This document shows positions 1 to 64,000 of a DNA stretch of 64,000 nucleotides, piece by piece. Numbering within the stretch: position 1 is the stretch's first letter; each line of letters opens with the position of its first letter. The notes under the pieces are model-generated. The model was not told where the DNA came from, made no database searches, and saw only the letters and a list, made by a program, of their open reading frames with translations. Both the position numbers and the translations under genes were made by a program. This DNA is from Nitrospira sp. (GTDB taxonomy: Bacteria > Nitrospirota > Nitrospiria > Nitrospirales > Nitrospiraceae), in NCBI GenBank assembly GCA_024998595.1, contig JACOEK010000004.1, positions 1-64,000 on the forward strand. The letters run 5' to 3'.

Positions 1-154
1 GTTTCTGCCGAACCTGCAGCACAAACGATATTTTCTCGCCGACGAGAACCGCTGGATCTCGCTGTCGGTCTCGGCGCGGGGGATGAAGATCATCGACAAG
101 CGAGGCTTGGCCCGCGTGGTGGCGGACTTGCGGGCGGCTGGAGAGAAACTCTAA
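1..154 (+). CDS. rpmB: 50S ribosomal protein L28 (C-terminal part)
   Basis: The reading frame entering from the left edge encodes [12 protein letters not shown] followed by [17 protein letters not shown] and ends at a TAA. This is the typical C-terminal half of bacterial L28, a small protein of the large ribosomal subunit. The N-terminal part lies outside the window. It is followed after 18 bases by rpmG, a common pairing of L28 and L33 genes. Identification rests on recognising the conserved central sequence; the partial length is due only to the window boundary. Confidence 0.9.
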
Positions 155-172
155 CCGAGAAAGGGCGAGGTC

Positions 173-331
173 ATGCGTGAAGTAGTGGCACTGGCTTGTA
201 CGGGCTGTGAAAATCCTGGCATGTCCGTCTATTGGACGAGGAAGAATAAGAAGAACGATCCGGATCGGATCGAGTTGAAGAAATACTGCGCGCGATGCCG
301 GAAGCATGCCGTGCATAAAGAGAAGCGATAA
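173..331 (+). CDS. rpmG: 50S ribosomal protein L33
   Basis: A 52-residue basic protein starting [17 protein letters not shown] and ending HAVHKEKR. It has two Cys pairs (CTGC near residue 9 and CARC near residue 40), so it is the zinc-ribbon, four-cysteine form of L33, a component of the 50S subunit. The start is supported by a purine-rich GGGCGAGG just upstream. It directly follows rpmB and precedes an FmdB-like zinc-ribbon gene by 5 bases, so the three are probably co-transcribed. Confidence 0.93.
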
Positions 332-336
332 CTCAG

Positions 337-657
337 ATGCCTGTGTATGAATATCAGGCGCGCGATTGCCGGGGGCCGGTCGACTGTCCGCGCCGGTTTG
401 CCTACCGGCAAGGGATGGGCGATCCTCCGGTCGTGGCCTGCTCAATCTGTGGTGTGGCCCTGGAGCGTGTGCTGTCTTCGTTTTCCGCCGGGGTCGATCT
501 GGCCGCTCATAGTCGGGCGGACTCCGATCTACCCATCGGATCCGTGGCCCCTCCGCCGACGGTCCAGAATATCTTCGGGGGCGGGCTCGGCATCCAGGGC
601 TGTGGCCATGGCCCTATTCTCCCGCAGGCCCTGTCGGCCGAACGGGAGCAGACATGA
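337..657 (+). CDS. FmdB-like zinc-ribbon protein
   Basis: A 106-residue protein starting MPVYEYQARDC. This N-terminus, followed by GMGDPPVVACSICG and then a Leu/Ser stretch, is the layout of the FmdB/putative regulatory zinc-ribbon family, which usually reads M-P-x-Y-E-Y-x-C with two Cys pairs. Here the first pair is irregular (C11 and C17) while the second is the normal C-x-x-C (residues 35-38), so zinc binding may be altered. The C-terminal 50 residues are Gly/Pro rich and low in structure. The role of the family is unproven. Its stop overlaps the start of the next gene (ATGA), implying translational coupling to the small secreted protein that follows. Confidence 0.65.
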   Translation: MPVYEYQARDCRGPVDCPRRFAYRQGMGDPPVVACSICGVALERVLSSFSAGVDLAAHSRADSDLPIGSVAPPPTVQNIFGGGLGIQGCGHGPILPQALSAEREQT

Positions 658-956
658 CTCGACGCAGTGCTCTCGGCGTAGTGCTGTGTATCCTTGCCGC
701 CTACCTGGCGCTGGCTGTGCCTCTGCCGGCGGTGTTACTCGAGCACGAGTTGGGGCTGTTTACTGGTGACCCGGCGCACACAGTGCATGACGACCATGCG
801 TGGCTCGACCATGCCGCCGGGTCCGGCCTGTCTGAAGCCGCTCACATCCCTGAAGTCGAGCCTCTGCTGGTCTCCCTGGCCCTCCAGGCTACTTCGAATC
901 CTTCCCTGGTTCTCTACCGGGAGTCATGCCTGAGTCGCGGTCCACCGCTCGTCTGA
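654..956 (+). CDS. Small secreted/membrane protein, paralog 1 (DUF2946-like)
   Basis: A 100-residue protein with an N-terminal hydrophobic segment (residues about 7-30) that could be a signal peptide or anchor. Next comes an acidic, His-containing stretch with HTVHDDHAWLDHAAGSGL, and the C-terminus is SRGPPLV. A second copy lies 731 bases downstream; bases 738-830 and 1469-1561 are closely similar, so this is a tandem duplication. A more distant relative precedes the second TonB receptor. Small proteins with a hydrophobic N-terminus and a C-terminal R-G/A-P-P motif beside TonB receptors recall the DUF2946 family; the family name is from memory. The His/Asp motif suggests metal contact in the periplasm, which is inference. 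Confidence 0.6.
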   Translation: MTRRSALGVVLCILAAYLALAVPLPAVLLEHELGLFTGDPAHTVHDDHAWLDHAAGSGLSEAAHIPEVEPLLVSLALQATSNPSLVLYRESCLSRGPPLV

Positions 957-994
957 CCGTTTTCCCTGTTCATCACCACGTCGGACTTCACACA

Positions 995-1014
995 CGCAGC
1001 ATGAGGATGCTGCG
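995..1014 (+). other. Perfect 8-bp stem hairpin
   Basis: CGCAGCAT and ATGCTGCG flank a 4-base loop, about 40 bases after the first small secreted-protein gene. It has no T-run after it, so it is not a classical intrinsic terminator. It could stabilise or attenuate the upstream rpm/fmdB transcript. Confidence 0.4.
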
Positions 1015-1127
1015 AAGGTTCGGCCTGTCTCAATTCACCATGGGTATTCGGTGACCTATTAACCGGGAAACGATTGCGGCCCGGCGCTGACACGCCTGGG
1101 CGCTGAGTCAGTAGCAAGGAGGTGACG

Positions 1128-1388
1128 ATGTCTGAGAACGAGTTCCGATGGTGTGGGAACAATCGACGGAGTCTTATGGAACGACTATTCATGCAGGAGC
1201 GGCAGCGGGCGCAGGAACGGTACGTCGTGAGGCCGGATGGCGAAGGTTTGAATGCGAGACCGGATATCCGGGTGACCGCGCGCCATCGCTGCCGGGCCGT
1301 TCGGCACGCCATGCGGACGAGGCTGGTGCAGCGGTTGTTGCGACGTCTGGGGTTGCCGATCGGGATGATTCTGGGAACGTGCTTCTGA
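1128..1388 (+). CDS. Hypothetical basic protein
   Basis: An 86-residue Arg-rich protein (MSENEFRWCGNNRRS at the start, GLPIGMILGTCF at the end) with a short hydrophobic C-terminus. The start is set by an excellent Shine-Dalgarno sequence AAGGAGG five bases before the ATG. Its stop overlaps the next ATG (TGATG), so it is coupled to the second small secreted protein. I recognise no family. The strong ribosome site and coupling argue that it is translated; the unusual Arg content could also mean it is mainly a leader that carries ribosomes to the next gene. Confidence 0.5.
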   Translation: MSENEFRWCGNNRRSLMERLFMQERQRAQERYVVRPDGEGLNARPDIRVTARHRCRAVRHAMRTRLVQRLLRRLGLPIGMILGTCF

Positions 1389-1684
1389 TGACCATTCCGG
1401 CATTCACAATCCGTCTCTGCTTCGTGCTCGCGTATCTACTGCTGGCACTGCCGCTTCCGGCGGCTCTGCTCGACCACGAGCTGGGGCTTCTGAGCGGTGA
1501 TCCGGCTCACACGGTGCTTGACGACCATGCCTGGCTCGACCATGCCGCCGGGTCCGGCCTCGCGTCGGATGACGGAGGGGCCGTTGCAGTCGACCCCGCC
1601 GTTCCGCTCATCCTGCCCACCCAAAACGGCTACGAATCTGCCGGCGTACTGTCTCCATTTGTCCGCGGCCCGCCCGTCTGCTGA
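1388..1684 (+). CDS. Small secreted/membrane protein, paralog 2 (DUF2946-like)
   Basis: A 98-residue protein starting MTIPAFTIRLCFVLAYLL, with an N-terminal hydrophobic stretch, then DHELGLLSGDPAHTV, DDHAWLDHAAGSGL and a C-terminal RGPPVC. It is a duplicate of the gene at 654. The upstream half is nearly the same, whereas the C-terminal third has diverged apart from the R-G-P-P ending. The ATG overlaps the preceding stop. It lies immediately upstream of the cobalamin riboswitch and BtuB-like receptor, so a role beside that receptor is likely by context. No enzymatic motif is visible. Confidence 0.6.
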   Translation: MTIPAFTIRLCFVLAYLLLALPLPAALLDHELGLLSGDPAHTVLDDHAWLDHAAGSGLASDDGGAVAVDPAVPLILPTQNGYESAGVLSPFVRGPPVC

Positions 1685-1779
1685 TTTCATTGTATTCCCG
1701 AGAATGAGTTCGCTGAGCGCTTCGAACGCCAGTGGTGGTGTGTGAGCCATTGCCTTCGTGGCGCTCACTTATGGAAAAC

Positions 1780-1960
1780 AACCGGATGGTGCGTGGAACA
1801 ACCGCTGCAAGAGGCCGAGGGAAGGTCGAGGGTTTCGATCGTCATCAGTCAATCGCCAAGTGAGCCGGATAGGGAAAGAGGGTGTAAGTCCCTCGTGGAG
1901 CCGCCACTGTGATCGAACCGTTGGGTTCGTCAGCCAGGTCGCCTATCCGCTCCATGTTCC
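1780..1960 (+). promoter_or_regulatory. Cobalamin riboswitch upstream of btuB
   Basis: The core of the class is readable: GATAGGGAA (from 1868), GGGTGTAAGTCCC (from 1880), GCCGCCACTGTGAT (from 1899) and GTCAGCCAGGTCGCC (1929-1943). These match the conserved adenosylcobalamin aptamer elements A-GGGAA, GGTG-AA-TCC, CCGCCACTGT and G-CAG-ACC-GCC. The 5' limit is estimated from GGTGCGTGG near 1785. The 3' limit is the closing segment CCTATCC, which also pairs with GGATAGG at 1867. A GGGAGGTGG ribosome-site-like sequence starts about 20 bases after the aptamer, consistent with cobalamin-dependent repression of the receptor gene at translation. Confidence 0.92.
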
Positions 1961-2138
1961 ACCACATCCTTGCGTGCTCAGGGAGGTGGTCATCATGCAG
2001 AAGAGAGAACAGCGGGAATGTCATCGAGATCTTGATATCGCAGGGAATTTTTTGGCGAGAGACCCGGGGAGCCGAAGCCAAGGATGTGCTTCACGGATGG
2101 GGGGCTCGGTGTCCGACGTCAATCGTGGCTGGGACACA

Positions 2139-4223
2139 ATGTCAGCGTGGCAATCCCAGGAACTACGGAGTGCCTGGCCGACAGGGACGATCCGTCGATT
2201 CGCGCAGCGGATACGTGTTGCAAGCGTCTTCGTGTGGTGCATGACCCTAGCGGCAATTCATCCGGCGATTGGAGCCGAAGGTGAGACGGCCGACGCGCCG
2301 TCCGCGGCATCGGTCAGCGAGACGAGCGTGATCGCGGAGGTGCCGGTCGAGCCGGTCGTCGTATCGGAGACGAGAACGGAAAAGCCGCTGAGCCAGGCGA
2401 CCGGATCGGTATATGTCATTACGCGCGATCAGTTGGAGAAAAGACAGTTTCCCTATTTGCGAGAAGTGTTGCGGGATGTGCCGGGACTCACGATTGTACA
2501 AACAGGTTCGCGCGGAGGAACGACGTCGCTGTTTACACGCGGTGGCGAGGCTGACTTTACGATGGTGATGATCGACGGAGTCAAGGTCAATGACGCCGGC
2601 GGCGGGTTCGAGTTCGCGGATTTGACGACCGGCAACGTGGAACGGATCGAGGTCGTCAAGGGACCACAGAGCGCCTTGTACGGGTCCGATGCCATCGGCG
2701 GCGTGATCAATATCATTACACGGAAAGGGAGCGGGCCGACGAAAGTGGTGGCCGAGGTGATGGCCGGGGCGGGTCGAGGCATTGGATCAAGCATGTTGAC
2801 GCATCAGGAGCGACTGGGCGTCAGCGGCGCATCCGACCGCGTGGATTACTCGGCGGAGTGGTCGCGATTGGATCACGCCGGGACGTTTAGCTTGAACAAT
2901 CGGTTCAAGAACAATGTGTTCAGCGGGAATTTCGGTTTCAAGGCGACGGAGAACCTCCGGTTCCGAAGCGCTGTTCGATATACGGACAGCACCTTCAAGT
3001 TTCCGACTGATTTTGTGTTCGGAGCCGGATATCCGCCGGTGGATGGCAATCAGGGACAGGAACGAACGCTGATATCGTTCGCCAACTCGGCGACCTATCA
3101 GATGACATCGTGGTGGGAGCACTCTCTGCAATGGTCGCACATGGAGTCGCGATTTAAATTCTTCGACTTCCAGGACCCCATCCCGACGGATTTTGGATTC
3201 TCCCAAACCGACGGCACACAACGCCGCGATCTGCTCGACTACCATACCAGCTTCCGTGTCAGGGATGGGCGCTGGATGGGGACGGCGGCGACCTTCGGTG
3301 TCGAGTTTCAAGAGGAACGGCTCTCCCAATCCAATGTGGGATTTTCGAGCGTTTCTACCAATCTGTCTCGTCGAAACATGGGCTACTACGCCCAGCTGCA
3401 AGGGGTGTATGCCGATCGGGTGTTTATCACGCCTGGCATTCGCGTGGAGGATAACGAGTATTTCGGCACCTTTGTGAATCCGAAGCTTTCCGGCGCCTAT
3501 CTGCACAAGGAAACCGGCACCAAGGTTCGCGCCAGTGTAGGGCGTGGTATTCGCGCCCCTTCGTTCACTGAACTCATCGGATTTCCCAACTTCGGCATTC
3601 CCGGCAACTTCAATTTGAAACCGGAAAAGGCGACCAGCTGGGAGGTTGGTTTTGATCAGGAGTTGTATGGCAAGGACCTGACGGCGTCATTCACGTGGTT
3701 TCACAACGATTTTTCCAATCTCGTGGTCTTGAATACGGGAGTCAATACGAACATTCAAGGCGCAGAGACGCAAGGATTGGAGTCTCAACTGAGGTGGCGT
3801 GCGACCAAGGCGTTCACGCTGTCGGCGGCGCATACGTATCTCAAGACCGAAGTCACCGACATCGGCGCCGGCCAGAACTTCGGCGGGTTGTTCGTGACGG
3901 GCGGGCGTCTGCTCCGACGCCCCGAGCATAGCGGCAATATCCAGGCGGACTATCAGACTAAGACCTGGGGGATGAACCTGATGGTATTGGGTGTCGGTGA
4001 TCGCATCGATCGGAATTTTGTGGCAGCCGGGTCGCCGCGCGTGAAGAACGGGGCGTATTGGCGCGCGGACGTTTCCGGATGGTATTCGCTCGGCAAGTTC
4101 GAAGGCAGCGAGTGGAAGGCCAAGCTGCGGATCGAGAATCTGACAGACACCCGATATCAGGAGGCGCACGGATTCCCCAATCCAGGCATCTTCGCCATGG
4201 CGGGTCTGGAGGCATCGTTCTAG
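2139..4223 (+). CDS. btuB: TonB-dependent vitamin B12 receptor (BtuB-like)
   Basis: Outer-membrane receptor that takes up cobalamin using energy from TonB. From the ATG at 2139 it is 694 residues. A signal peptide occupies about residues 20-46 (hydrophobic VASVFVWCMTLAAIHPAIGA). A TonB-box-like VVVSETR follows near residue 70, then the plug with GSVYVITRDQLEKR, RDVPGLTI, GEADFTMVMIDGVKVND and VKGPQSALYGSDAIGGVINI. The rest is a beta-barrel ending in Phe. The cobalamin riboswitch upstream and BtuFCD genes downstream make B12 the likely substrate. The start is uncertain: ATG 1995 has the better ribosome site (GGGAGGTGG) but would add 48 residues before the signal peptide. The frame is open back to 1758 through the riboswitch, which is probably chance. 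Confidence 0.88.
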   Translation: MSAWQSQELRSAWPTGTIRRFAQRIRVASVFVWCMTLAAIHPAIGAEGETADAPSAASVSETSVIAEVPVEPVVVSETRTEKPLSQATGSVYVITRDQLEKRQFPYLREVLRDVPGLTIVQTGSRGGTTSLFTRGGEADFTMVMIDGVKVNDAGGGFEFADLTTGNVERIEVVKGPQSALYGSDAIGGVINIITRKGSGPTKVVAEVMAGAGRGIGSSMLTHQERLGVSGASDRVDYSAEWSRLDHAGTFSLNNRFKNNVFSGNFGFKATENLRFRSAVRYTDSTFKFPTDFVFGAGYPPVDGNQGQERTLISFANSATYQMTSWWEHSLQWSHMESRFKFFDFQDPIPTDFGFSQTDGTQRRDLLDYHTSFRVRDGRWMGTAATFGVEFQEERLSQSNVGFSSVSTNLSRRNMGYYAQLQGVYADRVFITPGIRVEDNEYFGTFVNPKLSGAYLHKETGTKVRASVGRGIRAPSFTELIGFPNFGIPGNFNLKPEKATSWEVGFDQELYGKDLTASFTWFHNDFSNLVVLNTGVNTNIQGAETQGLESQLRWRATKAFTLSAAHTYLKTEVTDIGAGQNFGGLFVTGGRLLRRPEHSGNIQADYQTKTWGMNLMVLGVGDRIDRNFVAAGSPRVKNGAYWRADVSGWYSLGKFEGSEWKAKLRIENLTDTRYQEAHGFPNPGIFAMAGLEASF

Positions 4224-4227
4224 CGAG

Positions 4228-5355
4228 ATGGCTCTTACGATGATGCTCACGAGCGAAACGCCCATTGAGGACACCGGTCGTTCGGCTTGGATCTATGGCT
4301 GGGTTGTCTCAGCCCTCGTTCATATCCTCTTGGCGGGGGGGATCTTTCTGAGCTTCGCGCAAGAGCGGATGGTGGAGAAGAGGGAGGCCTTTCAGTGGAC
4401 TGTGCAGGTTGTCGGACCGGCAGCGAGGATAAGTCCGGACCCATCTCTATTGCCGAAACGGGCTGAGTCGAACCGTACGGCCACGCGTGACGGGGGGGCG
4501 GGCGATAGTCGGAGGGTAGAGCGGCCGATTGAACGTCCCGTCGCGCGAAGTCGTCCGGTAGTCGAGGGGCCGAAGGTTGTAGAGCGAGTAATCCCGCCGC
4601 GAAGGACGATGCAGCCTATCGTGTCCGAACCCGTTCAGCGAGAGGTGCGTGAAACGGCGCAGGTGACAGTGATGGACAAGGAGCCGGAGGCCGTGTTGGC
4701 AGAAGTCGCTCGAGTGGTGCCGAGTGCCATTGAACGGGAATTGCCGTCGGTAATCCGGCGTCCGGATAGTTCCTCAAATGAGGCCTCCGATGAGGGAGAC
4801 CTTCCACCGGCCGGCTTGGCGGCACCGGCGGATACGGCAATAAGACCGCAGGCGGTCTCAGCGGGGGTCGTGGATCACGATGCCGGAGCCGGAGCTGCGT
4901 CGGATGCGGAGCTGATTGCGTCTGGGGAGCATTCGCCCGAGGGGTCGCCCCCCGCAGGCGAGCTGTCGGCGACTGTCTCTTCGGGGCACACGCAGACGGA
5001 GCCGAGCGCGAACGGCGGGCAGCAGGGATTGTCCCTCGCCGACGGATCGCAGGGCCCTTCTGCTCAGCCCGAGTATGGCTGGGTGGCACGGGTCATTCGA
5101 GCACGGATCGAGGAGGTCAAGCGGTACTCGCTGGATGCGAAGCGGAATGAATGGGAAGGGCGGGTTGTGCTGACTGCGTCCGTTCAAACCGACGGCCGGA
5201 TTATCGATATTCAGGTTCGAATAAGTTCCGGCAACGCGGGACTGGATGAAAACGCAAGAGCCATTATCGCGGAGGCCTCGCCGCTGCGGCTTCCGCAGTC
5301 ACTCGGGGTCGCGCGGGTTCGGTTACGCATTCCGATTCAGTTTGGGCTGGAGTAG
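4228..5355 (+). CDS. tonB: TonB family energy transducer
   Basis: A 375-residue protein with one N-terminal membrane helix (about residues 23-42, WVVSALVHILLAGGIFLSF) and a long, charged Pro/Glu/Arg-rich periplasmic spacer. Its C-terminal domain (about 285-375) contains GRVVLTASVQTDGRIIDIQV, SSGNAGLDENA and ending VRLRIPIQFGLE. This is the normal TonB order, and the C-terminal fold binds the TonB box of receptors. It is longer than E. coli TonB (about 240 residues) owing to the spacer. It begins 4 bases after the btuB stop, so it is dedicated to this operon. ATG 4243 is an alternative start. Confidence 0.88.
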   Translation: MALTMMLTSETPIEDTGRSAWIYGWVVSALVHILLAGGIFLSFAQERMVEKREAFQWTVQVVGPAARISPDPSLLPKRAESNRTATRDGGAGDSRRVERPIERPVARSRPVVEGPKVVERVIPPRRTMQPIVSEPVQREVRETAQVTVMDKEPEAVLAEVARVVPSAIERELPSVIRRPDSSSNEASDEGDLPPAGLAAPADTAIRPQAVSAGVVDHDAGAGAASDAELIASGEHSPEGSPPAGELSATVSSGHTQTEPSANGGQQGLSLADGSQGPSAQPEYGWVARVIRARIEEVKRYSLDAKRNEWEGRVVLTASVQTDGRIIDIQVRISSGNAGLDENARAIIAEASPLRLPQSLGVARVRLRIPIQFGLE

Positions 5356-5387
5356 TCACGTCGGATCACTACACAAAGGAGGGTTTC

Positions 5388-5969
5388 ATGATTGTGGAAC
5401 AGTATCGCACGGAAACGATCGAGGACTTGGACGGCAGCCAAACCAGCTACGAGTACCTTCAACCGGAAGAAGCGATGCTCCAGTCGTTTTTCTACGACAT
5501 GTTTCAGGAGCATTGGAGCGAAATGGTATTCGGCCCCTGCCTTGAGGGGGCCGTCTTCGAAATACAACTGACGGAGCCGCCGCAACTGGGCTATTTGGAC
5601 GGGTACCTGACCGTGAATCTCAAAGACTGGCATTTTCATCTGTGTTTGGGAATCCACAAGGGGTCCAAAGGTAATCCCACTTCCGACACGCTGGCGCAGC
5701 AGCGACGACCCTCGAAGGCAGGGTTCTTCAAGTCGATCGGCCGCAGAGGCAGTTTCGGTAGCTGGGGCTTCAGGATGTGGAATGGAAACGGGGAGCAGAT
5801 GCTGACGATCTTTTTCCCGAATCCATATTTGAGCGACCGGATGAAGCCGCAGAAGCCGGACTGGAGCCGCTTGGCGCTCTGGAATGAGATGCGCTCCAAA
5901 TACTTGCCGGGAGCAGTGGCGTGGTCGCCGGAAGGCGTCATGAGCGAGGAATCCTGGGGCGGGCACTGA
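5388..5969 (+). CDS. Conserved hypothetical protein in B12 uptake operon
   Basis: A 193-residue soluble protein with no signal peptide and no membrane segment. It is rich in aromatic residues (SFFYDMFQEHWSEMVFGP, LKDWHFHLCLGIHKG) and has a Gly/Ser/Arg-rich loop around residues 115-130. The start is certain: AAAGGAGG lies 7 bases before the ATG. It sits between tonB and btuF with the same orientation and close spacing. I do not recognise a characterised family. The conserved-looking WHFHLC and H-K-G motif could bind metal or a corrin, but that is speculation from position only. Confidence 0.7.
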   Translation: MIVEQYRTETIEDLDGSQTSYEYLQPEEAMLQSFFYDMFQEHWSEMVFGPCLEGAVFEIQLTEPPQLGYLDGYLTVNLKDWHFHLCLGIHKGSKGNPTSDTLAQQRRPSKAGFFKSIGRRGSFGSWGFRMWNGNGEQMLTIFFPNPYLSDRMKPQKPDWSRLALWNEMRSKYLPGAVAWSPEGVMSEESWGGH

Positions 5970-5979
5970 GGTACAGAGG

Positions 5980-6927
5980 ATGATCCGCAGGGAACTGAGG
6001 CCGATACCGCATAGGGGCGGCATTTGGGGCACTGTGGCCGCCCTGGCCGTGAGTATTCTCGCGCTCGGCGTCCCGGCCTGGACGGGCTGGACGGAGCGGG
6101 TGGCATTGGACTCGTTTCTCACCGTGACAGGCCAGCGGCCGACTGCGGTCACGCGCATCCTGTCGGCCAACGTGGCGAGTGATGAAATTCTGCTCTCGAT
6201 CGCTCCTGAGCGAGTGATCGGGGTCAGCACGTTGGCCGACGACCCACGCGTTTCTAATGTTGTCCGCGAGGCCTCTCTCCGGACGACGAAGGTCACCGGT
6301 GATATCGAACAGGTGTTGGCTGCCGATCCAAGCCTGGTTGTGCTGGGAGCACATAACGTCGAGCTGGCACGACAGGTCGAAGAGTTCGGCATTCGCGTGA
6401 TCATGCTTTCGGGTTACGAGTCCATCGAGTGGATACGCACCGTCATTCGCACGCTCGGGCGGGAAGCCGACGTTGCAGACCGGGCTGAGACCGTCATTGC
6501 CACGATGGATCGGCGGATCCAGGCGGTAACGGACCGAGTGGCCGGCCGTCCGCGCCCCCTGGTGCTGTCGTACTCGGAGTCGGGGTATGTGCCTGGGCGG
6601 AAGACCACGATGGACGAGGTCATCGGATTTGCCGGAGGGGAGAGCCTCAGCGGGCAGCTGGGATTCGAGGGGTGGCAGGTGTTGTCGCAGGAACAGGTGA
6701 TTGTGAACGATCCGGAAGTGATTCTCCTTCGGGGTGACGCAGAGTGGGAAGCGGACTTTCACCGGCAATTGACGGCGAATCCCGCATTCCGCGATACGCG
6801 GGCCGTCCGCAATGGGCGGGTATATCTGATTCCCGGTCGGCTTATGGTCACGGGGTCACATTACATTGCCGAGACGGTTGAAATGTTGGCGCGAGTGCTC
6901 CATCCGGATGCGTTTCGCGATCGATGA
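5980..6927 (+). CDS. btuF: ABC transporter periplasmic binding protein, BtuF type
   Basis: Periplasmic substrate-binding protein of the cobalamin/siderophore/heme class. The 315 residues contain an N-terminal hydrophobic segment (about 15-36), then the class III binding-protein pattern: RILSANVASDEILLSIAPERVIGVS, ADPSLVVLGAH, a central helix region (AETVIATMDRRIQAV), PEVILLRGDAEWE and the terminal IAETVEMLARVLHPD. It starts 10 bases after the preceding stop and is followed by matching permease and ATPase genes. B12 as ligand is inferred from the riboswitch and BtuB; heme or siderophore relatives look similar at this level. Confidence 0.82.
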   Translation: MIRRELRPIPHRGGIWGTVAALAVSILALGVPAWTGWTERVALDSFLTVTGQRPTAVTRILSANVASDEILLSIAPERVIGVSTLADDPRVSNVVREASLRTTKVTGDIEQVLAADPSLVVLGAHNVELARQVEEFGIRVIMLSGYESIEWIRTVIRTLGREADVADRAETVIATMDRRIQAVTDRVAGRPRPLVLSYSESGYVPGRKTTMDEVIGFAGGESLSGQLGFEGWQVLSQEQVIVNDPEVILLRGDAEWEADFHRQLTANPAFRDTRAVRNGRVYLIPGRLMVTGSHYIAETVEMLARVLHPDAFRDR

Positions 6928-7071
6928 AGCTCCTGACGCTCTGCGGTACGGAGGGACGGACGTCGTAGGTTGAGGAAAGCACCGGGCGTTGCCGGGGCAC
7001 TCACGGCGCGGTAGTCCGCGCGACCGGTCGATTCCGATAGGCGTCACGCAGCATTCTGGAAGGACGTGGCC

Positions 7072-8100
7072 ATGAAACAGGGACTCGTATTGTCGGCGCT
7101 AGTTGGATTCGTCATCGTCAGTGCGATGACCGCACTGGTCATCGGTTCGGTCCCTCTCTCCCTTGAAACGATCGCTCGGGCACTGATTCGTGCAGTAACC
7201 GGTATAGGGGGCGGAGACGTGCCGGCGGCGCATCAGGCTATCGTGGTGCATCTGCGGTTGCCGCGAGTGCTGTTGGCCTGTCTGGTGGGAGGGACCCTGG
7301 CTCTTGCGGGAGCGGTGTTACAAGGGCTGTTTCGAAACCCGATGGCCGATCCCGGATTGATCGGGGTGAGTAGCGGTGGTGCGCTGGGTGCGGTTCTGGC
7401 GATGGTACTGGGGCTGGCCTCGCAGTCGATGTGGGCGCTTCCGGTCCTCGCATTTATCGGAGCCGGTCTTGCCACATGGGTCATCTTCCTTCTGGCTTCG
7501 AGCCATGGACGAACGCCGTTGGGCATGCTCCTGTTGGCCGGGTTGGCGGTCAGCGCATTTTTGACTGCGATGACCTCACTTCTGCTCAGCCTCGCGAAAA
7601 ACATCTATGTCATGCGTGAGGTGCTGTTCTGGTTGATGGGAGGACTTGAGGGCCGGGGATGGCTCCATTTATGGGTGGCGGCGGTGCCGGCGTTGATCGC
7701 CGGAGGGGCGTTGTCCTGGTTTGCGCAAGACCTGAACGTGCTTGCGGCGTCCGGGGAGGAAGGGGCGCGCAGCCTGGGTCTCGACATGGACCGGTTAAAG
7801 CGATGGTTGTTGATCCTGACGGCATTGATGGTCGGCGCGGTGGTTTCGGTAAGCGGCATCATCGGTTTTGTCGGTCTGATTGTGCCGCATATCGCCCGGC
7901 TGGTCGTCGGGCCGGATCATCGCATACTTTTTCCGACGGTGGCGCTCGGCGGCGCCGTGCTTCTGATCTGGGCCGATCTGCTTACCCGCACGCTGGTGCC
8001 TGCCCAGGAACTGCGCCTGGGTGTCGTGGCGGCATTTGTGGGCGCACCGTTCTTCATCTCGCTGCTTCGACGCCACCGGGCGCAAAGTGAGGCGATCTAA
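7072..8100 (+). CDS. btuC: ABC transporter permease, FecCD/BtuC family
   Basis: A 342-residue integral membrane protein of the FecCD family, with about ten hydrophobic helices. Family hallmarks are visible: LRLPRVLLACLVGGTLALAG, GAVLQGLFRNPMADPGLIGV, GEEGARSLGLDMDRLK, SGIIGFVGLIVPHIAR and a final helix followed by basic residues. It forms the membrane channel through which BtuD drives cobalamin from BtuF into the cytoplasm. GTG 7066 is also possible, but the ATG at 7072 has a better-spaced GGAAGGA. The 144 bases before it hold no gene. The stop codon abuts the ATPase gene directly. Confidence 0.88.
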   Translation: MKQGLVLSALVGFVIVSAMTALVIGSVPLSLETIARALIRAVTGIGGGDVPAAHQAIVVHLRLPRVLLACLVGGTLALAGAVLQGLFRNPMADPGLIGVSSGGALGAVLAMVLGLASQSMWALPVLAFIGAGLATWVIFLLASSHGRTPLGMLLLAGLAVSAFLTAMTSLLLSLAKNIYVMREVLFWLMGGLEGRGWLHLWVAAVPALIAGGALSWFAQDLNVLAASGEEGARSLGLDMDRLKRWLLILTALMVGAVVSVSGIIGFVGLIVPHIARLVVGPDHRILFPTVALGGAVLLIWADLLTRTLVPAQELRLGVVAAFVGAPFFISLLRRHRAQSEAI

Positions 8101-8895
8101 ATGGACCATCCGATTCTCAAGGTCTCATCGGTGAGTCGTCATGTTCAGGGCCGCGCCATCCTCGACAACTTCGATCTGACGATCGCGCCGGGCGAGTGTA
8201 TTGGTCTGGTGGGACCGAACGGCGCAGGCAAGACGACATTGCTGCGCGTGCTCGCCAATTTGCTGGCTGGAACGGGAGGCACAGTACAGTTAGCAGACCG
8301 GCTCCTGGATCAATGGTCCCGACGGGACATTGCGTCACAGATGGCCGTGGTTCCCCAGTCTGGGGCCAACTCCGACTTCCGGTTCTCCTGCGCCGAAGTC
8401 GTCCGAATGGGGCGATATCCGCATCGTGGACGATGGCAGTCGGAAAGCGCCCGTGATCGTGAGATTGCGGACGAGGCCATGGAAGACACCAGGACTACCG
8501 CCTTCGCCATGCGTCCCATCACGGAGTTGTCGGGGGGGGAACGGCAGCGGGTCGCGCTGGCACGGGCGCTGGCGCAAACGCCACGCATACTGCTACTGGA
8601 TGAGCCGACGGCCAGTCTCGATCTCAGCCATCAACTTCAGGTGCTGCAGCTGGTCAGAAATCTGGTCAGAACCAAGGGGATGACCGTGGTCGTCGCGCTG
8701 CACGATTTGGGACTGGCGAGCCGTTTTTGCAGCCGGCTCGTATTGATGCGCCAGGGACGGGTCGTGGCGGACGGGTCACCGGTCGAGGTCCTGACACCGG
8801 AGCGGCTGGCGGAGGTATATCAGGTTACGGCTCTGGTTGAACCGGACCACGAGCTCGGCGGCCTCCTGATTCGCGTCCTGGATGCTTGTCCGTAG
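8101..8895 (+). CDS. btuD: ABC transporter ATPase, BtuD/HmuV type
   Basis: A 264-residue nucleotide-binding subunit. Visible motifs are Walker A GPNGAGKTT (about residue 38), Q-loop PQSGANSD, signature LSGGERQ (about 143), Walker B ILLLDEPTASLD (about 163) and the switch His in VVALHD. The C-terminal DGSPVEVLTPERLAEVYQV is typical of iron-complex and B12 importer ATPases. The ATG follows the permease stop without a gap. With btuF and btuC it makes a complete inner-membrane importer matching the riboswitch-controlled receptor upstream. Confidence 0.9.
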   Translation: MDHPILKVSSVSRHVQGRAILDNFDLTIAPGECIGLVGPNGAGKTTLLRVLANLLAGTGGTVQLADRLLDQWSRRDIASQMAVVPQSGANSDFRFSCAEVVRMGRYPHRGRWQSESARDREIADEAMEDTRTTAFAMRPITELSGGERQRVALARALAQTPRILLLDEPTASLDLSHQLQVLQLVRNLVRTKGMTVVVALHDLGLASRFCSRLVLMRQGRVVADGSPVEVLTPERLAEVYQVTALVEPDHELGGLLIRVLDACP

Positions 8896-8917
8896 CCTAT
8901 CGGTGGAAGGGAGTCGC

Positions 8918-9535
8918 ATGAGTACGGAGTCAAGAGTTGCACGGGAGGTCCGCAAGAGTGTCCCGGGTTCTATATTGCATTCTTTCGCGCTGCTGCCACA
9001 GGAGCCGCTCGCCCGTGTGTTTGCGACCCAGCGTGCGCGCTACGACCCGGTTCACGCATCTATGACCGTGCCGCATGTCACCATGAAGCTCGCCTGTGTT
9101 CTCGGCGAAGGGCCGCCGGCAACGCACGAAGACCTCATTACGTGGCTCATTCGAGAATGCAGGGATCAGCGGCCGTTCGAGGTGCAGTTGGGCGACGTGG
9201 GAATCTTTGAGTCCTGTAGTGGGTACGGTTATGTGCTCTATGTTGCGGTCCGTCCCACGCCGCCCCTCGTCGAACTTCACGACCGACTCGTCCATGCGCT
9301 GGCTCGGGCCGGGGCGAAGACTGCCGGCCTCAGCATCGAGCAGGAGGTGTCGATGTTCTTTCCCCATCTGACGCTGGCGCAAGGTCTTTCGGTTGCCGGC
9401 GCGCAGGAGTCCCTGGCGCTCGCACGGGAGGAACATGTCGCATCGACGTTCCTGGCTGATCGGCTTGTGACGGCGCATTCTGTGGATGGAAGACGATGGC
9501 AAGTGGTCGGAAATGTGTGGTTCTGCGGATCGTGA
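8918..9535 (+). CDS. 2'-5' RNA ligase / cyclic phosphodiesterase superfamily protein
   Basis: A 205-residue cytoplasmic protein carrying two H-x-T motifs, PHVTMK (about residue 50) and FPHLTLAQ (about residue 149). Spaced roughly 100 residues apart, they are the hallmark of the 2H phosphoesterase (LigT-like) fold, in which the two His residues catalyse hydrolysis or formation of 2' phosphodiester or cyclic phosphate bonds. The ATG at 8918 is preceded by GGAAGGGAG, which fixes the start over the longer frame from 8882. It follows btuD by 22 bases and probably shares its transcript. The actual substrate is unknown; a link to B12 salvage would be novel and is not shown by the sequence. Confidence 0.75.
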   Translation: MSTESRVAREVRKSVPGSILHSFALLPQEPLARVFATQRARYDPVHASMTVPHVTMKLACVLGEGPPATHEDLITWLIRECRDQRPFEVQLGDVGIFESCSGYGYVLYVAVRPTPPLVELHDRLVHALARAGAKTAGLSIEQEVSMFFPHLTLAQGLSVAGAQESLALAREEHVASTFLADRLVTAHSVDGRRWQVVGNVWFCGS

Positions 9536-9706
9536 TCGAGACAGAAAGGCTTCCGCTCGATGCGAAGGCGTGGCTCGTAACGCGATGAAACCCGCGCACC
9601 AATCCCTTCAAGACCGTGCAGGGCCGGATCACGCAGCCTGGGTGGGGGGTGGAATTTGGGGAAAGCGATCCGTTCAGGCGTATCCGGTCGACGCGCTGAT
9701 TCTTGC
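9536..9706. other. Convergent intergenic region
   Basis: This 171-base gap lies between the end of the B12 operon and the 3' end of the glucan synthase gene. It has a G-rich stretch (TGGGTGGGGGGTGG, 9640-9653). No open frame with a ribosome site and no convincing terminator stem was seen. Confidence 0.4.
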
Positions 9707-12700
9707 TCAGCCGGGGATGGTCACCTCCACTGAATGCTCACGCCGGTCATCCGCAAGAGGGATCGTTTGGTCGGCCTGCTGAATACCATCGACCGTGACC
9801 GACATCGCCTGGTGGTCCGTGCCTGATTGCCGCACCGTGATGTGATACATGGTCTCCCTGAATCGGTAGTGGACCTTGAAGGTCTTCCAATCCAGAGGAA
9901 GGCAGGGAAGGAATCGTAGCCGGTTGTGTTCCAGTCTCAGTCCAAGCAGTGACTCGACAATCAGCCGATACATCCACCCGGCTGAGCCGGTGTACCAGGT
10001 CCATCCACCGCGACCGATATGGGGTGAGACGGCGTAGACATCCGCCGCCACCACGTACGGTTCGACTTTGTACCGGTTGATGTCCTCCGGTGTCCGGGCG
10101 TGGTTCACCGGGTTGATCATGCGAAACAGTTCCCAGGCGCGTTCGCGGTCGCCCAGTGCGGCAAAGGCCATGGTGGCCCAGAGCGCGCCATGGGTGTACT
10201 GTCCTCCATTCTCTCTGACTCCCGGCACGTAGCCCTTGATGTAGCCGGGATTCAACGCGGACTTGTCGAACGGCGGGTCCAACAGTTGGATAAGGGCATC
10301 GTCTCGCCGAACCAGTCTCCGGTAGACCGCCTCCATTCCAAGGCGCGAACGGGTCGCCTCTCCCGCTGCCGACAACACAGACCAGCTTTGCGGGATGGAA
10401 TCGATTTGGCATTCGTCATTCGTGGCCGACCCGAGCGGCGTGCCATCGTCGAAGTAGGCCCGGCGGTACCACTCTCCGTCCCAGCCCTGCTGTTCGATCT
10501 GTTGCTGCAGCTGTGCCGCTTCTGCCTGGCAGCGCTCAGCGAACGTCACGTCTCCTTTGCGGTTCGCCACCTCAGCAAACCGCATGAGGACATCATAGAG
10601 GAAGAATCCCAGCCAGACGCTTTCTCCCTGGCCGCGATCGCCGACCATATTCATCCCATCGTTCCAATCACCTGAGCCGATGAGCGGCAGGCCGTGTACA
10701 CCCTTCGTGAGCCCCTTCAGGATGGCTCGCACACAGTGGTCGTAGAGACTGCCTGATTGCTCCGACCGGCCGGGAAGGTCGTAGTAGGAATCTTCGTCGG
10801 CATTGATCGGGCGACCTTCGATGAACTGGATCGGGGTATCCAGCACGCCGGTGTCTCCGGTTGTCATCACGTAGCGACTGGTGACATAGGGAAGCCAGAG
10901 AAAGTCATCGGAGCATCGCGTGCGCACCCCCCGGTTTGACGGAGGATGCCACCAATGCTGCACGTCTCCTTCCTTGAACTGACGGCCGGCGCACAGCAGC
11001 AGCTGTTCCCGTGCGAGATGCGGCTTCGCGTGGATCAAGGCCATCACGTCTTGCAACTGATCGCGGAACCCGAAGGCGCCTCCCGATTGATAGTAGCCGC
11101 TCCGCGCCCAAAGACGGCAGGCTATCGTTTGATACAGCAGCCATCCATTGGCAAGCACATTGAGCGACTGATCGGGCGTCTCCACATGGACCGCTCCCAA
11201 CGTATGTGTCCAATGATGCCAGACGGTTTCCAGCGCCGCGCGACGTGCCGTCGCCCCTCTGAAGCGACGAACGAGCTGACGGGCATCCTCAGTATCTTTT
11301 CCAACTCCCAACCGGAAGGTACAGTCGCGCTCTTGACCGACGGCGAGGTCGAAGGGCATCTGAATCGCGCCACAAGGATCCAGGGCGGCCCCCACTTTTC
11401 CGGACAGTCGTGACCGACTCATCGACGCAGGATTGCGCAAGGTGCCGTTGCGTCCGAGAAATTCAGTTCGATCGCCGGTCATGCTCCGAGTGCCCTCGTC
11501 CACATCAAGGAAGGCAATCCGCCCGGGGAACTCCGTGTTGTAGGGATTCCGTGCGAACAGCGCCCCGGTGGCCGGGTCTATTTCACTGATCACATGCATG
11601 ACCGATTTCGGCCGCAGATCACCCAGCACCCATTCCACATAGCCGGTCGCTGACAGGCGTCGCGGCCGGCCCGATTCGTTGCGCAGCTTCACCACGGTAA
11701 ATTTTACGGAGGCATCCAGCGCCACATAGACCCAGACCTCTGAGCGAATGCCGCCTTCCGAATGCTCAAAGCAGCTGTACCCGAATCCATGCCGGCTGAC
11801 ATAGGGGCTCGTACCCCTGCAGGGCATCGGCATCGGGGACCAGACGTGGCCGCTCTCTTCATCACGGAGATAGAAGGCTTCTCCGCTCGAATCGGTCACC
11901 GGATCGTTGTGCCAGGGTGTGAGGCGGAACTCATGCGCATTCTCGCTCCACGTATAGGCGAGACCGTTCTCCGAGACGACGCTGCCGAAGTGCGGGTTGG
12001 CCAGGACATTGACCCAGGGGGCCGGCGTCACCTGTTCCGCCGTCGTCGTGATGACGTATTCGCGGCCATCGGACGAAAATCCGCCGAGCCCGTTGTAAAA
12101 GAGGAGATCCGTCCGAGCCTCGATGGTGGCGGGCGGATCGGGTCGATGCGTGCGCGTGGGCTTGAAGCGGTAGGCGGGTGCCGCAGGGGAGGCGACGCGC
12201 GTAATCTGTTCCGCCAACGTGCCGCGCCGATCCGTCAGAATCACGCGAGCCACCGATTGCTGCAGCAGGCGATCCTCGACCGACATCTGTTCCGCCGTTC
12301 GCACGAAGATACCCCCCGGTCGATCCATCACATTCGCCTCGACCCCTGCCGAGATCAGACCCATGATTTGATCGTGGAGGACTTGACGGTAGCCGGCGTG
12401 ATCCTCGTTCCAAATGACGAGGTCCACGACGAGCCCTTTCAGTCTCCAGTAGGCATGGGCCTGGACCAACTGACGGACGAGATCGATGTTGGACGGATCC
12501 CCGATCTGGAGCAGCACAATAGGCAAGTCTCCGGAAATCGCGTATCCCCACAGTCCGGATTGTCCCCGGCGGTTCTTGCTGAGCACGGAGGCTTCTGCGC
12601 GAAGGGACGCGTTGGCATAGAGGATCGAGCCGGCCAGCCGGCCATACAATTGCGCATCCGCTTCCGTCGTATTGAGCTGACGCAGCACGACCTGGCTATG

Positions 12701-15700
12701 GGTCCAGGCCAGCTCAAACACCCGATCGGCGAGACGCCGGTCCTGATACTTGTCGACCAAACGCAGGCACAGGTCGCGAGTCTCTCCGATGCCCGACACC
12801 AGATCCACGGTGACCGACTCTTCAGGTTCGAGGACGATCGGACAACGGATGGACACAATGGGGTCCAGCACGGAGCCCTGATTTCCTGAAAGCGGGCCGG
12901 AATGGTCCAGAGCCTGCGGAGCGGCGAGGGTGCGCCCCCGGCCGATGAACTGCAGGCGGTCCGTTTCGTAGGACATCTCCCCGCTGTGGGGGCCACGTAC
13001 CGCCATGAGGTGGAATGCCCAGGGGGCCTGCTCATCCTGCGAGCGGCCACGGCGCGTGGAGAGAATGGCCTGACGTTCGCGGATGATTTCCGTCTGGACG
13101 AAGAGGTTGCTGAAGGCCGGATGGAGGGCATCGGCCGCTGGCAGCGCCAGCACGACCTCCGCATAACTGGTGAGGTCGATCGTGCGTGTCGTGCCGGAAC
13201 AGTTGGTGAGACGGATCCGCCGTAATTCGATGTCGTCTTCCGGCGACACGACGATTTCGGCATGTGTCTCGATCCCGTGATCGCGGCGACGAAACTCGGC
13301 GCGCCCTTCGGAAAAGATGACTTCGTAGCTCTTGGACGGTTTCAAGGTCGGCTGATAGGCCGTGGACCAGAACTCGCCGCTCTCCACGTCGCGGAGATAG
13401 CAGAACGTCCCCCAGTTGTCGCAGGTGCTGTCTTCGCGCCAACGCGTTACGGCCAGATCTTTCCATCGGCTGGACCCGCCTCCCGCGTTGGTCACCATTA
13501 CGTGGTATCGGCCGTTCGACAACAGGAGCACGTCGGGAACCGGAGTGTTCGCGGTCGTCAGGACGCGCACCGGCGTGTCTGCCGTGCCGGACGTCGTACG
13601 CAAATCCGACAGCTCGGTGCTATGGGCATAGAAGGCTGTGGCCTTGGGAATCCGTTCTTGGAGCACCAGCGTGCTGGCTTGAAACAGCGGATCGGCTTCG
13701 AAGCGCTTCTGCATCGGGCGGTCGAGGAGCAGATAGGCCAAGGAGAGGAAACTCATCCCCACATGGTGCGCCATGTAGGAGCGAATGATGACACGCGATT
13801 GTCCGCGGGGAAGACGCGAGGGTGTGTAATCGATCGCTTCGTACAAGCCGTATGGTCCATCGGCGCCTTCGGCCGTGAGTCGCTGGAGATTCAGGCAAGC
13901 CTCTTCCGGCGCGACCATCAGGGCGAGGGAGGTGGCGTAGGGTGCAATGACCAATTCCTCGCCCAAGCCGCGCTTCAGTCCAAGGCCGGGCACACCGAAG
14001 GCCCGATACTGATAGTTCAACTGTGCGTCGACCATGTTGTAGCCGGATTCCGAGATGCCCCAGGGAATGTCTCGCTCCCGGCCGTATTCGATCTGTCGCT
14101 TCACCGCTGCGCGGTAGGTCTGATCCAACAGCGTCTGCTGGTACGTCGGCATGACGAGCAGCGGCATCAGGTATTCGAACATCGACCCGCTCCAGGATAG
14201 GAGAATCGGTTCACCCCCTGTCGTCGTGAGCAGACGGCCAAGAGCGAACCAGCTCTCCTGCGGCAGTTGGCCCTGCGCAATCGCCACGAAGCTGCACAAT
14301 CGCGCTTCGGAGGCCAGGAGGTCGTAGTAGCTCGCGTCCCGTCGTCGTTCTGCGACGTTGTACCCGATGGAGAGGAGGAACCGCGTGTCGTCGAACAGGA
14401 AGTCGTACTCCATCTGGGCAAATTGATTCGCTTGCCGGGTCAAGTGGTCGAGCGAGGCCATGCGTTGTTCGGCCAGTCGGCTGGCCGCGCTCAGGTGCCG
14501 GCGAAGTTCGATCAGCCAGGTCTGCTCCGTGCCGGATGCGTCCGGTCCAAGTCGCGCGTCAATCGCCGGCAGCCATTCGCCTTCCAGTCTGGTCAGCGTC
14601 CGGAGCGTGGGGATCCGATCCAATTCTGGAAACAGGCGGAGGAACTCATCGGTGGCGGCAAGGCCAATCCAGGGCACCAGAAGCGTCAGCTCGTCGACCG
14701 CGTCACGGCACTGTCTCGCGAAGGCATGGGCCCATCGGTGCGCCTCCGCGTTGGAGGCGGGATCGAGATGAGCGGTGACTTCATCCATTTGTTTGGTGAG
14801 CAGGGTCAAGGTGTGGTGGATTTGCGTCAGTGTGGTCGGCCTGTTGTCACTGGCCGCGATCAGGTTTTTCTGAAGCGCGTTAACCTGAGACGTCGGAGTT
14901 TCGAGCGCCTCGCTCAGCAGCGCGAGGGTATCGCGGAGTCCTTCAAGGGTGCGCTCAGCGAGGATCTTGTGTTCCGGCAGGCTCAGGAGCCCCGAGTGCA
15001 GGGTCATGACATGCCCTGCCAGATTTCCACTGTCTACCGACGAGATGTACATGGGCAGCAGCGGTTTCAGCGTCTGGGTGTCGTACCAATTGTAAAAATG
15101 GCCTCGAAATCGCTCCAAGGTTGCCATGCTGTCGAAGGTATGGGCGGTGCGTTCGATAAGCTGTCCCGCCGACAGGTAGCCGAAGTCGTAGGCGGAGAGA
15201 TTGGCCAGCAGCGCCAGCCCCATATTCGTCGGTGACGTTCGATGCGCCACCTTTGGAGCCGGATGCTCCTGATAGTTATCGGGCGGGAGCCAATGATCCT
15301 CCGGGCTGATATAGGTCTCGAAAAAGGCCCAGGTCTTGCGGGCCATTTTCCGGAGAAACATCGTCTGGTCGGCCGTGAGTCTGGCCTCGCGTCGAGCCAG
15401 CGGTTTGCTGATCCACCAGGTGAACAGGGGAGACAGCGCCCACAGGCTGAGAACCGGCGCCGCAATCAGGAGTGCCTCCGAGCGCGTCTGCATCAGAATG
15501 ATCGTGATGATCAGGGCCATGGCCGGACCAATCCACATCGATCGGTAGGAACCAATCAGATCCGTCCTGCTCCTGTCCGTTGCGCCTGACGGGTTCCATT
15601 CCAATAAGCCCGTGCGATTGAACCATACACGTCCGGCGGTCCGTACGATCGCGTCCAGGCTGTAGAAGCTTTCGTAAGGCAGGCACATGAGCGTGAGGAG

Positions 15701-18403
15701 CGCCTGGGTCAGCTGTTGTGTCATGGCCCGCGCGGTTGCGGTGAGGTGCTGGCTCATCCGCATATCCTCGGGCTTGCGGCACAGATCGACGACGGCGCCC
15801 AGTAACGGCGCGATCAGGAACAGGCCGAGCGTGGCGAGGGTCCAGAGCCAGAGAGGAGACAGCAGAGCCCATCCCACTATGAACAAGGATGTCAGCGCAG
15901 CGGGGACGAGGCTGCGCCGCAGGTTGTCGAAAATTTTCCAACGCGACAGGATGGACAGCGGATTGTTACGGGTACGTCCGTTCGGTCCCGGCACGCGGGG
16001 GAAGGCCCAGCGCGCAATCTGCCAATCTCCGCGGATCCAGCGATAGCGCCGGGTCACGTCTGTGTTGTAGCGGGCAGGATATTCTTCGTAGAGCTGCACG
16101 TCGCTCAGAAGCCCGGCGCGGGCATAGGAGCCTTCAAGCAGGTCGTGGCTGAGGATGCGATTTTCCGGGAAGCGATCGCTGAGCGCCTGCTCGAAGGCAT
16201 CGACCTCATAGATTCCCTTGCCGATGAAGGACCCTTCTCCAAACAGATCCTGGTACACGTCGGACACGGCGCGCGTGTAGGGATCGATACCAGGTTCGCT
16301 GGCATTGAGCCGCGCGTACCGCGACCGATTGGTGCCGGGGAGGCTGACGGCCACCCGCGGCTGCAGAATTCCGTACCCCGCCGTCACGCGTTGTGCTGCA
16401 GGATCGTACTGCGGACGATTGAGCGGATGGGCCATGGCTGCCACGAATTGCCGCGCGGAATCGCGAGGCAACTGTGTATCCGTGTCGAGCGTGATCACAT
16501 AGTTCACCGTGGAGAGAATGTCCGGTTGTCCGACTATGCTTGAAAACCGATCACTCGAGCTGCCACGCAGGAGCCCGTTCAAGTCTGCCAGTTTGCCTCG
16601 CTTGCGCTCGTATCCCATCCAGAGCCGTTCATGGGCATTCCAGCGGCGTGGTCGATGGAAGAGAAAAAACGTATCGCCACGCTCACCTGGATACTTGGCA
16701 TTCAGCGCGTTGATCCCGGCTCCGGCCGACATCACCAACTGATCATCACCAGGGATGGTCTCCTGGTCCGCATCCTGGAAATCCGTGAGCAAGGCAAAGT
16801 GCAGGTGACTGTCCCGGTTCGCGAGGAATCGGACCTCGAGCGCCTCGAGGAGATGGTCGATGCCCTGGGCATGCTGGAGGAGCGTGGGAACCACGACCAG
16901 CGTTCGTACAGACGGAGGAAGGCCATCGGAAAAATCCATTCGCGGGAGGGGATGGGGTATCACCAGCGCGGTGGCGAGCCAATTCACCACCGTGACCGCC
17001 AACTGACTAGTTGCCAGAGCCGCCACGAGTCCCAGCAGCATGAGCGCCCACCCATGCCATTCTGCTGCGTGGGCGAGGGCCAGGAACCATGCGGTGAAGG
17101 TGGCTGTCAGGACAAGCACCGAGCCCAGATAGACCGGCAGCGCGCTGGATCCACTCCATCTGCGAACTACTTCAAGGGTAGAACGGCGTACGCCTACTTC
17201 CTGTTCCAACCGCCTCTGTCCGTCGTCGATCAGATAGAAGCCCACGTGGGCGGTCCGATGGTGTTGCCCCTTCGTCGAGGCCGTTGTCTGTGCGAGGAGG
17301 ATCGCCGCCCGCGCGACCTCACCTTCCGGCAAGGGGCTGCTCTTTGCGAGTTTTTCCACCGCATGGCGATACCGGTCGCGGGTGGCAAAATCCATTTGGC
17401 CGTACACGCCGGCCGGATCTTGATGGAGCGTCTGCTCCACCAGGCTGTGCGCTTCGACAAACTCGCGCCAGTCCATTGCCGCCAGGAACCGGAGACTGCC
17501 GATGCTGTTGCTCATGGAGACTTGATCGATTGCCTGCTGTTGCGTCTCCGACTGCACCAATTGCTCAATGGTGAGTCCTGACTCTGACAGGCGCTGTTCG
17601 ATCCAGGTCAGGGGCAAGGCCAACGCCGCACTCTGTCCTTGCAGACGGCGAGCGAGTTCCGCCACGAAGGCGCTTACCATGGGCGGATTCGATCGAGCCA
17701 TGTCCGCGACCACCAGGATGAGACTTTTGGGATCCTTTTCAGCCGTCTCCATCATTTGGCCGGCCCATTCGTGAGCGCGATTGCGATCCACCCGGTCGCT
17801 TGCGATACGGGCGCCGGCGCGTCGCAGATTCTCGATCAAGGCCAAACGAATCATGATGGGGATGGCCCATAGTTCACCGAGCTTCAGGGCCGTGATCGTC
17901 TGATAGGCGGCGACGAAACCGCTGAGACTTTCCGGGTCCACCCGTCCGTCGCCATGCGAGATGATTTCAAGTGCGATGTCATAGACCCTGGGCAGGCCGG
18001 TCGAGGGTCCGCTGCCAAGCCGGGGTAGTTCCCGGCTGTACCCTTTCGGCAGGTGCCGCTTGGCCATGCGGATCTGCTCTTCGATCAGGTAGAAGTTATC
18101 GAGCAGCCATTCTCCGGCCGGTGTGATGCGTCGGTTTCCCTTCACCGCCTCGGCCACGAGATTCCGCACGTCCAGCAGCACGCGTTCATTCTCCGCCAGT
18201 CGAGCGAGGAGGGGGTCGGGCTCGTGCTCGGTACTGACGGCATGCAACCTCGCGAGGATTTTGCCATGCTGTTGCATTTGCTCCGCGCTGAAGAGCTCCG
18301 CTCGTAGCGGGGACTCATCACCGGGATAGGGGTGGGCGGGACTGTCCCCGCTCAAGTGTGCCTTCAGGCGGAGTAAGGTCGCACGGAGGATCGTGGGGCG
18401 CAT
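9707..18403 (-). CDS. ndvB: Cyclic beta-1,2-glucan synthase (GT84-GH94), NdvB/ChvB type
   Basis: A giant membrane enzyme of 2898 residues, the usual size for cyclic beta-1,2-glucan synthases, which build periplasmic osmoregulatory glucans from UDP-glucose. Order: an N-terminal region, membrane helices near 430-490, and a cytoplasmic glycosyltransferase domain with the D-x-D-like TLDTDTQLP (about 638) and QIARW (about 796, the Q-x-x-R-W motif). More helices follow near 825-880 and 990-1060, then a long middle region. The C-terminal GH94 phosphorylase-like domain has [10 protein letters not shown] (about 2577) and a final [14 protein letters not shown] segment, and sets chain length. TTG 18409 is an alternative start. 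DAHP synthase lies upstream on the same strand after a 415-base gap. Confidence 0.92.
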
Positions 18404-18818
18404 GTTCAACGGTGAGGTTCCCTTCTTGGAAGTTATGTCTGAGCCACGGGGGCTGACGAGCGGAAGGTAGCAGAGGCCGCAACCATGGAATGGGTCACTG
18501 CTGACGCAGCACAGGACGGCTGAGGCCGGCGACGATCGACTATTCGAAAAACGACAATTCGGACACTTCGATGCGAGCTGGGATGCGGATCGAACGCAGC
18601 GAGGGAAGGCGTGTGAGATGCTGTTTCACTTTAGCCCCTATCGAGGGGGAAAAGACAGACAAATATCCGCAACGCGCGTGGAAGTGAGCGTCGAAGAGCG
18701 TCTTGAGGCGCAGGATAAACACGAGGGGTGGCTGAGTAGTCGGCCAACAGCCAGGCGCACGGGGCGACCGGCAGGCCTCACTGGAAGAGAGGCCCGAAAT
18801 GAATCTGCAGGTGAACGG
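18404..18818. other. Intergenic region between aroG and ndvB
   Basis: 415 bases upstream of the glucan synthase on the minus strand. Short frames exist, for example a 60-codon minus-strand frame at 18540-18722, but none has a ribosome site or recognisable product. The ndvB promoter is expected here; I could not identify a definite -35/-10 pair. Confidence 0.35.
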
Positions 18819-19877
18819 CTATACGGAGCGCGTGGCGAGCGATTCGGCCATACCGTGGAGCAGCGCTTCGGTGTCGCTCCACCCAAGACAGGAATCGGTG
18901 ATCGACATGCCGTAGGTCAGGGCCTTGTTCGGATCCCAGGTCTGCCGGCCCCCTTGCAGGTGACTTTCCAGCATGAGGCCCATGATTGAGCGCCGGCCTT
19001 GTTGAAATTGTTTCAGGACGTCGCCGGCCACTTCGACCTGGCGTTGATGGTTCTTGCCGGAGTTGTCGTGTGAACAGTCCACCATCACGCCGCGGGCAAG
19101 TCCTTCGCTGGCCACGGCGGTCTCGGCGCGCGCGATGTCTTCAACGCTATAATTCGTGCGTCCGCCGCCGCCGCGCAGTACGATGTGATGATCGGGGTTC
19201 CCGGTGGTTTTGATGATCGAGGTGATACCGTCGGCGTTGACGCCGACAAAATGATGCGGGCTCCGGCTGGTGATCATGGCGTTGATGGCGACCTGCAGGC
19301 TGCCTTCGGTGCCGTTCTTGAACCCGACCGGCATGGAGAGTCCGCTGGCCATTTCCCGGTGAATCTGGCTTTCCGTGGTGCGCGCGCCGATGGCGGTCCA
19401 GCTCAGGAGGTCGGCGAGGTATTGGGGGGTCACGGGATCGAGCAACTCGGTGGCGCAGGGCAGGCCCTTGCCGTTGATATTGAGCAAGATGGTCCGGGCC
19501 AACTCAATGCCCTGGGCAATCTCGCAGGTACCGTCCAGATGGGGATCGTTGATCAACCCCTTCCAGCCGACGGTGGTGCGGGGCTTTTCGAAGTACGTCC
19601 GCATGACGACCAGCAGCTTCTCGCGCACGGCGTCGGCGACGGGTTTGAGCCGGTCAGCATATTCATAGGCGGCAGCAGGGTCATGAATGGAGCAAGGGCC
19701 GACGATGACGATCAGCCTGTCATTGTCACGGCCATGCAGGATATTTCTGATGGCCTGCCGAGTCTGAAACACCAACTCGGACACCTCGTCGCTGATGGGC
19801 AGCTTCGTTTTGACATCGCGGGGCGAGGGGAGCGGTTTAATCTCTATGACGTGCTGGTTATCGATCGGCCTGGTCAT
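18819..19877 (-). CDS. aroG: 3-deoxy-7-phosphoheptulonate (DAHP) synthase, AroG type
   Basis: First enzyme of the shikimate pathway, condensing phosphoenolpyruvate and erythrose 4-phosphate in the cytoplasm. The 352 residues match the type I alpha (AroF/G/H) length. Diagnostic segments are VIVGPCSIHDP, VVMRTYFEKPRTTVGWKG, ARTTESQIHREMASGLSMPVGFKN, IVLRGG, VDCSHDNSGK and SITDSCLGW. The active-site Cys in GPCS and the metal-binding His in DCSH are present. The ATG at 19877 follows AAGGGA at good distance; the longer frame to 19982 has no support. It stands alone here, divergent from the second TonB-receptor module. Confidence 0.93.
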   Translation of the reverse strand: MTRPIDNQHVIEIKPLPSPRDVKTKLPISDEVSELVFQTRQAIRNILHGRDNDRLIVIVGPCSIHDPAAAYEYADRLKPVADAVREKLLVVMRTYFEKPRTTVGWKGLINDPHLDGTCEIAQGIELARTILLNINGKGLPCATELLDPVTPQYLADLLSWTAIGARTTESQIHREMASGLSMPVGFKNGTEGSLQVAINAMITSRSPHHFVGVNADGITSIIKTTGNPDHHIVLRGGGGRTNYSVEDIARAETAVASEGLARGVMVDCSHDNSGKNHQRQVEVAGDVLKQFQQGRRSIMGLMLESHLQGGRQTWDPNKALTYGMSITDSCLGWSDTEALLHGMAESLATRSV

Positions 19878-19978
19878 GATGGTCCCTTGTGACAGTCTCT
19901 TTGCTAGACAGTTAAATGATAATTGTGGGTTAACATAGCGAAAAGTGAAAGAGAAAGTCCAGTAGCTGCGCGATGGGC

Positions 19979-19990
19979 GCAAGATCTTGC
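19979..19990. promoter_or_regulatory. 12-bp perfect palindrome in divergent promoter region
   Basis: GCAAGATCTTGC lies about 70 bases before the small secreted-protein gene and about 100 bases before aroG on the other strand. A perfect dyad in a divergent intergenic region may be a repressor operator, and nothing identifies the factor. Confidence 0.3.
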
Positions 19991-20059
19991 ATTCAATCAG
20001 GCGCTTTGTTACAAAACCAAAGTTCGCCCAATTGCTCCCGGGGATGTTGGACAGTCATC

Positions 20060-20377
20060 GTGCCTAGACACGCTTCGATCACAACTGGATCCGTTATCGC
20101 GCTGCTGCTGGTGACGCTGCTGCTCGCGATGGCGCCATTTGCCGCCGCCTTGGAGATCCATCATGATCTGGCAGCTGCCGATCACGACGGACACGAACAT
20201 TCCGACACCGACCTCTGCCAGTGGGTGCAATATCACACCGGTCATTCACTGACCGGCGACGTCCCGGTTCCCTGTGCCTTCATGGCGCATGCGCCGCCGC
20301 AACAGGCTCCTGTACTCATCCTCGTTTCCCAATCGCTTCCTGCTTCTCGCGCCTCACGGGCGCCTCCTCAATCCTAG
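20060..20377 (+). CDS. Small secreted His-rich protein, paralog 3 (DUF2946-like)
   Basis: A 105-residue protein from a GTG start (MPRHASITTG), with an N-terminal hydrophobic signal segment (about residues 10-31). A His/Asp-rich stretch follows (EIHHDLAAADHDGHEHSD), then CQWVQYHTGHSLTG and a C-terminal SRAPPQS. The arrangement of membrane segment, D-H-x-x-W-x-x-H-x-x-G-like motif and R-A/G-P-P end parallels the pair at 654 and 1388, so all three appear to be one family. Like those, it sits immediately upstream of a TonB receptor gene. The His clusters suggest periplasmic metal binding. The start is uncertain because no strong ribosome site is visible. Confidence 0.55.
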   Translation: MPRHASITTGSVIALLLVTLLLAMAPFAAALEIHHDLAAADHDGHEHSDTDLCQWVQYHTGHSLTGDVPVPCAFMAHAPPQQAPVLILVSQSLPASRASRAPPQS

Positions 20378-20474
20378 TCCAGTACCAGCTTCGTTTACGT
20401 TGAGAGCATCCCTGCGTTCAGCCGCCAAGCCGGTTGTGTGGCGACGCGTGGGACTGGAACTATTGGAGGTCGTG

Positions 20475-22907
20475 ATGCCTGTGTCGAGACATGTGTGTCG
20501 AATCTGGGCTGTCTGCCTGAGCCTGGCGCTGTTGGGACCGTTGGCCGCCCAGGCTCAGGAGCCCGCGAGTGGTCAGGGGAGAACGATTACGGGAGTGGTG
20601 CAGAACCAGGATCTCCGGCGTGTGCCCCAGGCCTCTGTCGAGGTGAAGGATCAGGAAGGGACCGTGGTCGTGACGGCGGTGGCCAACGATGCGGGAGAAT
20701 TTACGGTGGAGCTGCCATCCCAGGGTACCTATTCGGTGAGCGCCCAGCTGGAGATCTACCGGAGCGAATATCTCATTCTGAAAGGTGGAGCCGAGCCTGT
20801 CGGAGCAGTGACGCTGACGCTGGCCAAGACCAACGAAATCTCGCTTGAAGTGGTCTCTCCGCTTGCGCCCATTCAGTACAAAGCCTCGAGCGAGACCTAT
20901 GCGCTCAGCCGGAAAGAAATTGAAGCCTTGCCGCGCGGCAACAACAACGATCTCCAGGATGTGTTGTTGACGATCCCCAGCGCGGTGTACGGCTCGCTCA
21001 AACAGGTGCATATCCGGCAGGACCACGCGAATCTGCAACTGCGCATCGATGGTGTCCCGATTCCGGATACCGTCTCGTCCACCTTTTCGGATGTCATCAG
21101 CCCTCGCGCCTGGGATCGAGCCGACGTCATTCTGGGCGGGACGGAAGCGCAGTACGGCAACAAGGCGGCGGCGGTGCTGGATATCACCACCAAAAGCGGG
21201 ACCAAACCGGCATTCGGGTCGGTGCAGATGATGGGGGGCTCGAACCAGACGCTCAATCCGTCGTTCGAATATGGCGGCACGGTCGGTGAAAAGTTCCGGT
21301 TTTATATTCTGAACAGCCATACGGCGACCAATCGCGGCATTGAGCCGCCGACGCTCGGGCATTCGATTTTCCACGGCCAGAGTGAGCGGAATCAAACCTT
21401 CATCCGCGGCGATTACCAGCACGACAATAAGAACAACTTCACCTGGCTGTTCCTGAATTCCGTCGCGAAGTATCAGATTCCCACTACGCCGGGCCTTGAA
21501 CTCGATCCAAGCGGACAGATGCTGCCGCTCCTGCAAGCGGGACGGCCAGGCTTTACGCCGGTCGCCTCCCAGGCCATCAATGAATTTCAGAAGGAGAACA
21601 ATCAGTACGGCCACATGGTCTGGCGGCATGACGTCAACGCGAACAACTTCTTCAGCCTGGCCGGGTACATGCGCCACACGCGAGCTACATTCAAGACCGA
21701 TCCGCTCAATGTGCTCGCCTATACAGCCGATCCGGCGGAGCCGTTTTCGTCCGCCGACCAGGATCGCAATGCCTACTCGACCGGTCTGCGATTTGATTAC
21801 ACCTACGTGCATAGTAAGGAACATCTCATCAAAGCCGGTTTCCAGCTTGATCGGACGCAGTCGGTGAACAAGACCCGGCTCTTTACCTTTGCCGACGACG
21901 GGGCGGGCAATCCGACCGGCGACCTGCTCAGTCTGAACGCCGACAATCGTCAAGTCGGCTATCGGCAGGAGTTTTGGATTCAGGATCAGTGGAGCCCTAC
22001 CGACAAGTGGACCTTCAATCTCGGGCTGCGCGCAGATGCCGTGCAGTATCTGCGGAACGAGGGCCAGGTCAGTCCTCGGCTCGGCGCGACCTATAAGTAC
22101 GACCAGTCGAACGTGTTCCATGCCTTTTATGGCCGCATGTTCACGCCACCGAATCTGGAAGCCATTTCATTTGCCAAGCTCAATACGCTTGGGACCAGGG
22201 CCCAGCCTGAGGATGTGACCAACAATACGGTGCGTGCGGAGCGGGCGCATTACTTCGAAGTCGGCAGTTACCACGCACTGAATCGCTACGCCACCTTGCA
22301 ATTCACCGGTTGGTATAAGCTCAGTAATTTTCTGTCCGATGCCGGACAATTCGGGACGACCCCGCTCTTGAATTATTTCGCCTTCGAGCGGGGCTGGCAG
22401 CGCGGGATCGACGGCGCGTTGAAGTTACAACTGACCGACAATCTGACCGCGCGCGGCAACGTGGCCTGGGGACAATGCAAAGGGTATGGATTGCAGTCGG
22501 GGCATTTCCTGTTGGAGGCGAAGGAAATTGCCGACATCAATTCCCGGGGCGGGGTGTTCTGCGATCACATGCAGACCCTGACGAGTTCGGCCGTGGTGAC
22601 GTACAAATTCCTGGAGCGGACGACGGTGACCGGCCAGATGTTGTTCGCATCCGGCTTGCGGACGGCCGAAAATGAGGACGCGAAGACCAATTCCTCACAC
22701 AGTCCTTCGTATACGATCTACAATTTCTCCATCGCGCATGTGTTTCCGTTGCCCTGGGAAGGGCAGAAGTTTTTATTGGGCTTCGACATCATCAATCTGT
22801 TGGATCAGAAGTATTACATCAATCAAGGCGAGGGAAGCATCGGCCTGGGTGTGACTCATGCGGGGATGCCGAGGTCCTTCTTCTTCCGCGGTCAATGGTT
22901 CTTCTAG
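20475..22907 (+). CDS. TonB-dependent receptor with N-terminal carboxypeptidase-regulatory-like domain
   Basis: An 810-residue outer-membrane receptor. A signal peptide covers about residues 1-29, cut near AAQA-Q. An Ig-like carboxypeptidase-regulatory domain follows (about 38-115, GRTITGVVQNQDLRRVPQASV, NDAGEFTVELP, GTYSVSAQ). The plug (about 135-240) has ALPRGNNNDLQDVLLTIP, LRIDGVPIPD and AQYGNKAAAVLDITTKSG, and the barrel ends in GQWFF with terminal Phe. The ATG follows TTGGAGGT. Unlike the first receptor there is no riboswitch. The substrate is unknown; the His-rich neighbour upstream makes a metal or metal complex plausible. A stand-alone TonB-C-like gene follows. Confidence 0.85.
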   Translation: MPVSRHVCRIWAVCLSLALLGPLAAQAQEPASGQGRTITGVVQNQDLRRVPQASVEVKDQEGTVVVTAVANDAGEFTVELPSQGTYSVSAQLEIYRSEYLILKGGAEPVGAVTLTLAKTNEISLEVVSPLAPIQYKASSETYALSRKEIEALPRGNNNDLQDVLLTIPSAVYGSLKQVHIRQDHANLQLRIDGVPIPDTVSSTFSDVISPRAWDRADVILGGTEAQYGNKAAAVLDITTKSGTKPAFGSVQMMGGSNQTLNPSFEYGGTVGEKFRFYILNSHTATNRGIEPPTLGHSIFHGQSERNQTFIRGDYQHDNKNNFTWLFLNSVAKYQIPTTPGLELDPSGQMLPLLQAGRPGFTPVASQAINEFQKENNQYGHMVWRHDVNANNFFSLAGYMRHTRATFKTDPLNVLAYTADPAEPFSSADQDRNAYSTGLRFDYTYVHSKEHLIKAGFQLDRTQSVNKTRLFTFADDGAGNPTGDLLSLNADNRQVGYRQEFWIQDQWSPTDKWTFNLGLRADAVQYLRNEGQVSPRLGATYKYDQSNVFHAFYGRMFTPPNLEAISFAKLNTLGTRAQPEDVTNNTVRAERAHYFEVGSYHALNRYATLQFTGWYKLSNFLSDAGQFGTTPLLNYFAFERGWQRGIDGALKLQLTDNLTARGNVAWGQCKGYGLQSGHFLLEAKEIADINSRGGVFCDHMQTLTSSAVVTYKFLERTTVTGQMLFASGLRTAENEDAKTNSSHSPSYTIYNFSIAHVFPLPWEGQKFLLGFDIINLLDQKYYINQGEGSIGLGVTHAGMPRSFFFRGQWFF

Positions 22908-22910
22908 TAT

Positions 22911-23029
22911 GATGCTGAAACGGGCCACCAGCATCGTTCTCAGTCGCCCGTCTCCCTGCGACGTACCGCAAGGGTACGCCTCAGTCGACGGGCTTCTTGC
23001 GGCCTTGCTGGATGGCCCGTTTGAGCATC
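22911..23029. repeat. Long imperfect palindrome (REP-like element)
   Basis: The outer arms GATGCTGAAACGGGCCACC (from 22911) and its near-complement ending GGCCCGTTTGAGCATC (to 23029) pair with one mismatch and one bulge. The inner part contains a tight hairpin CGTACC-GCAAG-GGTACG around 22962-22978 and a complementary GCCCGTC/GACGGGC pair. The nested structure over about 120 bases between two genes resembles bacterial intergenic palindromic repeats. It could also act as an mRNA-stabilising or attenuating structure between receptor and downstream gene. No second copy was seen in this window. Confidence 0.6.
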
Positions 23030-23056
23030 ATCACCGAGAATATTTGGGGAGAGGAC

Positions 23057-23518
23057 ATGAAGAACATCGTTGATGCAAGGCGACATCTGACAGTGGCTAT
23101 CGTCGCGAGCGGTGTGTTGAGTCTATCACCCATTATGGCCTTGGCTGCGACAGGGGATGAGGCGACGCACGAGGCGGATCATGCGTTGGATGCGGACATC
23201 ATTGAGCTGCCCGAAGTCCACGTGCATGGACTGCCGCTGAACAAGGATCAGCAGGTCGGGCCGGTGCCCAAATCGACGCCATGGCCTGCCGTTCCTTCCT
23301 CGCTGGAAGGGAAGCCTCTCGATGACTGGATGAAGGCGCGGCTGCTGGTGTCAAAAGAAGCGCAGGTGACGGTAGTTGTGCTGGAACCGGCGAAACACCG
23401 TGAACTGACGATCGCCGGCATCATCGCCTTGAATAAATGGACCTTCGCCCCGCAACTCAACGGTGACGATCCCATCGATGGCGAACTCACCGTTCGAATC
23501 CACTTCCGATCGCAGTAA
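23057..23518 (+). CDS. Periplasmic TonB C-terminal-like protein
   Basis: A 153-residue protein with a signal peptide (about residues 8-34, AIVASGVLSLSPIMALA), a short linker with EVHVHGLPLN, and a C-terminal domain of about 80 residues. That domain (DWMKARLLV, VTVVVLEPAKHRELTIAG, ALNKWTFAPQLNG, GELTVRIHF) follows the TonB_C pattern of repeated strands with the W-x-F-x-P-A/Q core. It lacks the membrane helix with the long Pro-rich spacer, so it cannot transduce energy from ExbB/ExbD in the normal way. It follows the receptor on the same strand, and GGGGAGAGG precedes its ATG. It may be a partner or regulator of the receptor, which is inference. Confidence 0.65.
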   Translation: MKNIVDARRHLTVAIVASGVLSLSPIMALAATGDEATHEADHALDADIIELPEVHVHGLPLNKDQQVGPVPKSTPWPAVPSSLEGKPLDDWMKARLLVSKEAQVTVVVLEPAKHRELTIAGIIALNKWTFAPQLNGDDPIDGELTVRIHFRSQ

Positions 23519-23619
23519 AAGCGATCATCGCACTGTTTCTGTCCCACTGCGATGAGGTTTTCGTTGCTCTCTTCGCCCTGGCCGAATTCCATACCGTGGC
23601 TGGGGCCTCGGCGCGTCGA

Positions 23620-25251
23620 TTACCGGATGGCAGGTTTGGTGAGATCGTTGTGCACCCGATTGTTTTCCGCATTGACGTCGATGCCGCGAACCGACGGCGG
23701 CTTGTCGAGATTCACGTATTGGAAGGTTCCAAAGGGCTGGATCTCTTCATCAGTCGGCAACTGACCGCGGTTCCACCCTCCGCCGAGCGAACGGATGAGC
23801 GCCACTGAGGTGCGGAGCAATTCGGCCTTGATCTGCACCGACTCGATGCGCGCGGTCAGCATGGCGACTTGCGCGTAAATCAGCTCAAGGCTGGACGCCA
23901 ACCCGCCCTGATACAGCTCCATGGTCAAGTCCTGCGTTTTGAGCGTCGCTCCTACGGCGGCGTCCTGCCGGTTGGCCGCGAAGGTCAACCGGTTGGTCAG
24001 GCTGAGATTGTTCTCGACCTCGCGAAACGCATTGAGCACAGTTGAGCGGTATCGATCTTCTGTTTCGCGATAGGCAGACCAGGACTGTTGTAATTGCGCC
24101 CGGCGGTAGCCGCCCTGGAACAGGGGCAATGACACGCCGGACCCGTACGACCAGAAGCTATTGGCGAGCGAGAACAGACTGAAGGCCTCATCTTCGAACC
24201 CGCCGCCGAGGCGAAACGAGACATTGGGATAAAATGCGGCGCGCGCAATTCCGATGGTGCGATTGGCCTGCGCCATCCGGCGCTCCATCGCGGCGATATC
24301 CGGCCGACGTTCCAGTAACGTCGACGGAAGCGTTTGCGGGATCGTGAAGGCCGCCATCTTGAGGTCGTCGACCGGCGCGATCCTGAACGCTGCGGGCGCC
24401 AGATTGAGGAGGATGGCGATCGCCTGTTCCAGTACCTGGCGTTGACCTTGTATCTGGGCCCGTCTCGTCTCGGTGCTGAACAAGAGAGATTCGACGCGGG
24501 CGACGTCGAGCGCCGAGGCGATCTGGCCGATGAACTGCGCGTTAACGAGTTCCAACGACTGCGTGTAAAGCGCGATCGATTGCGTGTAAATCGCATTCTG
24601 CGCATCGAGGCCCCGTAACGCAAAGTAGTTTGCCGCCAACTCCGCCTGCAGGCTCAAGCGCGCCAGTCCGAAGTCGGCGGCGCGTTCTTCGGCGCGGTAC
24701 ACCTCTACGCGCGTCGCGTTGCGGAGCGTAGACCAGAAGTCGGGCTCCCAGGATGCGATCCCGCCGCCGGCGACGCTGGATTCTTCCAGCGGGCTGTCGG
24801 GGGCGCGAAACAGGCGATGGAAGGACTGCCGATTGTCGGTGGCGTCGAAACCCAAGCCGACACGCGGGAGATATTGCGACCGGGCCTTCATCATCACATC
24901 ACGCGATTGCACAAATCGCTCCGCTGCGGCCTGTAAGTCAGGATTGGCCGTCAACGCCTGCGCCTCCAACTTGTCCAGGACCGGATCGTTGAACAGCTTC
25001 CACCAGTCCTGACGCAACTCACCATCGGACGGTTTCGCTTCCACGAAAGGGCTCGATCCATGCCATGACGCGGGGACGACGAATTGAGACGGCTCATAGG
25101 ACGGCGAGAGATCGACGGCTGGAAACGAATTGCAGGCCGGCAGGCTGAGCGCCAGCAGCAGAATGCTGGTGGCCGCAAGGCTCGTGAAGCGTCGTGCCTC
25201 GGCCTCTCCAACTAGTCTGCGCGGGTTTCGCCTGCGTCGGGAGAACGTCAT
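23620..25251 (-). CDS. Outer-membrane efflux lipoprotein, TolC/NodT family
   Basis: A 543-residue TolC-like channel, the outer-membrane part of a tripartite efflux pump. The N-terminus has a hydrophobic signal with a lipobox (LSLPAC, Cys about residue 40), after which come the family-typical QDWWKLFNDPVLDKLEAQAL, ANPDLQAAAERFVQSR and LPRVGLGFDAT. Two outer-membrane-factor repeats follow, with RRPDIAAMERRMAQANRTIGIARAAFYP and ELIYAQVAMLTARI. It overlaps the adaptor gene upstream by 4 bases. It is the last gene of the first RND operon. Confidence 0.88.
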   Translation of the reverse strand: MTFSRRRRNPRRLVGEAEARRFTSLAATSILLLALSLPACNSFPAVDLSPSYEPSQFVVPASWHGSSPFVEAKPSDGELRQDWWKLFNDPVLDKLEAQALTANPDLQAAAERFVQSRDVMMKARSQYLPRVGLGFDATDNRQSFHRLFRAPDSPLEESSVAGGGIASWEPDFWSTLRNATRVEVYRAEERAADFGLARLSLQAELAANYFALRGLDAQNAIYTQSIALYTQSLELVNAQFIGQIASALDVARVESLLFSTETRRAQIQGQRQVLEQAIAILLNLAPAAFRIAPVDDLKMAAFTIPQTLPSTLLERRPDIAAMERRMAQANRTIGIARAAFYPNVSFRLGGGFEDEAFSLFSLANSFWSYGSGVSLPLFQGGYRRAQLQQSWSAYRETEDRYRSTVLNAFREVENNLSLTNRLTFAANRQDAAVGATLKTQDLTMELYQGGLASSLELIYAQVAMLTARIESVQIKAELLRTSVALIRSLGGGWNRGQLPTDEEIQPFGTFQYVNLDKPPSVRGIDVNAENNRVHNDLTKPAIR

Positions 25252-26450
25252 TTCGAGGATGGGTCCTTCGTAAGGGGCGTCGCTGTCCCCACGAGATCAT
25301 ACCCGGGCGCCGCGGTGACGACGCGGACCTTGTCACCCTCCAGTAATGCCGCGCTCGGGTTGTTGACGATGCGGTCCTGGCTGGATATCCCTCCTCCCAC
25401 TTCGACGGCATTGTCCATGAGTTTGCTGACCGTGATGGGTTTCAAATGCACACGATCGTCTTCGGTCACCACGGCGACTTGCGTCCCGTGCTCCTGGAAG
25501 ACCAACGCGGTGGAGGGAATGGTCAGCACATTTCGGTCGACCGGCGCGGTGAGATGGACCTGGGCGTAGGATCCCGGCCACAGGGCCCGGTCTTCATTGT
25601 CGATCGTGAACACGGTGACCGCGGTGCGCGTGCTGACATCGAATCCCCGGGCGACCGTGAGGAATTTGGCGGTGAAATGACGATCGGGGAGTTGCGGCAC
25701 TGTCACGTCGGCCGTCAACCCCGGTTTGAGAAAGGCCCCGAACGCGGCCGGCACGGACACAAAGAGACGCAGCATGCTGACATCGGCCACGGTAAACAGA
25801 TTGGTGATCGCGCTGCGATTGCTAATATTACCTTCCTTGTTGATGTAGTCGCCGACATTGATGTTCCGGACGGTCACCACCCCGTCATAAGGCGCGACGA
25901 GGGTTTTGAACTGAATCAGCGCCTCGAAATTCTTGACGTTCTGCTCCGACGCCTTGACCCTGGCCGCTTCTGCCTTCGCATTGGCTTCCTGCACGGAGAT
26001 CGATTGCTCGGAGACGGCGTGATTTTTGCGCAGCGCGACCCAGCGTTTGGCCGTCAGATCGGCGAGGGCATACTTAGCCCGTTCTGCCGCCAGGTCCGCT
26101 TTGGCTTGAGCATACTGGGCATCTAAGGCAGGGGCGTTGATTTCAGCGAGGATGTCGCCCTTGCGAACCAGGGCGCCGTAGTCTTTGTACCACATCTTGA
26201 CGTAGCCGGAGACCTGCGCGTAGATCGGCGCTTCGAACCAGGCCTGAATATTACCCGGCAGTGTAATCGTTTCGGTCGGTGGCACAGGCGTTGGATAGGT
26301 GATGGCTACTGTGGGGACGGTGTCCTCCAGCGTATGCTTGCGCAAAGTCGTGGCGTCGACATTGCTCTCATAAATTCGATAGCAGAGATAGACCAGGAGC
26401 AAGATGACCCCTGAGAATATTCCAGGTCGCCGATGGAGAAGCTTCAGCAT
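25248..26450 (-). CDS. RND efflux periplasmic adaptor (HlyD/AcrA family)
   Basis: A 400-residue membrane-fusion protein linking the inner-membrane pump to the outer-membrane channel. An uncleaved-looking N-terminal helix occupies about residues 13-27. The lipoyl half-motifs are ETITLPGNIQAWFEAPIYAQVSGYV and TLVAPYDGVVTVRNINVGD, flanking a coiled-coil hairpin (about 115-190, AQAKADLAAERAKYALADL). Beta-barrel segments follow (WPGSYAQVHL, IPSTALVFQEHGTQVAVV). It overlaps the pump gene upstream by one base (TAATG) and the channel gene downstream by 4, so expression is tightly coupled. Its partners are the split pump genes. Confidence 0.9.
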   Translation of the reverse strand: MLKLLHRRPGIFSGVILLLVYLCYRIYESNVDATTLRKHTLEDTVPTVAITYPTPVPPTETITLPGNIQAWFEAPIYAQVSGYVKMWYKDYGALVRKGDILAEINAPALDAQYAQAKADLAAERAKYALADLTAKRWVALRKNHAVSEQSISVQEANAKAEAARVKASEQNVKNFEALIQFKTLVAPYDGVVTVRNINVGDYINKEGNISNRSAITNLFTVADVSMLRLFVSVPAAFGAFLKPGLTADVTVPQLPDRHFTAKFLTVARGFDVSTRTAVTVFTIDNEDRALWPGSYAQVHLTAPVDRNVLTIPSTALVFQEHGTQVAVVTEDDRVHLKPITVSKLMDNAVEVGGGISSQDRIVNNPSAALLEGDKVRVVTAAPGYDLVGTATPLTKDPSSK

Positions 26451-28144
26451 TACAGGTGCTCCTTTGCATGAACGCTTCGCCGGTCATAAAAAATGGCATA
26501 GACGCAGGGGACGAAAAACAAGGTGAAGACGGTAGCCACGAGCAGCCCGCCGATGACGGCGCGGCCCAGCGGCGCATTCTGCGAATAACCCGTCGCCATG
26601 GGGACCATGCCGAAGATCATGGCCGAAGCAGTCATCAGTACGGGACGGAAACGGGTCGTTCCTGCTTCCATCGCGGCTCTCAACGCTTCGCCGTGTTCTT
26701 CGAGCCGTTCGCGAGCGTAGGAGACGACCAGAATCGAATTGGCCGTCGCCGTCCCCATGGTCATGATGGCGCCCGTCAGCGCGGGCTCCGACAGGCGCGT
26801 GTGCGTCAGGAACAAGGCCCAGGCGATACCGGCCAGCGCGCCAGGCAATGCCGTGATGATGATGAAGGGATCGAGCCAGGATTGAAAGTTGACGACGATC
26901 AGCAGATAGACCAGCACGATCGCGGCGAGGAGACCGAAGATCAGCTCGAAATAAGCATCGTGCATGAGTGAGGCCTGGCCATGGATTTCGACGGCGGCAC
27001 TGCGAGGCAGTTCGTGCTCCATGCTCTTGGTGACCGTTTCGACTTCCGCCAGCACGCCGCCGAGGTCACGCCCTTCAGTGCCGACATAGATGTCGAACAG
27101 CGGCATGATGTTCGCGTGGGTGATCACACCGGGTGTTCCCTCTGCCGAGAGGTCGGCCAGATTGCCGAGCAACTGCACGTCATGGTTGTCCGACGCCTCA
27201 CTCGAGGATTCGACCGGAATCGTCTTGAGGCTATTGACGCTATTGACCTGCGCTTGCGGCGTATACACGTTGATCAGATACGACATGCCGGTTTTGGGGT
27301 CGAGCCAGTACACCTGGTCGATCTGTTGGCTGCCGGCGGTCGTCATCAGCAGGTTGGACGCCATCTCCTTTTGGGTTCTGTTGACCGATAGGCCGAACGT
27401 GCGGTTGGCCTCGACCATGAGCGTGGGGGTCCGCATGGTTTGCTGGATGACCACGTCGGTGGCGCCGGGGATCTGGCGTAATTTTCCGGCCAACTTGCGC
27501 GCGAACTCGTAGTTGGGATGCATGTCCGGGCCCTTGATCTGCACGTCGATCGGCGCCGGCGCGCCGAAGTTGAGAATTTTGGCAGTCAAATCGGACGGCT
27601 GGAATGTGAATTCGGTGCCCGGATATCGTTCTGCCAAGCCCTTGCGCAGAATCCGTCGGTAATCCCACACCGGCGATTTTTCATCTTTCAACAGAATCGT
27701 GAGGTCGCAATCCTGCGAGCCGATCGTCGGCGTGGGAATGAACGCGAGGTTATGCGCTCCGACCGGCAGGCCGCAATTGCTGACGATGTTCTCGACTTCA
27801 CCAGCCAATAACTCCTCGACACTATTGGAGACGAGCGTGGCAATACGTCCCGACACTTCGATGCGCGTCCCGAGGGGGGCCCGCATGTGCATCTGAATGA
27901 CACCGGACCTGATCTCGGGAAAATAATCGCGCCCCAGAAAAAAGAACAGGGACAGCGAGGCAACGGCGAGGATCAGAGAGACGGTCACGAAGGTGCTGCG
28001 ATGAGCGATGGCCTGTTCGAGCAGCAGACCGTAGCGCTCGCGTAATCGATTGAACCTCTGCTCGAACCGTCTCTGAAAGCGGACGAACAGATTCCGCGAT
28101 GGTCCCGGGCCGGGATGCCCCGGAAGGTCAAACGGCGTCGGCAT
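26450..28144 (-). CDS. RND efflux pump, C-terminal half
   Basis: A 564-residue protein corresponding to the second half of an RND permease. After a linker with GPSRNLFVRFQRRFEQRF it has a membrane helix (about 50-72, TFVVTVSLILAVASLSLFFF-like) and GRDYFPEIRSGVIQMHMRAP. A second periplasmic loop and the last five helices follow, with YLLIVVNFQSWLDPF, RPVLMTASAMIFGMVPMA and a terminal FFVPCVYAIFYDRR. The adjoining upstream gene encodes the first half; together they make 1063 residues, the length of one normal pump. The ATG lies inside the end of the first gene, with AAGG seven bases upstream, so independent initiation is plausible. Confidence 0.85.
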   Translation of the reverse strand: MPTPFDLPGHPGPGPSRNLFVRFQRRFEQRFNRLRERYGLLLEQAIAHRSTFVTVSLILAVASLSLFFFLGRDYFPEIRSGVIQMHMRAPLGTRIEVSGRIATLVSNSVEELLAGEVENIVSNCGLPVGAHNLAFIPTPTIGSQDCDLTILLKDEKSPVWDYRRILRKGLAERYPGTEFTFQPSDLTAKILNFGAPAPIDVQIKGPDMHPNYEFARKLAGKLRQIPGATDVVIQQTMRTPTLMVEANRTFGLSVNRTQKEMASNLLMTTAGSQQIDQVYWLDPKTGMSYLINVYTPQAQVNSVNSLKTIPVESSSEASDNHDVQLLGNLADLSAEGTPGVITHANIMPLFDIYVGTEGRDLGGVLAEVETVTKSMEHELPRSAAVEIHGQASLMHDAYFELIFGLLAAIVLVYLLIVVNFQSWLDPFIIITALPGALAGIAWALFLTHTRLSEPALTGAIMTMGTATANSILVVSYARERLEEHGEALRAAMEAGTTRFRPVLMTASAMIFGMVPMATGYSQNAPLGRAVIGGLLVATVFTLFFVPCVYAIFYDRRSVHAKEHL

Positions 28145-29627
28145 GGTGACCCTTCATCATATATTTCGCCATGGTGGGTACCAGCGTGCGCGACAGGATG
28201 AAGGATGCCAGCATCGCAATGATGATCGCTTCCGCCATGGGTTTGAACAGATAGCCGGCGACACCGCCGAGCTCGAAGAGGGGAATCCAGACAATCGCGA
28301 TGCAGAGCGTGGCCACGAATGTGGGGACCACGATCTGATTGGCGGCATCGACGATGGCCTGTTCGAGCGGTTTGCCCATGTCGAGATGCCGGTCGATATT
28401 CTCGATCATCACGGTCGCATCATCGACGAGGATGCCGACTGCCAGCGCCAACCCGCCAAGGGTCATGACATTGATCGTCTCATTGAGCCAGTGCAGGCCG
28501 ATCAGTGCGGTCAGGATGGAGAGCGGAATCGAAGTCCAGACGATCACCGTGGCCTTCCATGATCCGAGGAGCAACAGCACGATCAGGCCGACCAGCGCAC
28601 CGGCGGTCGCCATTTCATGCAGCACATCGGCAATCGAATCCTTCACGAAGGTCGAGGCGTCGTCGAGCAGTTTGATTTCTACCCCTTCCGGAGAGATTTG
28701 CTCGGCACGCGGAATCATGTTCTTGATCCCATTGACCACGTCGAGGGTCGAGGCCTCCGTGCTCTTCATGGCCACGATAATGACGGTCTGTTTGCCCTTC
28801 ACCAGCACGGCGTTCTGCTGTACGCGGCCCATGAGGCGCACCGTGGCGACATCACGCAGATAGATGTAGGCGTTGTCTTCCCGTTTGACCGGAATATCGC
28901 TGAAATGCTCGATCTGCATCGGGGAGGCATTCGTCTGGACGATCCAATCGGTCTGCTTGATTTTAATGTCGCCGGACGGCAACACCAGATACTGCTGCAT
29001 CAAAGCATTGTGAATGTCCGCCGGAGTCAAATTACGAGCCAGCAGCTTTTGCTGATCGAGATTGACCATGACCTGCATGTCCTGGCCGCCGTAGGGATGC
29101 GGCAGGACGATCCCCGGTACCGTGACGAGCAAAGGCCGGATGCGCATGTAGGCAAGATTATAGAGTTCTGCCGGGGTCAGCCGGTCTGAACTGATTTGGA
29201 GCATTGCGACGGGTATGGACGAGGGCGCGAGCCGCATGACCATGGGCGGAGAAATATCCGGCGGCAGCGCCTTGACGACGGTCTGCGCGATGGCGGTGAT
29301 GTCCGCCTCGGCTCTGCCCACATCCACGCCGTCCTGGAGAAAAATATTGGTGATACTGCTGCCGTAATACGAATGACTGTGGATGTATTTGATCCCTTCC
29401 ACCGTCGACGTGAGAAAACGCTCGAACAGATAGGTGATGCGCCCTTCCACTTGCTGTGGGAGTAAACCGGCATAGGCCCAGACCACCGACGTGACGGGTA
29501 TCGTGATATTCGGAAAGACGTCGGTCGGCATGTGCAGCACCGTGATGGTGCCAAGCAGTACGATGAGAATGGACATCACCACAAAGGTGTAGGGTCTCCG
29601 CAGGGCGATGAGAACGATCTCGTTCAT
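28128..29627 (-). CDS. RND efflux pump, N-terminal half
   Basis: A 499-residue protein equal to the first half of an RND permease. It starts MNEIVLIALRRPYTFVVMSILIVLLG (helix 1), then MPTDVFPNI and a large periplasmic loop with the porter subdomains. Helices 2-6 follow, with helix 4 motif GILVDDATVMIENI (about residue 400) carrying the Asp pair needed for proton relay. It stops in the cytoplasmic linker after KYMMKGHHADAV, where a whole pump would continue. The frame shifts into the next gene, overlapping it by 17 bases. Either a recent frameshift or a genuine two-chain pump explains this. First gene of the operon. Confidence 0.85.
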   Translation of the reverse strand: MNEIVLIALRRPYTFVVMSILIVLLGTITVLHMPTDVFPNITIPVTSVVWAYAGLLPQQVEGRITYLFERFLTSTVEGIKYIHSHSYYGSSITNIFLQDGVDVGRAEADITAIAQTVVKALPPDISPPMVMRLAPSSIPVAMLQISSDRLTPAELYNLAYMRIRPLLVTVPGIVLPHPYGGQDMQVMVNLDQQKLLARNLTPADIHNALMQQYLVLPSGDIKIKQTDWIVQTNASPMQIEHFSDIPVKREDNAYIYLRDVATVRLMGRVQQNAVLVKGKQTVIIVAMKSTEASTLDVVNGIKNMIPRAEQISPEGVEIKLLDDASTFVKDSIADVLHEMATAGALVGLIVLLLLGSWKATVIVWTSIPLSILTALIGLHWLNETINVMTLGGLALAVGILVDDATVMIENIDRHLDMGKPLEQAIVDAANQIVVPTFVATLCIAIVWIPLFELGGVAGYLFKPMAEAIIIAMLASFILSRTLVPTMAKYMMKGHHADAV

Positions 29628-30097
29628 GCAGGCAGTCCTCGTTCGGCAACCCGGTGGAGTTGCAGGTACATCGTCAATCTATGAACAGGGTGTGCGGCTT
29701 CATGGTGAGGGGAGTAGAGCAAGGTCCTTGCCGTCGTGCGTTTTTTCAGGCGGGAACAGGCGATGGCCGTTTAATTGCACATTTGGCGGGAACCATCAGC
29801 AATTAAGACGCGTCGAGTTCCTACAAGAAGAGGTCAACACCTCGAAGGGGCATAATCGCACTGTGCGCACAGTGCAAAGTTTCACACTTTGGCTGGACGG
29901 GAAATCCGGGCGGCTGTCCTAAATCACGGCCTTGCCACAAGAACCGGACTAATTGTCGAGGTTGAGCGCTCTGTCGCACGAACTCATGCGCTGGTACCAA
30001 TCTTGCGACCATCCGGTGTCAAAAGCTGCATCACTAGGTATCAGCGGAAAGCTCATCAAGATCCATGCATAGCGAGATAAACGGGGAGGTCAGCGCA
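29628..30097. promoter_or_regulatory. Divergent control region between split RND operon and modA
   Basis: About 470 bases without a gene, AT-richer than the surroundings. It holds GTCAATCTATGAA at 29673-29685, nearly repeated upstream of the second RND operon. It also holds a perfect inverted repeat TTAATTGC/GCAATTAA (29771-29778 and 29799-29806), the perfect 18-bp dyad GCACTGTGCGCACAGTGC (29858-29875), and a hairpin CAAAGT-TTCAC-ACTTTG (29874-29890). These are probable operators for the two divergent transcripts. Promoter hexamers are not clear enough to assign. Confidence 0.5.
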
Positions 30098-30919
30098 ATG
30101 AGGGGAATGCGGAGACTGAGTACGGCGATGGCGATCGCGGTCGGCCTCACGGGGGGACTGGCAGTAGGCCAGCCCGTGCAGGCAGACACTCTGACGATCG
30201 GTGCAGCCTATAGCCTTCAATCGGCCTTTCAGGAAGTGGTCCCTATGTTCGAGAGTGAATTCGGTTCCACGGTCAAGGTCGTCTACGGCTCTTCGCAAAC
30301 GCTTCGTCGGGAGGTCGAAAACCGCGCACCCATGGATGTGTTGCTGTCCGCGCAGGACGATCTGGAGAAACTGCAGAAGAAGGGGCTGACTCTCAATGGC
30401 GGGCCGGAAGTGTACGCGCAGACGTCTCTGGTATTCGTCATGTCAGCGGCTTCCCAGGCCATGCCGATTTCGTTTCATGAGATGTCGTCGGAGCGAAGAA
30501 CCCGAGTGGCGATCGGGGCGTTCGAGAGCTCCGTTGCCGGCCCGATTACAGCACGGGCGCTCCGGGCGGTCGATCCTTCCTATAAAGACCGGTTTCGCCT
30601 GATTTCCGCCACCCATCACGATGAAGTCATCAACATGATCCGTAGAGGAGAGGCCGAGGTCGGACTCGTGTACCGCGTGGATGCGATCCACAACAGCGGG
30701 CAGGTGCGCATCATCGATGAAACACCGGGTGGAATCTATACGCCTGTCTCGTTCGGGGAAGCGGTGGTTTGGACCTGTCGGGAGGAATCTCGCACGGCGG
30801 CCGCGTCGTTCACGGAGTTCTTCAGGAGTCCGCGCATCCAAAAGCTCTTGCTCAAATACGGATTTGAACCGGTCACCTCGCTTGAGGCAGGGACTGGAAA
30901 CAGACGCACTGCGCCCTAG
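30098..30919 (+). CDS. modA: Molybdate ABC transporter substrate-binding protein-like (ModA)
   Basis: A 273-residue periplasmic protein: signal peptide about residues 1-31 (AMAIAVGLTGGLAVGQPVQA), then the ModA pattern LTIGAAYSLQSAFQEVVPMFE, VVYGSSQTLRREVENRAPMDVLLSA, and VGLVYRVDAIHNSG in the second lobe. ModA proteins bind molybdate or tungstate for delivery to ModB/ModC. The ATG at 30098 follows GGGGAGG at eight bases; the frame from 30065 is less likely. No modB or modC lies nearby, so it is an orphan here, placed between two efflux operons. It is convergent with the second RND pump gene, with 19 bases between their ends. Confidence 0.78.
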   Translation: MRGMRRLSTAMAIAVGLTGGLAVGQPVQADTLTIGAAYSLQSAFQEVVPMFESEFGSTVKVVYGSSQTLRREVENRAPMDVLLSAQDDLEKLQKKGLTLNGGPEVYAQTSLVFVMSAASQAMPISFHEMSSERRTRVAIGAFESSVAGPITARALRAVDPSYKDRFRLISATHHDEVINMIRRGEAEVGLVYRVDAIHNSGQVRIIDETPGGIYTPVSFGEAVVWTCREESRTAAASFTEFFRSPRIQKLLLKYGFEPVTSLEAGTGNRRTAP

Positions 30920-30938
30920 GTGAGCAGTGCCGACCCAC

Positions 30939-33900
30939 TCAATGGGGATGCTCGACCCGCCTCAACTCACCATCCAGTAGTTCATGCTCTCTTGGCGCAT
31001 CGTGCCTGATCAGTTTGCGTCCGGAGAGCATGCGCAGGCCGACATAAAACACCGGCGTCAGAAACAAACCGAAGAGGGTCACTCCGATCATGCCGGCAAA
31101 CACGGTGATGCCGGTGGCGGAACGCACCTCCGCGCCGGCTCCGTGAGAGAGCACGAGAGGAACAGTGCCGGCGATGAAGGCGACCGAGGTCATCACGATC
31201 GGGCGTAACCGGAGGCGGCAGGATTCGAGCGCCGCTTCGATGATCTCTTTGCCCTGCAGTTCCAGCTCGCGCGCGAATTCGACGATCAGAATCGCGTTCT
31301 TGCACGCCAGGCCCATCAGTACGACCAAGCCGACCTGCACGAAAGTATTGTTATCTCCGCCGGTAAGTTTGACGCCCGCGAGCGCGCACAGCATACACAT
31401 CGGCACGATCAGGATCACCGCCAGCGGCAAGGTCCAGGACTCGTACAGCGCGGCGAGGACGAGGAAAGCCAGCAGGATGGCCACGGGAAACACCAACAGG
31501 GCCGCTCGTCCTTGCGACGCTTCCTGAAAGCTCAGATCGGTCCATTCGATGGTCATCCCGTTCGGCAGCACCTTCCCGGCGATCTCGCGGATATTGTCCA
31601 TCGCCTGAGCCGACGAAAACTTGGTCGGGTCCGCCTCTCCCATGAAATCGGCGGCAGGATACCCGTTGTAGCGCAGCACCGGATCGGGGCCGTACGTTTG
31701 GCTGAATTTCACCATCGAGCCGATTGGGACCATTTCGCCCTGGTTATTACGGGTTTTGAGATTCGCGATGTCCTCGACCTTCCCGCGAAAATCTCCGTCC
31801 GCTTGGGCGTACACGCGCCAGGTGCGGCCGAAGAGGTTGAAGTCGTTCACATAGGCTGAGCCGAGGTACACCTGCAATGTATTGAAGAGCTCCGTCAGCG
31901 CAATGCCCTGGGTCTTGGTTTTGACGCGGTCCACCTCGGCGTCGAGCTGCGGTACGTTGGCCTGATAGCCCGAAATCGGATACCCCATACCGGGCGTCTG
32001 CATGACTGCTCCCTGCAGGCCGCTGACGGCATTTTGCAGCGCCCCGAATCCGAGTCCGGCCCGATCCTCCACGAATAACCCGTACCCTGCGCCGTTACCG
32101 AGTCCGAGAATCGGTGGCGGCATCAACACGAAAGTGATGCCTTCTTTGATGGCAGAGATCTTTTGATTCATCTCCTCGCTGATTTCTTTGGCGCTGCGGT
32201 GGCGTTCGTCGAACGGCTTCAAGATCAGAAAGGCAATTCCGTAGTTGGGCGTATTCGTAAACTGCAAAGGATTCAGACCGGTCATGGCCACGACATGTGC
32301 GATGCCGTCCACGGTCTTGCTGATCGCGACGACCTGGCGCAAGACCGCATCCGTGCGGTCGAGCGACGCGCCCTCCGGCAGTTTCACTCCGGCCATCAAA
32401 TACAGCTTGTCCTGGGTGGGAATGAACCCGCGGGGCACTGTTTGGAACATGAACGCGGTAGCGACCAACAGCAGGGCATAGACGGCGAAGACCGAGCCGC
32501 GATGGGTCAACGTACGCGAGACGGTGCCCTGATACCGGTCGGAACTGGCTTTGAAAAAGCGATTGAACGGCCTGAAGACCCAACCGAACAGAGATTCGAT
32601 CCCGCGCGAAAGGGCATCCTTCGGTGCGCCGTGGCTTTTGAGCAGTTTTGCCGCCAACGCCGGCGACAGGGTCAGTGAATTGATCGCGGAGATCACCGTG
32701 GAGATGGCGATCGTCACGGCGAATTGCTTGTAGAACTGGCCGGTGACGCCGCTCAGAAAGGCCATCGGGACGAACACGGCGCACAACACGAGGGCGATGG
32801 CGACGATCGGGCCTGAGACTTCTTGCATGGCCTGGTGGGCTGCCTGGAGCGGTGTGCGTCCTTCTTCGATGTTGCGCTCCACGTTTTCCACCACCACGAT
32901 CGCGTCATCCACCACGATCCCGATCGCGAGCACGAGGCCGAAGAGGGTGAGAGTATTGATCGAGAACCCGAACAGGTACAGCGCGGCAAACGTGCCGACC
33001 ACCGACACCGGAACGGCGATGAGCGGAATGATCGAGGCGCGCCAGGTCTGCAGGAACAGGATCACGACGAGCACGACGAGAAGAATGGCTTCCATCAGCG
33101 TCTGCACGACCGCCTGGATCGAATCACGCACGAATACCGTGGTGTCGTAGTCCGAGCGGTAGGTGAGGCCCGGGGGGAAACGTGTTTTCAGTTCTTCCAT
33201 TTTTGCCATCACGGCATCGCGGACGGTCAGCGCGTTTGCGCCGGGAGCCTGGAAGATGCCGATGGGCGGCGCATCCTGATTGTCGAGTTGTCCGCGTAAC
33301 GTATAGTCGTTGGCGCCGAGTTCGATGTGGGCCACGTCGGACAGGCGGACGACCTCGCCGCCCGCTCCGATCTTCAGCACCACGTTGCCAAACTCCTGGA
33401 CCGTACGCAGGCGGCCTTGGGAGTTAATGGAAATGAGGAAGTCGGTGCCTTTCGCGATCGGTTCCGCGCCAAGTTGTCCTGCCGAGACCTGGATGTTTTG
33501 CTCGCGCACCGCGGCGACGACGTCGCCGGCGGTCATCCCGCGGGAGGCGATCTTGTCGGGGTTGAGCCAGATACGCATCGCATAATCGCCACTGCCGAAA
33601 ATCTGCACCTGGCCGACACCGGGCAAGCGAGCCAGTTCATCCTTGATTTTGATATTGGCGTAGTTGCGCAGGTAGAGGGCGTCATACTTTCCGTCTGGTG
33701 ACAGCAGCTGGACCATCACCAGAAATGTCGGCGACTGTTTCTGCGTCGTGACGCCCAGGCTGACCACTTCCGACGGGAGCCGCGATAGCGCCTGGCTGAC
33801 GCGGTTCTGTACCTGCACTTGGGCGGCGTCCGGATCCGTCCCTGGACGGAAGGTGATGGTCATCTGCAACACGCCGTCGGATCCCGCGACCGACTTCATA

Positions 33901-34136
33901 TACATCATGTTCTCCACGCCGTTGATCTGTTCTTCCAGCGGCGTGGACACGGTTTCTGCAATCACCTTGGGGTTTGCCCCGGGATAGATGGCGCGCACGA
34001 TGACCGCGGGTGGCACCACTTCCGGATATTCGCTGATCGGGAGGATGGGAATGGCGATCAAGCCGGCGGCGAAGATCACGATCGACAGCACCGCGGCGAA
34101 GATCGGGCGATCGATAAAAAACTTGGAAAAGTCCAC
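30939..34136 (-). CDS. RND multidrug efflux pump, AcrB/HAE1 family
   Basis: A 1065-residue inner-membrane proton antiporter, full length for the HAE1 class. It starts (GTG codon) MDFSKFFIDRPIFAAVLSIV, the classical AcrB-type opening. It includes PISEYPEVVPPAVIVRA, GTDPDAAQVQVQNRVSQALSRLP, the helix 4 motif IGIVVDDAIVVVENVERN with the essential Asp pair, and the second-half helices (VGLVVLMGLACKNAILIVEFA, RPIVMTSVAFIAGTVPLVLSHGAGAE). The latter is typical of AcrB rather than heavy-metal pumps. The adaptor gene lies 12 bases upstream. There is no outer-membrane channel gene in this operon, so it may use the TolC-like product of the first operon. Confidence 0.92.
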   Translation of the reverse strand: MDFSKFFIDRPIFAAVLSIVIFAAGLIAIPILPISEYPEVVPPAVIVRAIYPGANPKVIAETVSTPLEEQINGVENMMYMKSVAGSDGVLQMTITFRPGTDPDAAQVQVQNRVSQALSRLPSEVVSLGVTTQKQSPTFLVMVQLLSPDGKYDALYLRNYANIKIKDELARLPGVGQVQIFGSGDYAMRIWLNPDKIASRGMTAGDVVAAVREQNIQVSAGQLGAEPIAKGTDFLISINSQGRLRTVQEFGNVVLKIGAGGEVVRLSDVAHIELGANDYTLRGQLDNQDAPPIGIFQAPGANALTVRDAVMAKMEELKTRFPPGLTYRSDYDTTVFVRDSIQAVVQTLMEAILLVVLVVILFLQTWRASIIPLIAVPVSVVGTFAALYLFGFSINTLTLFGLVLAIGIVVDDAIVVVENVERNIEEGRTPLQAAHQAMQEVSGPIVAIALVLCAVFVPMAFLSGVTGQFYKQFAVTIAISTVISAINSLTLSPALAAKLLKSHGAPKDALSRGIESLFGWVFRPFNRFFKASSDRYQGTVSRTLTHRGSVFAVYALLLVATAFMFQTVPRGFIPTQDKLYLMAGVKLPEGASLDRTDAVLRQVVAISKTVDGIAHVVAMTGLNPLQFTNTPNYGIAFLILKPFDERHRSAKEISEEMNQKISAIKEGITFVLMPPPILGLGNGAGYGLFVEDRAGLGFGALQNAVSGLQGAVMQTPGMGYPISGYQANVPQLDAEVDRVKTKTQGIALTELFNTLQVYLGSAYVNDFNLFGRTWRVYAQADGDFRGKVEDIANLKTRNNQGEMVPIGSMVKFSQTYGPDPVLRYNGYPAADFMGEADPTKFSSAQAMDNIREIAGKVLPNGMTIEWTDLSFQEASQGRAALLVFPVAILLAFLVLAALYESWTLPLAVILIVPMCMLCALAGVKLTGGDNNTFVQVGLVVLMGLACKNAILIVEFARELELQGKEIIEAALESCRLRLRPIVMTSVAFIAGTVPLVLSHGAGAEVRSATGITVFAGMIGVTLFGLFLTPVFYVGLRMLSGRKLIRHDAPREHELLDGELRRVEHPH

Positions 34137-34148
34137 GGCCGGGTCTCC

Positions 34149-35315
34149 CTACTTCCCGGCCATGGCGTCGGGTGCGGCGGGCGCCGATGGTTTATCCATC
34201 GAAACCTCTGCAGGGGCGACCGTCATGCCGGGATAAAAGATTTTCTGGAGGCCGACCACGACAATCCTGTCATCCGCCGCGAGGCCGGATTGCACCACGC
34301 GCAACCCGTCAACCATGCCGCCCAGTATGACGTCTTTTCGTTGCGCCTTTCCTTCTCTGTCTACCGCATAGACATATTTGCGATCCTGGTCGGTGAGGAT
34401 GGCCTTGTCGTCGATCATGAGGGCCTGTGCCTTCTGGCCGCTGACGAACTGCACGCGCGCGAAGAGGCCGGGCGTAAAGATGCGGTCGGGATTGGGAAGT
34501 ACGGCGCGAGCGCGCACGGTGCCGAGGGTAGGGTTCACCTGCGTGTCGAGAAAGTCGACTTTGCCCGTATGCGGATAGCCTGTTTCATTGGCGAGGCCGA
34601 CGTGTACGGCATTGTCCTTTGCCGTGCGTTCGTTCTTGCGCTCCTGCTCCCTGTAGCGCAAGTAACTGTTTTCGTCGGCATCGAAATAGACGTACATCGG
34701 ATCTTGCGACACCACTGTCGTCAGTAAGGTCTCGTCGGCGGTGGCCAGATTCCCGATCGTCAGCAGCGCCCGGCTGGCCCGTCCAGACACCGGGGCGCGG
34801 ACTTCGGTAAAGGACAGGTTGAGTTTGGCGGTGGCTACTGCGGCCTCGGCGGCCTGCACATCCGCGGCACTTTGCGCCTGGGCGGCACGCCGCAAGTCGA
34901 GCTCTTCGTGCGAGATGGCGTTATCTTCGATCAGTGATTGGGCGCGTTTGTTGCGGATGGTCTCCAGCCGCTGCGCCACGCGCGCGCGTGCCAATTGCGC
35001 CTCGGCATTATCCAATGCGGCGCGGTAGGGACGGGGGTCGATCTGAAACATCAAATCTCCCCGTTTCACATCCTGCCCTTCATGGTAGGCCACTTGCTGC
35101 ACGTAGCCGCTAGCGCGTGGTCGTAACTCGACCGTGTCGATGGCGCTGATCCGGCCCGTGTATTCGTCCCATTGTTGGACCGGCTTCGCGATGACCTGGG
35201 CGACGCCGACTTCGGGAGGAGGCGGTTGCCCGCCGCTGCTGGCCTGCTCGCTGTTGCAGCCGGCCGCCGTCAGCAGCAATGCGACGAGCCATAGTGTAGA
35301 TCGGACATTGAGCAT
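34149..35315 (-). CDS. RND efflux adaptor lipoprotein (AcrA/MexA family)
   Basis: A 388-residue membrane-fusion lipoprotein with signal and lipobox LLLTAAGC (Cys about residue 20). Lipoyl half-motifs are VELRPRASGYVQQVAYHEGQDVKRGD and TEVRAPVSGRASRALLTIGN, around an alpha-hairpin (about 95-155). Then comes the AcrA-specific SQDPMYVYFDADENSYLRYR, and the C-terminus ends VQSGLAADDRIVVVGLQKIFYPGM. It bridges the AcrB-type pump to an outer-membrane channel. It is divergent from marR, with 183 bases between the starts, the classic arrangement for a MarR-repressed pump. Confidence 0.9.
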   Translation of the reverse strand: MLNVRSTLWLVALLLTAAGCNSEQASSGGQPPPPEVGVAQVIAKPVQQWDEYTGRISAIDTVELRPRASGYVQQVAYHEGQDVKRGDLMFQIDPRPYRAALDNAEAQLARARVAQRLETIRNKRAQSLIEDNAISHEELDLRRAAQAQSAADVQAAEAAVATAKLNLSFTEVRAPVSGRASRALLTIGNLATADETLLTTVVSQDPMYVYFDADENSYLRYREQERKNERTAKDNAVHVGLANETGYPHTGKVDFLDTQVNPTLGTVRARAVLPNPDRIFTPGLFARVQFVSGQKAQALMIDDKAILTDQDRKYVYAVDREGKAQRKDVILGGMVDGLRVVQSGLAADDRIVVVGLQKIFYPGMTVAPAEVSMDKPSAPAAPDAMAGK

Positions 35316-35422
35316 GATGTACCTGCTGGAATAGTGGTCGTGATCGATCGAGTGACAGCAAGACTATAGTGACGTTTCTTCCTCACTCATTGCCTGCAGT
35401 ATCCGGCATGCTGCGAAACATA

Positions 35423-35455
35423 GTCAATATATGAATGATGAATCTATGAATAATT
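35423..35455. promoter_or_regulatory. Candidate MarR operator cluster
   Basis: Between the divergent adaptor and marR genes, GTCAATATATGAA (35423-35435) is followed by GAATCTATGAA (35440-35450) and the short palindrome GAATAATTC (35448-35456). The first matches GTCAATCTATGAA at 29673, upstream of the other RND operon, in 12 of 13 positions. Repeated AT-rich motifs with TCA-TGA outer symmetry in a MarR-pump divergent promoter suit a MarR binding site. This is inference from position and repetition. Confidence 0.5.
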
Positions 35456-35498
35456 CGTGATTGAAAGTTGTCGCTTTTTGAAGTACCGTATTCGCACC

Positions 35499-35990
35499 AT
35501 GACACGTATCAAAAAAGCTCAGGCGCCCGGGGCGAAGGGAAAGTCAGCCGTCTCTCCCTGCATCTCGACGTTACCGCGGCACCGGATGGTCGAACTCCTG
35601 TGGAGTTTCACCCCGGCCTATCAACGGTGGTCGGAGTCTCTGCTGGTGGAGAAGGGATTGTCGCCTCAACGGTTGCGCATTCTCGGCTCGATTCATGAGC
35701 GTGGGCCGAGAATCATGAGCGACCTCAAGAACGAACTGGGCGTGACGGCGACCAACGTCACGGCGCTCGTCGATTCGCTGGAAAAGGACGGATTGGTGGT
35801 GCGAACCAGGCACCCGACGGATCGTCGTGCCACGGTGATCGAACTCTCGGACAAGGTGATGACCGAATTATCTCCGCGCTGTACGGAGTATAAGGAACAG
35901 GTCGCGGAGCTGTTTTCCGACCTTAGCGATAACGAGTGCAAAGCGTTCGTGAAGACCCTCGAGAAACTCTGGAGTCGATTGCAGGGGTAG
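35499..35990 (+). CDS. MarR family transcriptional regulator
   Basis: A 163-residue cytoplasmic dimeric DNA-binding protein. The winged-helix region reads LSPQRLRILGSIHERGPRIMSDLKNELGVTATNVTALVDSLEKDGLVVRTRHPTDRRATVIELSD. This has the recognition helix TATNVTALVDSLE and the wing DRRATV, matching MarR proteins. N-terminal residues 1-40 are basic and probably flexible. The start is uncertain: GTG 35457 and ATG 35499 are in frame, and neither has a strong ribosome site. It is divergent from the AcrAB-like operon, so it most likely represses that pump and itself. The inducing ligand cannot be read from sequence. Confidence 0.88.
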   Translation: MTRIKKAQAPGAKGKSAVSPCISTLPRHRMVELLWSFTPAYQRWSESLLVEKGLSPQRLRILGSIHERGPRIMSDLKNELGVTATNVTALVDSLEKDGLVVRTRHPTDRRATVIELSDKVMTELSPRCTEYKEQVAELFSDLSDNECKAFVKTLEKLWSRLQG

Positions 35991-36040
35991 ACGAGTCGGA
36001 ACAGTCTAAACACTAAGCGTATACGATGCCGTGGCAGCCT

Positions 36041-36184
36041 TCAGGAAGGTTCGCGGTAACTTCGGCCAGGCCACTTGGATTCAGCTTTGCGATAGGGGCG
36101 TGATGGCGGTTTACGCGTCACGAGGCGCTTGAACAGAACTGCCAGGGTAGCAAGCGACAGAGTGGCGAAGAGACGAGCGAGCAT
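36041..36184 (-). CDS. Possible 47-residue membrane peptide
   Basis: A short minus-strand frame starting MLARLFATLSLATLAVLFKRL with one hydrophobic helix, followed by a basic tail (VTRKPPSRPYRK, ending SYREPS). The pattern of one helix plus positive tail is that of many small bacterial membrane proteins. The ribosome site is weak (AGGA too far upstream), and only this window supports it. It lies downstream of the 56-residue gene on the same strand. Confidence 0.35.
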   Translation of the reverse strand: MLARLFATLSLATLAVLFKRLVTRKPPSRPYRKAESKWPGRSYREPS

Positions 36185-36274
36185 GTCTCACGATATCGTC
36201 CTGCGACGACAGTGTCAAACATCTGCTGGTCTAGCCTGGAATTGACCAAGCGGGTGAAGCGTACCTGTAAAAAC

Positions 36275-36445
36275 TTATTCATCTCCCCCGAGCACGGTGG
36301 CGGCATAATCCAGCACCACATGCCCCTCTCGGCACAACTCCTGAATCTCCTGCGGAGGCTTCGCGTCTTCGATCGCCTGAATGAGCACGTCGAGCTGCGT
36401 GGCAAGACGACGAGCAGTAAATTGTAGTCCACGTACCTGATCCAT
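36275..36445 (-). CDS. Small 56-residue protein, unknown
   Basis: A frame of 57 codons with a strong ribosome site (AAGGAG, 3 bases before the ATG). The protein starts MDQVRGLQFTARRLATQLDV, continues with IEDAKPPQEIQELCREG and ends YAATVLGGDE. It is helical in appearance, acidic at the end, with one Cys and no signal peptide. It follows the 145-residue gene on the same strand by 54 bases. I recognise no family; the good ribosome site, clean composition and same-strand context make it likely real. Confidence 0.6.
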   Translation of the reverse strand: MDQVRGLQFTARRLATQLDVLIQAIEDAKPPQEIQELCREGHVVLDYAATVLGGDE

Positions 36446-36499
36446 AGCTCCTTGGTGGGTCTCCTTAATAGGGGACTTCTGAGGAGAGAGTCTTCCCCT

Positions 36500-36937
36500 T
36501 TACTTAGCGTGTTCGCCGCCGACCCAGGCCGGTGTGCCGTCAGGATGCCGAAGGCGCATGCGTTGCTGACCGTCCGCATTTGTCAGCTCGGCTGCCACTA
36601 ACACCTGCCTGCCGTCTACCAGAGCGGGACTACCGACGGCCGTCACCTGTCGACCCTTATTCACATCAAAGCGATCGTGATATTCATTCATGTACCAAGT
36701 CGGCCCCAGATGCACGCGGACTGGACCTCGTTCGGTTTCGACTTCCATTTGCATAAACTCCACTCCGTCTTTCAACCTGACGGCGGTAGTGTCCAGTATG
36801 ATGCCCTTGACGACCCGTATCGCATCCTCTGAGAAGAGTTTTGCCGAGGCTTCTGCTGATTCATAGGGTATCTTGTCGGATACGGACAGGGCTTGCGTTC
36901 CATGGACCGCGGTGAAGAGGAGTAATTCGGGCAGCAT
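36500..36937 (-). CDS. Hypothetical protein, possible OB-fold-like domain
   Basis: A 145-residue protein with a short hydrophobic N-terminus (MLPELLLFTAVHGTQALS) that may be a signal peptide. A beta-rich domain follows: VKGIILDTTAVRLKDG, MEVETERGPVRVHLGP, VNKGRQVTAVGSPALVDG, VLVAAELTNADG and LRHPDGTPAW. The VHLGP-W and final G-x-P-x-W pattern resembles secreted OB-fold-like domains seen in many hypothetical proteins; that resemblance is from memory and not tested. AAGGAG lies before the ATG. It is probably exported, and its function is unknown. Confidence 0.6.
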   Translation of the reverse strand: MLPELLLFTAVHGTQALSVSDKIPYESAEASAKLFSEDAIRVVKGIILDTTAVRLKDGVEFMQMEVETERGPVRVHLGPTWYMNEYHDRFDVNKGRQVTAVGSPALVDGRQVLVAAELTNADGQQRMRLRHPDGTPAWVGGEHAK

Positions 36938-37266
36938 GCTGTGTCTCCTTGGCGATTTGCCTCGATGGCGTATACGTTCTGAGATGACCGTAACATCCAG
37001 TGGGCCCCGAACAAACTAGGAGTGTCCCGCGCATGCCGCTGGCTGGTTGTATCATTCAGAAAAGGAAGGGGAGAGATTCTCGACCGGATCTGTGTATGTT
37101 CGGGGAGTGGAAGCGATGCAAGCAGAATGTGCTCGACACCGAGGCGAAATCTTAGAGAATAGCAACGGTGAGCAGGATGTGTTTCCTAAGTCCGGTTACA
37201 GCGCTGAATGGTATCCAGAACACCGTCCAATCTGTGAAGGGGACTCCGATCATCATCGGAGAATCA
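36938..37266. other. Intergenic region with terminator-like hairpin
   Basis: About 330 bases between two minus-strand genes. A plus-strand 85-codon frame crosses it but looks random. The main feature is the hairpin at 37244-37261, listed separately. The promoter of the 145-residue gene is expected near 36960-37050; none is clear. Confidence 0.35.
37244..37261 (-). terminator. Hairpin after 97-residue gene
   Basis: CTCCGAT and ATCGGAG form a perfect 7-bp stem with a 4-base loop, 5 bases beyond the stop of the minus-strand gene at 37267. On the minus strand the next bases are TCCCCTTC, which is pyrimidine-rich but not a true T-run, so termination is probable but not certain. Confidence 0.5.
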
Positions 37267-37560
37267 CTAGCACGTGTCCTTTCGGCCCTGCGTCGAAGGA
37301 ATGATACTAATTCCGCGGGCGTCCACATACACCTTCTTCCCCAGCTGCTGTTTGATGGCCGGGAGGATGTGCTCCCCCATCAGGCCTTGCAACGCGACGG
37401 GCGTGGTTTCGTCAAAATAGTTCCTGGAGAATTCGAGTTCAGTTTGACACCGGCCATCGCTGAACAGAAAACGTTTGGGGACGACCTTCAGTCTGATCTC
37501 TTGATAGCCGGCTGACTCCAGTGCCTCTATGATGGCCTCGTTCTTTGTCAGTTCTGACAT
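37267..37560 (-). CDS. Hypothetical protein, 97 residues
   Basis: Starts MSELTKNEAIIEALESAGYQ. It continues with EIRLKVVPKRFLFSDGRCQTELEF, FDETTPVALQGLMGEHILPA and LGKKVYVDARGISIIPS. The mix of helices and strands looks like a compact cytoplasmic domain; there is no signal peptide. AGAGGA nine bases before ATG 37560 selects this start over the longer frame to 37596. A hairpin follows its stop. It lies 91 bases from the hemerythrin-like gene, possibly co-transcribed. Family unknown. Confidence 0.6.
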   Translation of the reverse strand: MSELTKNEAIIEALESAGYQEIRLKVVPKRFLFSDGRCQTELEFSRNYFDETTPVALQGLMGEHILPAIKQQLGKKVYVDARGISIIPSTQGRKDTC

Positions 37561-37651
37561 CGGGCCGTTCCTCTCTCCGTCTATCTCTGATTTCAATAAG
37601 GGGTGATCTGTCGGCGTTCGGTCGTCGAGCAGTTGAGAGCGGGCTTGGACC

Positions 37652-38155
37652 TCATAGTGGGGAGGTCGCAGCTTGCATGGGTTGAATCGAACGAGAGGAA
37701 GCCCATATGGAAAGCCGGGAATCGGTTGCCTCGACAGCGACCATGGTGCGAGCCGCAGCCTTCAGTTTATCGAATTCCGCGAACAGCGTGTCCTCCTCTC
37801 GACGTATGCGTGTTTGCAACAGAAAGAGGATGTTTCCAAGGTCCTGTGTCGTGTGATGGTGCGTACCACCGATGTGGAACTGCTCAAAAAAGTTCATCAC
37901 CTCCTTCGAGACGCCTGCCATGTCTTTCTCAAGGAATTGCAACGTGTACTTCAACTCCGCATTCTTTTCGGCGGCTTCGAATAAGACGGGATACAAGAGC
38001 GTATCTTCTAATTTGAAGTGCGCCAAGAGGTGTATTTTCGCCGCTCTCAGTTTCCTTTGCGCGTCCAGTTGTTCAACGCCAATCCACTGCGCGGCTTCCA
38101 ACAAGTTCGAGATGAACAAATGTTGCAATTTCAATGTCGAGGTTAGATTTGTCAT
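37652..38155 (-). CDS. Hemerythrin-like domain protein
   Basis: A 167-residue helical protein with hemerythrin/HHE features: QHLFI (His about residue 11), HLLAHFKLEDTLLYPVL (about 43-59, giving the H-x-x-x-H and E pattern), FHIGGTHHHTTQ (about 93) and RREEDTLFAEFDKL (about 118). Such four-helix proteins bind a di-iron or related centre and act in oxygen or nitric-oxide sensing, iron handling or repair. The fourth-helix His is less clear than in standard members. Its ATG overlaps the stop of the 63-residue gene upstream (ATGA), so the two are translationally coupled. Confidence 0.72.
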   Translation of the reverse strand: MTNLTSTLKLQHLFISNLLEAAQWIGVEQLDAQRKLRAAKIHLLAHFKLEDTLLYPVLFEAAEKNAELKYTLQFLEKDMAGVSKEVMNFFEQFHIGGTHHHTTQDLGNILFLLQTRIRREEDTLFAEFDKLKAAARTMVAVEATDSRLSIWASSRSIQPMQAATSPL

Positions 38156-38343
38156 AGGACTTCTTGCTCCTTCGTTCTGTCTCTGGCCCAGCTGACGTAG
38201 GATTCAGATGGGAGCAGTAACCAATTGATGATGAAGACGTTGCGGTCCTGACCGTGACCCACGGCCGTCACGGCTCGCGGGGGATTCGGGAGGGTCAGGC
38301 CGGAGATTCCAACAAAGCTGCGGAGTTTGATGTCGAGCATCAT
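38152..38343 (-). CDS. Small hypothetical protein coupled to hemerythrin gene
   Basis: A 63-residue frame starting MMLDIKLRSFVGISGL, with VGHGQDRNVFIINWLLLP in the middle. It has AAAGGG just before the paired ATGs and a 4-base overlap with the hemerythrin-like gene. No known family. The overlap is the main reason to believe it is translated; if not, it may serve as a leader for the downstream gene. Confidence 0.45.
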   Translation of the reverse strand: MMLDIKLRSFVGISGLTLPNPPRAVTAVGHGQDRNVFIINWLLLPSESYVSWARDRTKEQEVL

Positions 38344-38739
38344 TACCCTTTAACCGTAGCAGCCATTTTTTTAATGTCTGTAGGCGGGAATCGGGTAGGG
38401 ACCTAGGGAAATCTATAGGAACGCGGGTTTCCGCCTGTCAGTATCTTCCTACAAGATTTCTTAGGAAGGGCCTGAATGCCTGGCGGAGGATGTTTTGATC
38501 GATCAGCAAGGGGCAAGGGTGGCAATTGGCTGGTACCCTTCCGAACGCTTCCGGAGTTATCCACATCGATCGAAAAAACAATGCTGCCTGGCACCAGCAA
38601 GGATCTCCTGAGCAGCCTTCAGGCCGGTTCATTCGTAGCATGCGTGATGAGGATATGGATCCCCGTACGGCAAGCTAGATAGCAGTCCTTAACCCGATCC
38701 CTCGTTGAAAACAGCCCGCCGATTAAGAGTCAGTGGTAG
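38344..38739. other. Intergenic region after giant-protein cluster
   Basis: About 395 bases between the 3' end of the large minus-strand cluster and the start of the small hemerythrin operon. It contains a long-loop inverted repeat AGGCGGGAA (38382-38390) with TTTCCGCCT (38428-38436), and a 68-codon plus-strand frame (38476-38682) that lacks a recognisable product. I see no tRNA or mobile-element end. Confidence 0.35.
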
Positions 38740-40464
38740 CTACGAATTTCCCTCTTCTCTCTTCTCCGCCACATCGAACTGTAGTCCGCTTGAGCCTTCG
38801 CCGCGGTCTGGACCTTTGCGTCGGCCGATCCAGAGATGGGTTGAGCCGTCGATCCAGCGGGCATATTGGTAGGTCCTGGTGACGCGGGCTCCCTCGCGTG
38901 GCACTTCTTCCTCGTAGAGCAACAGGTCGCGGTTCGGTTCGAGCAATCGCCCTTTCGGGAGTTGTACGCCTTGGATGCCGCCCTCGCCGAACTCGGGCAG
39001 CGCTCCTCGCTTGAGCCGCAAGGTCGCGCCGTCCTTGACCGGAAGCAATGGAATCCAATAGTCGGGCACCGTGGTGCCGAGCCGATAGACCAGTGGCGCG
39101 CCGTCCCCGTCAGCGGTAGGTGCCGGCGGCTGCGCCGCCATCGTTTCTTGATAGGCTTCGTGGCGATCCAACGGGCGGCCGGCGGCGCTTTCGACGACCC
39201 GCTCCACGGCCCAGGCCACGTTGGCCATTTCGTCTCTCAGTAACGACAGATCTTCTACCGGCTGGCTTTCCAACATCGGTCCCAACACCGGCGGCAGGAA
39301 CAGCAGCCGCTGGCTGTCGTTGGTGAGGCTGAACATGCGCCAGGGCGACGCGGGCCCGTCCACCTCGTTCGCGTGAGGAATCAGGAACCGTTCGCCGAAC
39401 GTATTCGTGACGACCAGTGCCCGGATCTGCGAGAGCGTGCCGACGGACAGGTCGAGCGGCAGTAAAAACCAATCATTGCTGTATTCCAGGACGAACTTCA
39501 CCAGCAACAGGCGGGCCAGGTCCTGTGGCGCCGCTTCCACGCTGGCAAAATTCACGGCGCCGTCTTCGAATTCCCAGAAGCGCGCAGAGGGCATGCCTCG
39601 AAACGAAACCGGCGCGGGAAGAAAGGCCTCCGTAAGAGATGTGCGGCTGTCGGTCGCTCCCAGGCCGTTCCCCGAGCTTGTTGTGAAGGAAAACCAATCC
39701 AACCGGCCATCGAGATATTCCGGAGCGGTCAGCACCACTTCGCCTGCTGCAGACTTGCCGGAAATGCTCAGGGCGTATTCCATCCGTTCGGGAATCCAGG
39801 CGGACGGGGCAGCACCTTGTTGGAACAGGCTGTCGAGCCAGGTCAACCAGTTCGTCACAATGCCGGTCACTCCGGCGCGATCGCTCTCCACCACCTGATC
39901 GAATGGCGCCTCGCGAAACAAGTCCGCCATGCTGTTGCTTGCCTGCAGTGCGCGCAGCCGCGCAGCGAGTCGAAGCCCGTCGATGGTCCGGCCGGTCAGC
40001 ACGCGGATGAAGGAGAGGCTTCCGGCGTCCATCTGCTTGGCTTGTTGGACCGTGGGCGCAGCCAGGACATACGTACTTCCCAACCACTGTGTGCGAGTGG
40101 GGCCGAGCCTGGCCGCTTCCAGCAACCGGAACAAATGCCGACCGGATTCGGCAGCCAGCCTCCAGTTGGGGCGCGAGTCGTCCGTCACGGGCTCCGCTTC
40201 GACCAGCGTTTCCAGCGCTAGAGTGTCAGTTGAGTAGGGCCTGGGCGGATGCGGGCCTGAGCGTGGCCCAGGTTGATAGCGGGTCACGGCGGCTTGGTCC
40301 ACGATCACCTGCGCGGCGGCGGGCGATCCGGCATCCGCGCCGTTGAACTCGCCGAACTGCCATTGCCGTCCCAGCATCCACAGCGGGTCGTGGATGCGCG
40401 CCTGCAACCCGTCTTGCAGGTCCGGGTTGTGGGTGCTGAGGTCGAGTCTGATCCGGGATGCCAT
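38740..40464 (-). CDS. 574-residue cluster protein, unknown function
   Basis: Last gene of the eight-gene cluster. It starts MASRIRLDLSTHNPDLQDGLQ and then has the conspicuous DPLWMLGRQWQFGEFNGADAG segment (about residues 27-47). Later come FWEFEDGAVNFASVEAAPQD, FVLEYSNDWFLLPLDLSVGTL and TNTFGERFLIPH. There is no signal peptide or membrane helix. I recall uncharacterised proteins with D-P-L-W-x-L-x-R-Q-W-Q motifs in other bacteria, without a function. The start is the ATG two bases after the stop of the 1772-residue gene; the frame is open further upstream but would overlap that gene extensively. Confidence 0.75.
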   Translation of the reverse strand: MASRIRLDLSTHNPDLQDGLQARIHDPLWMLGRQWQFGEFNGADAGSPAAAQVIVDQAAVTRYQPGPRSGPHPPRPYSTDTLALETLVEAEPVTDDSRPNWRLAAESGRHLFRLLEAARLGPTRTQWLGSTYVLAAPTVQQAKQMDAGSLSFIRVLTGRTIDGLRLAARLRALQASNSMADLFREAPFDQVVESDRAGVTGIVTNWLTWLDSLFQQGAAPSAWIPERMEYALSISGKSAAGEVVLTAPEYLDGRLDWFSFTTSSGNGLGATDSRTSLTEAFLPAPVSFRGMPSARFWEFEDGAVNFASVEAAPQDLARLLLVKFVLEYSNDWFLLPLDLSVGTLSQIRALVVTNTFGERFLIPHANEVDGPASPWRMFSLTNDSQRLLFLPPVLGPMLESQPVEDLSLLRDEMANVAWAVERVVESAAGRPLDRHEAYQETMAAQPPAPTADGDGAPLVYRLGTTVPDYWIPLLPVKDGATLRLKRGALPEFGEGGIQGVQLPKGRLLEPNRDLLLYEEEVPREGARVTRTYQYARWIDGSTHLWIGRRKGPDRGEGSSGLQFDVAEKREEGNS

Positions 40465-40466
40465 GC

Positions 40467-43400
40467 CTATGCTCCTATCGCTGGATCGATGACGCCGGTG
40501 AAATCGACGGTGCCACCGGTAAACAGCAGCGCCGGCGCCACTATGTCCGTTTCTCCGGAACTGACCGGCTGCAAGGCGCGCTTGCCGGCGCGATCCCACG
40601 TGGCCGTGCCGTCGAACAGAGTGAACGCCATGCCGTCCACGATCCGTCCTTCGACTCCCACGGTGGCGGCAGGCACTTCGAGCCGCACCCAGCGGCCGGG
40701 CGGCGGCAATGGACCCATGTATTGGCGGCTGACCGTATTGTCGGTGCCCCATGGAACGAGGTTTTCGCCCCAATAGGCACGATGCTCCCAACTGCCGTCA
40801 TGCCACTGCAACATCACTTGTCGCGGCATGCGCGCAGCATCGAGATAGATGTGCGCGAAAAGCCGGTCCCCCACGCTGACGAACAGCGCGGCCTTGGCGC
40901 CCCGGAAAAAATGTTGGTGCATACCGGCCGCGAGCACTGATTGATGGGCGCGTGTGCCGGACAGCGGTTCCGGCTTCATACGAATCCACGTCCAGGTCTC
41001 GTTGTCGCCGAAGGGGCTCGCGCCTTCCGGCAGTTGGTCTTCCACCCAGATCATTTCGTCGCCGCTCTCGGGTGCAACGGCACGGAGCCGGGCCAAATCC
41101 ATCGTCTCGTGCAAGACAGCTTCCAGACTGTTGAGGTCCCAGGTTGTCCGCCGGTCCGACGGCACCGCGAGCAGGAGCGCCTGTGGCGGCGCGCTGTTGG
41201 GCTGATCGTAATGAAAGGTCACGCCCGTCGTTTCGCGGGGACTCGGCACCGTTTCCACCCATTCGTCAATCAGGAGGCCGGCGAAGGGTTGATCGAAGCG
41301 GAGCGGTTGCGCCGACGACACATGGGCCACGAGCGAGATGCGTCCTCGTGGAAGAGGTTTGTCCGGCGCCGGTGGCAAGGCCACCCAGCGATCCTGTGGC
41401 TGATAGGGGAGTTGTCCGACGTGGAACCGGAGTGCGGCGCTGCCCACGGTTTCAGCATAGAGCATGGCCTCGTTCAGGCGTGTCGCACCAGGCCGTACAT
41501 AGGCGGCCCGTTGGAACCAGGTCACGGCGGCCAGCGGGTCCTGCCCCTGGAGTGAGAGGCTAGCAGCGAACGATTCATTCAATTGTGCCGCGTTGGCCGC
41601 AGTCACGCGCGGCAGGGCTAGGAAGTCCTGGTCGAAGACGATGCGGAAGCGACCGAGGTCGTGATCGCGTCGTTCTTCCGGCGTGGCGCTCGCACGCACG
41701 AAGCCCTGGTCGGATTCGGTGACGCGATCAAGGCGACGTTGCGCCTCGAGCAGCACCGATCGCGCCTGGGTCAGGAGCACCGATCGCGCTTCCGCTTCCG
41801 TACCGCCGATGTCCATCGGGACTGCGCCCGGCATGCCGAAGTCAGCCAGGCCGAGCAGGGCGCGGCGAACTTCGTCGGGGTTGGATGTCAGGTCGTCTGA
41901 AGACGGAGACGGCAGCAAGGCTTTCAGGGTTTGCTGTGCGGCGGTCAACGCTTGCAACGCGCGGGTCGCGCGGCCGGCGAACTCCTCCTGGTCCAGTCCG
42001 GAGTCGGCAGGCGATTCGGGCAGCGACAGATCGCGCCCATCGAGTGGGTGGGCGTTGCTAAGCAGCCTTCGCACCGTGGTCGCCACCTCGCACCATTCCG
42101 TCACGCTCACGATGTCCGCGCTCCAGTTGTTGTCACGGTCAAACTGCAATCGAATGATTGCCTCAGGCGGCACAGTCGCGGGTCGAGCCTGTTGCAGCAC
42201 GAAACGCCACCGTTGCTCCAATTCGGCCTGCTGTGCACGAGTGTTGCCTTCGGCGAGGTACACGGCATCGATCGGTGAGAGCCCGAGTGAAGTCAGCGCA
42301 CTTTCGACCGTCTGATAGACCTGTCCGTTTTCAGAATTCACGTAGTCCGCCTTGCAGCGGACTTGGGCCGGATTGGGTAACAGTGTCGCAAGCCAGGCGT
42401 TCAGGACCGGTTCAGCTTGCGCGCGTGCCGACGGGATGGTCGTGGGCCAGCCGCTGGGCGTCGTGCCGCTGGATACGGGGAACAGGGTGCAGAGGCGGTG
42501 CGTGAGCCCGATGCCGGTTCTCGGCGTGCGGATCACCTCCAACTCCGGGGGCGGGACTTCACCTGCTGCGATGGCATCCAGCGTTGCGCCGGAGCGGAGC
42601 GGATTGCCTTGAACGAGCTGATACACGCTCTCGGCCACGACGCTGTCGCCAACCGAGTCGACCAGATCGTCGAGCGCCTTGAGCGTCTCTACTAGCGCGG
42701 TAAAGTCGGGGCTTCCGGGTGGAGGAAATCCCAGGGTCGCGTTGCCGAACGGAATGGTCGTCACATCCCAAGGAGATTGCGGGGCCTGACGTTGTTGGCT
42801 CGCGGTCCACCGACGATGCAGCGCCAACCCGTCTACGACGGCGGCAGCCGGTAACGATTTCAGCGCCTCGTTCCATTGCGCGGCGAGGCGTGAGGTGAGG
42901 GCCGCTCTTGCGGCATTGAGATCGGCCATGGCCTTGCCGCGTTGCCCGCCTTCCTTGGCCAGCGCCTGGCGGTCGAGGTCAGCGGCGAGTGTGTCCTGTC
43001 GTACGGCCATCTGTTGCGCGGCGGGAATGGAATCCGGGTCGGCGGCGTTGAGCAATTTGGCCTGAGCCCGTTCCGCGAGCAGGCGTGTGCCTTCCTGTGC
43101 GCTGACGGTCTGTTGTGCGGCGGCGGCCTGGGCCACGGCGGTGGCTTGAGCCTGTGTCAGCTGTTCCACGCGGTTGTCCCAGTCGTCCAGGTCCCGCGCT
43201 TCCAACAACTGGACGGCATAACGCCGCACGGATGGCTGCGTCACCTTGCCCTGCGGTTTCGCGGCCTGTTGTTGCGCCAGCACCTGGCCCGCCTGCGTCA
43301 CCTGTATCTGCGCCGCCTGCGCCTGCTGCACGAGCGTGGCGATTGTTCCCAGTGCGGCGCGATAGGTTTGCTCGCGGCCTTCTCGTTCTGCCTTCAAGCC

Positions 43401-45785
43401 GCGGGCGTCTTCCGCCCGGCGCAAGGCCTGGTCGCGTTGCGTCGTCAGCAGCGTGACCTCCTGCGCCAGCCGTTCGGCGCGCGTGAGGGTGTCCCGGATG
43501 TCGGCGAAGCGATCGGTGCCGGTGAAGCTCGTGAGCGCGCGGAAGCGTTGGATATAGCGGTCCAAGCCACGTTCGTGGAGACGGCGTTCGAATCGGTACC
43601 CGAGCAGCGCGCTCAACGACTGACCTTGGCGCACGCCGTCGAGTAGCCACTTGGCGCGATGGACCCGTTCGGACGAAAGATCAACCGCAAAGGGCGAGGC
43701 ACCGGCTGCGCGATTGGACTCTTGTGAAAGGTAGCCGCTCCGCAGCACGGCCGCCGCCGCCGCATGTCCCAGCGAAGGGGCATGGACGAAGCCCTTGTTC
43801 TGTTCCGAGCGTGAGACCGGCGCGGTGACACCGGCCGGTAGTGTGGAGACCGGTTGCAGCGGGGCCGCACGCCGGACCTGTTCGACCCAGCCGTAGGCGC
43901 CGAGTCTGATGCCGGTGGGCGCCGCCTGCCGCATGACGGCCAGCCGCCTGGTGGCGAGAGATGTGCCCCATGCATCGAGACGATAGGTGAGCACATCCAT
44001 TGCCTCCGCGAGCAGTTGCTGTCGCACCGGTTCGGACAGGCTGGTCAGCTCATCCCAGGCCGGATCATGGGCGGTTGAAAGGACGCGGGTCAGTAGCAGC
44101 GTTCGAAAGGCATCGGTGAGCAACCGTTTCGGCACGGGCGGTTGTTGAGTAGAAATTTCCGGAAACTCCCGCAACGTATACCGGCCGGCGTTCCCCTCCT
44201 GCGCCAGGAGCACGACGGGGTTGGATTCCAGCGTGGTCTGGAGGGCCTGAGGAACCTGGCGGCGACGTGTCAGCCGTTGGGCTTTCCACCAGGTGGCCAG
44301 TGCCTTGTCCTGGTCCTGATCGGTCGTTGAGATCCAGCGATCGAGTGCCGCCACCGGCAGCAGGCCGTAGGGCTGGTTGTCGATACGTAGAGCCGGGAGT
44401 GGCCCGCGCGCCCGGACGTATTTCATGACATGGTCGCGCAGCACGTCCGCTCCGGCTGCGCCGAGTAATTGACGCAACAACGGACTGTCGCACAGCGCGA
44501 GCAGCGCCGCATGCATGAGCGAGGCGTACCGTTGTTCCGCGCCGTCGGCTCCGCGGACATGGGCAAAGACGGAGGCCGGCAGGCCCAAGGCCTGTCCCAG
44601 GAGATCGCCATCGGACCCTGATTGGATTAACGAGGCGCCTAACTCGACGCCCATGCTGTCGGCGGCGTTGCGCTCGGTCGATCGATAGCCGGCGGAGGCT
44701 TCCGCCGTGTTGTTCGTCGCCACCTGTTGTTTCACGAGGGCAAGGCCGCCGGTGTAATGGTGCGCGTCGAGCAGTTGTGCCAATCGGCCGGCCGTGGTTG
44801 AGGCGTCCCACGAGGCCTTCACCCCCAGCACCACAATCCGATCGAATCCTGCCTGCGCGTCTTCCTCCGTGATGGGAATACGTAGCCCCATGCCGATGGA
44901 TTCAGCCACGTCAAAATCCGTGATCCACTTCATGCCCTCATCGACGGGCGGCAAGCCATTGCCGCCGAGCGGGCCTGTGCTCCGTGGGTCGGGCCCGACC
45001 GCCACAGTCTCAGAGATGGTATTGCCCCAGGCGGTGATGCGTGCCGCATCGCCGCGATAACCGATGGCGACCCAGCGATCAGGGAGGACCTGCGTATGGG
45101 GCGCGCGCATCCAACTGTCTTCACGGCGAGTCACCGTTCCAGCTTGAGAGGGATCGAGCGCACGGGCGATCCAGGCAGCACGGGTAGTGCCGAACTGCTC
45201 CGTGAGTCGTTGCCAGCCCTGCCTGATATGTTCCTGCCGGTCAGCGCCTGCGGGGGTGGCGGCGACATGGGCCCAAAACTCCTTCCCGCGGCGGTCTTCC
45301 TCATCCGTCAGTGCCGGTTCGTGGCTGTCGAGATGGATGTCGTCGGGATAGACGCGGAGCAGGAGGTCGGTGCCCGGTCCCGTGCGTCTCGCCGTAAACC
45401 TGGTTTCCAGGCGGACGGGGAACAGCAGCAGCGGATGCGTGGTCGCAACCGTACCAGTGAAGCGATCCGTGCCCAGGAGGCGGGCCGTGGCGGCATCGCG
45501 GGCGTTTCGATATTCATCGACCTGCGCCGATAGCGCCGCGACTTCGGCTTTCTTGCGAGTCACCACATCCTGCGTGGCGGTAATTTGGGTGTTCACCTGA
45601 CCCAATTCGGCCTGGTAGAGCGCCCGTTGCCGGATGAGCATGGACGCTCGCCGTTGTGCGGCTTGAGCTCGCGCGACGGCCCGGTCATGTGCCGCCTGCA
45701 ATTGTCGCAACTTGGTCGCCCAGGCTCGAAGCACTGCCGGGGGCACCCGTTCAGGAACGTCTGATCCTTCGTCGATCGGTCTCAC
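40467..45785 (-). CDS. 1772-residue cluster protein with coiled coils and C-terminal beta-sandwich-like domain
   Basis: The largest cluster protein, starting at a GTG with AAGGA upstream. Residues about 20-100 are a coiled coil (Gln/Ala/Arg heptads). The conserved-looking HPLLLFPVRLETRF and LLLRVYPDDIHLDSHEP follow (about 115-155). A second, Ala/Gln-rich coiled coil lies around 760-930. Residues about 1625-1745 contain PRQVMLQWHDGSWEHRAYWGE, VPWGTDN, GRWVRLEVPA and GMAFTLFDGTATWDRAG. These resemble lectin-like beta-sandwich domains that I recall from large planctomycete proteins. No signal peptide or membrane helix is seen. Function unknown; size and coiled coils suggest a structural or scaffold role. 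Confidence 0.78.
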   Translation of the reverse strand: MRPIDEGSDVPERVPPAVLRAWATKLRQLQAAHDRAVARAQAAQRRASMLIRQRALYQAELGQVNTQITATQDVVTRKKAEVAALSAQVDEYRNARDAATARLLGTDRFTGTVATTHPLLLFPVRLETRFTARRTGPGTDLLLRVYPDDIHLDSHEPALTDEEDRRGKEFWAHVAATPAGADRQEHIRQGWQRLTEQFGTTRAAWIARALDPSQAGTVTRREDSWMRAPHTQVLPDRWVAIGYRGDAARITAWGNTISETVAVGPDPRSTGPLGGNGLPPVDEGMKWITDFDVAESIGMGLRIPITEEDAQAGFDRIVVLGVKASWDASTTAGRLAQLLDAHHYTGGLALVKQQVATNNTAEASAGYRSTERNAADSMGVELGASLIQSGSDGDLLGQALGLPASVFAHVRGADGAEQRYASLMHAALLALCDSPLLRQLLGAAGADVLRDHVMKYVRARGPLPALRIDNQPYGLLPVAALDRWISTTDQDQDKALATWWKAQRLTRRRQVPQALQTTLESNPVVLLAQEGNAGRYTLREFPEISTQQPPVPKRLLTDAFRTLLLTRVLSTAHDPAWDELTSLSEPVRQQLLAEAMDVLTYRLDAWGTSLATRRLAVMRQAAPTGIRLGAYGWVEQVRRAAPLQPVSTLPAGVTAPVSRSEQNKGFVHAPSLGHAAAAAVLRSGYLSQESNRAAGASPFAVDLSSERVHRAKWLLDGVRQGQSLSALLGYRFERRLHERGLDRYIQRFRALTSFTGTDRFADIRDTLTRAERLAQEVTLLTTQRDQALRRAEDARGLKAEREGREQTYRAALGTIATLVQQAQAAQIQVTQAGQVLAQQQAAKPQGKVTQPSVRRYAVQLLEARDLDDWDNRVEQLTQAQATAVAQAAAAQQTVSAQEGTRLLAERAQAKLLNAADPDSIPAAQQMAVRQDTLAADLDRQALAKEGGQRGKAMADLNAARAALTSRLAAQWNEALKSLPAAAVVDGLALHRRWTASQQRQAPQSPWDVTTIPFGNATLGFPPPGSPDFTALVETLKALDDLVDSVGDSVVAESVYQLVQGNPLRSGATLDAIAAGEVPPPELEVIRTPRTGIGLTHRLCTLFPVSSGTTPSGWPTTIPSARAQAEPVLNAWLATLLPNPAQVRCKADYVNSENGQVYQTVESALTSLGLSPIDAVYLAEGNTRAQQAELEQRWRFVLQQARPATVPPEAIIRLQFDRDNNWSADIVSVTEWCEVATTVRRLLSNAHPLDGRDLSLPESPADSGLDQEEFAGRATRALQALTAAQQTLKALLPSPSSDDLTSNPDEVRRALLGLADFGMPGAVPMDIGGTEAEARSVLLTQARSVLLEAQRRLDRVTESDQGFVRASATPEERRDHDLGRFRIVFDQDFLALPRVTAANAAQLNESFAASLSLQGQDPLAAVTWFQRAAYVRPGATRLNEAMLYAETVGSAALRFHVGQLPYQPQDRWVALPPAPDKPLPRGRISLVAHVSSAQPLRFDQPFAGLLIDEWVETVPSPRETTGVTFHYDQPNSAPPQALLLAVPSDRRTTWDLNSLEAVLHETMDLARLRAVAPESGDEMIWVEDQLPEGASPFGDNETWTWIRMKPEPLSGTRAHQSVLAAGMHQHFFRGAKAALFVSVGDRLFAHIYLDAARMPRQVMLQWHDGSWEHRAYWGENLVPWGTDNTVSRQYMGPLPPPGRWVRLEVPAATVGVEGRIVDGMAFTLFDGTATWDRAGKRALQPVSSGETDIVAPALLFTGGTVDFTGVIDPAIGA

Positions 45786-45805
45786 TCCGTTGATCCTTTC
45801 ATGAC

Positions 45806-46615
45806 TTAGGGGCCGTCCTGTAACAGTGTCGTGACTTCGGCTTCGGCTGCGGCCAACGCTTGTTCAGCTGCCGCCGCTTGTGCCTCCGCTTCGGGGATTT
45901 GCGTGGCCAGGCCGGCAAGGAGCGTCGTTAGTTCGCTGCGGCGGTTGAGCAAGCCTGCGAGCAGCGTCTCGGCATCTTCCAATTCGAATCGTGTCACCTG
46001 AAGGGATTCTTCCAACGTTGCCGTGCGGGCCGACAGTTGCGCCGCCACCTGTTGCAGCGCTGCCCTGACCAGCGGGTCTCGCGTGATTTCTGCGTTCATA
46101 CCCTCGATCTCGGTGAGGCTCGCTTGCAGTTGTTGCCGGCGGGGCTGAAGGGCGGCGATCGCGGCTTGGGTGGCTTGCACCGCGGCTGCCGCCGCCGCAA
46201 TCTGAACGTCCACCGCTCGTACTTGTGCCTGAGCCTGCGCCACGCCCTGCTGTGCCTCGGTCACCTTCGCATGAGCCGCGGTTGCTGCGGTCTGGGCCTG
46301 GGTGACTGTTCTTCGCAGCGCGGCAAGGCGCAACCGCCAGCTTGCCGGGGGGATGCCGGGGGGCGGCTCGGATGCATCGAGAAGCTCCTGTTGCGCCTCT
46401 GCGACTTTGGCATCGGCGGCGGTTGCTGCTGCCTGCAACGGCGGAATGCGCGCCTGGGCTTGCGCCACGCCGCTCTGTGCATTGGTGCGCTGAGCTTGCG
46501 CCGCCGTCACTGCCTGCTGCTGGCTTGTGAGTTGCGTCGTCAACGCGGTCTGTTGCGCGGCTAAAGCTTGCAGGGCCGTCTGGAGTCGTGCGGTTTCTTG
46601 TTCCAAAAAGGGCAT
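45806..46615 (-). CDS. Coiled-coil cluster protein, 269 residues
   Basis: Begins MPFLEQETARLQTALQALAAQQ and consists almost wholly of Ala/Gln/Leu heptad-like helices in two blocks (about 1-80 and 97-265). A Pro break separates them (SEPPPGIPPASWR). The end is EQALAAAEAEVTTLLQDGP. The ATG at 46615 is preceded by GGAAAGAG; a longer frame to 46732 would overlap the upstream gene. There is no signal peptide. Its helices resemble the coiled-coil parts of the adjacent 1772-residue protein, so the two may interact directly, which is inference. Confidence 0.75.
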   Translation of the reverse strand: MPFLEQETARLQTALQALAAQQTALTTQLTSQQQAVTAAQAQRTNAQSGVAQAQARIPPLQAAATAADAKVAEAQQELLDASEPPPGIPPASWRLRLAALRRTVTQAQTAATAAHAKVTEAQQGVAQAQAQVRAVDVQIAAAAAAVQATQAAIAALQPRRQQLQASLTEIEGMNAEITRDPLVRAALQQVAAQLSARTATLEESLQVTRFELEDAETLLAGLLNRRSELTTLLAGLATQIPEAEAQAAAAEQALAAAEAEVTTLLQDGP

Positions 46616-46638
46616 GGTCTGGTCTCTTTCCGTTGCTC

Positions 46639-49251
46639 CTACCGGCCCGGCAGCCAGGTTCTGGCATGGACCGCCACGCGAAACGGCGGTTGTCTGGTGA
46701 TGCTGGCCATGTGCGCCGCGTTCTTTCCCCAAGGAATCTGATCGACGACGGTATTGTTCAGCAGGCCGTCGATCGGCACATACACGATTTGTTTGAGCGC
46801 GGCCTCGTTTGGCGCCACGTGGCCCCAGGTGAGGTCGCGCCAGTGGGCCGGTGTGCCGCCATAGGTCGTGGCGACATCCATGCCGAATCGCGGTTCCGTC
46901 GGTTGCTCCTGCAGCACGAAGAACCAGCCTGGGTGTCCTCCGTTGGCCGGTGTGTCCGCGCCGCGCACCTGATCTTCGGTGAGCGGAAAGCCGAGCATGG
47001 TGATGTCCGGTGATTGCGTCGCGCGAAAAATTGGATACCGTTCCGTCGTGCCCAGCTCGCGCTTCCTGCCATCCGGCGACCAGACGCTTTCCAAGGCATA
47101 GATCATGGCGCGCGGGTAACGGCGCAGGAGATCGCCGCGAATGAGGAGCACCATCTGGCCTACCGCCGAGCCTCGTGCGCTGTGAGAACCGAGACGGCTG
47201 TTTGCCGCCCAGGAGGTGATCCTCGTGATGTCGAATCGAGCCTCGCGCTCTGCGTCGGTGGTGGGTAGTTCATCGCCGCCGGCGTCCCAGAATTGCCGGA
47301 AGTAGGTGCCGCGTTGATCGGTGGGAAAACCCCTCCAAAGCAGTTCGCGGCTCATCTCGTGGTTGAGGCCGAGCAGATAGGCCTCGATCAAGGCCGGATC
47401 GGTCTTCAGGAGCGCGATCGTATTCGACGGGACCTTGTCCATGCCGGGTAACAGCATGTCCGGTGCATAGTCGCGCAGGGGTTCGTACATCGGCTGCGGA
47501 AAACTGGGCGCAAAGGTCGTCAACTCGGTGTTATCAATAGTAGGCATCGTGTTTCGCACCGCCGCCAGCACCGCATCTTTCGGCGACAGACGCCGCAGCA
47601 TCTCGACTTTCAATTCCGACCATTCGCGCAGCGCCGGCGCTTGCCGCTGCTTGGTGGCGATGGCGAATTGCATGAGCGGACGAAACGCCTGTCCTGCCGT
47701 CGAGGCGGGCGATGTAGTGGGGAGCCGAAGGCCGTCGAACTGTACGGCGTGGGAGGCGATCGGTCCATGGGCACGGGTCAGGCGGCGAAAGGTCCCAGTC
47801 ACCGCCGGATGGCCGGACAGCAAACTGCTGGTATCGGTTGCCGGAGTCGTCGAAGGGGAGGCGATCCCCGTCAGGCCTCGCAGCGCCGGTCCCGTGAGTT
47901 GCAGCAGGCCTGCCGGGTCGAGCGCCGCGAAATGTTTCTTGGAGAGGCTGTCGCCGACGGCCTCGGCTAATTGCGCCCGCTTGAGCCGTTGCCGGTCTCG
48001 TCGTTGTTGTTCCAATTGGTCCCAGGCCGAGGCCATCAACGGCTCCTGCTCGTTGCGGATCACCGTTGTGCCGATGCCGGCGGCGATGCGGTGGCGCGGA
48101 TCCAGATTCAGATCGCGGAACCAGAGCGGTGGTTGGTCGGCGGCCGGCAGGCTGTCACGGTCTACGTACCATTGCCCATACAACGGCGGGCCAAGGAGCG
48201 CAGGCGCTCCGCTTGTGTCGGCCATGGCTGCGGGCGCGTTGAGGATCGTGCCGAGGGACAACTGGAACGTCTTACGGGGTTCGTCCGGCCAGGGCCGTGG
48301 TTGCGTCTCCGGCGTCTGCAGGGCTCCCCCCAGATCCAACAGGCTGCCCGGTGCGCCGGGCGGCAACGTCGGCATGCCCCAGCCTGGAGTGCTGATGTCC
48401 ACCGGTCGCAGGCCCACCGTGGACGGCAAGGGTTGCGCCTTCAAGCGGCGCGCGAGGGATTCGAAATCTCCCGCGAGGCCGGTCCGGAATTCCCACTGGA
48501 AATAGACCGGCAGCGTGATTGGCCCGGGCGTGGCGTTCTTTGCCCAAGCCGGTTTCAAGGCCTGTTCGTCTTCCGGCTTGATCGGCTCGCCCAGGCCCGC
48601 TTTCCTCCCGACCTCGTACGTGGGGACGAGGCAGGCGTAGTAGGCCGTATTGGCATCGAGCCGGCGCGGAGCGAGCAGGCGCGAGAGCGTGCGCTCCGGA
48701 TGATCGTTGAGAATCTTCTGCAGAGTGGCGCGAGGGGAGGGATCGGGCGTGGTGCTCTGAGCAGCGACGATCTGGACATGGGCCCAGGCCCACGATTGGT
48801 CGAGGTCGGGCAAGTCTTCAAGGGCGCAAGTGATCGCGGGCAAGGGCCGCTGCGGATTGGTCTTGATGGCGGCGCGATCTTTAGGGACGACGATCAAACA
48901 GATCCAGGGACGAAGTCGCCGAACGCCGTCCGCCGCGGCCGGTGTGAAGAGCCAGGGAAAATCCGGGCGATCGAATTCGATGGCCGGAAAATAGTTCGGC
49001 TCGAAGTCGGTCATGTGAGCATGGGGCTCCGTGCGAATGATTTCGCGCGCGTCCAGGCCGGTGATGTCGCCGGGGCCATAGAGCTCTACGTTGACTTCGA
49101 TCGGCGCGCGGTCATTCACCCGGAGTCGGATGGGCAAGGCGAGGCGCCCTCCGGTGGGCGGGCCGGACGCACCGGGCGCGGAGAGGCCCGCGAGGAGTCC
49201 CTGGCGAAGCCAGGAGTAGAAGCGATAGGTGGCTGCAATCTGTTCAGGCAT
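46639..49251 (-). CDS. 870-residue cluster protein, unknown function
   Basis: A soluble-looking protein starting MPEQIAATYRFYSWLRQGLL. The N-terminal part has LPIRLRVND, VELYGPGDITGLDAREIIR, FEPNYFPAIEFDRPDFPWLFTPA and RLRPWICLIVV, which look like a conserved beta-rich domain of about 140 residues. The C-terminal third has a GFPTDQRGTYFRQFWD segment, ARGSAVGQMVLLIRGDLLRRYP and GWFFVLQEQPTEPRFGMD. No catalytic motif was identified. It lies 20 bases after the DUF6603-type gene and 23 before the coiled-coil gene, so it is in the same operon. Its function is not known to me. Confidence 0.75.
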   Translation of the reverse strand: MPEQIAATYRFYSWLRQGLLAGLSAPGASGPPTGGRLALPIRLRVNDRAPIEVNVELYGPGDITGLDAREIIRTEPHAHMTDFEPNYFPAIEFDRPDFPWLFTPAAADGVRRLRPWICLIVVPKDRAAIKTNPQRPLPAITCALEDLPDLDQSWAWAHVQIVAAQSTTPDPSPRATLQKILNDHPERTLSRLLAPRRLDANTAYYACLVPTYEVGRKAGLGEPIKPEDEQALKPAWAKNATPGPITLPVYFQWEFRTGLAGDFESLARRLKAQPLPSTVGLRPVDISTPGWGMPTLPPGAPGSLLDLGGALQTPETQPRPWPDEPRKTFQLSLGTILNAPAAMADTSGAPALLGPPLYGQWYVDRDSLPAADQPPLWFRDLNLDPRHRIAAGIGTTVIRNEQEPLMASAWDQLEQQRRDRQRLKRAQLAEAVGDSLSKKHFAALDPAGLLQLTGPALRGLTGIASPSTTPATDTSSLLSGHPAVTGTFRRLTRAHGPIASHAVQFDGLRLPTTSPASTAGQAFRPLMQFAIATKQRQAPALREWSELKVEMLRRLSPKDAVLAAVRNTMPTIDNTELTTFAPSFPQPMYEPLRDYAPDMLLPGMDKVPSNTIALLKTDPALIEAYLLGLNHEMSRELLWRGFPTDQRGTYFRQFWDAGGDELPTTDAEREARFDITRITSWAANSRLGSHSARGSAVGQMVLLIRGDLLRRYPRAMIYALESVWSPDGRKRELGTTERYPIFRATQSPDITMLGFPLTEDQVRGADTPANGGHPGWFFVLQEQPTEPRFGMDVATTYGGTPAHWRDLTWGHVAPNEAALKQIVYVPIDGLLNNTVVDQIPWGKNAAHMASITRQPPFRVAVHARTWLPGR

Positions 49252-49271
49252 GGTGCTTCATTCCTGTTGTG

Positions 49272-52200
49272 TTACGTCGTGACGGCATTGGCACGTCGGC
49301 GTTTGCGGGCCGGCGCCTGCCCGGCGGCGCCGAAGGGCGCGACCCGGGTCAGCACCGACGCCGAGAGCACGTAGCCCGGCTTCGGCCGCTCCGGCGGCCG
49401 CGTCGGATCCAGCAGCAACGTCTCATAGGCGATCGGCGCGGCGAGTCCCCCCTCGTCATCCACGGCTAAGTCGTCAGCGGCGACCGTGAGGCCGCCGGCG
49501 AGCGGGACAAAACTCGGCTGCGCCAACTGCTGGTCGTCGCGCAGATCTTCATACTGCGCCAAGGCGAAGGGCTCCTGCACCGGCGTGGTCCGCCAGGGCT
49601 GGGCGCCGGCGCGATCCGTCACCGTGACCGTCACCGTCGTGGGTCCGCCAACGAGCGGCGCGGTCCCCAGCTTTGTGAGCCGCCGGTTCAAGGGCGCAAT
49701 CCGCTCGCGTAGCGTCAGTTCCGCCCAGGGATGCACGCGCAGTCCGTTGGCCGGCGGCGGCATCTCTCTGATGGTCACCACCGCGCTCGTGCTCCGTGGC
49801 AGGGCGCCACTCCAATTGCGCCGGTCGGCCAGGGCGGCGGCAATCAAGCCCACCACATCCACCGCCGCGGGCAGCGGCGGGGCGCTCTTGCTCCCGAACG
49901 TCCGCGAGAAGGACACCGACACCGAGAAGAACAAAAACTTGATCGACGCCTTACCCTCCACGTGCCAGGGCGTCGGCCCGGCCAGCCGTCCCTTAAACGA
50001 GATGCCCATCAACAGGCGGCCGTGATAGCGCAGCGCCAACGCCGCGCCGACCTCCACCTCAAAGGCCAAGGGCGCCAATTGAATGATCGCATCAAAACCG
50101 AGCAGGCCATCGAAGCTGAAGCCGCCGCCGGCCGCATGGAGATCCACCCGCGCCCCGAACTGCACCGTATTGGAGGTGACGGCGACATAGGCCTGGCAGC
50201 GTAACTGGAGCGAATCCCCGTCAGCTAATTGCAAGGCCAGCCGCTTCAACGCGGGGAGGCCCGGCGGTGCGGCAAAGCGGGGGTGGAACCCCCCGATGGC
50301 CAGCACGAACTGCGGTTGACGGCCCCAGCCCGCGCGTAACGCCATGTCGCCGGTCAGGGTGAATTGCAGAATGCGCGAATCATAGAGCGTCGCATCCAAC
50401 GAGACCGTCTCGGCGCTGACATCCAGGACGCCCAAGGCATCCATGCGGATCTGGATCAGCGGATGGGCCTGATCCGGGAGGAGCACTTGCAAACGGCCCA
50501 GCACGACCACGCGAATGGGCGCAGGCAGTTCGACGAGCAGGGCCAGGTCGAGCGTCAGCAAGGTCGGGGAGCCCCAGCGCAGTTGCACCATCGGCCCCAC
50601 TACATGGCGGCCGGCGGTGGGTGGGAACACTCGCCGCAGGTCACTAAAGATCTGGGGGGCATTGCGGAGGGGATCGGGTGGAAACAAGATGGAGTTCAAG
50701 GTGCCGGTCTTAAGCCCGTCGCGCAGGACATCCGTACGGACGGTGCGATGCAGGGCGACCAACCCCCCGATGCCGGTGAGGGTGAAGCCTAAGCCGATCG
50801 GAATCGGCGCGAAGCCTTCGGCGGTCAAGATGATAATGAGCGAGTAGCCCTTGCTACCGTCAGGCATCCTGGTGGTGAGCAGGCCCAGCGCCTTGAGGGC
50901 GATCGTCTCGGCCAGCTCGAGCTGCAGCATGCCGCTGTATTCAGCGCGCTGGGAATCGAAGCCGAGGAACCCGCCGCCGGTCACCCCGGGCGTCGTAATG
51001 GCCAGGCCGAGGCCTGTCGGCGGTTGGAAGCCCAGGGCCAGATCGGCCACCCCGAGGTTGCCGCCGCCGGATGGAATTCCTACCGTTGCAGCAAATCCGA
51101 CCTTTTGGACAGTGGCCGTGACCGGTCCAAGTTTGATGGTAGCATCGGTGGAGGTCACAATATCGATGCCGCGTCGATTGTTTCCTGTGGAGGGCAGAAT
51201 TGAAAGTCGAAGGACATCAATTGAGACGATGCCGAGAACATCGAGATGCAGCGGAATGGTCGTCTCGAGACCCGCTCCGCCTTGGATGGAGATACCGCGA
51301 TTCAGCGACCATTCTCCCGTCAAATCGAAGGGCAGGGTAAGGCCGTTGGTCGGGAAAATTCGAGCTAGGAACTCGTCGGCTTTCGAAAAGTCGATCACGA
51401 GCGAGCCGCGCTCCACGGCGAATGCAATGGCCGGGTCCACGGGCGTTCGAACCGGTGCGGTCGCGTCGGCATGCAGATCCAGCTTCACGGAGGCCCGGAA
51501 CCCCTGCATATCCAAGCGAGAACCGTCGGCTGCACCGATGACCACGAACGGCTTGGCCTCGGCGGAACGAGCGAACTCGGCTGCCAGTTGAACGTCGACG
51601 GCCGTTCCTGCGGGCAGGTGGAAATCGAGATCGAAGGTCGGTCGAATGGTGGCAGTCAGATCACTGCTGACACGGACAAGTGTGTCGAAGGTCACCTTCC
51701 AATCGGCTTCGGCGATCGTCTCGGTGCGCTCGATTGACGTCGGTGCGCGCAACGTCACATCCAGGCCGGCAGGAGTGATGGTCGGGTTGACCTCCGCGTT
51801 GAATCCGAAGGCCTCCAGCAATGCGGGTTCTCCGGAAGGGTGGAGGATCTCGGCCGGAATGCCGAACTTCTCTTTCAGCAGCCGCTGCAACAGGGTAAAC
51901 AGTGCCAGGCCATCGAATGCCGGATCTCCCCAGCGATAGACCTCATGCAACAGCCCCTTGGGATCGGTGAACAATCGCAGCACTCGGTCCGGATACACAG
52001 TCTTTCGAACATACGGACCTTGCAGTGATCCCTCCGGCAGTCCAGGTTCCTCAACGACCTCGATGGCTCCGGCAGCAATAAGCAGCAGCGCAATCTGCGG
52101 AAAGCGCGTTTCGAGATAATCCGCCAGCAGGCGGTGCAGCAACCGTTCCGCGAACAGGCCGGCGAATCCGGCAAGCTCGGCGCGCCGTTGAGGTGAGAGA

Positions 52201-52553
52201 GCGCTCTGGTTACTGAGAGCCTGTAGGACTTCTGCGATCTGTTGGACGTTCTGGATGAGGGTGCGAAATTGCTGGAGCAAGGAGGCGGCCGTGGCTGCGA
52301 TCGTCGGGCGGTCGTTCTCCGCGATGGCCTGTGTGAGGTCGTTGAACAACGGTTCGAGAGCGGTGGCAGCCGTGGCGATTCCGGTCAGGGCATTTTCCAG
52401 GCCGGTTGTTTCCGCTTCCAACTCAAACGAGCGGAAACCGAGCCAAGGGAGCAACTCGTCGAGCGTGCCGGTTTCGGCCCGCTGCAGCAGCGGTTTAAAC
52501 ACCCGCGCGAGTTCACCGGCCAGTTGTTCCAGGGTGCCGACGGCTGTGCTCAT
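49272..52553 (-). CDS. DUF6603-type giant protein, copy A
   Basis: A 1093-residue protein. The N-terminal 250 residues are helical (EQLAGELARVFKPLLQRAETG). Residues about 290-490 are beta-rich with alternating hydrophobics (PTFDLDFHLPAG, SLNRGISIQGGAGLETTIPL). Residues 497-1088 form a block identical or almost identical to copy B (GNLGVADLALGFQPPTGL, GFLGFDSQRAEYSGMLQLEL, RVFPPTAGRHVVGPMVQLRW, PWHVEGKASIKFLFFSVSVS). The block's style matches what I recall as DUF6603; the family function is not known to me. Long amphipathic strands could make a lipid-binding groove, which is speculation. The ATG overlaps the protease stop by 4 bases. Confidence 0.78.
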   Translation of the reverse strand: MSTAVGTLEQLAGELARVFKPLLQRAETGTLDELLPWLGFRSFELEAETTGLENALTGIATAATALEPLFNDLTQAIAENDRPTIAATAASLLQQFRTLIQNVQQIAEVLQALSNQSALSPQRRAELAGFAGLFAERLLHRLLADYLETRFPQIALLLIAAGAIEVVEEPGLPEGSLQGPYVRKTVYPDRVLRLFTDPKGLLHEVYRWGDPAFDGLALFTLLQRLLKEKFGIPAEILHPSGEPALLEAFGFNAEVNPTITPAGLDVTLRAPTSIERTETIAEADWKVTFDTLVRVSSDLTATIRPTFDLDFHLPAGTAVDVQLAAEFARSAEAKPFVVIGAADGSRLDMQGFRASVKLDLHADATAPVRTPVDPAIAFAVERGSLVIDFSKADEFLARIFPTNGLTLPFDLTGEWSLNRGISIQGGAGLETTIPLHLDVLGIVSIDVLRLSILPSTGNNRRGIDIVTSTDATIKLGPVTATVQKVGFAATVGIPSGGGNLGVADLALGFQPPTGLGLAITTPGVTGGGFLGFDSQRAEYSGMLQLELAETIALKALGLLTTRMPDGSKGYSLIIILTAEGFAPIPIGLGFTLTGIGGLVALHRTVRTDVLRDGLKTGTLNSILFPPDPLRNAPQIFSDLRRVFPPTAGRHVVGPMVQLRWGSPTLLTLDLALLVELPAPIRVVVLGRLQVLLPDQAHPLIQIRMDALGVLDVSAETVSLDATLYDSRILQFTLTGDMALRAGWGRQPQFVLAIGGFHPRFAAPPGLPALKRLALQLADGDSLQLRCQAYVAVTSNTVQFGARVDLHAAGGGFSFDGLLGFDAIIQLAPLAFEVEVGAALALRYHGRLLMGISFKGRLAGPTPWHVEGKASIKFLFFSVSVSFSRTFGSKSAPPLPAAVDVVGLIAAALADRRNWSGALPRSTSAVVTIREMPPPANGLRVHPWAELTLRERIAPLNRRLTKLGTAPLVGGPTTVTVTVTDRAGAQPWRTTPVQEPFALAQYEDLRDDQQLAQPSFVPLAGGLTVAADDLAVDDEGGLAAPIAYETLLLDPTRPPERPKPGYVLSASVLTRVAPFGAAGQAPARKRRRANAVTT
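49294..51065. repeat. 1772-bp direct repeat, copy A
   Basis: Matches 55071-56842 at a constant offset of 5777 bases with no insertions or deletions. Differences seen: two near the low-coordinate end (around 49310 and 49320) and about seven in the last 160 bases (from about 50914). The middle appears identical, since several reading frames there give the same translations. Homology stops abruptly at 51065. Confidence 0.92.
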
Positions 52554-55027
52554 GTGCGGTCCATGGTCCGTGCTTCGATGGGGACGGTGAACGTATTTGT
52601 CAGGAGCATGGAAACGACCGATCGATAGCGCTCAAGGCTCCCGCGAAGCCTGGGACTGCCGCACTGGGCCAGTAGGTCCAAGCAGCGATTGAGATATCGA
52701 TACGCCGATTCTTTGTCGATTGGCAAGGGGCTGTCATCGACCGACGTTCCGTGGAGCAGTCTCCGGAGCAGGCGAGGTCCTGCCGCACGGTGCCACATGG
52801 TGGCAATGCGCCGGTTGCTGTTGATCAAGCGACGGGCTTCGCTGAAATGCCGACTGATCGCGGCTGCCACATGATCGCCTTCCGGAAAATGCTTCAACCT
52901 GTCTTTGAGGATTTGAAGCCAGGTGGTGAATGGCGACGATGCCGCATCTGCCTCGCTCCGGTGATCGCGCATGAAGTGCGGTCTCTTCTCCTCGTGAAGC
53001 GGGCTGAAGTCCGAGGCCCTGCGCCCAGTGGAGAAGTGCTCATCGAGGACGGCAGGCGGGTGCATGTGTGGTCCGCCGCCTCCACCGCCCCCGCCGCCTC
53101 CGGCGGCCGCACGCACGGCATCGATGGCGGCTTGAATGTTGAGTTTTCCACCGCCCCATGTTGCATCCCATCCGCCGGCCGGTCTTTCCCGCGCCGTTGC
53201 CTGCAGGTGAGTGACGAGCTCGGCTCTCGTCAGTCGGGGATTTTCCTCCAAGAGCAGCGCGATTGCCCCGGCTACGTGCGGAGCGGCCATGCTGGTGCCG
53301 GTCAAGTCCTCGTAAAGGCAGCAGCAGGCATCCGGGCAGCAATCGCAACAGCGCCCGCGCAGATTGGCAGCATCCGCCTTGGCGGACGTGATTTCCAACC
53401 CGGGCGCCGCGATGTCCGGCTTGCGGTTGGTCGCGGCGCCTCTCGCGACGGGGCCGCGGCTGGACGACGAGACGATTCCGGTCGAAGGCCAGCAATCACA
53501 ACGACTCGTGCGTGAGGCATGGTTGGCGACCGTGATGACTTGAGACGCGGTGCCGGGAATGCTGAGCGTGGCGTCGAGGCTCGCCCGAATCTTGCCGTCG
53601 TCGGGAGTTTTGGGCGGAAGAAACCAGGGCGTGTTGGAGCCGCGCTCGATCCAGCAGTGAAAATCGACGGCCCCCGCATTGGGATTTGTGAGGGTGAGTT
53701 TCCAGGTGCCATCGAGGATGGCGCCACGACGAGGACGTTCCACAGTAATCCGAAAGTTATTGTTGCGATCATGTTCGCCGTTGATGGTCCCATCCACCGC
53801 GACGTGGGTTTGCCGGTTGGCGGGAGCTGCGGGATTGGCAATAAACGGCGGGGCGGCGGCATTGGCCGGAAGGTCGGTGCCATGGTTCACGGCACCGCTG
53901 ACGGCACCGCCGGGCGCAGTGACGGTTAAGTTGAGCGTGCCGGCCCGGTCGTACCAGAGGTCGAGCAGCGCGTCGGACCTGCGTTCTTTCGGAACCTCGA
54001 ATTCAATGTCCAGATGGTCATTGCCCGGCACACGACCCTGCACGTGCCGCAGCATGCCGCCTTCGTTGCCGGCCGACTTGACGACGATTTGCGGATGGTG
54101 CAGAAAGTCGCCGGTTTCGACGTGGGCGTCGATCGCCAGCTCGACGCCGCTTGTGCCGTCATGAGGTCCCAGGTTGTCGCCTTGGCTGATGTTGATGACC
54201 TTCGGCTTATCAATGCTGCCGAGAAACCCGAAGATGAAGTCGATGGCTTCGATGAGGCGTTGGTTTTCCCCGATCTCCTCGTCGTTGGTGTAGTCGTAAC
54301 GCACGACAATGAGTTCGGCTTCCGGGGCGACGCCTACATAGGTTTGGCTGACGTGGCAGCAGGTCGGAGGCCTGCCGTTACCCGCCGCGATGCCTGCCAC
54401 ATGGGTGCCGTGGCCTTCCCGGTTATTGCTGGCATCGACATCCTTGGTGCGCACCGTGGCCCGGCCCTGGAGGGCTTGGGTGAGTTGGTCTTGGTTATAG
54501 ACGACGCCGACATTGTTGGGTCCCCTCGTGTCGCCGGCTCTGAAGGGCAACATGTGATCCCAGATCGCCAGAATCCTCGACTTCCCATTCTCATCGACGA
54601 ACGAGCCGTGTCGCCAATCGATCCCGCTATCGATGATCCCGACCACGACGCCCTTTCCCTTGCGTGAGTGAGGGCCTGTGTGTACCGCGGTCGCTCGAAT
54701 TTCTTGCAGGCTGAAGTTGAGCTCACGATGCATGCGGCGCGGTCCTTCCACGGTCGTGACATGGGGAATCGCGGCGAGATCGTCGAGTCGGTCGATGGCG
54801 ATGGTGCCGGTGGCGATGCTGTAGCCCTTGCGGGGATGACGAACCAGCGTGCGCTGCACGAAGCCGATGGCGGTCAGATCCTCCACCTTACCGGTGAACC
54901 CGACGATGACGCCCACCTGCGCGCTTTTCACGCGCGCACGCGATTTTGGAGCGGTCGCGGCTGCGTGATCGGTGGTCTGTCTGGTACGGATTTTCGAACG
55001 TAGTCCGGGATCAAGTTTTTTATTCAT
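52550..55027 (-). CDS. Subtilisin-like (S8) serine protease with Cys-rich insertion
   Basis: An 825-residue protease. It has a basic N-terminus without a signal peptide and an inhibitor-like prodomain region (about 38-95). The catalytic domain has Asp133 (GIIDSGID), His206 (EGHGTHVAG), oxyanion Asn321 (KSAGNEGG) and Ser579 (GTSMAAPHVAG), so the triad is complete. A beta-rich insertion lies at about 330-470. Seven Cys in eleven residues (560-570, CCDCCPDACCC) lie just before the Ser motif, with further pairs at PTCCHV and CDCW. After a run of ten Gly comes a helical C-terminal domain (about 680-825). GAGG precedes the ATG. It lies between two DUF6603-type genes, so maturation of cluster proteins is a reasonable guess. 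Confidence 0.9.
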   Translation of the reverse strand: MNKKLDPGLRSKIRTRQTTDHAAATAPKSRARVKSAQVGVIVGFTGKVEDLTAIGFVQRTLVRHPRKGYSIATGTIAIDRLDDLAAIPHVTTVEGPRRMHRELNFSLQEIRATAVHTGPHSRKGKGVVVGIIDSGIDWRHGSFVDENGKSRILAIWDHMLPFRAGDTRGPNNVGVVYNQDQLTQALQGRATVRTKDVDASNNREGHGTHVAGIAAGNGRPPTCCHVSQTYVGVAPEAELIVVRYDYTNDEEIGENQRLIEAIDFIFGFLGSIDKPKVINISQGDNLGPHDGTSGVELAIDAHVETGDFLHHPQIVVKSAGNEGGMLRHVQGRVPGNDHLDIEFEVPKERRSDALLDLWYDRAGTLNLTVTAPGGAVSGAVNHGTDLPANAAAPPFIANPAAPANRQTHVAVDGTINGEHDRNNNFRITVERPRRGAILDGTWKLTLTNPNAGAVDFHCWIERGSNTPWFLPPKTPDDGKIRASLDATLSIPGTASQVITVANHASRTSRCDCWPSTGIVSSSSRGPVARGAATNRKPDIAAPGLEITSAKADAANLRGRCCDCCPDACCCLYEDLTGTSMAAPHVAGAIALLLEENPRLTRAELVTHLQATARERPAGGWDATWGGGKLNIQAAIDAVRAAAGGGGGGGGGGPHMHPPAVLDEHFSTGRRASDFSPLHEEKRPHFMRDHRSEADAASSPFTTWLQILKDRLKHFPEGDHVAAAISRHFSEARRLINSNRRIATMWHRAAGPRLLRRLLHGTSVDDSPLPIDKESAYRYLNRCLDLLAQCGSPRLRGSLERYRSVVSMLLTNTFTVPIEARTMDRT

Positions 55028-55036
55028 GAAACATCC

Positions 55037-58000
55037 TCATTGCCGTCCAACCAGCACGGCTGTATTCATTCGTCGGCGTTTGCGGGACGGCGCCTGGCCG
55101 GCGGCGCCGAAGGGCGCGACCCGGGTCAGCACCGACGCCGAGAGCACGTAGCCCGGCTTCGGCCGCTCCGGCGGCCGCGTCGGATCCAGCAGCAACGTCT
55201 CATAGGCGATCGGCGCGGCGAGTCCCCCCTCGTCATCCACGGCTAAGTCGTCAGCGGCGACCGTGAGGCCGCCGGCGAGCGGGACAAAACTCGGCTGCGC
55301 CAACTGCTGGTCGTCGCGCAGATCTTCATACTGCGCCAAGGCGAAGGGCTCCTGCACCGGCGTGGTCCGCCAGGGCTGGGCGCCGGCGCGATCCGTCACC
55401 GTGACCGTCACCGTCGTGGGTCCGCCAACGAGCGGCGCGGTCCCCAGCTTTGTGAGCCGCCGGTTCAAGGGCGCAATCCGCTCGCGTAGCGTCAGTTCCG
55501 CCCAGGGATGCACGCGCAGTCCGTTGGCCGGCGGCGGCATCTCTCTGATGGTCACCACCGCGCTCGTGCTCCGTGGCAGGGCGCCACTCCAATTGCGCCG
55601 GTCGGCCAGGGCGGCGGCAATCAAGCCCACCACATCCACCGCCGCGGGCAGCGGCGGGGCGCTCTTGCTCCCGAACGTCCGCGAGAAGGACACCGACACC
55701 GAGAAGAACAAAAACTTGATCGACGCCTTACCCTCCACGTGCCAGGGCGTCGGCCCGGCCAGCCGTCCCTTAAACGAGATGCCCATCAACAGGCGGCCGT
55801 GATAGCGCAGCGCCAACGCCGCGCCGACCTCCACCTCAAAGGCCAAGGGCGCCAATTGAATGATCGCATCAAAACCGAGCAGGCCATCGAAGCTGAAGCC
55901 GCCGCCGGCCGCATGGAGATCCACCCGCGCCCCGAACTGCACCGTATTGGAGGTGACGGCGACATAGGCCTGGCAGCGTAACTGGAGCGAATCCCCGTCA
56001 GCTAATTGCAAGGCCAGCCGCTTCAACGCGGGGAGGCCCGGCGGTGCGGCAAAGCGGGGGTGGAACCCCCCGATGGCCAGCACGAACTGCGGTTGACGGC
56101 CCCAGCCCGCGCGTAACGCCATGTCGCCGGTCAGGGTGAATTGCAGAATGCGCGAATCATAGAGCGTCGCATCCAACGAGACCGTCTCGGCGCTGACATC
56201 CAGGACGCCCAAGGCATCCATGCGGATCTGGATCAGCGGATGGGCCTGATCCGGGAGGAGCACTTGCAAACGGCCCAGCACGACCACGCGAATGGGCGCA
56301 GGCAGTTCGACGAGCAGGGCCAGGTCGAGCGTCAGCAAGGTCGGGGAGCCCCAGCGCAGTTGCACCATCGGCCCCACTACATGGCGGCCGGCGGTGGGTG
56401 GGAACACTCGCCGCAGGTCACTAAAGATCTGGGGGGCATTGCGGAGGGGATCGGGTGGAAACAAGATGGAGTTCAAGGTGCCGGTCTTAAGCCCGTCGCG
56501 CAGGACATCCGTACGGACGGTGCGATGCAGGGCGACCAACCCCCCGATGCCGGTGAGGGTGAAGCCTAAGCCGATCGGAATCGGCGCGAAGCCTTCGGCG
56601 GTCAAGATGATAATGAGCGAGTAGCCCTTGCTACCGTCAGGCATCCTGGTGGTGAGCAGGCCCAGCGCCTTGAGGGCGATCGTCTCGGCCAGTTCCAACT
56701 GCAGCATCCCGCTGTATTCAGCGCGCTGGGGATCGAAGCCGAGGAACCCGCCGCCGGTCACGCCGGGCGTCGTAATGGCCAGGCCGAGGCCCGTCGGCGG
56801 TTGGAAGCCCAGGGCCAGATCGGCCACCCCGAGGTTGCCGCCTGATTCGGGAAACCCAAGTTGTGCGGAGATGCCGATGCCTTCAATCTGAATCGAGATG
56901 GGGCCAATCCTCAGACCGGGATCGAACGTCGCCCTTGCGGTAATTCCCTGGCCTTCCGTCACAATACGTAGCCGAAGCGCACCCAACGTGACGGGGCCGA
57001 TCGACCGATTAAGCGGCCACCTCGCTTCCAGGCCCGCATGCCCGCCGAAATGCATGCCGGTTGCACTGGACCAGCCGATGGTGAAATCAAGATCGGTGGA
57101 AAGACCTTGAGCAGGAAGTACGCCGGATAGGAAGTTGTCGCCGTCGGAACCGGCGATGGCCAGATGTGCCTGTTTAACGACTAGTTCAAGCGAGGCATCA
57201 CGAGCCGTCGTGCCGAGCTGAAGTTCTCCGGTGATCCGCAGCGTGCCGAAACTGAAACCCGTTCCGCTCGCGCCGCCGACTGTGGACGGCGGGGTCTGCA
57301 TCACTGTTTCCGGTTCGGCGGTGAGCGACAGGTGCCAGGCCTCGCCGCCGGATGTCTCGATATGGTCGGGTCCCACGAGCACTCCGCGAATCGAGCCGCT
57401 GGTTGTGGCCTGCAGACGCCAATCGTTGACGCGTCCTTGAAAGCTGATCGTACCGAACGGACGTACGAGGAGTCCTCGTCTCCCCCGGTCCGCAGAGGAA
57501 AGGGCGAGCGTCATGCCATACAAGTCTCCGTCATGCGGAGACACATACATCGACAGCATATGCGCCAGTCGGTCGATGGCTACTGCTCCGCCCGTGACCG
57601 GCACGCCCGGGTTAAAGCCATAGCGCGCGCTGATGCCGAGAAACTGACAGAGGCGAGCGAGTCGCGGAAAGAGTTTGTCGGCCGCTCGATGGGCGCCGCT
57701 GACTGTGGCGAGCGCATCGTCGCTGAAGTATTCCTGCTCCAACGCTGTTACAGGATCACGAAGCAATGGTCCGATGCGATCGAAACGCAATTCGCCCCGG
57801 CGATGCTCCTCCCGGATCAGTTTTACGCCGTCACGAATGGCCGGAAGGAGAGGCCCGTCGGCCGGTGCGACCACCAGCCCGAGCAACTCGGCGATCACGA
57901 AGCTGGTCGGCGACAGTTGGAACCAATGGGCGATAACCAGGGCTTCGAGGAGCGCTTTGGCAAAATCGTCGAGGTGGGCGGAATCGGCATGGCCGAGTAG

Positions 58001-58291
58001 ACGGCCAAGATTGTGAATGGCTTCAAACGTTCGACGGGCCTGTTCCAAGGCGGCGACAAATGCCGAGAGCGTCTCTGGTGGATCGGCCACATGATGCGTG
58101 ATGGCTTCGATGCCCTCGGAGATTGTCCGGAGGTTGGCCGCTGCCGCCGCGGCATCGAACCCCACCACCTCGTCCAAATCCCAGCCGACTGACGAGGCGA
58201 GATTGCGTAGATACTCCTCGTGTTCCCCGGCGAGTCGGAGGGGCGTGAGGATCACGATGAGGCGATCGAGTATGGAAGAAGTCTTGGCCAT
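55037..58291 (-). CDS. DUF6603-type giant protein, copy B
   Basis: A 1084-residue protein starting MAKTSSILDRLIVILTPLRL. Its helical N-terminal region (to about 240) differs from copy A. A beta-rich middle (about 255-480, RPFGTISFQGRVNDWRLQATT, GLEARWPLNRSIGPVTLGALRLRI) is only distantly alike. The last 590 residues are nearly identical to copy A. The C-terminus ends AVLVGRQ. The ATG at 58291 lies two bases after the PhoD-like gene stop; the frame extends to 58429 but would overlap that gene. There is no signal peptide. Function unknown to me; family assignment as for copy A. Confidence 0.78.
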   Translation of the reverse strand: MAKTSSILDRLIVILTPLRLAGEHEEYLRNLASSVGWDLDEVVGFDAAAAAANLRTISEGIEAITHHVADPPETLSAFVAALEQARRTFEAIHNLGRLLGHADSAHLDDFAKALLEALVIAHWFQLSPTSFVIAELLGLVVAPADGPLLPAIRDGVKLIREEHRRGELRFDRIGPLLRDPVTALEQEYFSDDALATVSGAHRAADKLFPRLARLCQFLGISARYGFNPGVPVTGGAVAIDRLAHMLSMYVSPHDGDLYGMTLALSSADRGRRGLLVRPFGTISFQGRVNDWRLQATTSGSIRGVLVGPDHIETSGGEAWHLSLTAEPETVMQTPPSTVGGASGTGFSFGTLRITGELQLGTTARDASLELVVKQAHLAIAGSDGDNFLSGVLPAQGLSTDLDFTIGWSSATGMHFGGHAGLEARWPLNRSIGPVTLGALRLRIVTEGQGITARATFDPGLRIGPISIQIEGIGISAQLGFPESGGNLGVADLALGFQPPTGLGLAITTPGVTGGGFLGFDPQRAEYSGMLQLELAETIALKALGLLTTRMPDGSKGYSLIIILTAEGFAPIPIGLGFTLTGIGGLVALHRTVRTDVLRDGLKTGTLNSILFPPDPLRNAPQIFSDLRRVFPPTAGRHVVGPMVQLRWGSPTLLTLDLALLVELPAPIRVVVLGRLQVLLPDQAHPLIQIRMDALGVLDVSAETVSLDATLYDSRILQFTLTGDMALRAGWGRQPQFVLAIGGFHPRFAAPPGLPALKRLALQLADGDSLQLRCQAYVAVTSNTVQFGARVDLHAAGGGFSFDGLLGFDAIIQLAPLAFEVEVGAALALRYHGRLLMGISFKGRLAGPTPWHVEGKASIKFLFFSVSVSFSRTFGSKSAPPLPAAVDVVGLIAAALADRRNWSGALPRSTSAVVTIREMPPPANGLRVHPWAELTLRERIAPLNRRLTKLGTAPLVGGPTTVTVTVTDRAGAQPWRTTPVQEPFALAQYEDLRDDQQLAQPSFVPLAGGLTVAADDLAVDDEGGLAAPIAYETLLLDPTRPPERPKPGYVLSASVLTRVAPFGAAGQAPSRKRRRMNTAVLVGRQ
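55071..56842. repeat. 1772-bp direct repeat, copy B
   Basis: Second member of the repeat pair (see 49294-51065), in the same orientation, 4 kb away from copy A. The copies together enclose the whole protease gene and the 5' half of copy A. Homology ends at 56842, where copy B continues CTGATTCGGG and copy A GCCGGATGGA. Confidence 0.92.
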
Positions 58292-58293
58292 GA

Positions 58294-60687
58294 TTATGTT
58301 GGGAGCGCCGGTGGTGTGGCCGGCGGTTCCATCGATACGACGAATCGGGTGACTGTCCAAGCGGGATTGACCGTGGGGCGGCCTCGCCACCACACGTTCT
58401 GGACGACGGCTTTGTTGCCAGCCGCCCATTTGAAGGTCACGTCCCCGATGTTGTTGGCCTTGATCACGTGAGATTTCTCCACGGTCCAGAGTGTCTCGGG
58501 TGAGACTAGCGCCATCTCATCAAGCACGTCATTCAATGTCGGGCTGGGACGGTCCGGTATGACGACCGGGGCATGGTCGGCCGTGCGATCAGAAGGTACT
58601 GGTTCGAGCGAATAGCGCCACTCGGGGGCCGGGTTCATTTTTGGTTCATGCGCGCCGGGCTGGTATTCCATCATCCAGGGGCTTTGTTTAAAGCGCCAGG
58701 GCGAGGTGTTGGGTTCGGAGATCCACGTGAGCGTCGGTTTGTCCTTCCATCCGGCCCAGTGCCGGACACGCTCGTCCTTCAATGGTACGACGGTCGGATT
58801 GACCCACTTGCAGGGACTGCTGACCAGTTGCGCCACAACGCCTTCGACGGGATCTGCCGCCACGCTGAACGGGGTGCGACTCCAGTACTGCATACGCATG
58901 CAGAAACTGCGATGGACATCACCCGACAGAATGACGACACGGGTCTGGCGCTTCCCGCCGACGATATGAGGCGCACGGTGCAGCGCATGCGCCATCAGCT
59001 GTTCAAAGCCTGTGGTTTGCGGTTCGTACTTGGCTCCATGTTCCGGACCGTAGTCCTGCAAACGAAGGAAGGAGAACAGGGATGGGATCTGCAGTTGAAA
59101 CAGGGTCAACAGTTTGATTGCCAGGCGCAGGAGTTGAAACAGGAGAAAAATAGGGTGCAACCATAGAATGAGGCGAGTCACGCCGGAGTGCCACTCGCTG
59201 GCGACCAGTTCGCCTGTACTGATCCCGGGCAGTTCGATCGCGACATTCGACACGACGATCAGGGAGCATTCGGTTTCGGGGTAGGCTGCCTGGTCTATCT
59301 GCTCGCGAAGACCCCCTTCGGAGAGAATGCTGGCGTTCCTGTATTTGTCCGGGTAGGACCGCCACATGTAGGTGTCGAGCACGACGATGCTGAGACCGGG
59401 GCATGGGACGGTGTAATCCCACCGGATGACGTCGGGACCGTGAAAGCGGGCCCAATCACGCCCGGTCTTGAACTCATCCTCGCCGGGCAGACCCAGATGC
59501 TTCATGAGGCGAGCGAGGGGGGCAGGAGGAGACACGGTTCCCGCCCGTTCGGCTTGCGACCAGTCGGTGACGGCTGTGAGGAACCCCTGTCCCGGCCCGG
59601 TCTCGTATCGCTCCGGCGTGTTGCCCCATCCCTGGCAGAGCGCATAGGCGGCTAACGCATCCTGATAGACGCGTCGCCCCATCGGTTTGGCCAAGACCGA
59701 TTCCACCCAGTCGGCTGTGATGTTCCAACTGTTCGAGAGCTCATGATCGTCGAAGATCATGTAGGTCGCGACGTTGGCGAATGCGCGGCGCACGGCCGGG
59801 AGCGTCCCCCGGAAGTCGAAGGCTTTCCGTTGATAGTCGAGATCGCCGGGCCACAGATTGTCGGCGAATGCGAGAAGGTGAAGGACCAAGGATTCTCCCA
59901 TGCCGAAAAGATGTCGAAGCGAAGGCCAGGGGCCGGTATTGCTGAGCCCCGCGTCATCGAGCGCATATTCCCATCGGACGCCCGACATTGAGCCGACCTT
60001 CTTGTCGACGCCAGGCATGGTTTCATCCCAGCCGAGCAGCGTGGGGGCCGCATCGAGGATGACTTCAAAACAGGCCTGTTCACATCCGTCGTTGTAAATG
60101 TTGTCCCCGGTGAGGAAGAGCATATGGGGGCGGCGGCCGTTGGGTCGGAATGACTCTTGAAGAATGTGGTCGGCCGCTGCAAGGGCATCGCTGTGGTCCC
60201 CCGCGATCTTGCGGCAGGAGCCGTGGAGCAACCGCAGATCATCGAGTGAGGCGGGAGGCAATAGGAAACTTGGTCGCGAAGGGCCGCCGTCGCTCGCGTA
60301 GGTCAACTTAGTCCTGGCTTCGTCGGATGTGGCCGCGATGATGCGTGGGGCAAACAGGTCGCCGCCGCTCGGGATGTCGTCACTCCCGCCGCTGTGATCG
60401 AATGTGAGATTGTATTGGTAAGCTTTTCCCGCCGTGAACGGGGTAGCAGGTTTGGCGGTAATGCAGGCGATGTGAAGATTGGTACCGACTGGTAAGGTTT
60501 CGCGCTCGCCGCTGGCCACAACAGCGCCGCCGGGGGCATCTCCATCGTAGATGTCCAGTTTGATGCGCCGTCCCCGCCGCAAGGCCACCCATACGGTGGC
60601 GCTGGTCGGCTCAACCCGTCGAACGATTGGCCCCGCCAATACCAATGGAAGCCCGTTCAACCGGTCTTTGAGCTGAGTGAAGCTCAT
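58294..60687 (-). CDS. PhoD-like metallophosphatase
   Basis: A 797-residue protein of the PhoD/calcineurin-like fold. It has an N-terminal Fn3-like region (GPIVRRVEPTSATVWVALR) and metal-site motifs HGSCRK (about 155), LTGDNIYND (about 193), IFDDHELSNSW (about 313) and VVILSGDVHRSF (about 585). These suit a phosphomonoesterase or phosphodiesterase. Residues about 500-545 are an unusual hydrophobic insertion (ILWLHPIFLLFQLLRLAIKL) that may hold it to a membrane. There is no Tat or Sec signal, unlike secreted PhoD. GGGGAG nine bases before ATG 60687 fixes the start over the frame to 60708. First gene of the cluster; substrate unknown. Confidence 0.85.
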   Translation of the reverse strand: MSFTQLKDRLNGLPLVLAGPIVRRVEPTSATVWVALRRGRRIKLDIYDGDAPGGAVVASGERETLPVGTNLHIACITAKPATPFTAGKAYQYNLTFDHSGGSDDIPSGGDLFAPRIIAATSDEARTKLTYASDGGPSRPSFLLPPASLDDLRLLHGSCRKIAGDHSDALAAADHILQESFRPNGRRPHMLFLTGDNIYNDGCEQACFEVILDAAPTLLGWDETMPGVDKKVGSMSGVRWEYALDDAGLSNTGPWPSLRHLFGMGESLVLHLLAFADNLWPGDLDYQRKAFDFRGTLPAVRRAFANVATYMIFDDHELSNSWNITADWVESVLAKPMGRRVYQDALAAYALCQGWGNTPERYETGPGQGFLTAVTDWSQAERAGTVSPPAPLARLMKHLGLPGEDEFKTGRDWARFHGPDVIRWDYTVPCPGLSIVVLDTYMWRSYPDKYRNASILSEGGLREQIDQAAYPETECSLIVVSNVAIELPGISTGELVASEWHSGVTRLILWLHPIFLLFQLLRLAIKLLTLFQLQIPSLFSFLRLQDYGPEHGAKYEPQTTGFEQLMAHALHRAPHIVGGKRQTRVVILSGDVHRSFCMRMQYWSRTPFSVAADPVEGVVAQLVSSPCKWVNPTVVPLKDERVRHWAGWKDKPTLTWISEPNTSPWRFKQSPWMMEYQPGAHEPKMNPAPEWRYSLEPVPSDRTADHAPVVIPDRPSPTLNDVLDEMALVSPETLWTVEKSHVIKANNIGDVTFKWAAGNKAVVQNVWWRGRPTVNPAWTVTRFVVSMEPPATPPALPT

Positions 60688-60991
60688 CAGTCGAGGCTCC
60701 CCGCGCATGAGGCTCGAAGGAATCGATATGGCCGATTGACGAAGTGGTGTCGCGAGTGCGTCGGAACTGTGCGAAGGGGTTCATGACGCGCGATGGTGGG
60801 TGGCGGCGGCATCGTCGAAACCTACGCCGCTCGCAGGACAGTGTCAACCGTCAGGCCACGTGGGAATACGTGTATTCATGCATGCGGGGGAGATGGTGTG
60901 TGTCAGGTTGAAGCAGTGCTGGAGTCGATAGGTGGCGGCGCGCTCATCCGGTGAAGAGCGCGCCCGCAGGGGAGACAGAAATCGCGATGAC
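60688..60991. other. Promoter region of giant-protein cluster
   Basis: About 300 bases upstream of the PhoD-like gene on the minus strand. It holds a terminator-like hairpin for the previous gene (60937-60964) and GGAATACGTGTATTC-like dyad sequence near 60862-60876 (GAATACGTGTATTC, 14-base near-perfect palindrome). The cluster promoter should lie here; hexamers are not clear. Confidence 0.4.
60937..60964 (-). terminator. GC-rich hairpin after DUF3015-like gene
   Basis: GGCGCGCTC and GAGCGCGCC form a perfect 9-bp stem with a 10-base loop, 28 bases after the stop of the minus-strand lipoprotein gene. There is no T-run, so it may be a Rho-independent site of reduced strength or an mRNA end-protecting structure. 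Confidence 0.5.
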
Positions 60992-61468
60992 TTATCTGGC
61001 TGAGACGGGCATGCCGTAGCCCTTCGCCCAGGCCAAATCGACGACCAGCTTAGCAGTTTGGGAGGCTTCCAATTGCTGGTCGAAAAGTGAGGGATAGGTC
61101 TGCATCAGCGTGCTTTGAAGGTCTGGCAATCGGTCTGCGGAGACGCCTGCGAGGGAGGCTAACGAAGCGAGATATTCTCCCTGGCCCCGGGCAATATCCG
61201 TGCGGAGATTGTCGTGCGTATGCGTGGCGAAGACGGTGGCCCGTGCTTTGGCTCTCAAAAGGCGGCCGTCTGTCAGGGCGCCTGGTGTCGTGCTCGAGGT
61301 GAACTCAGTCGTGGGATCGAGAAATTCTCGGGTGGCGCCGGAGGTGCCGCCGGTCAGGTCGGTCGTTGCGTCGAACGGCGCCTTCGTCAGCTCGACGGTG
61401 GCATTCGTCATGCAGCCGCCGAGGGTCAGGAGAAAACCGGCTGTTAGCAAGCAGTTCCGTATGAACAT
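60992..61468 (-). CDS. DUF3015-like lipoprotein
   Basis: A 158-residue lipoprotein: signal with lipobox LLTLGGC (Cys about residue 19), a Thr-rich segment (VELTKAPFDATTDLTGGTSG), then a helical domain with NLRTDIARGQGEYLASLASLAGV and LFDQQLEASQTAKLVVDLA. The R-G-Q-G-E-Y-L segment is characteristic of proteins I recall as DUF3015; their function is unknown. GGGAGG lies five bases before the second of two adjacent ATGs, which is used here. A GC-rich hairpin follows the stop. Confidence 0.65.
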   Translation of the reverse strand: MFIRNCLLTAGFLLTLGGCMTNATVELTKAPFDATTDLTGGTSGATREFLDPTTEFTSSTTPGALTDGRLLRAKARATVFATHTHDNLRTDIARGQGEYLASLASLAGVSADRLPDLQSTLMQTYPSLFDQQLEASQTAKLVVDLAWAKGYGMPVSAR

Positions 61469-61778
61469 CATGGCCTCCCTTTACGCTACCATGGGCATAT
61501 CTGAAAATAGCACTCTGGGAGACAGGTACGCCCTAGGAAGGGCCCTAGTTATGCCGTGGCCTTCCGATTCATTTTGAGCTACGCGAACTGGACTGCGACC
61601 GGTACCCTTTCCGTTCCGCTTGACAGGTCCTCATGCTCGGCGTAGGTATTTGCCACTCATTGAAAGAGTAGCTGACTGACCCGAATATTTTTAATGGTTC
61701 TGGCGTGCAGGAACTGACAGATCTTAGTCTTGCAAGGATCAACCGAAGGATAATTAGCCCATTTCTCATTACACCATT
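61469..61778. other. AT-richer intergenic region between divergent genes
   Basis: 310 bases between the lipoprotein gene and the gene at 61779. It contains CCCTAGGAAGGGCCCTAG (61531-61548, inverted-repeat character) and an AT-rich stretch near 61683-61695 (ATATTTTTAAT). No coding frame was supported. Confidence 0.35.
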
Positions 61779-62426
61779 ATGGGAAACTTCCTCGCAGTCA
61801 CCGCTTTCAAAACAGACTCTGCTGCTGACTTGATGCGCGTTGTCCCCGATTACATGAAGTCACATGGTGTACCTTGCGAAGTTGTTCCAGTTGATTCACC
61901 GTTGAATCACCGGCGAGATGCACAGATATATGCGCCAGTCGCTGGCTGGACGGTGATATTGTGGCCCGAGTATTTCAACATCCATGACTTCCCCTTGGTG
62001 CGCACTCTCGCAGCTTCGCAGGGCTGGCTCGTTTCTACAGTTCACGTTTATGATGACGAGTACTGGGAGCACCTTTGCTGCTCTGGCGGCACAGAGTTGC
62101 ACGCGTTCTGTTCTCGCCCTCGCTTTTGGGAAGAGGAGTCACCCGACGACTTTCAGCGCATGTCCGGTTACGACACCAAGCTTTCACGCGTGGCTTCGGC
62201 CCTTGGCATTTCATCGCAGGCCATTCAGCCATACGTCGTGGACGTTGACTCGTTGCCTAATCCCGAAGCGAAGGCGCATCACGATGACGCTTCCACGCTT
62301 GGAGACTTCTGGGTCTTTGTTGATTTTTGGCGACGCATGGGTATCACCTATCCAACACCGCCCCAGAACCTCGCAGCCGTACTACGTCTTGGACTCAATG
62401 TCAGCAAGGCATTACCAGTGGGTTAA
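61779..62426 (+). CDS. Conserved hypothetical protein, 215 residues
   Basis: Starts MGNFLAVTAFKTDSAADLM and continues with APVAGWTVILWPEYFNIHD, VSTVHVYDDEYWEHLCC and DFWVFVDFWRRMGITYPTPP. It is soluble, rich in Trp and aromatic residues, with no signal peptide. I recall similar uncharacterised proteins in other bacteria, none with a known role. The base composition looks lower in GC than the neighbouring clusters, which may mean recent acquisition. The ribosome site is weak, but the frame is clean and no longer start exists. It is followed by another unknown gene on the same strand. Confidence 0.6.
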   Translation: MGNFLAVTAFKTDSAADLMRVVPDYMKSHGVPCEVVPVDSPLNHRRDAQIYAPVAGWTVILWPEYFNIHDFPLVRTLAASQGWLVSTVHVYDDEYWEHLCCSGGTELHAFCSRPRFWEEESPDDFQRMSGYDTKLSRVASALGISSQAIQPYVVDVDSLPNPEAKAHHDDASTLGDFWVFVDFWRRMGITYPTPPQNLAAVLRLGLNVSKALPVG

Positions 62427-62504
62427 CAGGGGCGCTGTAGTGAATCTATATCGCATTGCGGCGCCCTCGCTGGATCTCTGTCTGCTGGAAAGAGGTTTGG
62501 CGTC

Positions 62505-62897
62505 ATGAACACTGGCGCTCAAGTCACCTTCACCTCTGACTTTTTCAAACCCATCCCCGGCGAGGAGGAGCACACCAATCCCGAGTGTTATGGCCAGGCT
62601 TTAGCACATTGGCTGGCCGATCGGCTTCGGGAGCGGGGGGTGTCCGTGGAGGGAGTCATTCCGGAAGATTTTGGATGGGTGGTGATGGTCTCGCGTAAAC
62701 CTTTTATGCTGTGGCTTGCTTGCAGCAACACCGAAGACAGCACAAACGAATGGATAGTCTATCCCGTCGCGGAATTATCTGTGCTGCAGCGCCTGTTGAA
62801 GTGCGTTGATCCGACGCCAGAGGTCGAACGCTTGAGCGCCCACCTTGCCCAGCTGGTGCCCTTAATTCCAAGCATCACGAACGTCGTCTGGGAGTGA
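62505..62897 (+). CDS. Conserved hypothetical protein, 130 residues
   Basis: Starts MNTGAQVTFTSDFFKPIPGEE, with NPECYGQALAHWLADRLRERGV, IPEDFGWVVMVSRKPFMLWLAC and SITNVVWE at the end. It is a small alpha/beta cytoplasmic domain. GAAAGAGG lies before the ATG. The pattern of a Y-G-x-A-L-A-x-W-L helix and E-D-F-G-W strand is known to me from uncharacterised small proteins, some of which resemble immunity proteins, but no toxin gene is next to it. It probably forms a two-gene unit with the preceding gene. Confidence 0.6.
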   Translation: MNTGAQVTFTSDFFKPIPGEEEHTNPECYGQALAHWLADRLRERGVSVEGVIPEDFGWVVMVSRKPFMLWLACSNTEDSTNEWIVYPVAELSVLQRLLKCVDPTPEVERLSAHLAQLVPLIPSITNVVWE

Positions 62898-63019
62898 TGC
62901 TTCCATTCCGCCGGCCCTCAGACTACGGAGAGTCCGATTCGAATCGATTCCTTTCGCTTTTCCGCTCACCTTGCATCGAACCATTTGACTGATTCCGTCT
63001 GACCATTTATCGTCGCGCC

Positions 63020-63598
63020 ATGGGTGTAGACGAGATTCTCTTTCGTGGCATCAACGGCGTGGCGGGGCACTCGAGCCTGCTCGACTGGATCGGAGTCGAA
63101 CTGGCCAAGCCGGGCAATTTGCTCTATCCCATCTTGCTGGCCGCGGCCTATTGGGCTTGGGTCAATTGGCGTGAATGTGTGATCGGCGGGGCGTTGCTGG
63201 CGGGCGTGGTCGGCGCGACGGATGCGCTGGGGACTCAACTAAAAGGCTGGGTTCAGCGCCCGCGCCCCTGTGTGACACTTGCCGACGTGCACCAGCTGCT
63301 CGGTTGCGGCGGCGCGTTCTCCTTTCCTTCTAACCATGCCGCGAACACGGCCTCGGCGGCGGCGTTTTTTCAGGTGTTGTATCCCAAGTCAGGTTGGATC
63401 AGCTGGCCCTTGGTGGCCGCGATCGGCGTTTCGCGCGTCTACATCGGGGCGCACTATCTGACGGACGTGATCGGGGGTTGGATCGTGGGAGGGCTGGTCG
63501 GTGCATCTGTCGCCTACTTCCTGCGCCGCTGGTCTCGCTTCCGGCCGGTTGCTGAGCAGACTCCTACCGAGCAGGTCCAGGCGAACTCAATCTCCTGA
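63020..63598 (+). CDS. PAP2 family phosphatase (membrane)
   Basis: A 192-residue integral membrane protein with about five helices and the three PAP2 motifs: KGWVQRPRP (about 75), SFPSNHA (about 103) and SRVYIGAHYLTDVIGG (about 139-154). These carry the Lys/Arg, Ser-x-x-His and Arg/His/Asp catalytic residues. Enzymes of this family remove phosphate from lipid phosphates such as undecaprenyl pyrophosphate or phosphatidic acid at the outer face of the inner membrane. Which of these it uses cannot be told. It is convergent with the CobW-family gene, five bases apart. Confidence 0.9.
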   Translation: MGVDEILFRGINGVAGHSSLLDWIGVELAKPGNLLYPILLAAAYWAWVNWRECVIGGALLAGVVGATDALGTQLKGWVQRPRPCVTLADVHQLLGCGGAFSFPSNHAANTASAAAFFQVLYPKSGWISWPLVAAIGVSRVYIGAHYLTDVIGGWIVGGLVGASVAYFLRRWSRFRPVAEQTPTEQVQANSIS

Positions 63599-63603
63599 CG
63601 TAG

Positions 63604-64000
63604 TTACTCTGCCAGGCAGGCGAGGAGGGAAGCTCGACAGCGGTCCTGATCGTAGTCGCGTCCGATTAGCACCAGGACATGGTCCGGTTCATCGAGCAGC
63701 ATGACCGGTGCGACGGTGCTGGTACGCGGCGGAAAGAACTGGAACTCCTGCAGCTCCGGCTCGCCCTCAAACCGGAAAAACCCCTTCGCTCGGTCCATTC
63801 CTTCCGGCAATGACTTCGTCCATTCCATGAACTTTTTGCGATCGAGCGGCTTCGGCAATCGAACGGTCGTCACCATCGGGTGGTGAGCCGCACGACGGTC
63901 CTGCGCCTTGCCCGGTGCCGGTGGTTTGCCGAATTGCACGTTTGTCGGGCGCGAGCCGATTGCTGGCGCAGCGAGCAGGGCTGTGACGTCGAGCCTGGCG
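63604..64000 (-). CDS. CobW/COG0523 family GTPase, C-terminal part
   Basis: The frame runs off the right edge. The visible 131 residues contain the CobW C-terminal domain: VTTVRLPKPLDRKKFMEWTKSLP, GFFRFEGEPELQEFQFFPP and PDHVLVLIGRDYDQDRC. The region before it (ALLAAPAIGSRP) is the expected linker to the GTPase domain, which lies outside. Proteins of this family are metal chaperone GTPases for Zn, Co or related sites. The specific metal cannot be assigned; a link to the B12 locus 54 kb away is not implied. Confidence 0.8.
   Translation of the reverse strand, partial: ARLDVTALLAAPAIGSRPTNVQFGKPPAPGKAQDRRAAHHPMVTTVRLPKPLDRKKFMEWTKSLPEGMDRAKGFFRFEGEPELQEFQFFPPRTSTVAPVMLLDEPDHVLVLIGRDYDQDRCRASLLACLAE

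What the first reader, a model, noticed from the sequence alone, without database searches (positions are those of the whole stretch)
38740..60687. Eight-gene operon of giant cytosolic-looking proteins: candidate undescribed system
Eight minus-strand genes are packed with gaps of 2-24 bases or 4-base overlaps. They encode, in order, a PhoD-like phosphatase, a DUF6603-type protein, a subtilisin-like protease, a second DUF6603-type protein, an 870-residue protein, a coiled-coil protein, a 1772-residue protein and a 574-residue protein. Seen: no Sec signal in any, no transport, phage or mobility gene, and about 22 kb devoted to it. Known: PhoD and S8 folds. Inference: phosphatase and protease process or regulate a large assembly built from the coiled-coil and beta-rich proteins, perhaps a membrane-attached or storage-like structure.
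Basis: partly seen in the sequence, partly recalled or inferred. Interest (0 to 1): 0.85.

Follow-up and report, generated by a model that had tools for sequence, protein, structure and literature searches.

The report
Modular enzyme-plus-scaffold operon with swappable hydrolases
A 22-kb Nitrospira operon is one member of an apparently undescribed gene system, spread over many bacterial phyla and salt-loving archaea, in which four giant proteins stay together while the enzyme beside them is swapped (lipid-, protein- or cell-wall-cutting), each enzyme travelling with its own matching adaptor.

Summary
Observation confirmed. Eight co-directional genes (38740-60687, minus strand; gaps 2-23 bases, one 4-base overlap) encode PhoD-like, DUF6603-a, subtilase, DUF6603-b, 870-aa, coiled-coil, 1772-aa and 574-aa proteins. 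The host is Nitrospira. The cluster is not a local oddity. The 574-aa family has 489 relatives in 84,980 species genomes. In all 59 loci with enough flank the order is 870-1772-574, and DUF6603 precedes it in 44. In Nitrospirota, DUF6603 and 574 co-occur (28 genomes; 30 and 29 of 296 hold each; p=9e-36).
The new point: the gene before each DUF6603 is an interchangeable enzyme (PhoD, phospholipase D, S8, M64, M23 or muramoyl-amidase). The DUF6603 N-half tracks the enzyme family (nearest neighbour 28/30 against 8.3 by chance, p=1e-5; confirmed out of sample). The DUF6603 domain does not (10/30, p=0.32) and is homogenised inside each genome (97-100% identical DNA).
Best reading: a conserved carrier (DUF6603 domain/870/1772/574) to which matched enzyme-adaptor modules are attached and exchanged by recombination. 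That architecture is well supported by genomics. Action on cell envelopes outside the cell is inferred only: there is no Sec signal, no known secretion system and no immunity-gene candidate. I found no literature on it.

The parts
58294..60687 (-). enzyme module a: PhoD-like metallophosphatase/phosphodiesterase (797 aa; the ORF extends to 60708)
   Evidence: Pfam PhoD 26.7 bits; family-invariant GD-x-IY-x-D, DDH and GDxH motifs kept in alignment A6; same start as the relative in G007
55037..58291 (-). DUF6603-a: N-half of PhoD type plus DUF6603 domain (the ORF extends to 58429)
   Evidence: Pfam DUF6603 2.6e-131; N-half nearest neighbours all PhoD-associated
52550..55027 (-). enzyme module b: S8 subtilisin-like protease, 825 aa, with a C-terminal extension
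   Evidence: Pfam S8 8e-41; catalytic D133, HGTH motif and GTSMA motif present
49272..52553 (-). DUF6603-b: N-half of S8 type plus DUF6603 domain, 1093 aa
   Evidence: Pfam 1.3e-130; N-half nearest neighbours all S8-associated; AlphaFold pLDDT 77.6
49294..51065 (-). homogenised DUF6603-domain block, copy b
   Evidence: 99.5% DNA identity with 55071-56842
55071..56842 (-). homogenised DUF6603-domain block, copy a
   Evidence: 99.5% DNA identity with 49294-51065
46639..49251 (-). chassis protein of 870 aa, no known family
   Evidence: no Pfam, NCBIfam, PHROG or PDB hit; conserved next to 1772/574 across phyla
45806..46615 (-). coiled-coil protein, 269 aa, found only in Nitrospira loci (accessory)
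   Evidence: only Nitrospira loci carry it; Pfam/NCBIfam hits are generic coiled coils
40467..45785 (-). chassis protein of 1772 aa; its C-terminal ~200-residue domain is found elsewhere as an insertion in the 870 and 574 proteins
   Evidence: homologues beside 574 in all 59 loci with enough flank; domain insertion seen in L072 and L075
38740..40464 (-). chassis protein of 574 aa, last gene
   Evidence: 489 relatives in genome contigs; AlphaFold pLDDT 83.5, pTM 0.80; no PDB match at E<=0.001

Best explanation
The operon encodes a modular enzyme-carrier complex. SHOWN BY COMPARATIVE GENOMICS: a chassis (DUF6603 domain, 870, 1772 and 574 proteins) is kept together in constant order across phyla. 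Each DUF6603 protein lies directly behind, and often translationally coupled to, an enzyme that is drawn from unrelated families. The DUF6603 N-half is specific to the enzyme family, while its C-terminal DUF6603 domain is generic and kept nearly identical inside a genome. INFERRED: the N-half is the docking adaptor for its enzyme; the DUF6603 domain plugs enzyme-adaptor modules into a shared carrier made of 870, 1772 and 574; modules are gained, stacked and swapped by homologous recombination through the DUF6603 domain. INFERRED, LESS SECURE: the loaded complex acts on cell envelopes outside the producing cell. The cargo is mostly phospholipid, protein or peptidoglycan hydrolases, and some lineages insert surface- or glycan-binding domains (PA14, F5/8-type C, LTD, FG-GAP) into the carrier. 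In this genome two modules are loaded, PhoD-like (a) and subtilisin (b).
For: Gene order: 870-1772-574 in 59/59 loci with at least 9 kb upstream, DUF6603 in front in 44; co-occurrence in Nitrospirota 28 genomes with both, p=9e-36. Enzyme slot: PhoD in 14 of 30 upstream stretches of diverse genomes, otherwise S8, M64, M23, a beta-lactamase-like fold, phospholipase D, Amidase_2 or unknown proteins. Catalytic motifs intact in the PLDs (two HKD), M64 (HExxHxxG) and S8 triad. Adaptor test: N-half nearest neighbour shares the enzyme class in 28/30 against 8.3 expected (max of 100,000 shuffles 20, p=1e-5); the same test on the DUF6603 domain gives 10/30, p=0.32 (first version). Out of sample: the S8-linked DUF6603 of the actinobacterium Phycicoccus has S8-linked N-halves of Nitrospira and a planctomycete as its ten best hits; the M64-linked one of a Chitinophagaceae has M64-linked N-halves as its best hits of known class. 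Within Nitrospira, PhoD and PLD, or S8 and M64, are exchanged together with the N-half while the domain stays. Concerted evolution: domain 97-100% identical between copies in each of six genomes, 77-89% between genomes. Scar: in G029 a 2558-bp 99.6% direct repeat spans the DUF6603 domain and the start of the 870 gene, beside an extra Amidase_2-DUF6603 module. Surface-type insertions. DUF6603 domain: 24 strands with strong amphipathic alternation (contrast 2.87 against 1.20+-0.16 shuffled, over all 32 strands of the model).
Against: Nothing here shows physical contact; the N-half/enzyme match proves co-inheritance of a pair, not binding. No protein of the operon has a recognisable Sec signal, and no secretion, lysis or injection gene is in the operon, so an extracellular site is unproven. 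No immunity-like gene lies between modules, which is unlike antibacterial effectors. Several slot proteins have no known family (985, 970, 427, 901 aa), and SCO1/HEAT/PKD neighbours in Filimonas do not look like envelope hydrolases. Two of 30 N-halves were discordant (one only at bit score 22). Only two structures could be predicted; the DUF6603 model has pTM 0.55.
Confidence: 0.5

Rival explanations
1. The complex is an intracellular or envelope-inner-face enzyme scaffold: a house-keeping or stress assembly that holds hydrolases in place, not a weapon.
For: No Sec signal or convincing export signal in any part; no immunity-like gene; strong purifying selection on all parts; long-term retention in ~20 Nitrospira genomes.
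Against: Exchange between phospholipase, protease and peptidoglycan-amidase activities is hard to reconcile with one house-keeping task; insertion of PA14, F5/8C, LTD and FG-GAP domains points to surfaces.
Confidence: 0.25
2. The operon is cargo of the extracellular contractile injection system (eCIS) that the same genome carries elsewhere: the hydrolases ride in or on the eCIS.
For: eCIS_core (PF13699) in 21/30 DUF6603-positive against 18/266 negative Nitrospirota genomes, p=7e-15; this genome has sheath and eCIS_core genes on the same contig at 320-347 kb; one eCIS_core protein gene lies near the operon of G004.
Against: The association is confounded by phylogeny (all sampled DUF6603-positive genomes of the genus have both); nine DUF6603-positive genomes lack eCIS_core; the operon itself holds no sheath, tube, baseplate or eCIS_core gene; it also occurs in haloarchaea and Gram-positives, where eCIS was not tested here.
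Confidence: 0.1
3. The DUF6603 protein is a pore or lipid-groove: it inserts in, or carries lipids from, a membrane, and the N-terminal enzyme processes what passes; the rest of the cluster is its assembly frame.
For: Predicted ~24-strand antiparallel amphipathic meander; structure comparison ranks porins, LptD, TonB receptors and VDAC highest (Z 11-14, but rmsd 10-15 A for most), with LptD, FimD and ApoB in Foldseek (best E 2e-4, TM<0.2 by query).
Against: Low TM-scores and large rmsd mean only a shared strand arrangement; the family occurs in Gram-positives and archaea without an outer membrane and has no signal peptide; the model's pTM is 0.55.
Confidence: 0.12
4. Ordinary explanation: the genes are merely a conserved operon of unrelated proteins and the N-half/enzyme match is only vertical inheritance of neighbours.
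For: Adjacent genes are usually co-inherited; sampling of non-PhoD classes is small (3-4 independent members each).
Against: The DUF6603 domain, in the very same protein, does not track the enzyme; the same species group (Nitrospira) shows several N-half types that change exactly with the enzyme; S8 and M64 matches cross phyla.
Confidence: 0.03

Closest known systems
DUF6603 (Pfam PF20248)
   Same: Two proteins of the operon are clear members (E about 1e-130).
   Different: Pfam describes a family of unknown function; the paired enzyme, the enzyme-specific N-half and the three partner proteins are not part of any description I found.
Polymorphic toxin systems / T6SS effector-adaptor modules (from general knowledge)
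   Same: Works like: constant carrier, exchangeable catalytic part, matched adaptor, recombination in conserved flanks, extra module beside a recombination scar.
   Different: No immunity gene, no toxin tip on the same polypeptide, no T6SS/CDI/Rhs component; adaptor and carrier domain are one protein.
Extracellular contractile injection systems (eCIS)
   Same: Broad spread over bacteria and archaea, Sec-less proteins, present in many of the same Nitrospira genomes.
   Different: No sheath, tube, spike, baseplate or AAA ATPase in the cluster.
Transmembrane beta-barrels (LptD, Occ porins, VDAC)
   Same: DUF6603 model shows a long antiparallel amphipathic meander; these folds top the structural comparison.
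   Different: No sequence match in PDB (one search lists only coiled-coil type hits to the N-terminal helices), no signal peptide, hosts without outer membrane.

Membership tests
DUF6603 family (PF20248) | match above the Pfam gathering score | tested here: met
   436.8 and 439.1 bits against a 27-bit cut-off
PhoD-like phosphatase (PF09423) | match above gathering score and metal-site motifs | tested here: inconclusive
   window protein 26.7 bits against 27; G029 homologue 37.8 bits; family-invariant GD/DDH/GDxH motifs kept
Subtilase S8 | S8 profile and D-H-S triad | tested here: met
   E=8e-41; D, HGTH and GTSMA motifs present
eCIS / contractile injection system | sheath, tube, baseplate genes in the cluster | tested here: not met
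   no Pfam/PHROG hit of that kind in the eight proteins; the sheath gene lies ~260 kb away
eCIS / contractile injection system | chassis always accompanied by eCIS in the genome | tested here: not met
   9 of 30 DUF6603-positive Nitrospirota genomes lack eCIS_core
Polymorphic toxin / T6SS effector module | exchangeable catalytic module on a constant carrier | tested here: met
   enzyme slot and matched N-half
Polymorphic toxin / T6SS effector module | cognate immunity gene next to the toxin | tested here: not met
   no gene between modules: gaps of 2-23 bases, one 4-base overlap
Polymorphic toxin / T6SS effector module | toxicity to a target cell | not testable with these tools
   needs experiment
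Outer-membrane beta-barrel | signal peptide and outer-membrane host | tested here: not met
   no hydrophobic N-terminus; present in Streptomyces, Neobacillus and haloarchaea
Outer-membrane beta-barrel | closed barrel fold | tested here: inconclusive
   Z 11-14 to porins but rmsd 10-15 A for most rows, pTM 0.55
Anti-phage defence system (PADLOC) | match to a defence profile | tested here: inconclusive
   only a generic subtilase profile (and weak IetS) for the S8 protein and coiled-coil hits; none for 870, 1772, 574 or DUF6603

The most novel reading that the evidence does not exclude
A previously undescribed, phylum-crossing protein-delivery machine without Sec signals or a contractile sheath: a four-protein carrier loaded with enzyme-adaptor modules, in which the DUF6603 domain is a beta-barrel or groove that brings a hydrolase to or through a foreign membrane, and modules are exchanged by recombination.
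Probability: 0.2. Interest if true: 0.95.

Novelty: categorically new. Interest (0 to 1): 0.8.

Why it matters
A widely spread gene system (hundreds of species, bacteria and archaea) with roughly 15-22 kb of coding sequence per genome appears to have no description. If the modular reading holds, it gives (1) a role for DUF6603, (2) a natural set of enzyme-adaptor pairs that predicts which hydrolase goes with which adaptor, and (3) an open question that can be tested directly: where the carrier takes phospholipases, proteases and wall hydrolases that have no secretion signal. The module exchange by gene conversion, with DNA identity ending at a domain border in several species, is itself unusual.

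Tried and rejected
Profile searches of all eight proteins in Pfam, NCBIfam, PHROGs and PADLOC: nothing for 870, 1772 and 574. PDB by profile for 574, 870, 1772, DUF6603, PhoD and the 1772 C-terminal domain: no relevant match. Foldseek and VIA on the 574 model: best E 0.13, best Z 2.9; a missing match does not prove a new fold. Foldseek of the DUF6603 model against viral structures: only weak tail/fibre-like matches. Viral contigs: no relative. The one 'phage' hit (MT835531) carries 870/1772/574 genes and looks like an actinobacterial contig, so a phage origin was rejected. Literature for DUF6603, PF20248 and related terms: nothing; the library lacks preprints and most subscription journals. 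A first dN/dS script used the wrong strand and was discarded (replaced). Some fetch/alignment attempts failed on coordinates. Assembly artefact as the cause of the near-identical DUF6603 blocks: rejected, because six genomes show it, three of them single-contig chromosomes (G004, G007, G023). Sigma-70 promoter and Rfam scans: nothing.
Full report
WHAT IS THERE. The window lies in a 4.23-Mb Nitrospira genome (G000:C2:1-64000; organism inferred from 70-87% identical named Nitrospira loci). The eight genes are real, co-directional and tightly packed. Profile searches identify PhoD-like (just under the Pfam cut-off), two DUF6603 proteins and a subtilase; the 870-, 1772- and 574-aa proteins match nothing in Pfam, NCBIfam, PHROGs or the PDB. 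All genes are under purifying selection (dN/dS 0.09-0.17 for orthologues between Nitrospira species; higher, 0.27-0.32, where DUF6603 copies with different N-halves are compared).

A CONSERVED CLUSTER. Within Nitrospira the operon occurs in about 20 genomes. Divergent versions (about 30-45% identity) occur in the same family and order, some as a second copy in the same genome. A search with the 574-aa family in 84,980 species genomes found 489 relatives; the 80 best include Nitrospirota, Acidobacteriota, Actinomycetota, Bacteroidota, Cyanobacteria, Bacillota (Neobacillus), Chloroflexi, Planctomycetota, Pseudomonadota and a haloarchaeal plasmid. Of 59 loci with at least 9 kb upstream, all have 870-1772-574 in that order, and 44 show DUF6603 in front; in most of the others the view ends first, and in L107 and L113 a DUF6603 module lies downstream. 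In an even sample of 296 Nitrospirota genomes DUF6603 is in 30, 574 in 29 and both in 28 (Fisher p=9e-36). Plasmid copies exist in Streptomyces, haloarchaea and Rhizobium; no viral contig has it.

THE ENZYME SLOT. Reading upstream of DUF6603 in 30 stretches of diverse genomes, a PhoD-like gene stands there in 14. Elsewhere the same place is taken by S8 subtilase (Nitrospira, a planctomycete), M64 metallopeptidase (Nitrospira, Larkinella), M23 peptidase (Mycobacterium), a beta-lactamase-like protein, DUF2515, DUF4056, a homologous pair of 985/1021-aa proteins of unknown type, phospholipase D in several Nitrospiraceae, N-acetylmuramoyl-L-alanine amidase in G029, and a peptidoglycan-binding protein in a Streptomyces plasmid. 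The end of the enzyme gene often overlaps the DUF6603 start by a few bases. Catalytic motifs are intact where they can be read.

THE ADAPTOR TEST. If the N-half of DUF6603 is an enzyme-specific adaptor, its similarity should follow the neighbouring enzyme, whereas the DUF6603 domain should not. After collapsing near-identical N-halves to 41 representatives, the nearest neighbour shares the enzyme class in 28 of the 30 that have a class-mate; shuffled labels give 8.3 on average and never more than 20 in 100,000 trials. The same test on the DUF6603 domain of the same proteins gives 10 (p=0.32). Two loci not used in the test agree: the S8-linked DUF6603 of Phycicoccus has S8-linked N-halves as its ten best hits; the M64-linked one of a Chitinophagaceae has M64-linked N-halves as its best hits of known class (its very best hit is a Nostoc copy at a contig end whose enzyme is not visible). 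This shows that enzyme and N-half are inherited and exchanged as a pair. Binding is inferred.

RECOMBINATION. In six Nitrospira genomes the two DUF6603 domains of one operon are 97-100% identical in DNA over ~1.73 kb, but only 77-89% identical between genomes; the N-halves of a and b do not align with each other at the DNA level but are orthologous between genomes when the enzyme is the same. In the single-contig genome G029 a second module (Amidase_2-DUF6603) is followed by a 105-aa fragment of the 870 gene, and a 2558-bp 99.6% direct repeat joins the two copies. Gene conversion or unequal crossing-over through the DUF6603 domain is the simplest reading and supplies a route for stacking and swapping modules.

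STRUCTURE. The 574-aa protein is predicted with good confidence (pLDDT 83.5, pTM 0.80) and has no PDB match at E<=0.001 (best VIA Z 2.9); this is not proof of a new fold. DUF6603-b (pLDDT 77.6, pTM 0.55) shows an N-terminal helical bundle and a C-terminal meander of 24 strands; alternation of hydrophobic and polar positions in the model's strands is strong (contrast 2.87 against 1.20+-0.16 shuffled). Porins, LptD, TonB-dependent receptors and VDAC lead the structural comparison (Z 11-14, rmsd mostly 10-15 A); this says strand arrangement, not function. The chassis accepts inserted domains: the 1772 C-terminal domain appears inside the 870 protein of Nodosilinea and inside the 574 protein of Caulobacter; PA14 and a sub-threshold F5/8-type C in the latter, LTD in haloarchaeal 574, FG-GAP in actinobacterial 870. 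Such domains are typical of surface or glycan binding (general knowledge).

INTERPRETATION. Architecture (carrier plus exchangeable enzyme-adaptor modules) is well supported at the level of genes. The site and target are open. The cargo list (phospholipases, proteases, wall amidase and endopeptidase) and the inserted surface domains favour action on cell envelopes; lack of Sec signals, of a secretion apparatus and of immunity genes counts against a standard antibacterial effector. Link with eCIS: DUF6603-positive Nitrospirota carry eCIS_core more often (21/30 against 18/266), but the genus carries both and nine positive genomes have none, so eCIS is not required.

NOVELTY. No paper in the searched library mentions DUF6603 or PF20248, and further searches gave nothing relevant. 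The library omits preprints and most subscription journals, so prior description cannot be ruled out.

Noticed in passing
window 9707-18409 (-): 2900-aa protein with GH94 catalytic and supersandwich domains, putative glucoamylase and GT2 domains: looks like a cyclic beta-glucan synthase type enzyme.
   Followed up: no
window 30939-35315 (-): RND efflux pump (AcrB-type, 1065 aa) with HlyD-type adaptor; ordinary.
   Followed up: no
L031:1501-3759 and other Nitrospira loci: Phospholipase D with two HKD motifs replaces PhoD in front of DUF6603-a in most sampled Nitrospira species; this window's genome and G007 carry PhoD instead.
   Followed up: yes
G009 (single-contig genome), C1:1381782 and 2358198-2366722: The DUF6603 match is truncated and ~1 Mb away from the rest of the chassis; rearrangement through the repeated DUF6603 domain or a misassembly.
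   Followed up: no
L173 (MT835531.1, labelled 'Bacteriophage sp.'): Unverified faecal 'phage' scaffold carries 870/1772/574 genes and actinobacterial-looking GC-rich genes; probably a mislabelled bacterial contig.
   Followed up: partly
L052 ('Gemmatimonadetes' MAG contig), L040 ('Nitrosospira'): Operon pieces 84-86% identical to Nitrospira; likely mis-binned or mis-named contigs.
   Followed up: no
G004 region, L026:14517-15809: A DUF4157/eCIS_core protein gene lies about 4 kb upstream of the operon in one Nitrospira genome only.
   Followed up: partly
L154 (G223), L160 (G018), L122, L125, L144: Slot proteins of 476/465, 970, 985, 427 and 901 aa without Pfam hit: candidate new enzyme families by position.
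   Followed up: no
L059:4656-11162: 1772 and 574 are fused in one ORF in a Pyrinomonadaceae MAG, suggesting the two products touch.
   Followed up: no
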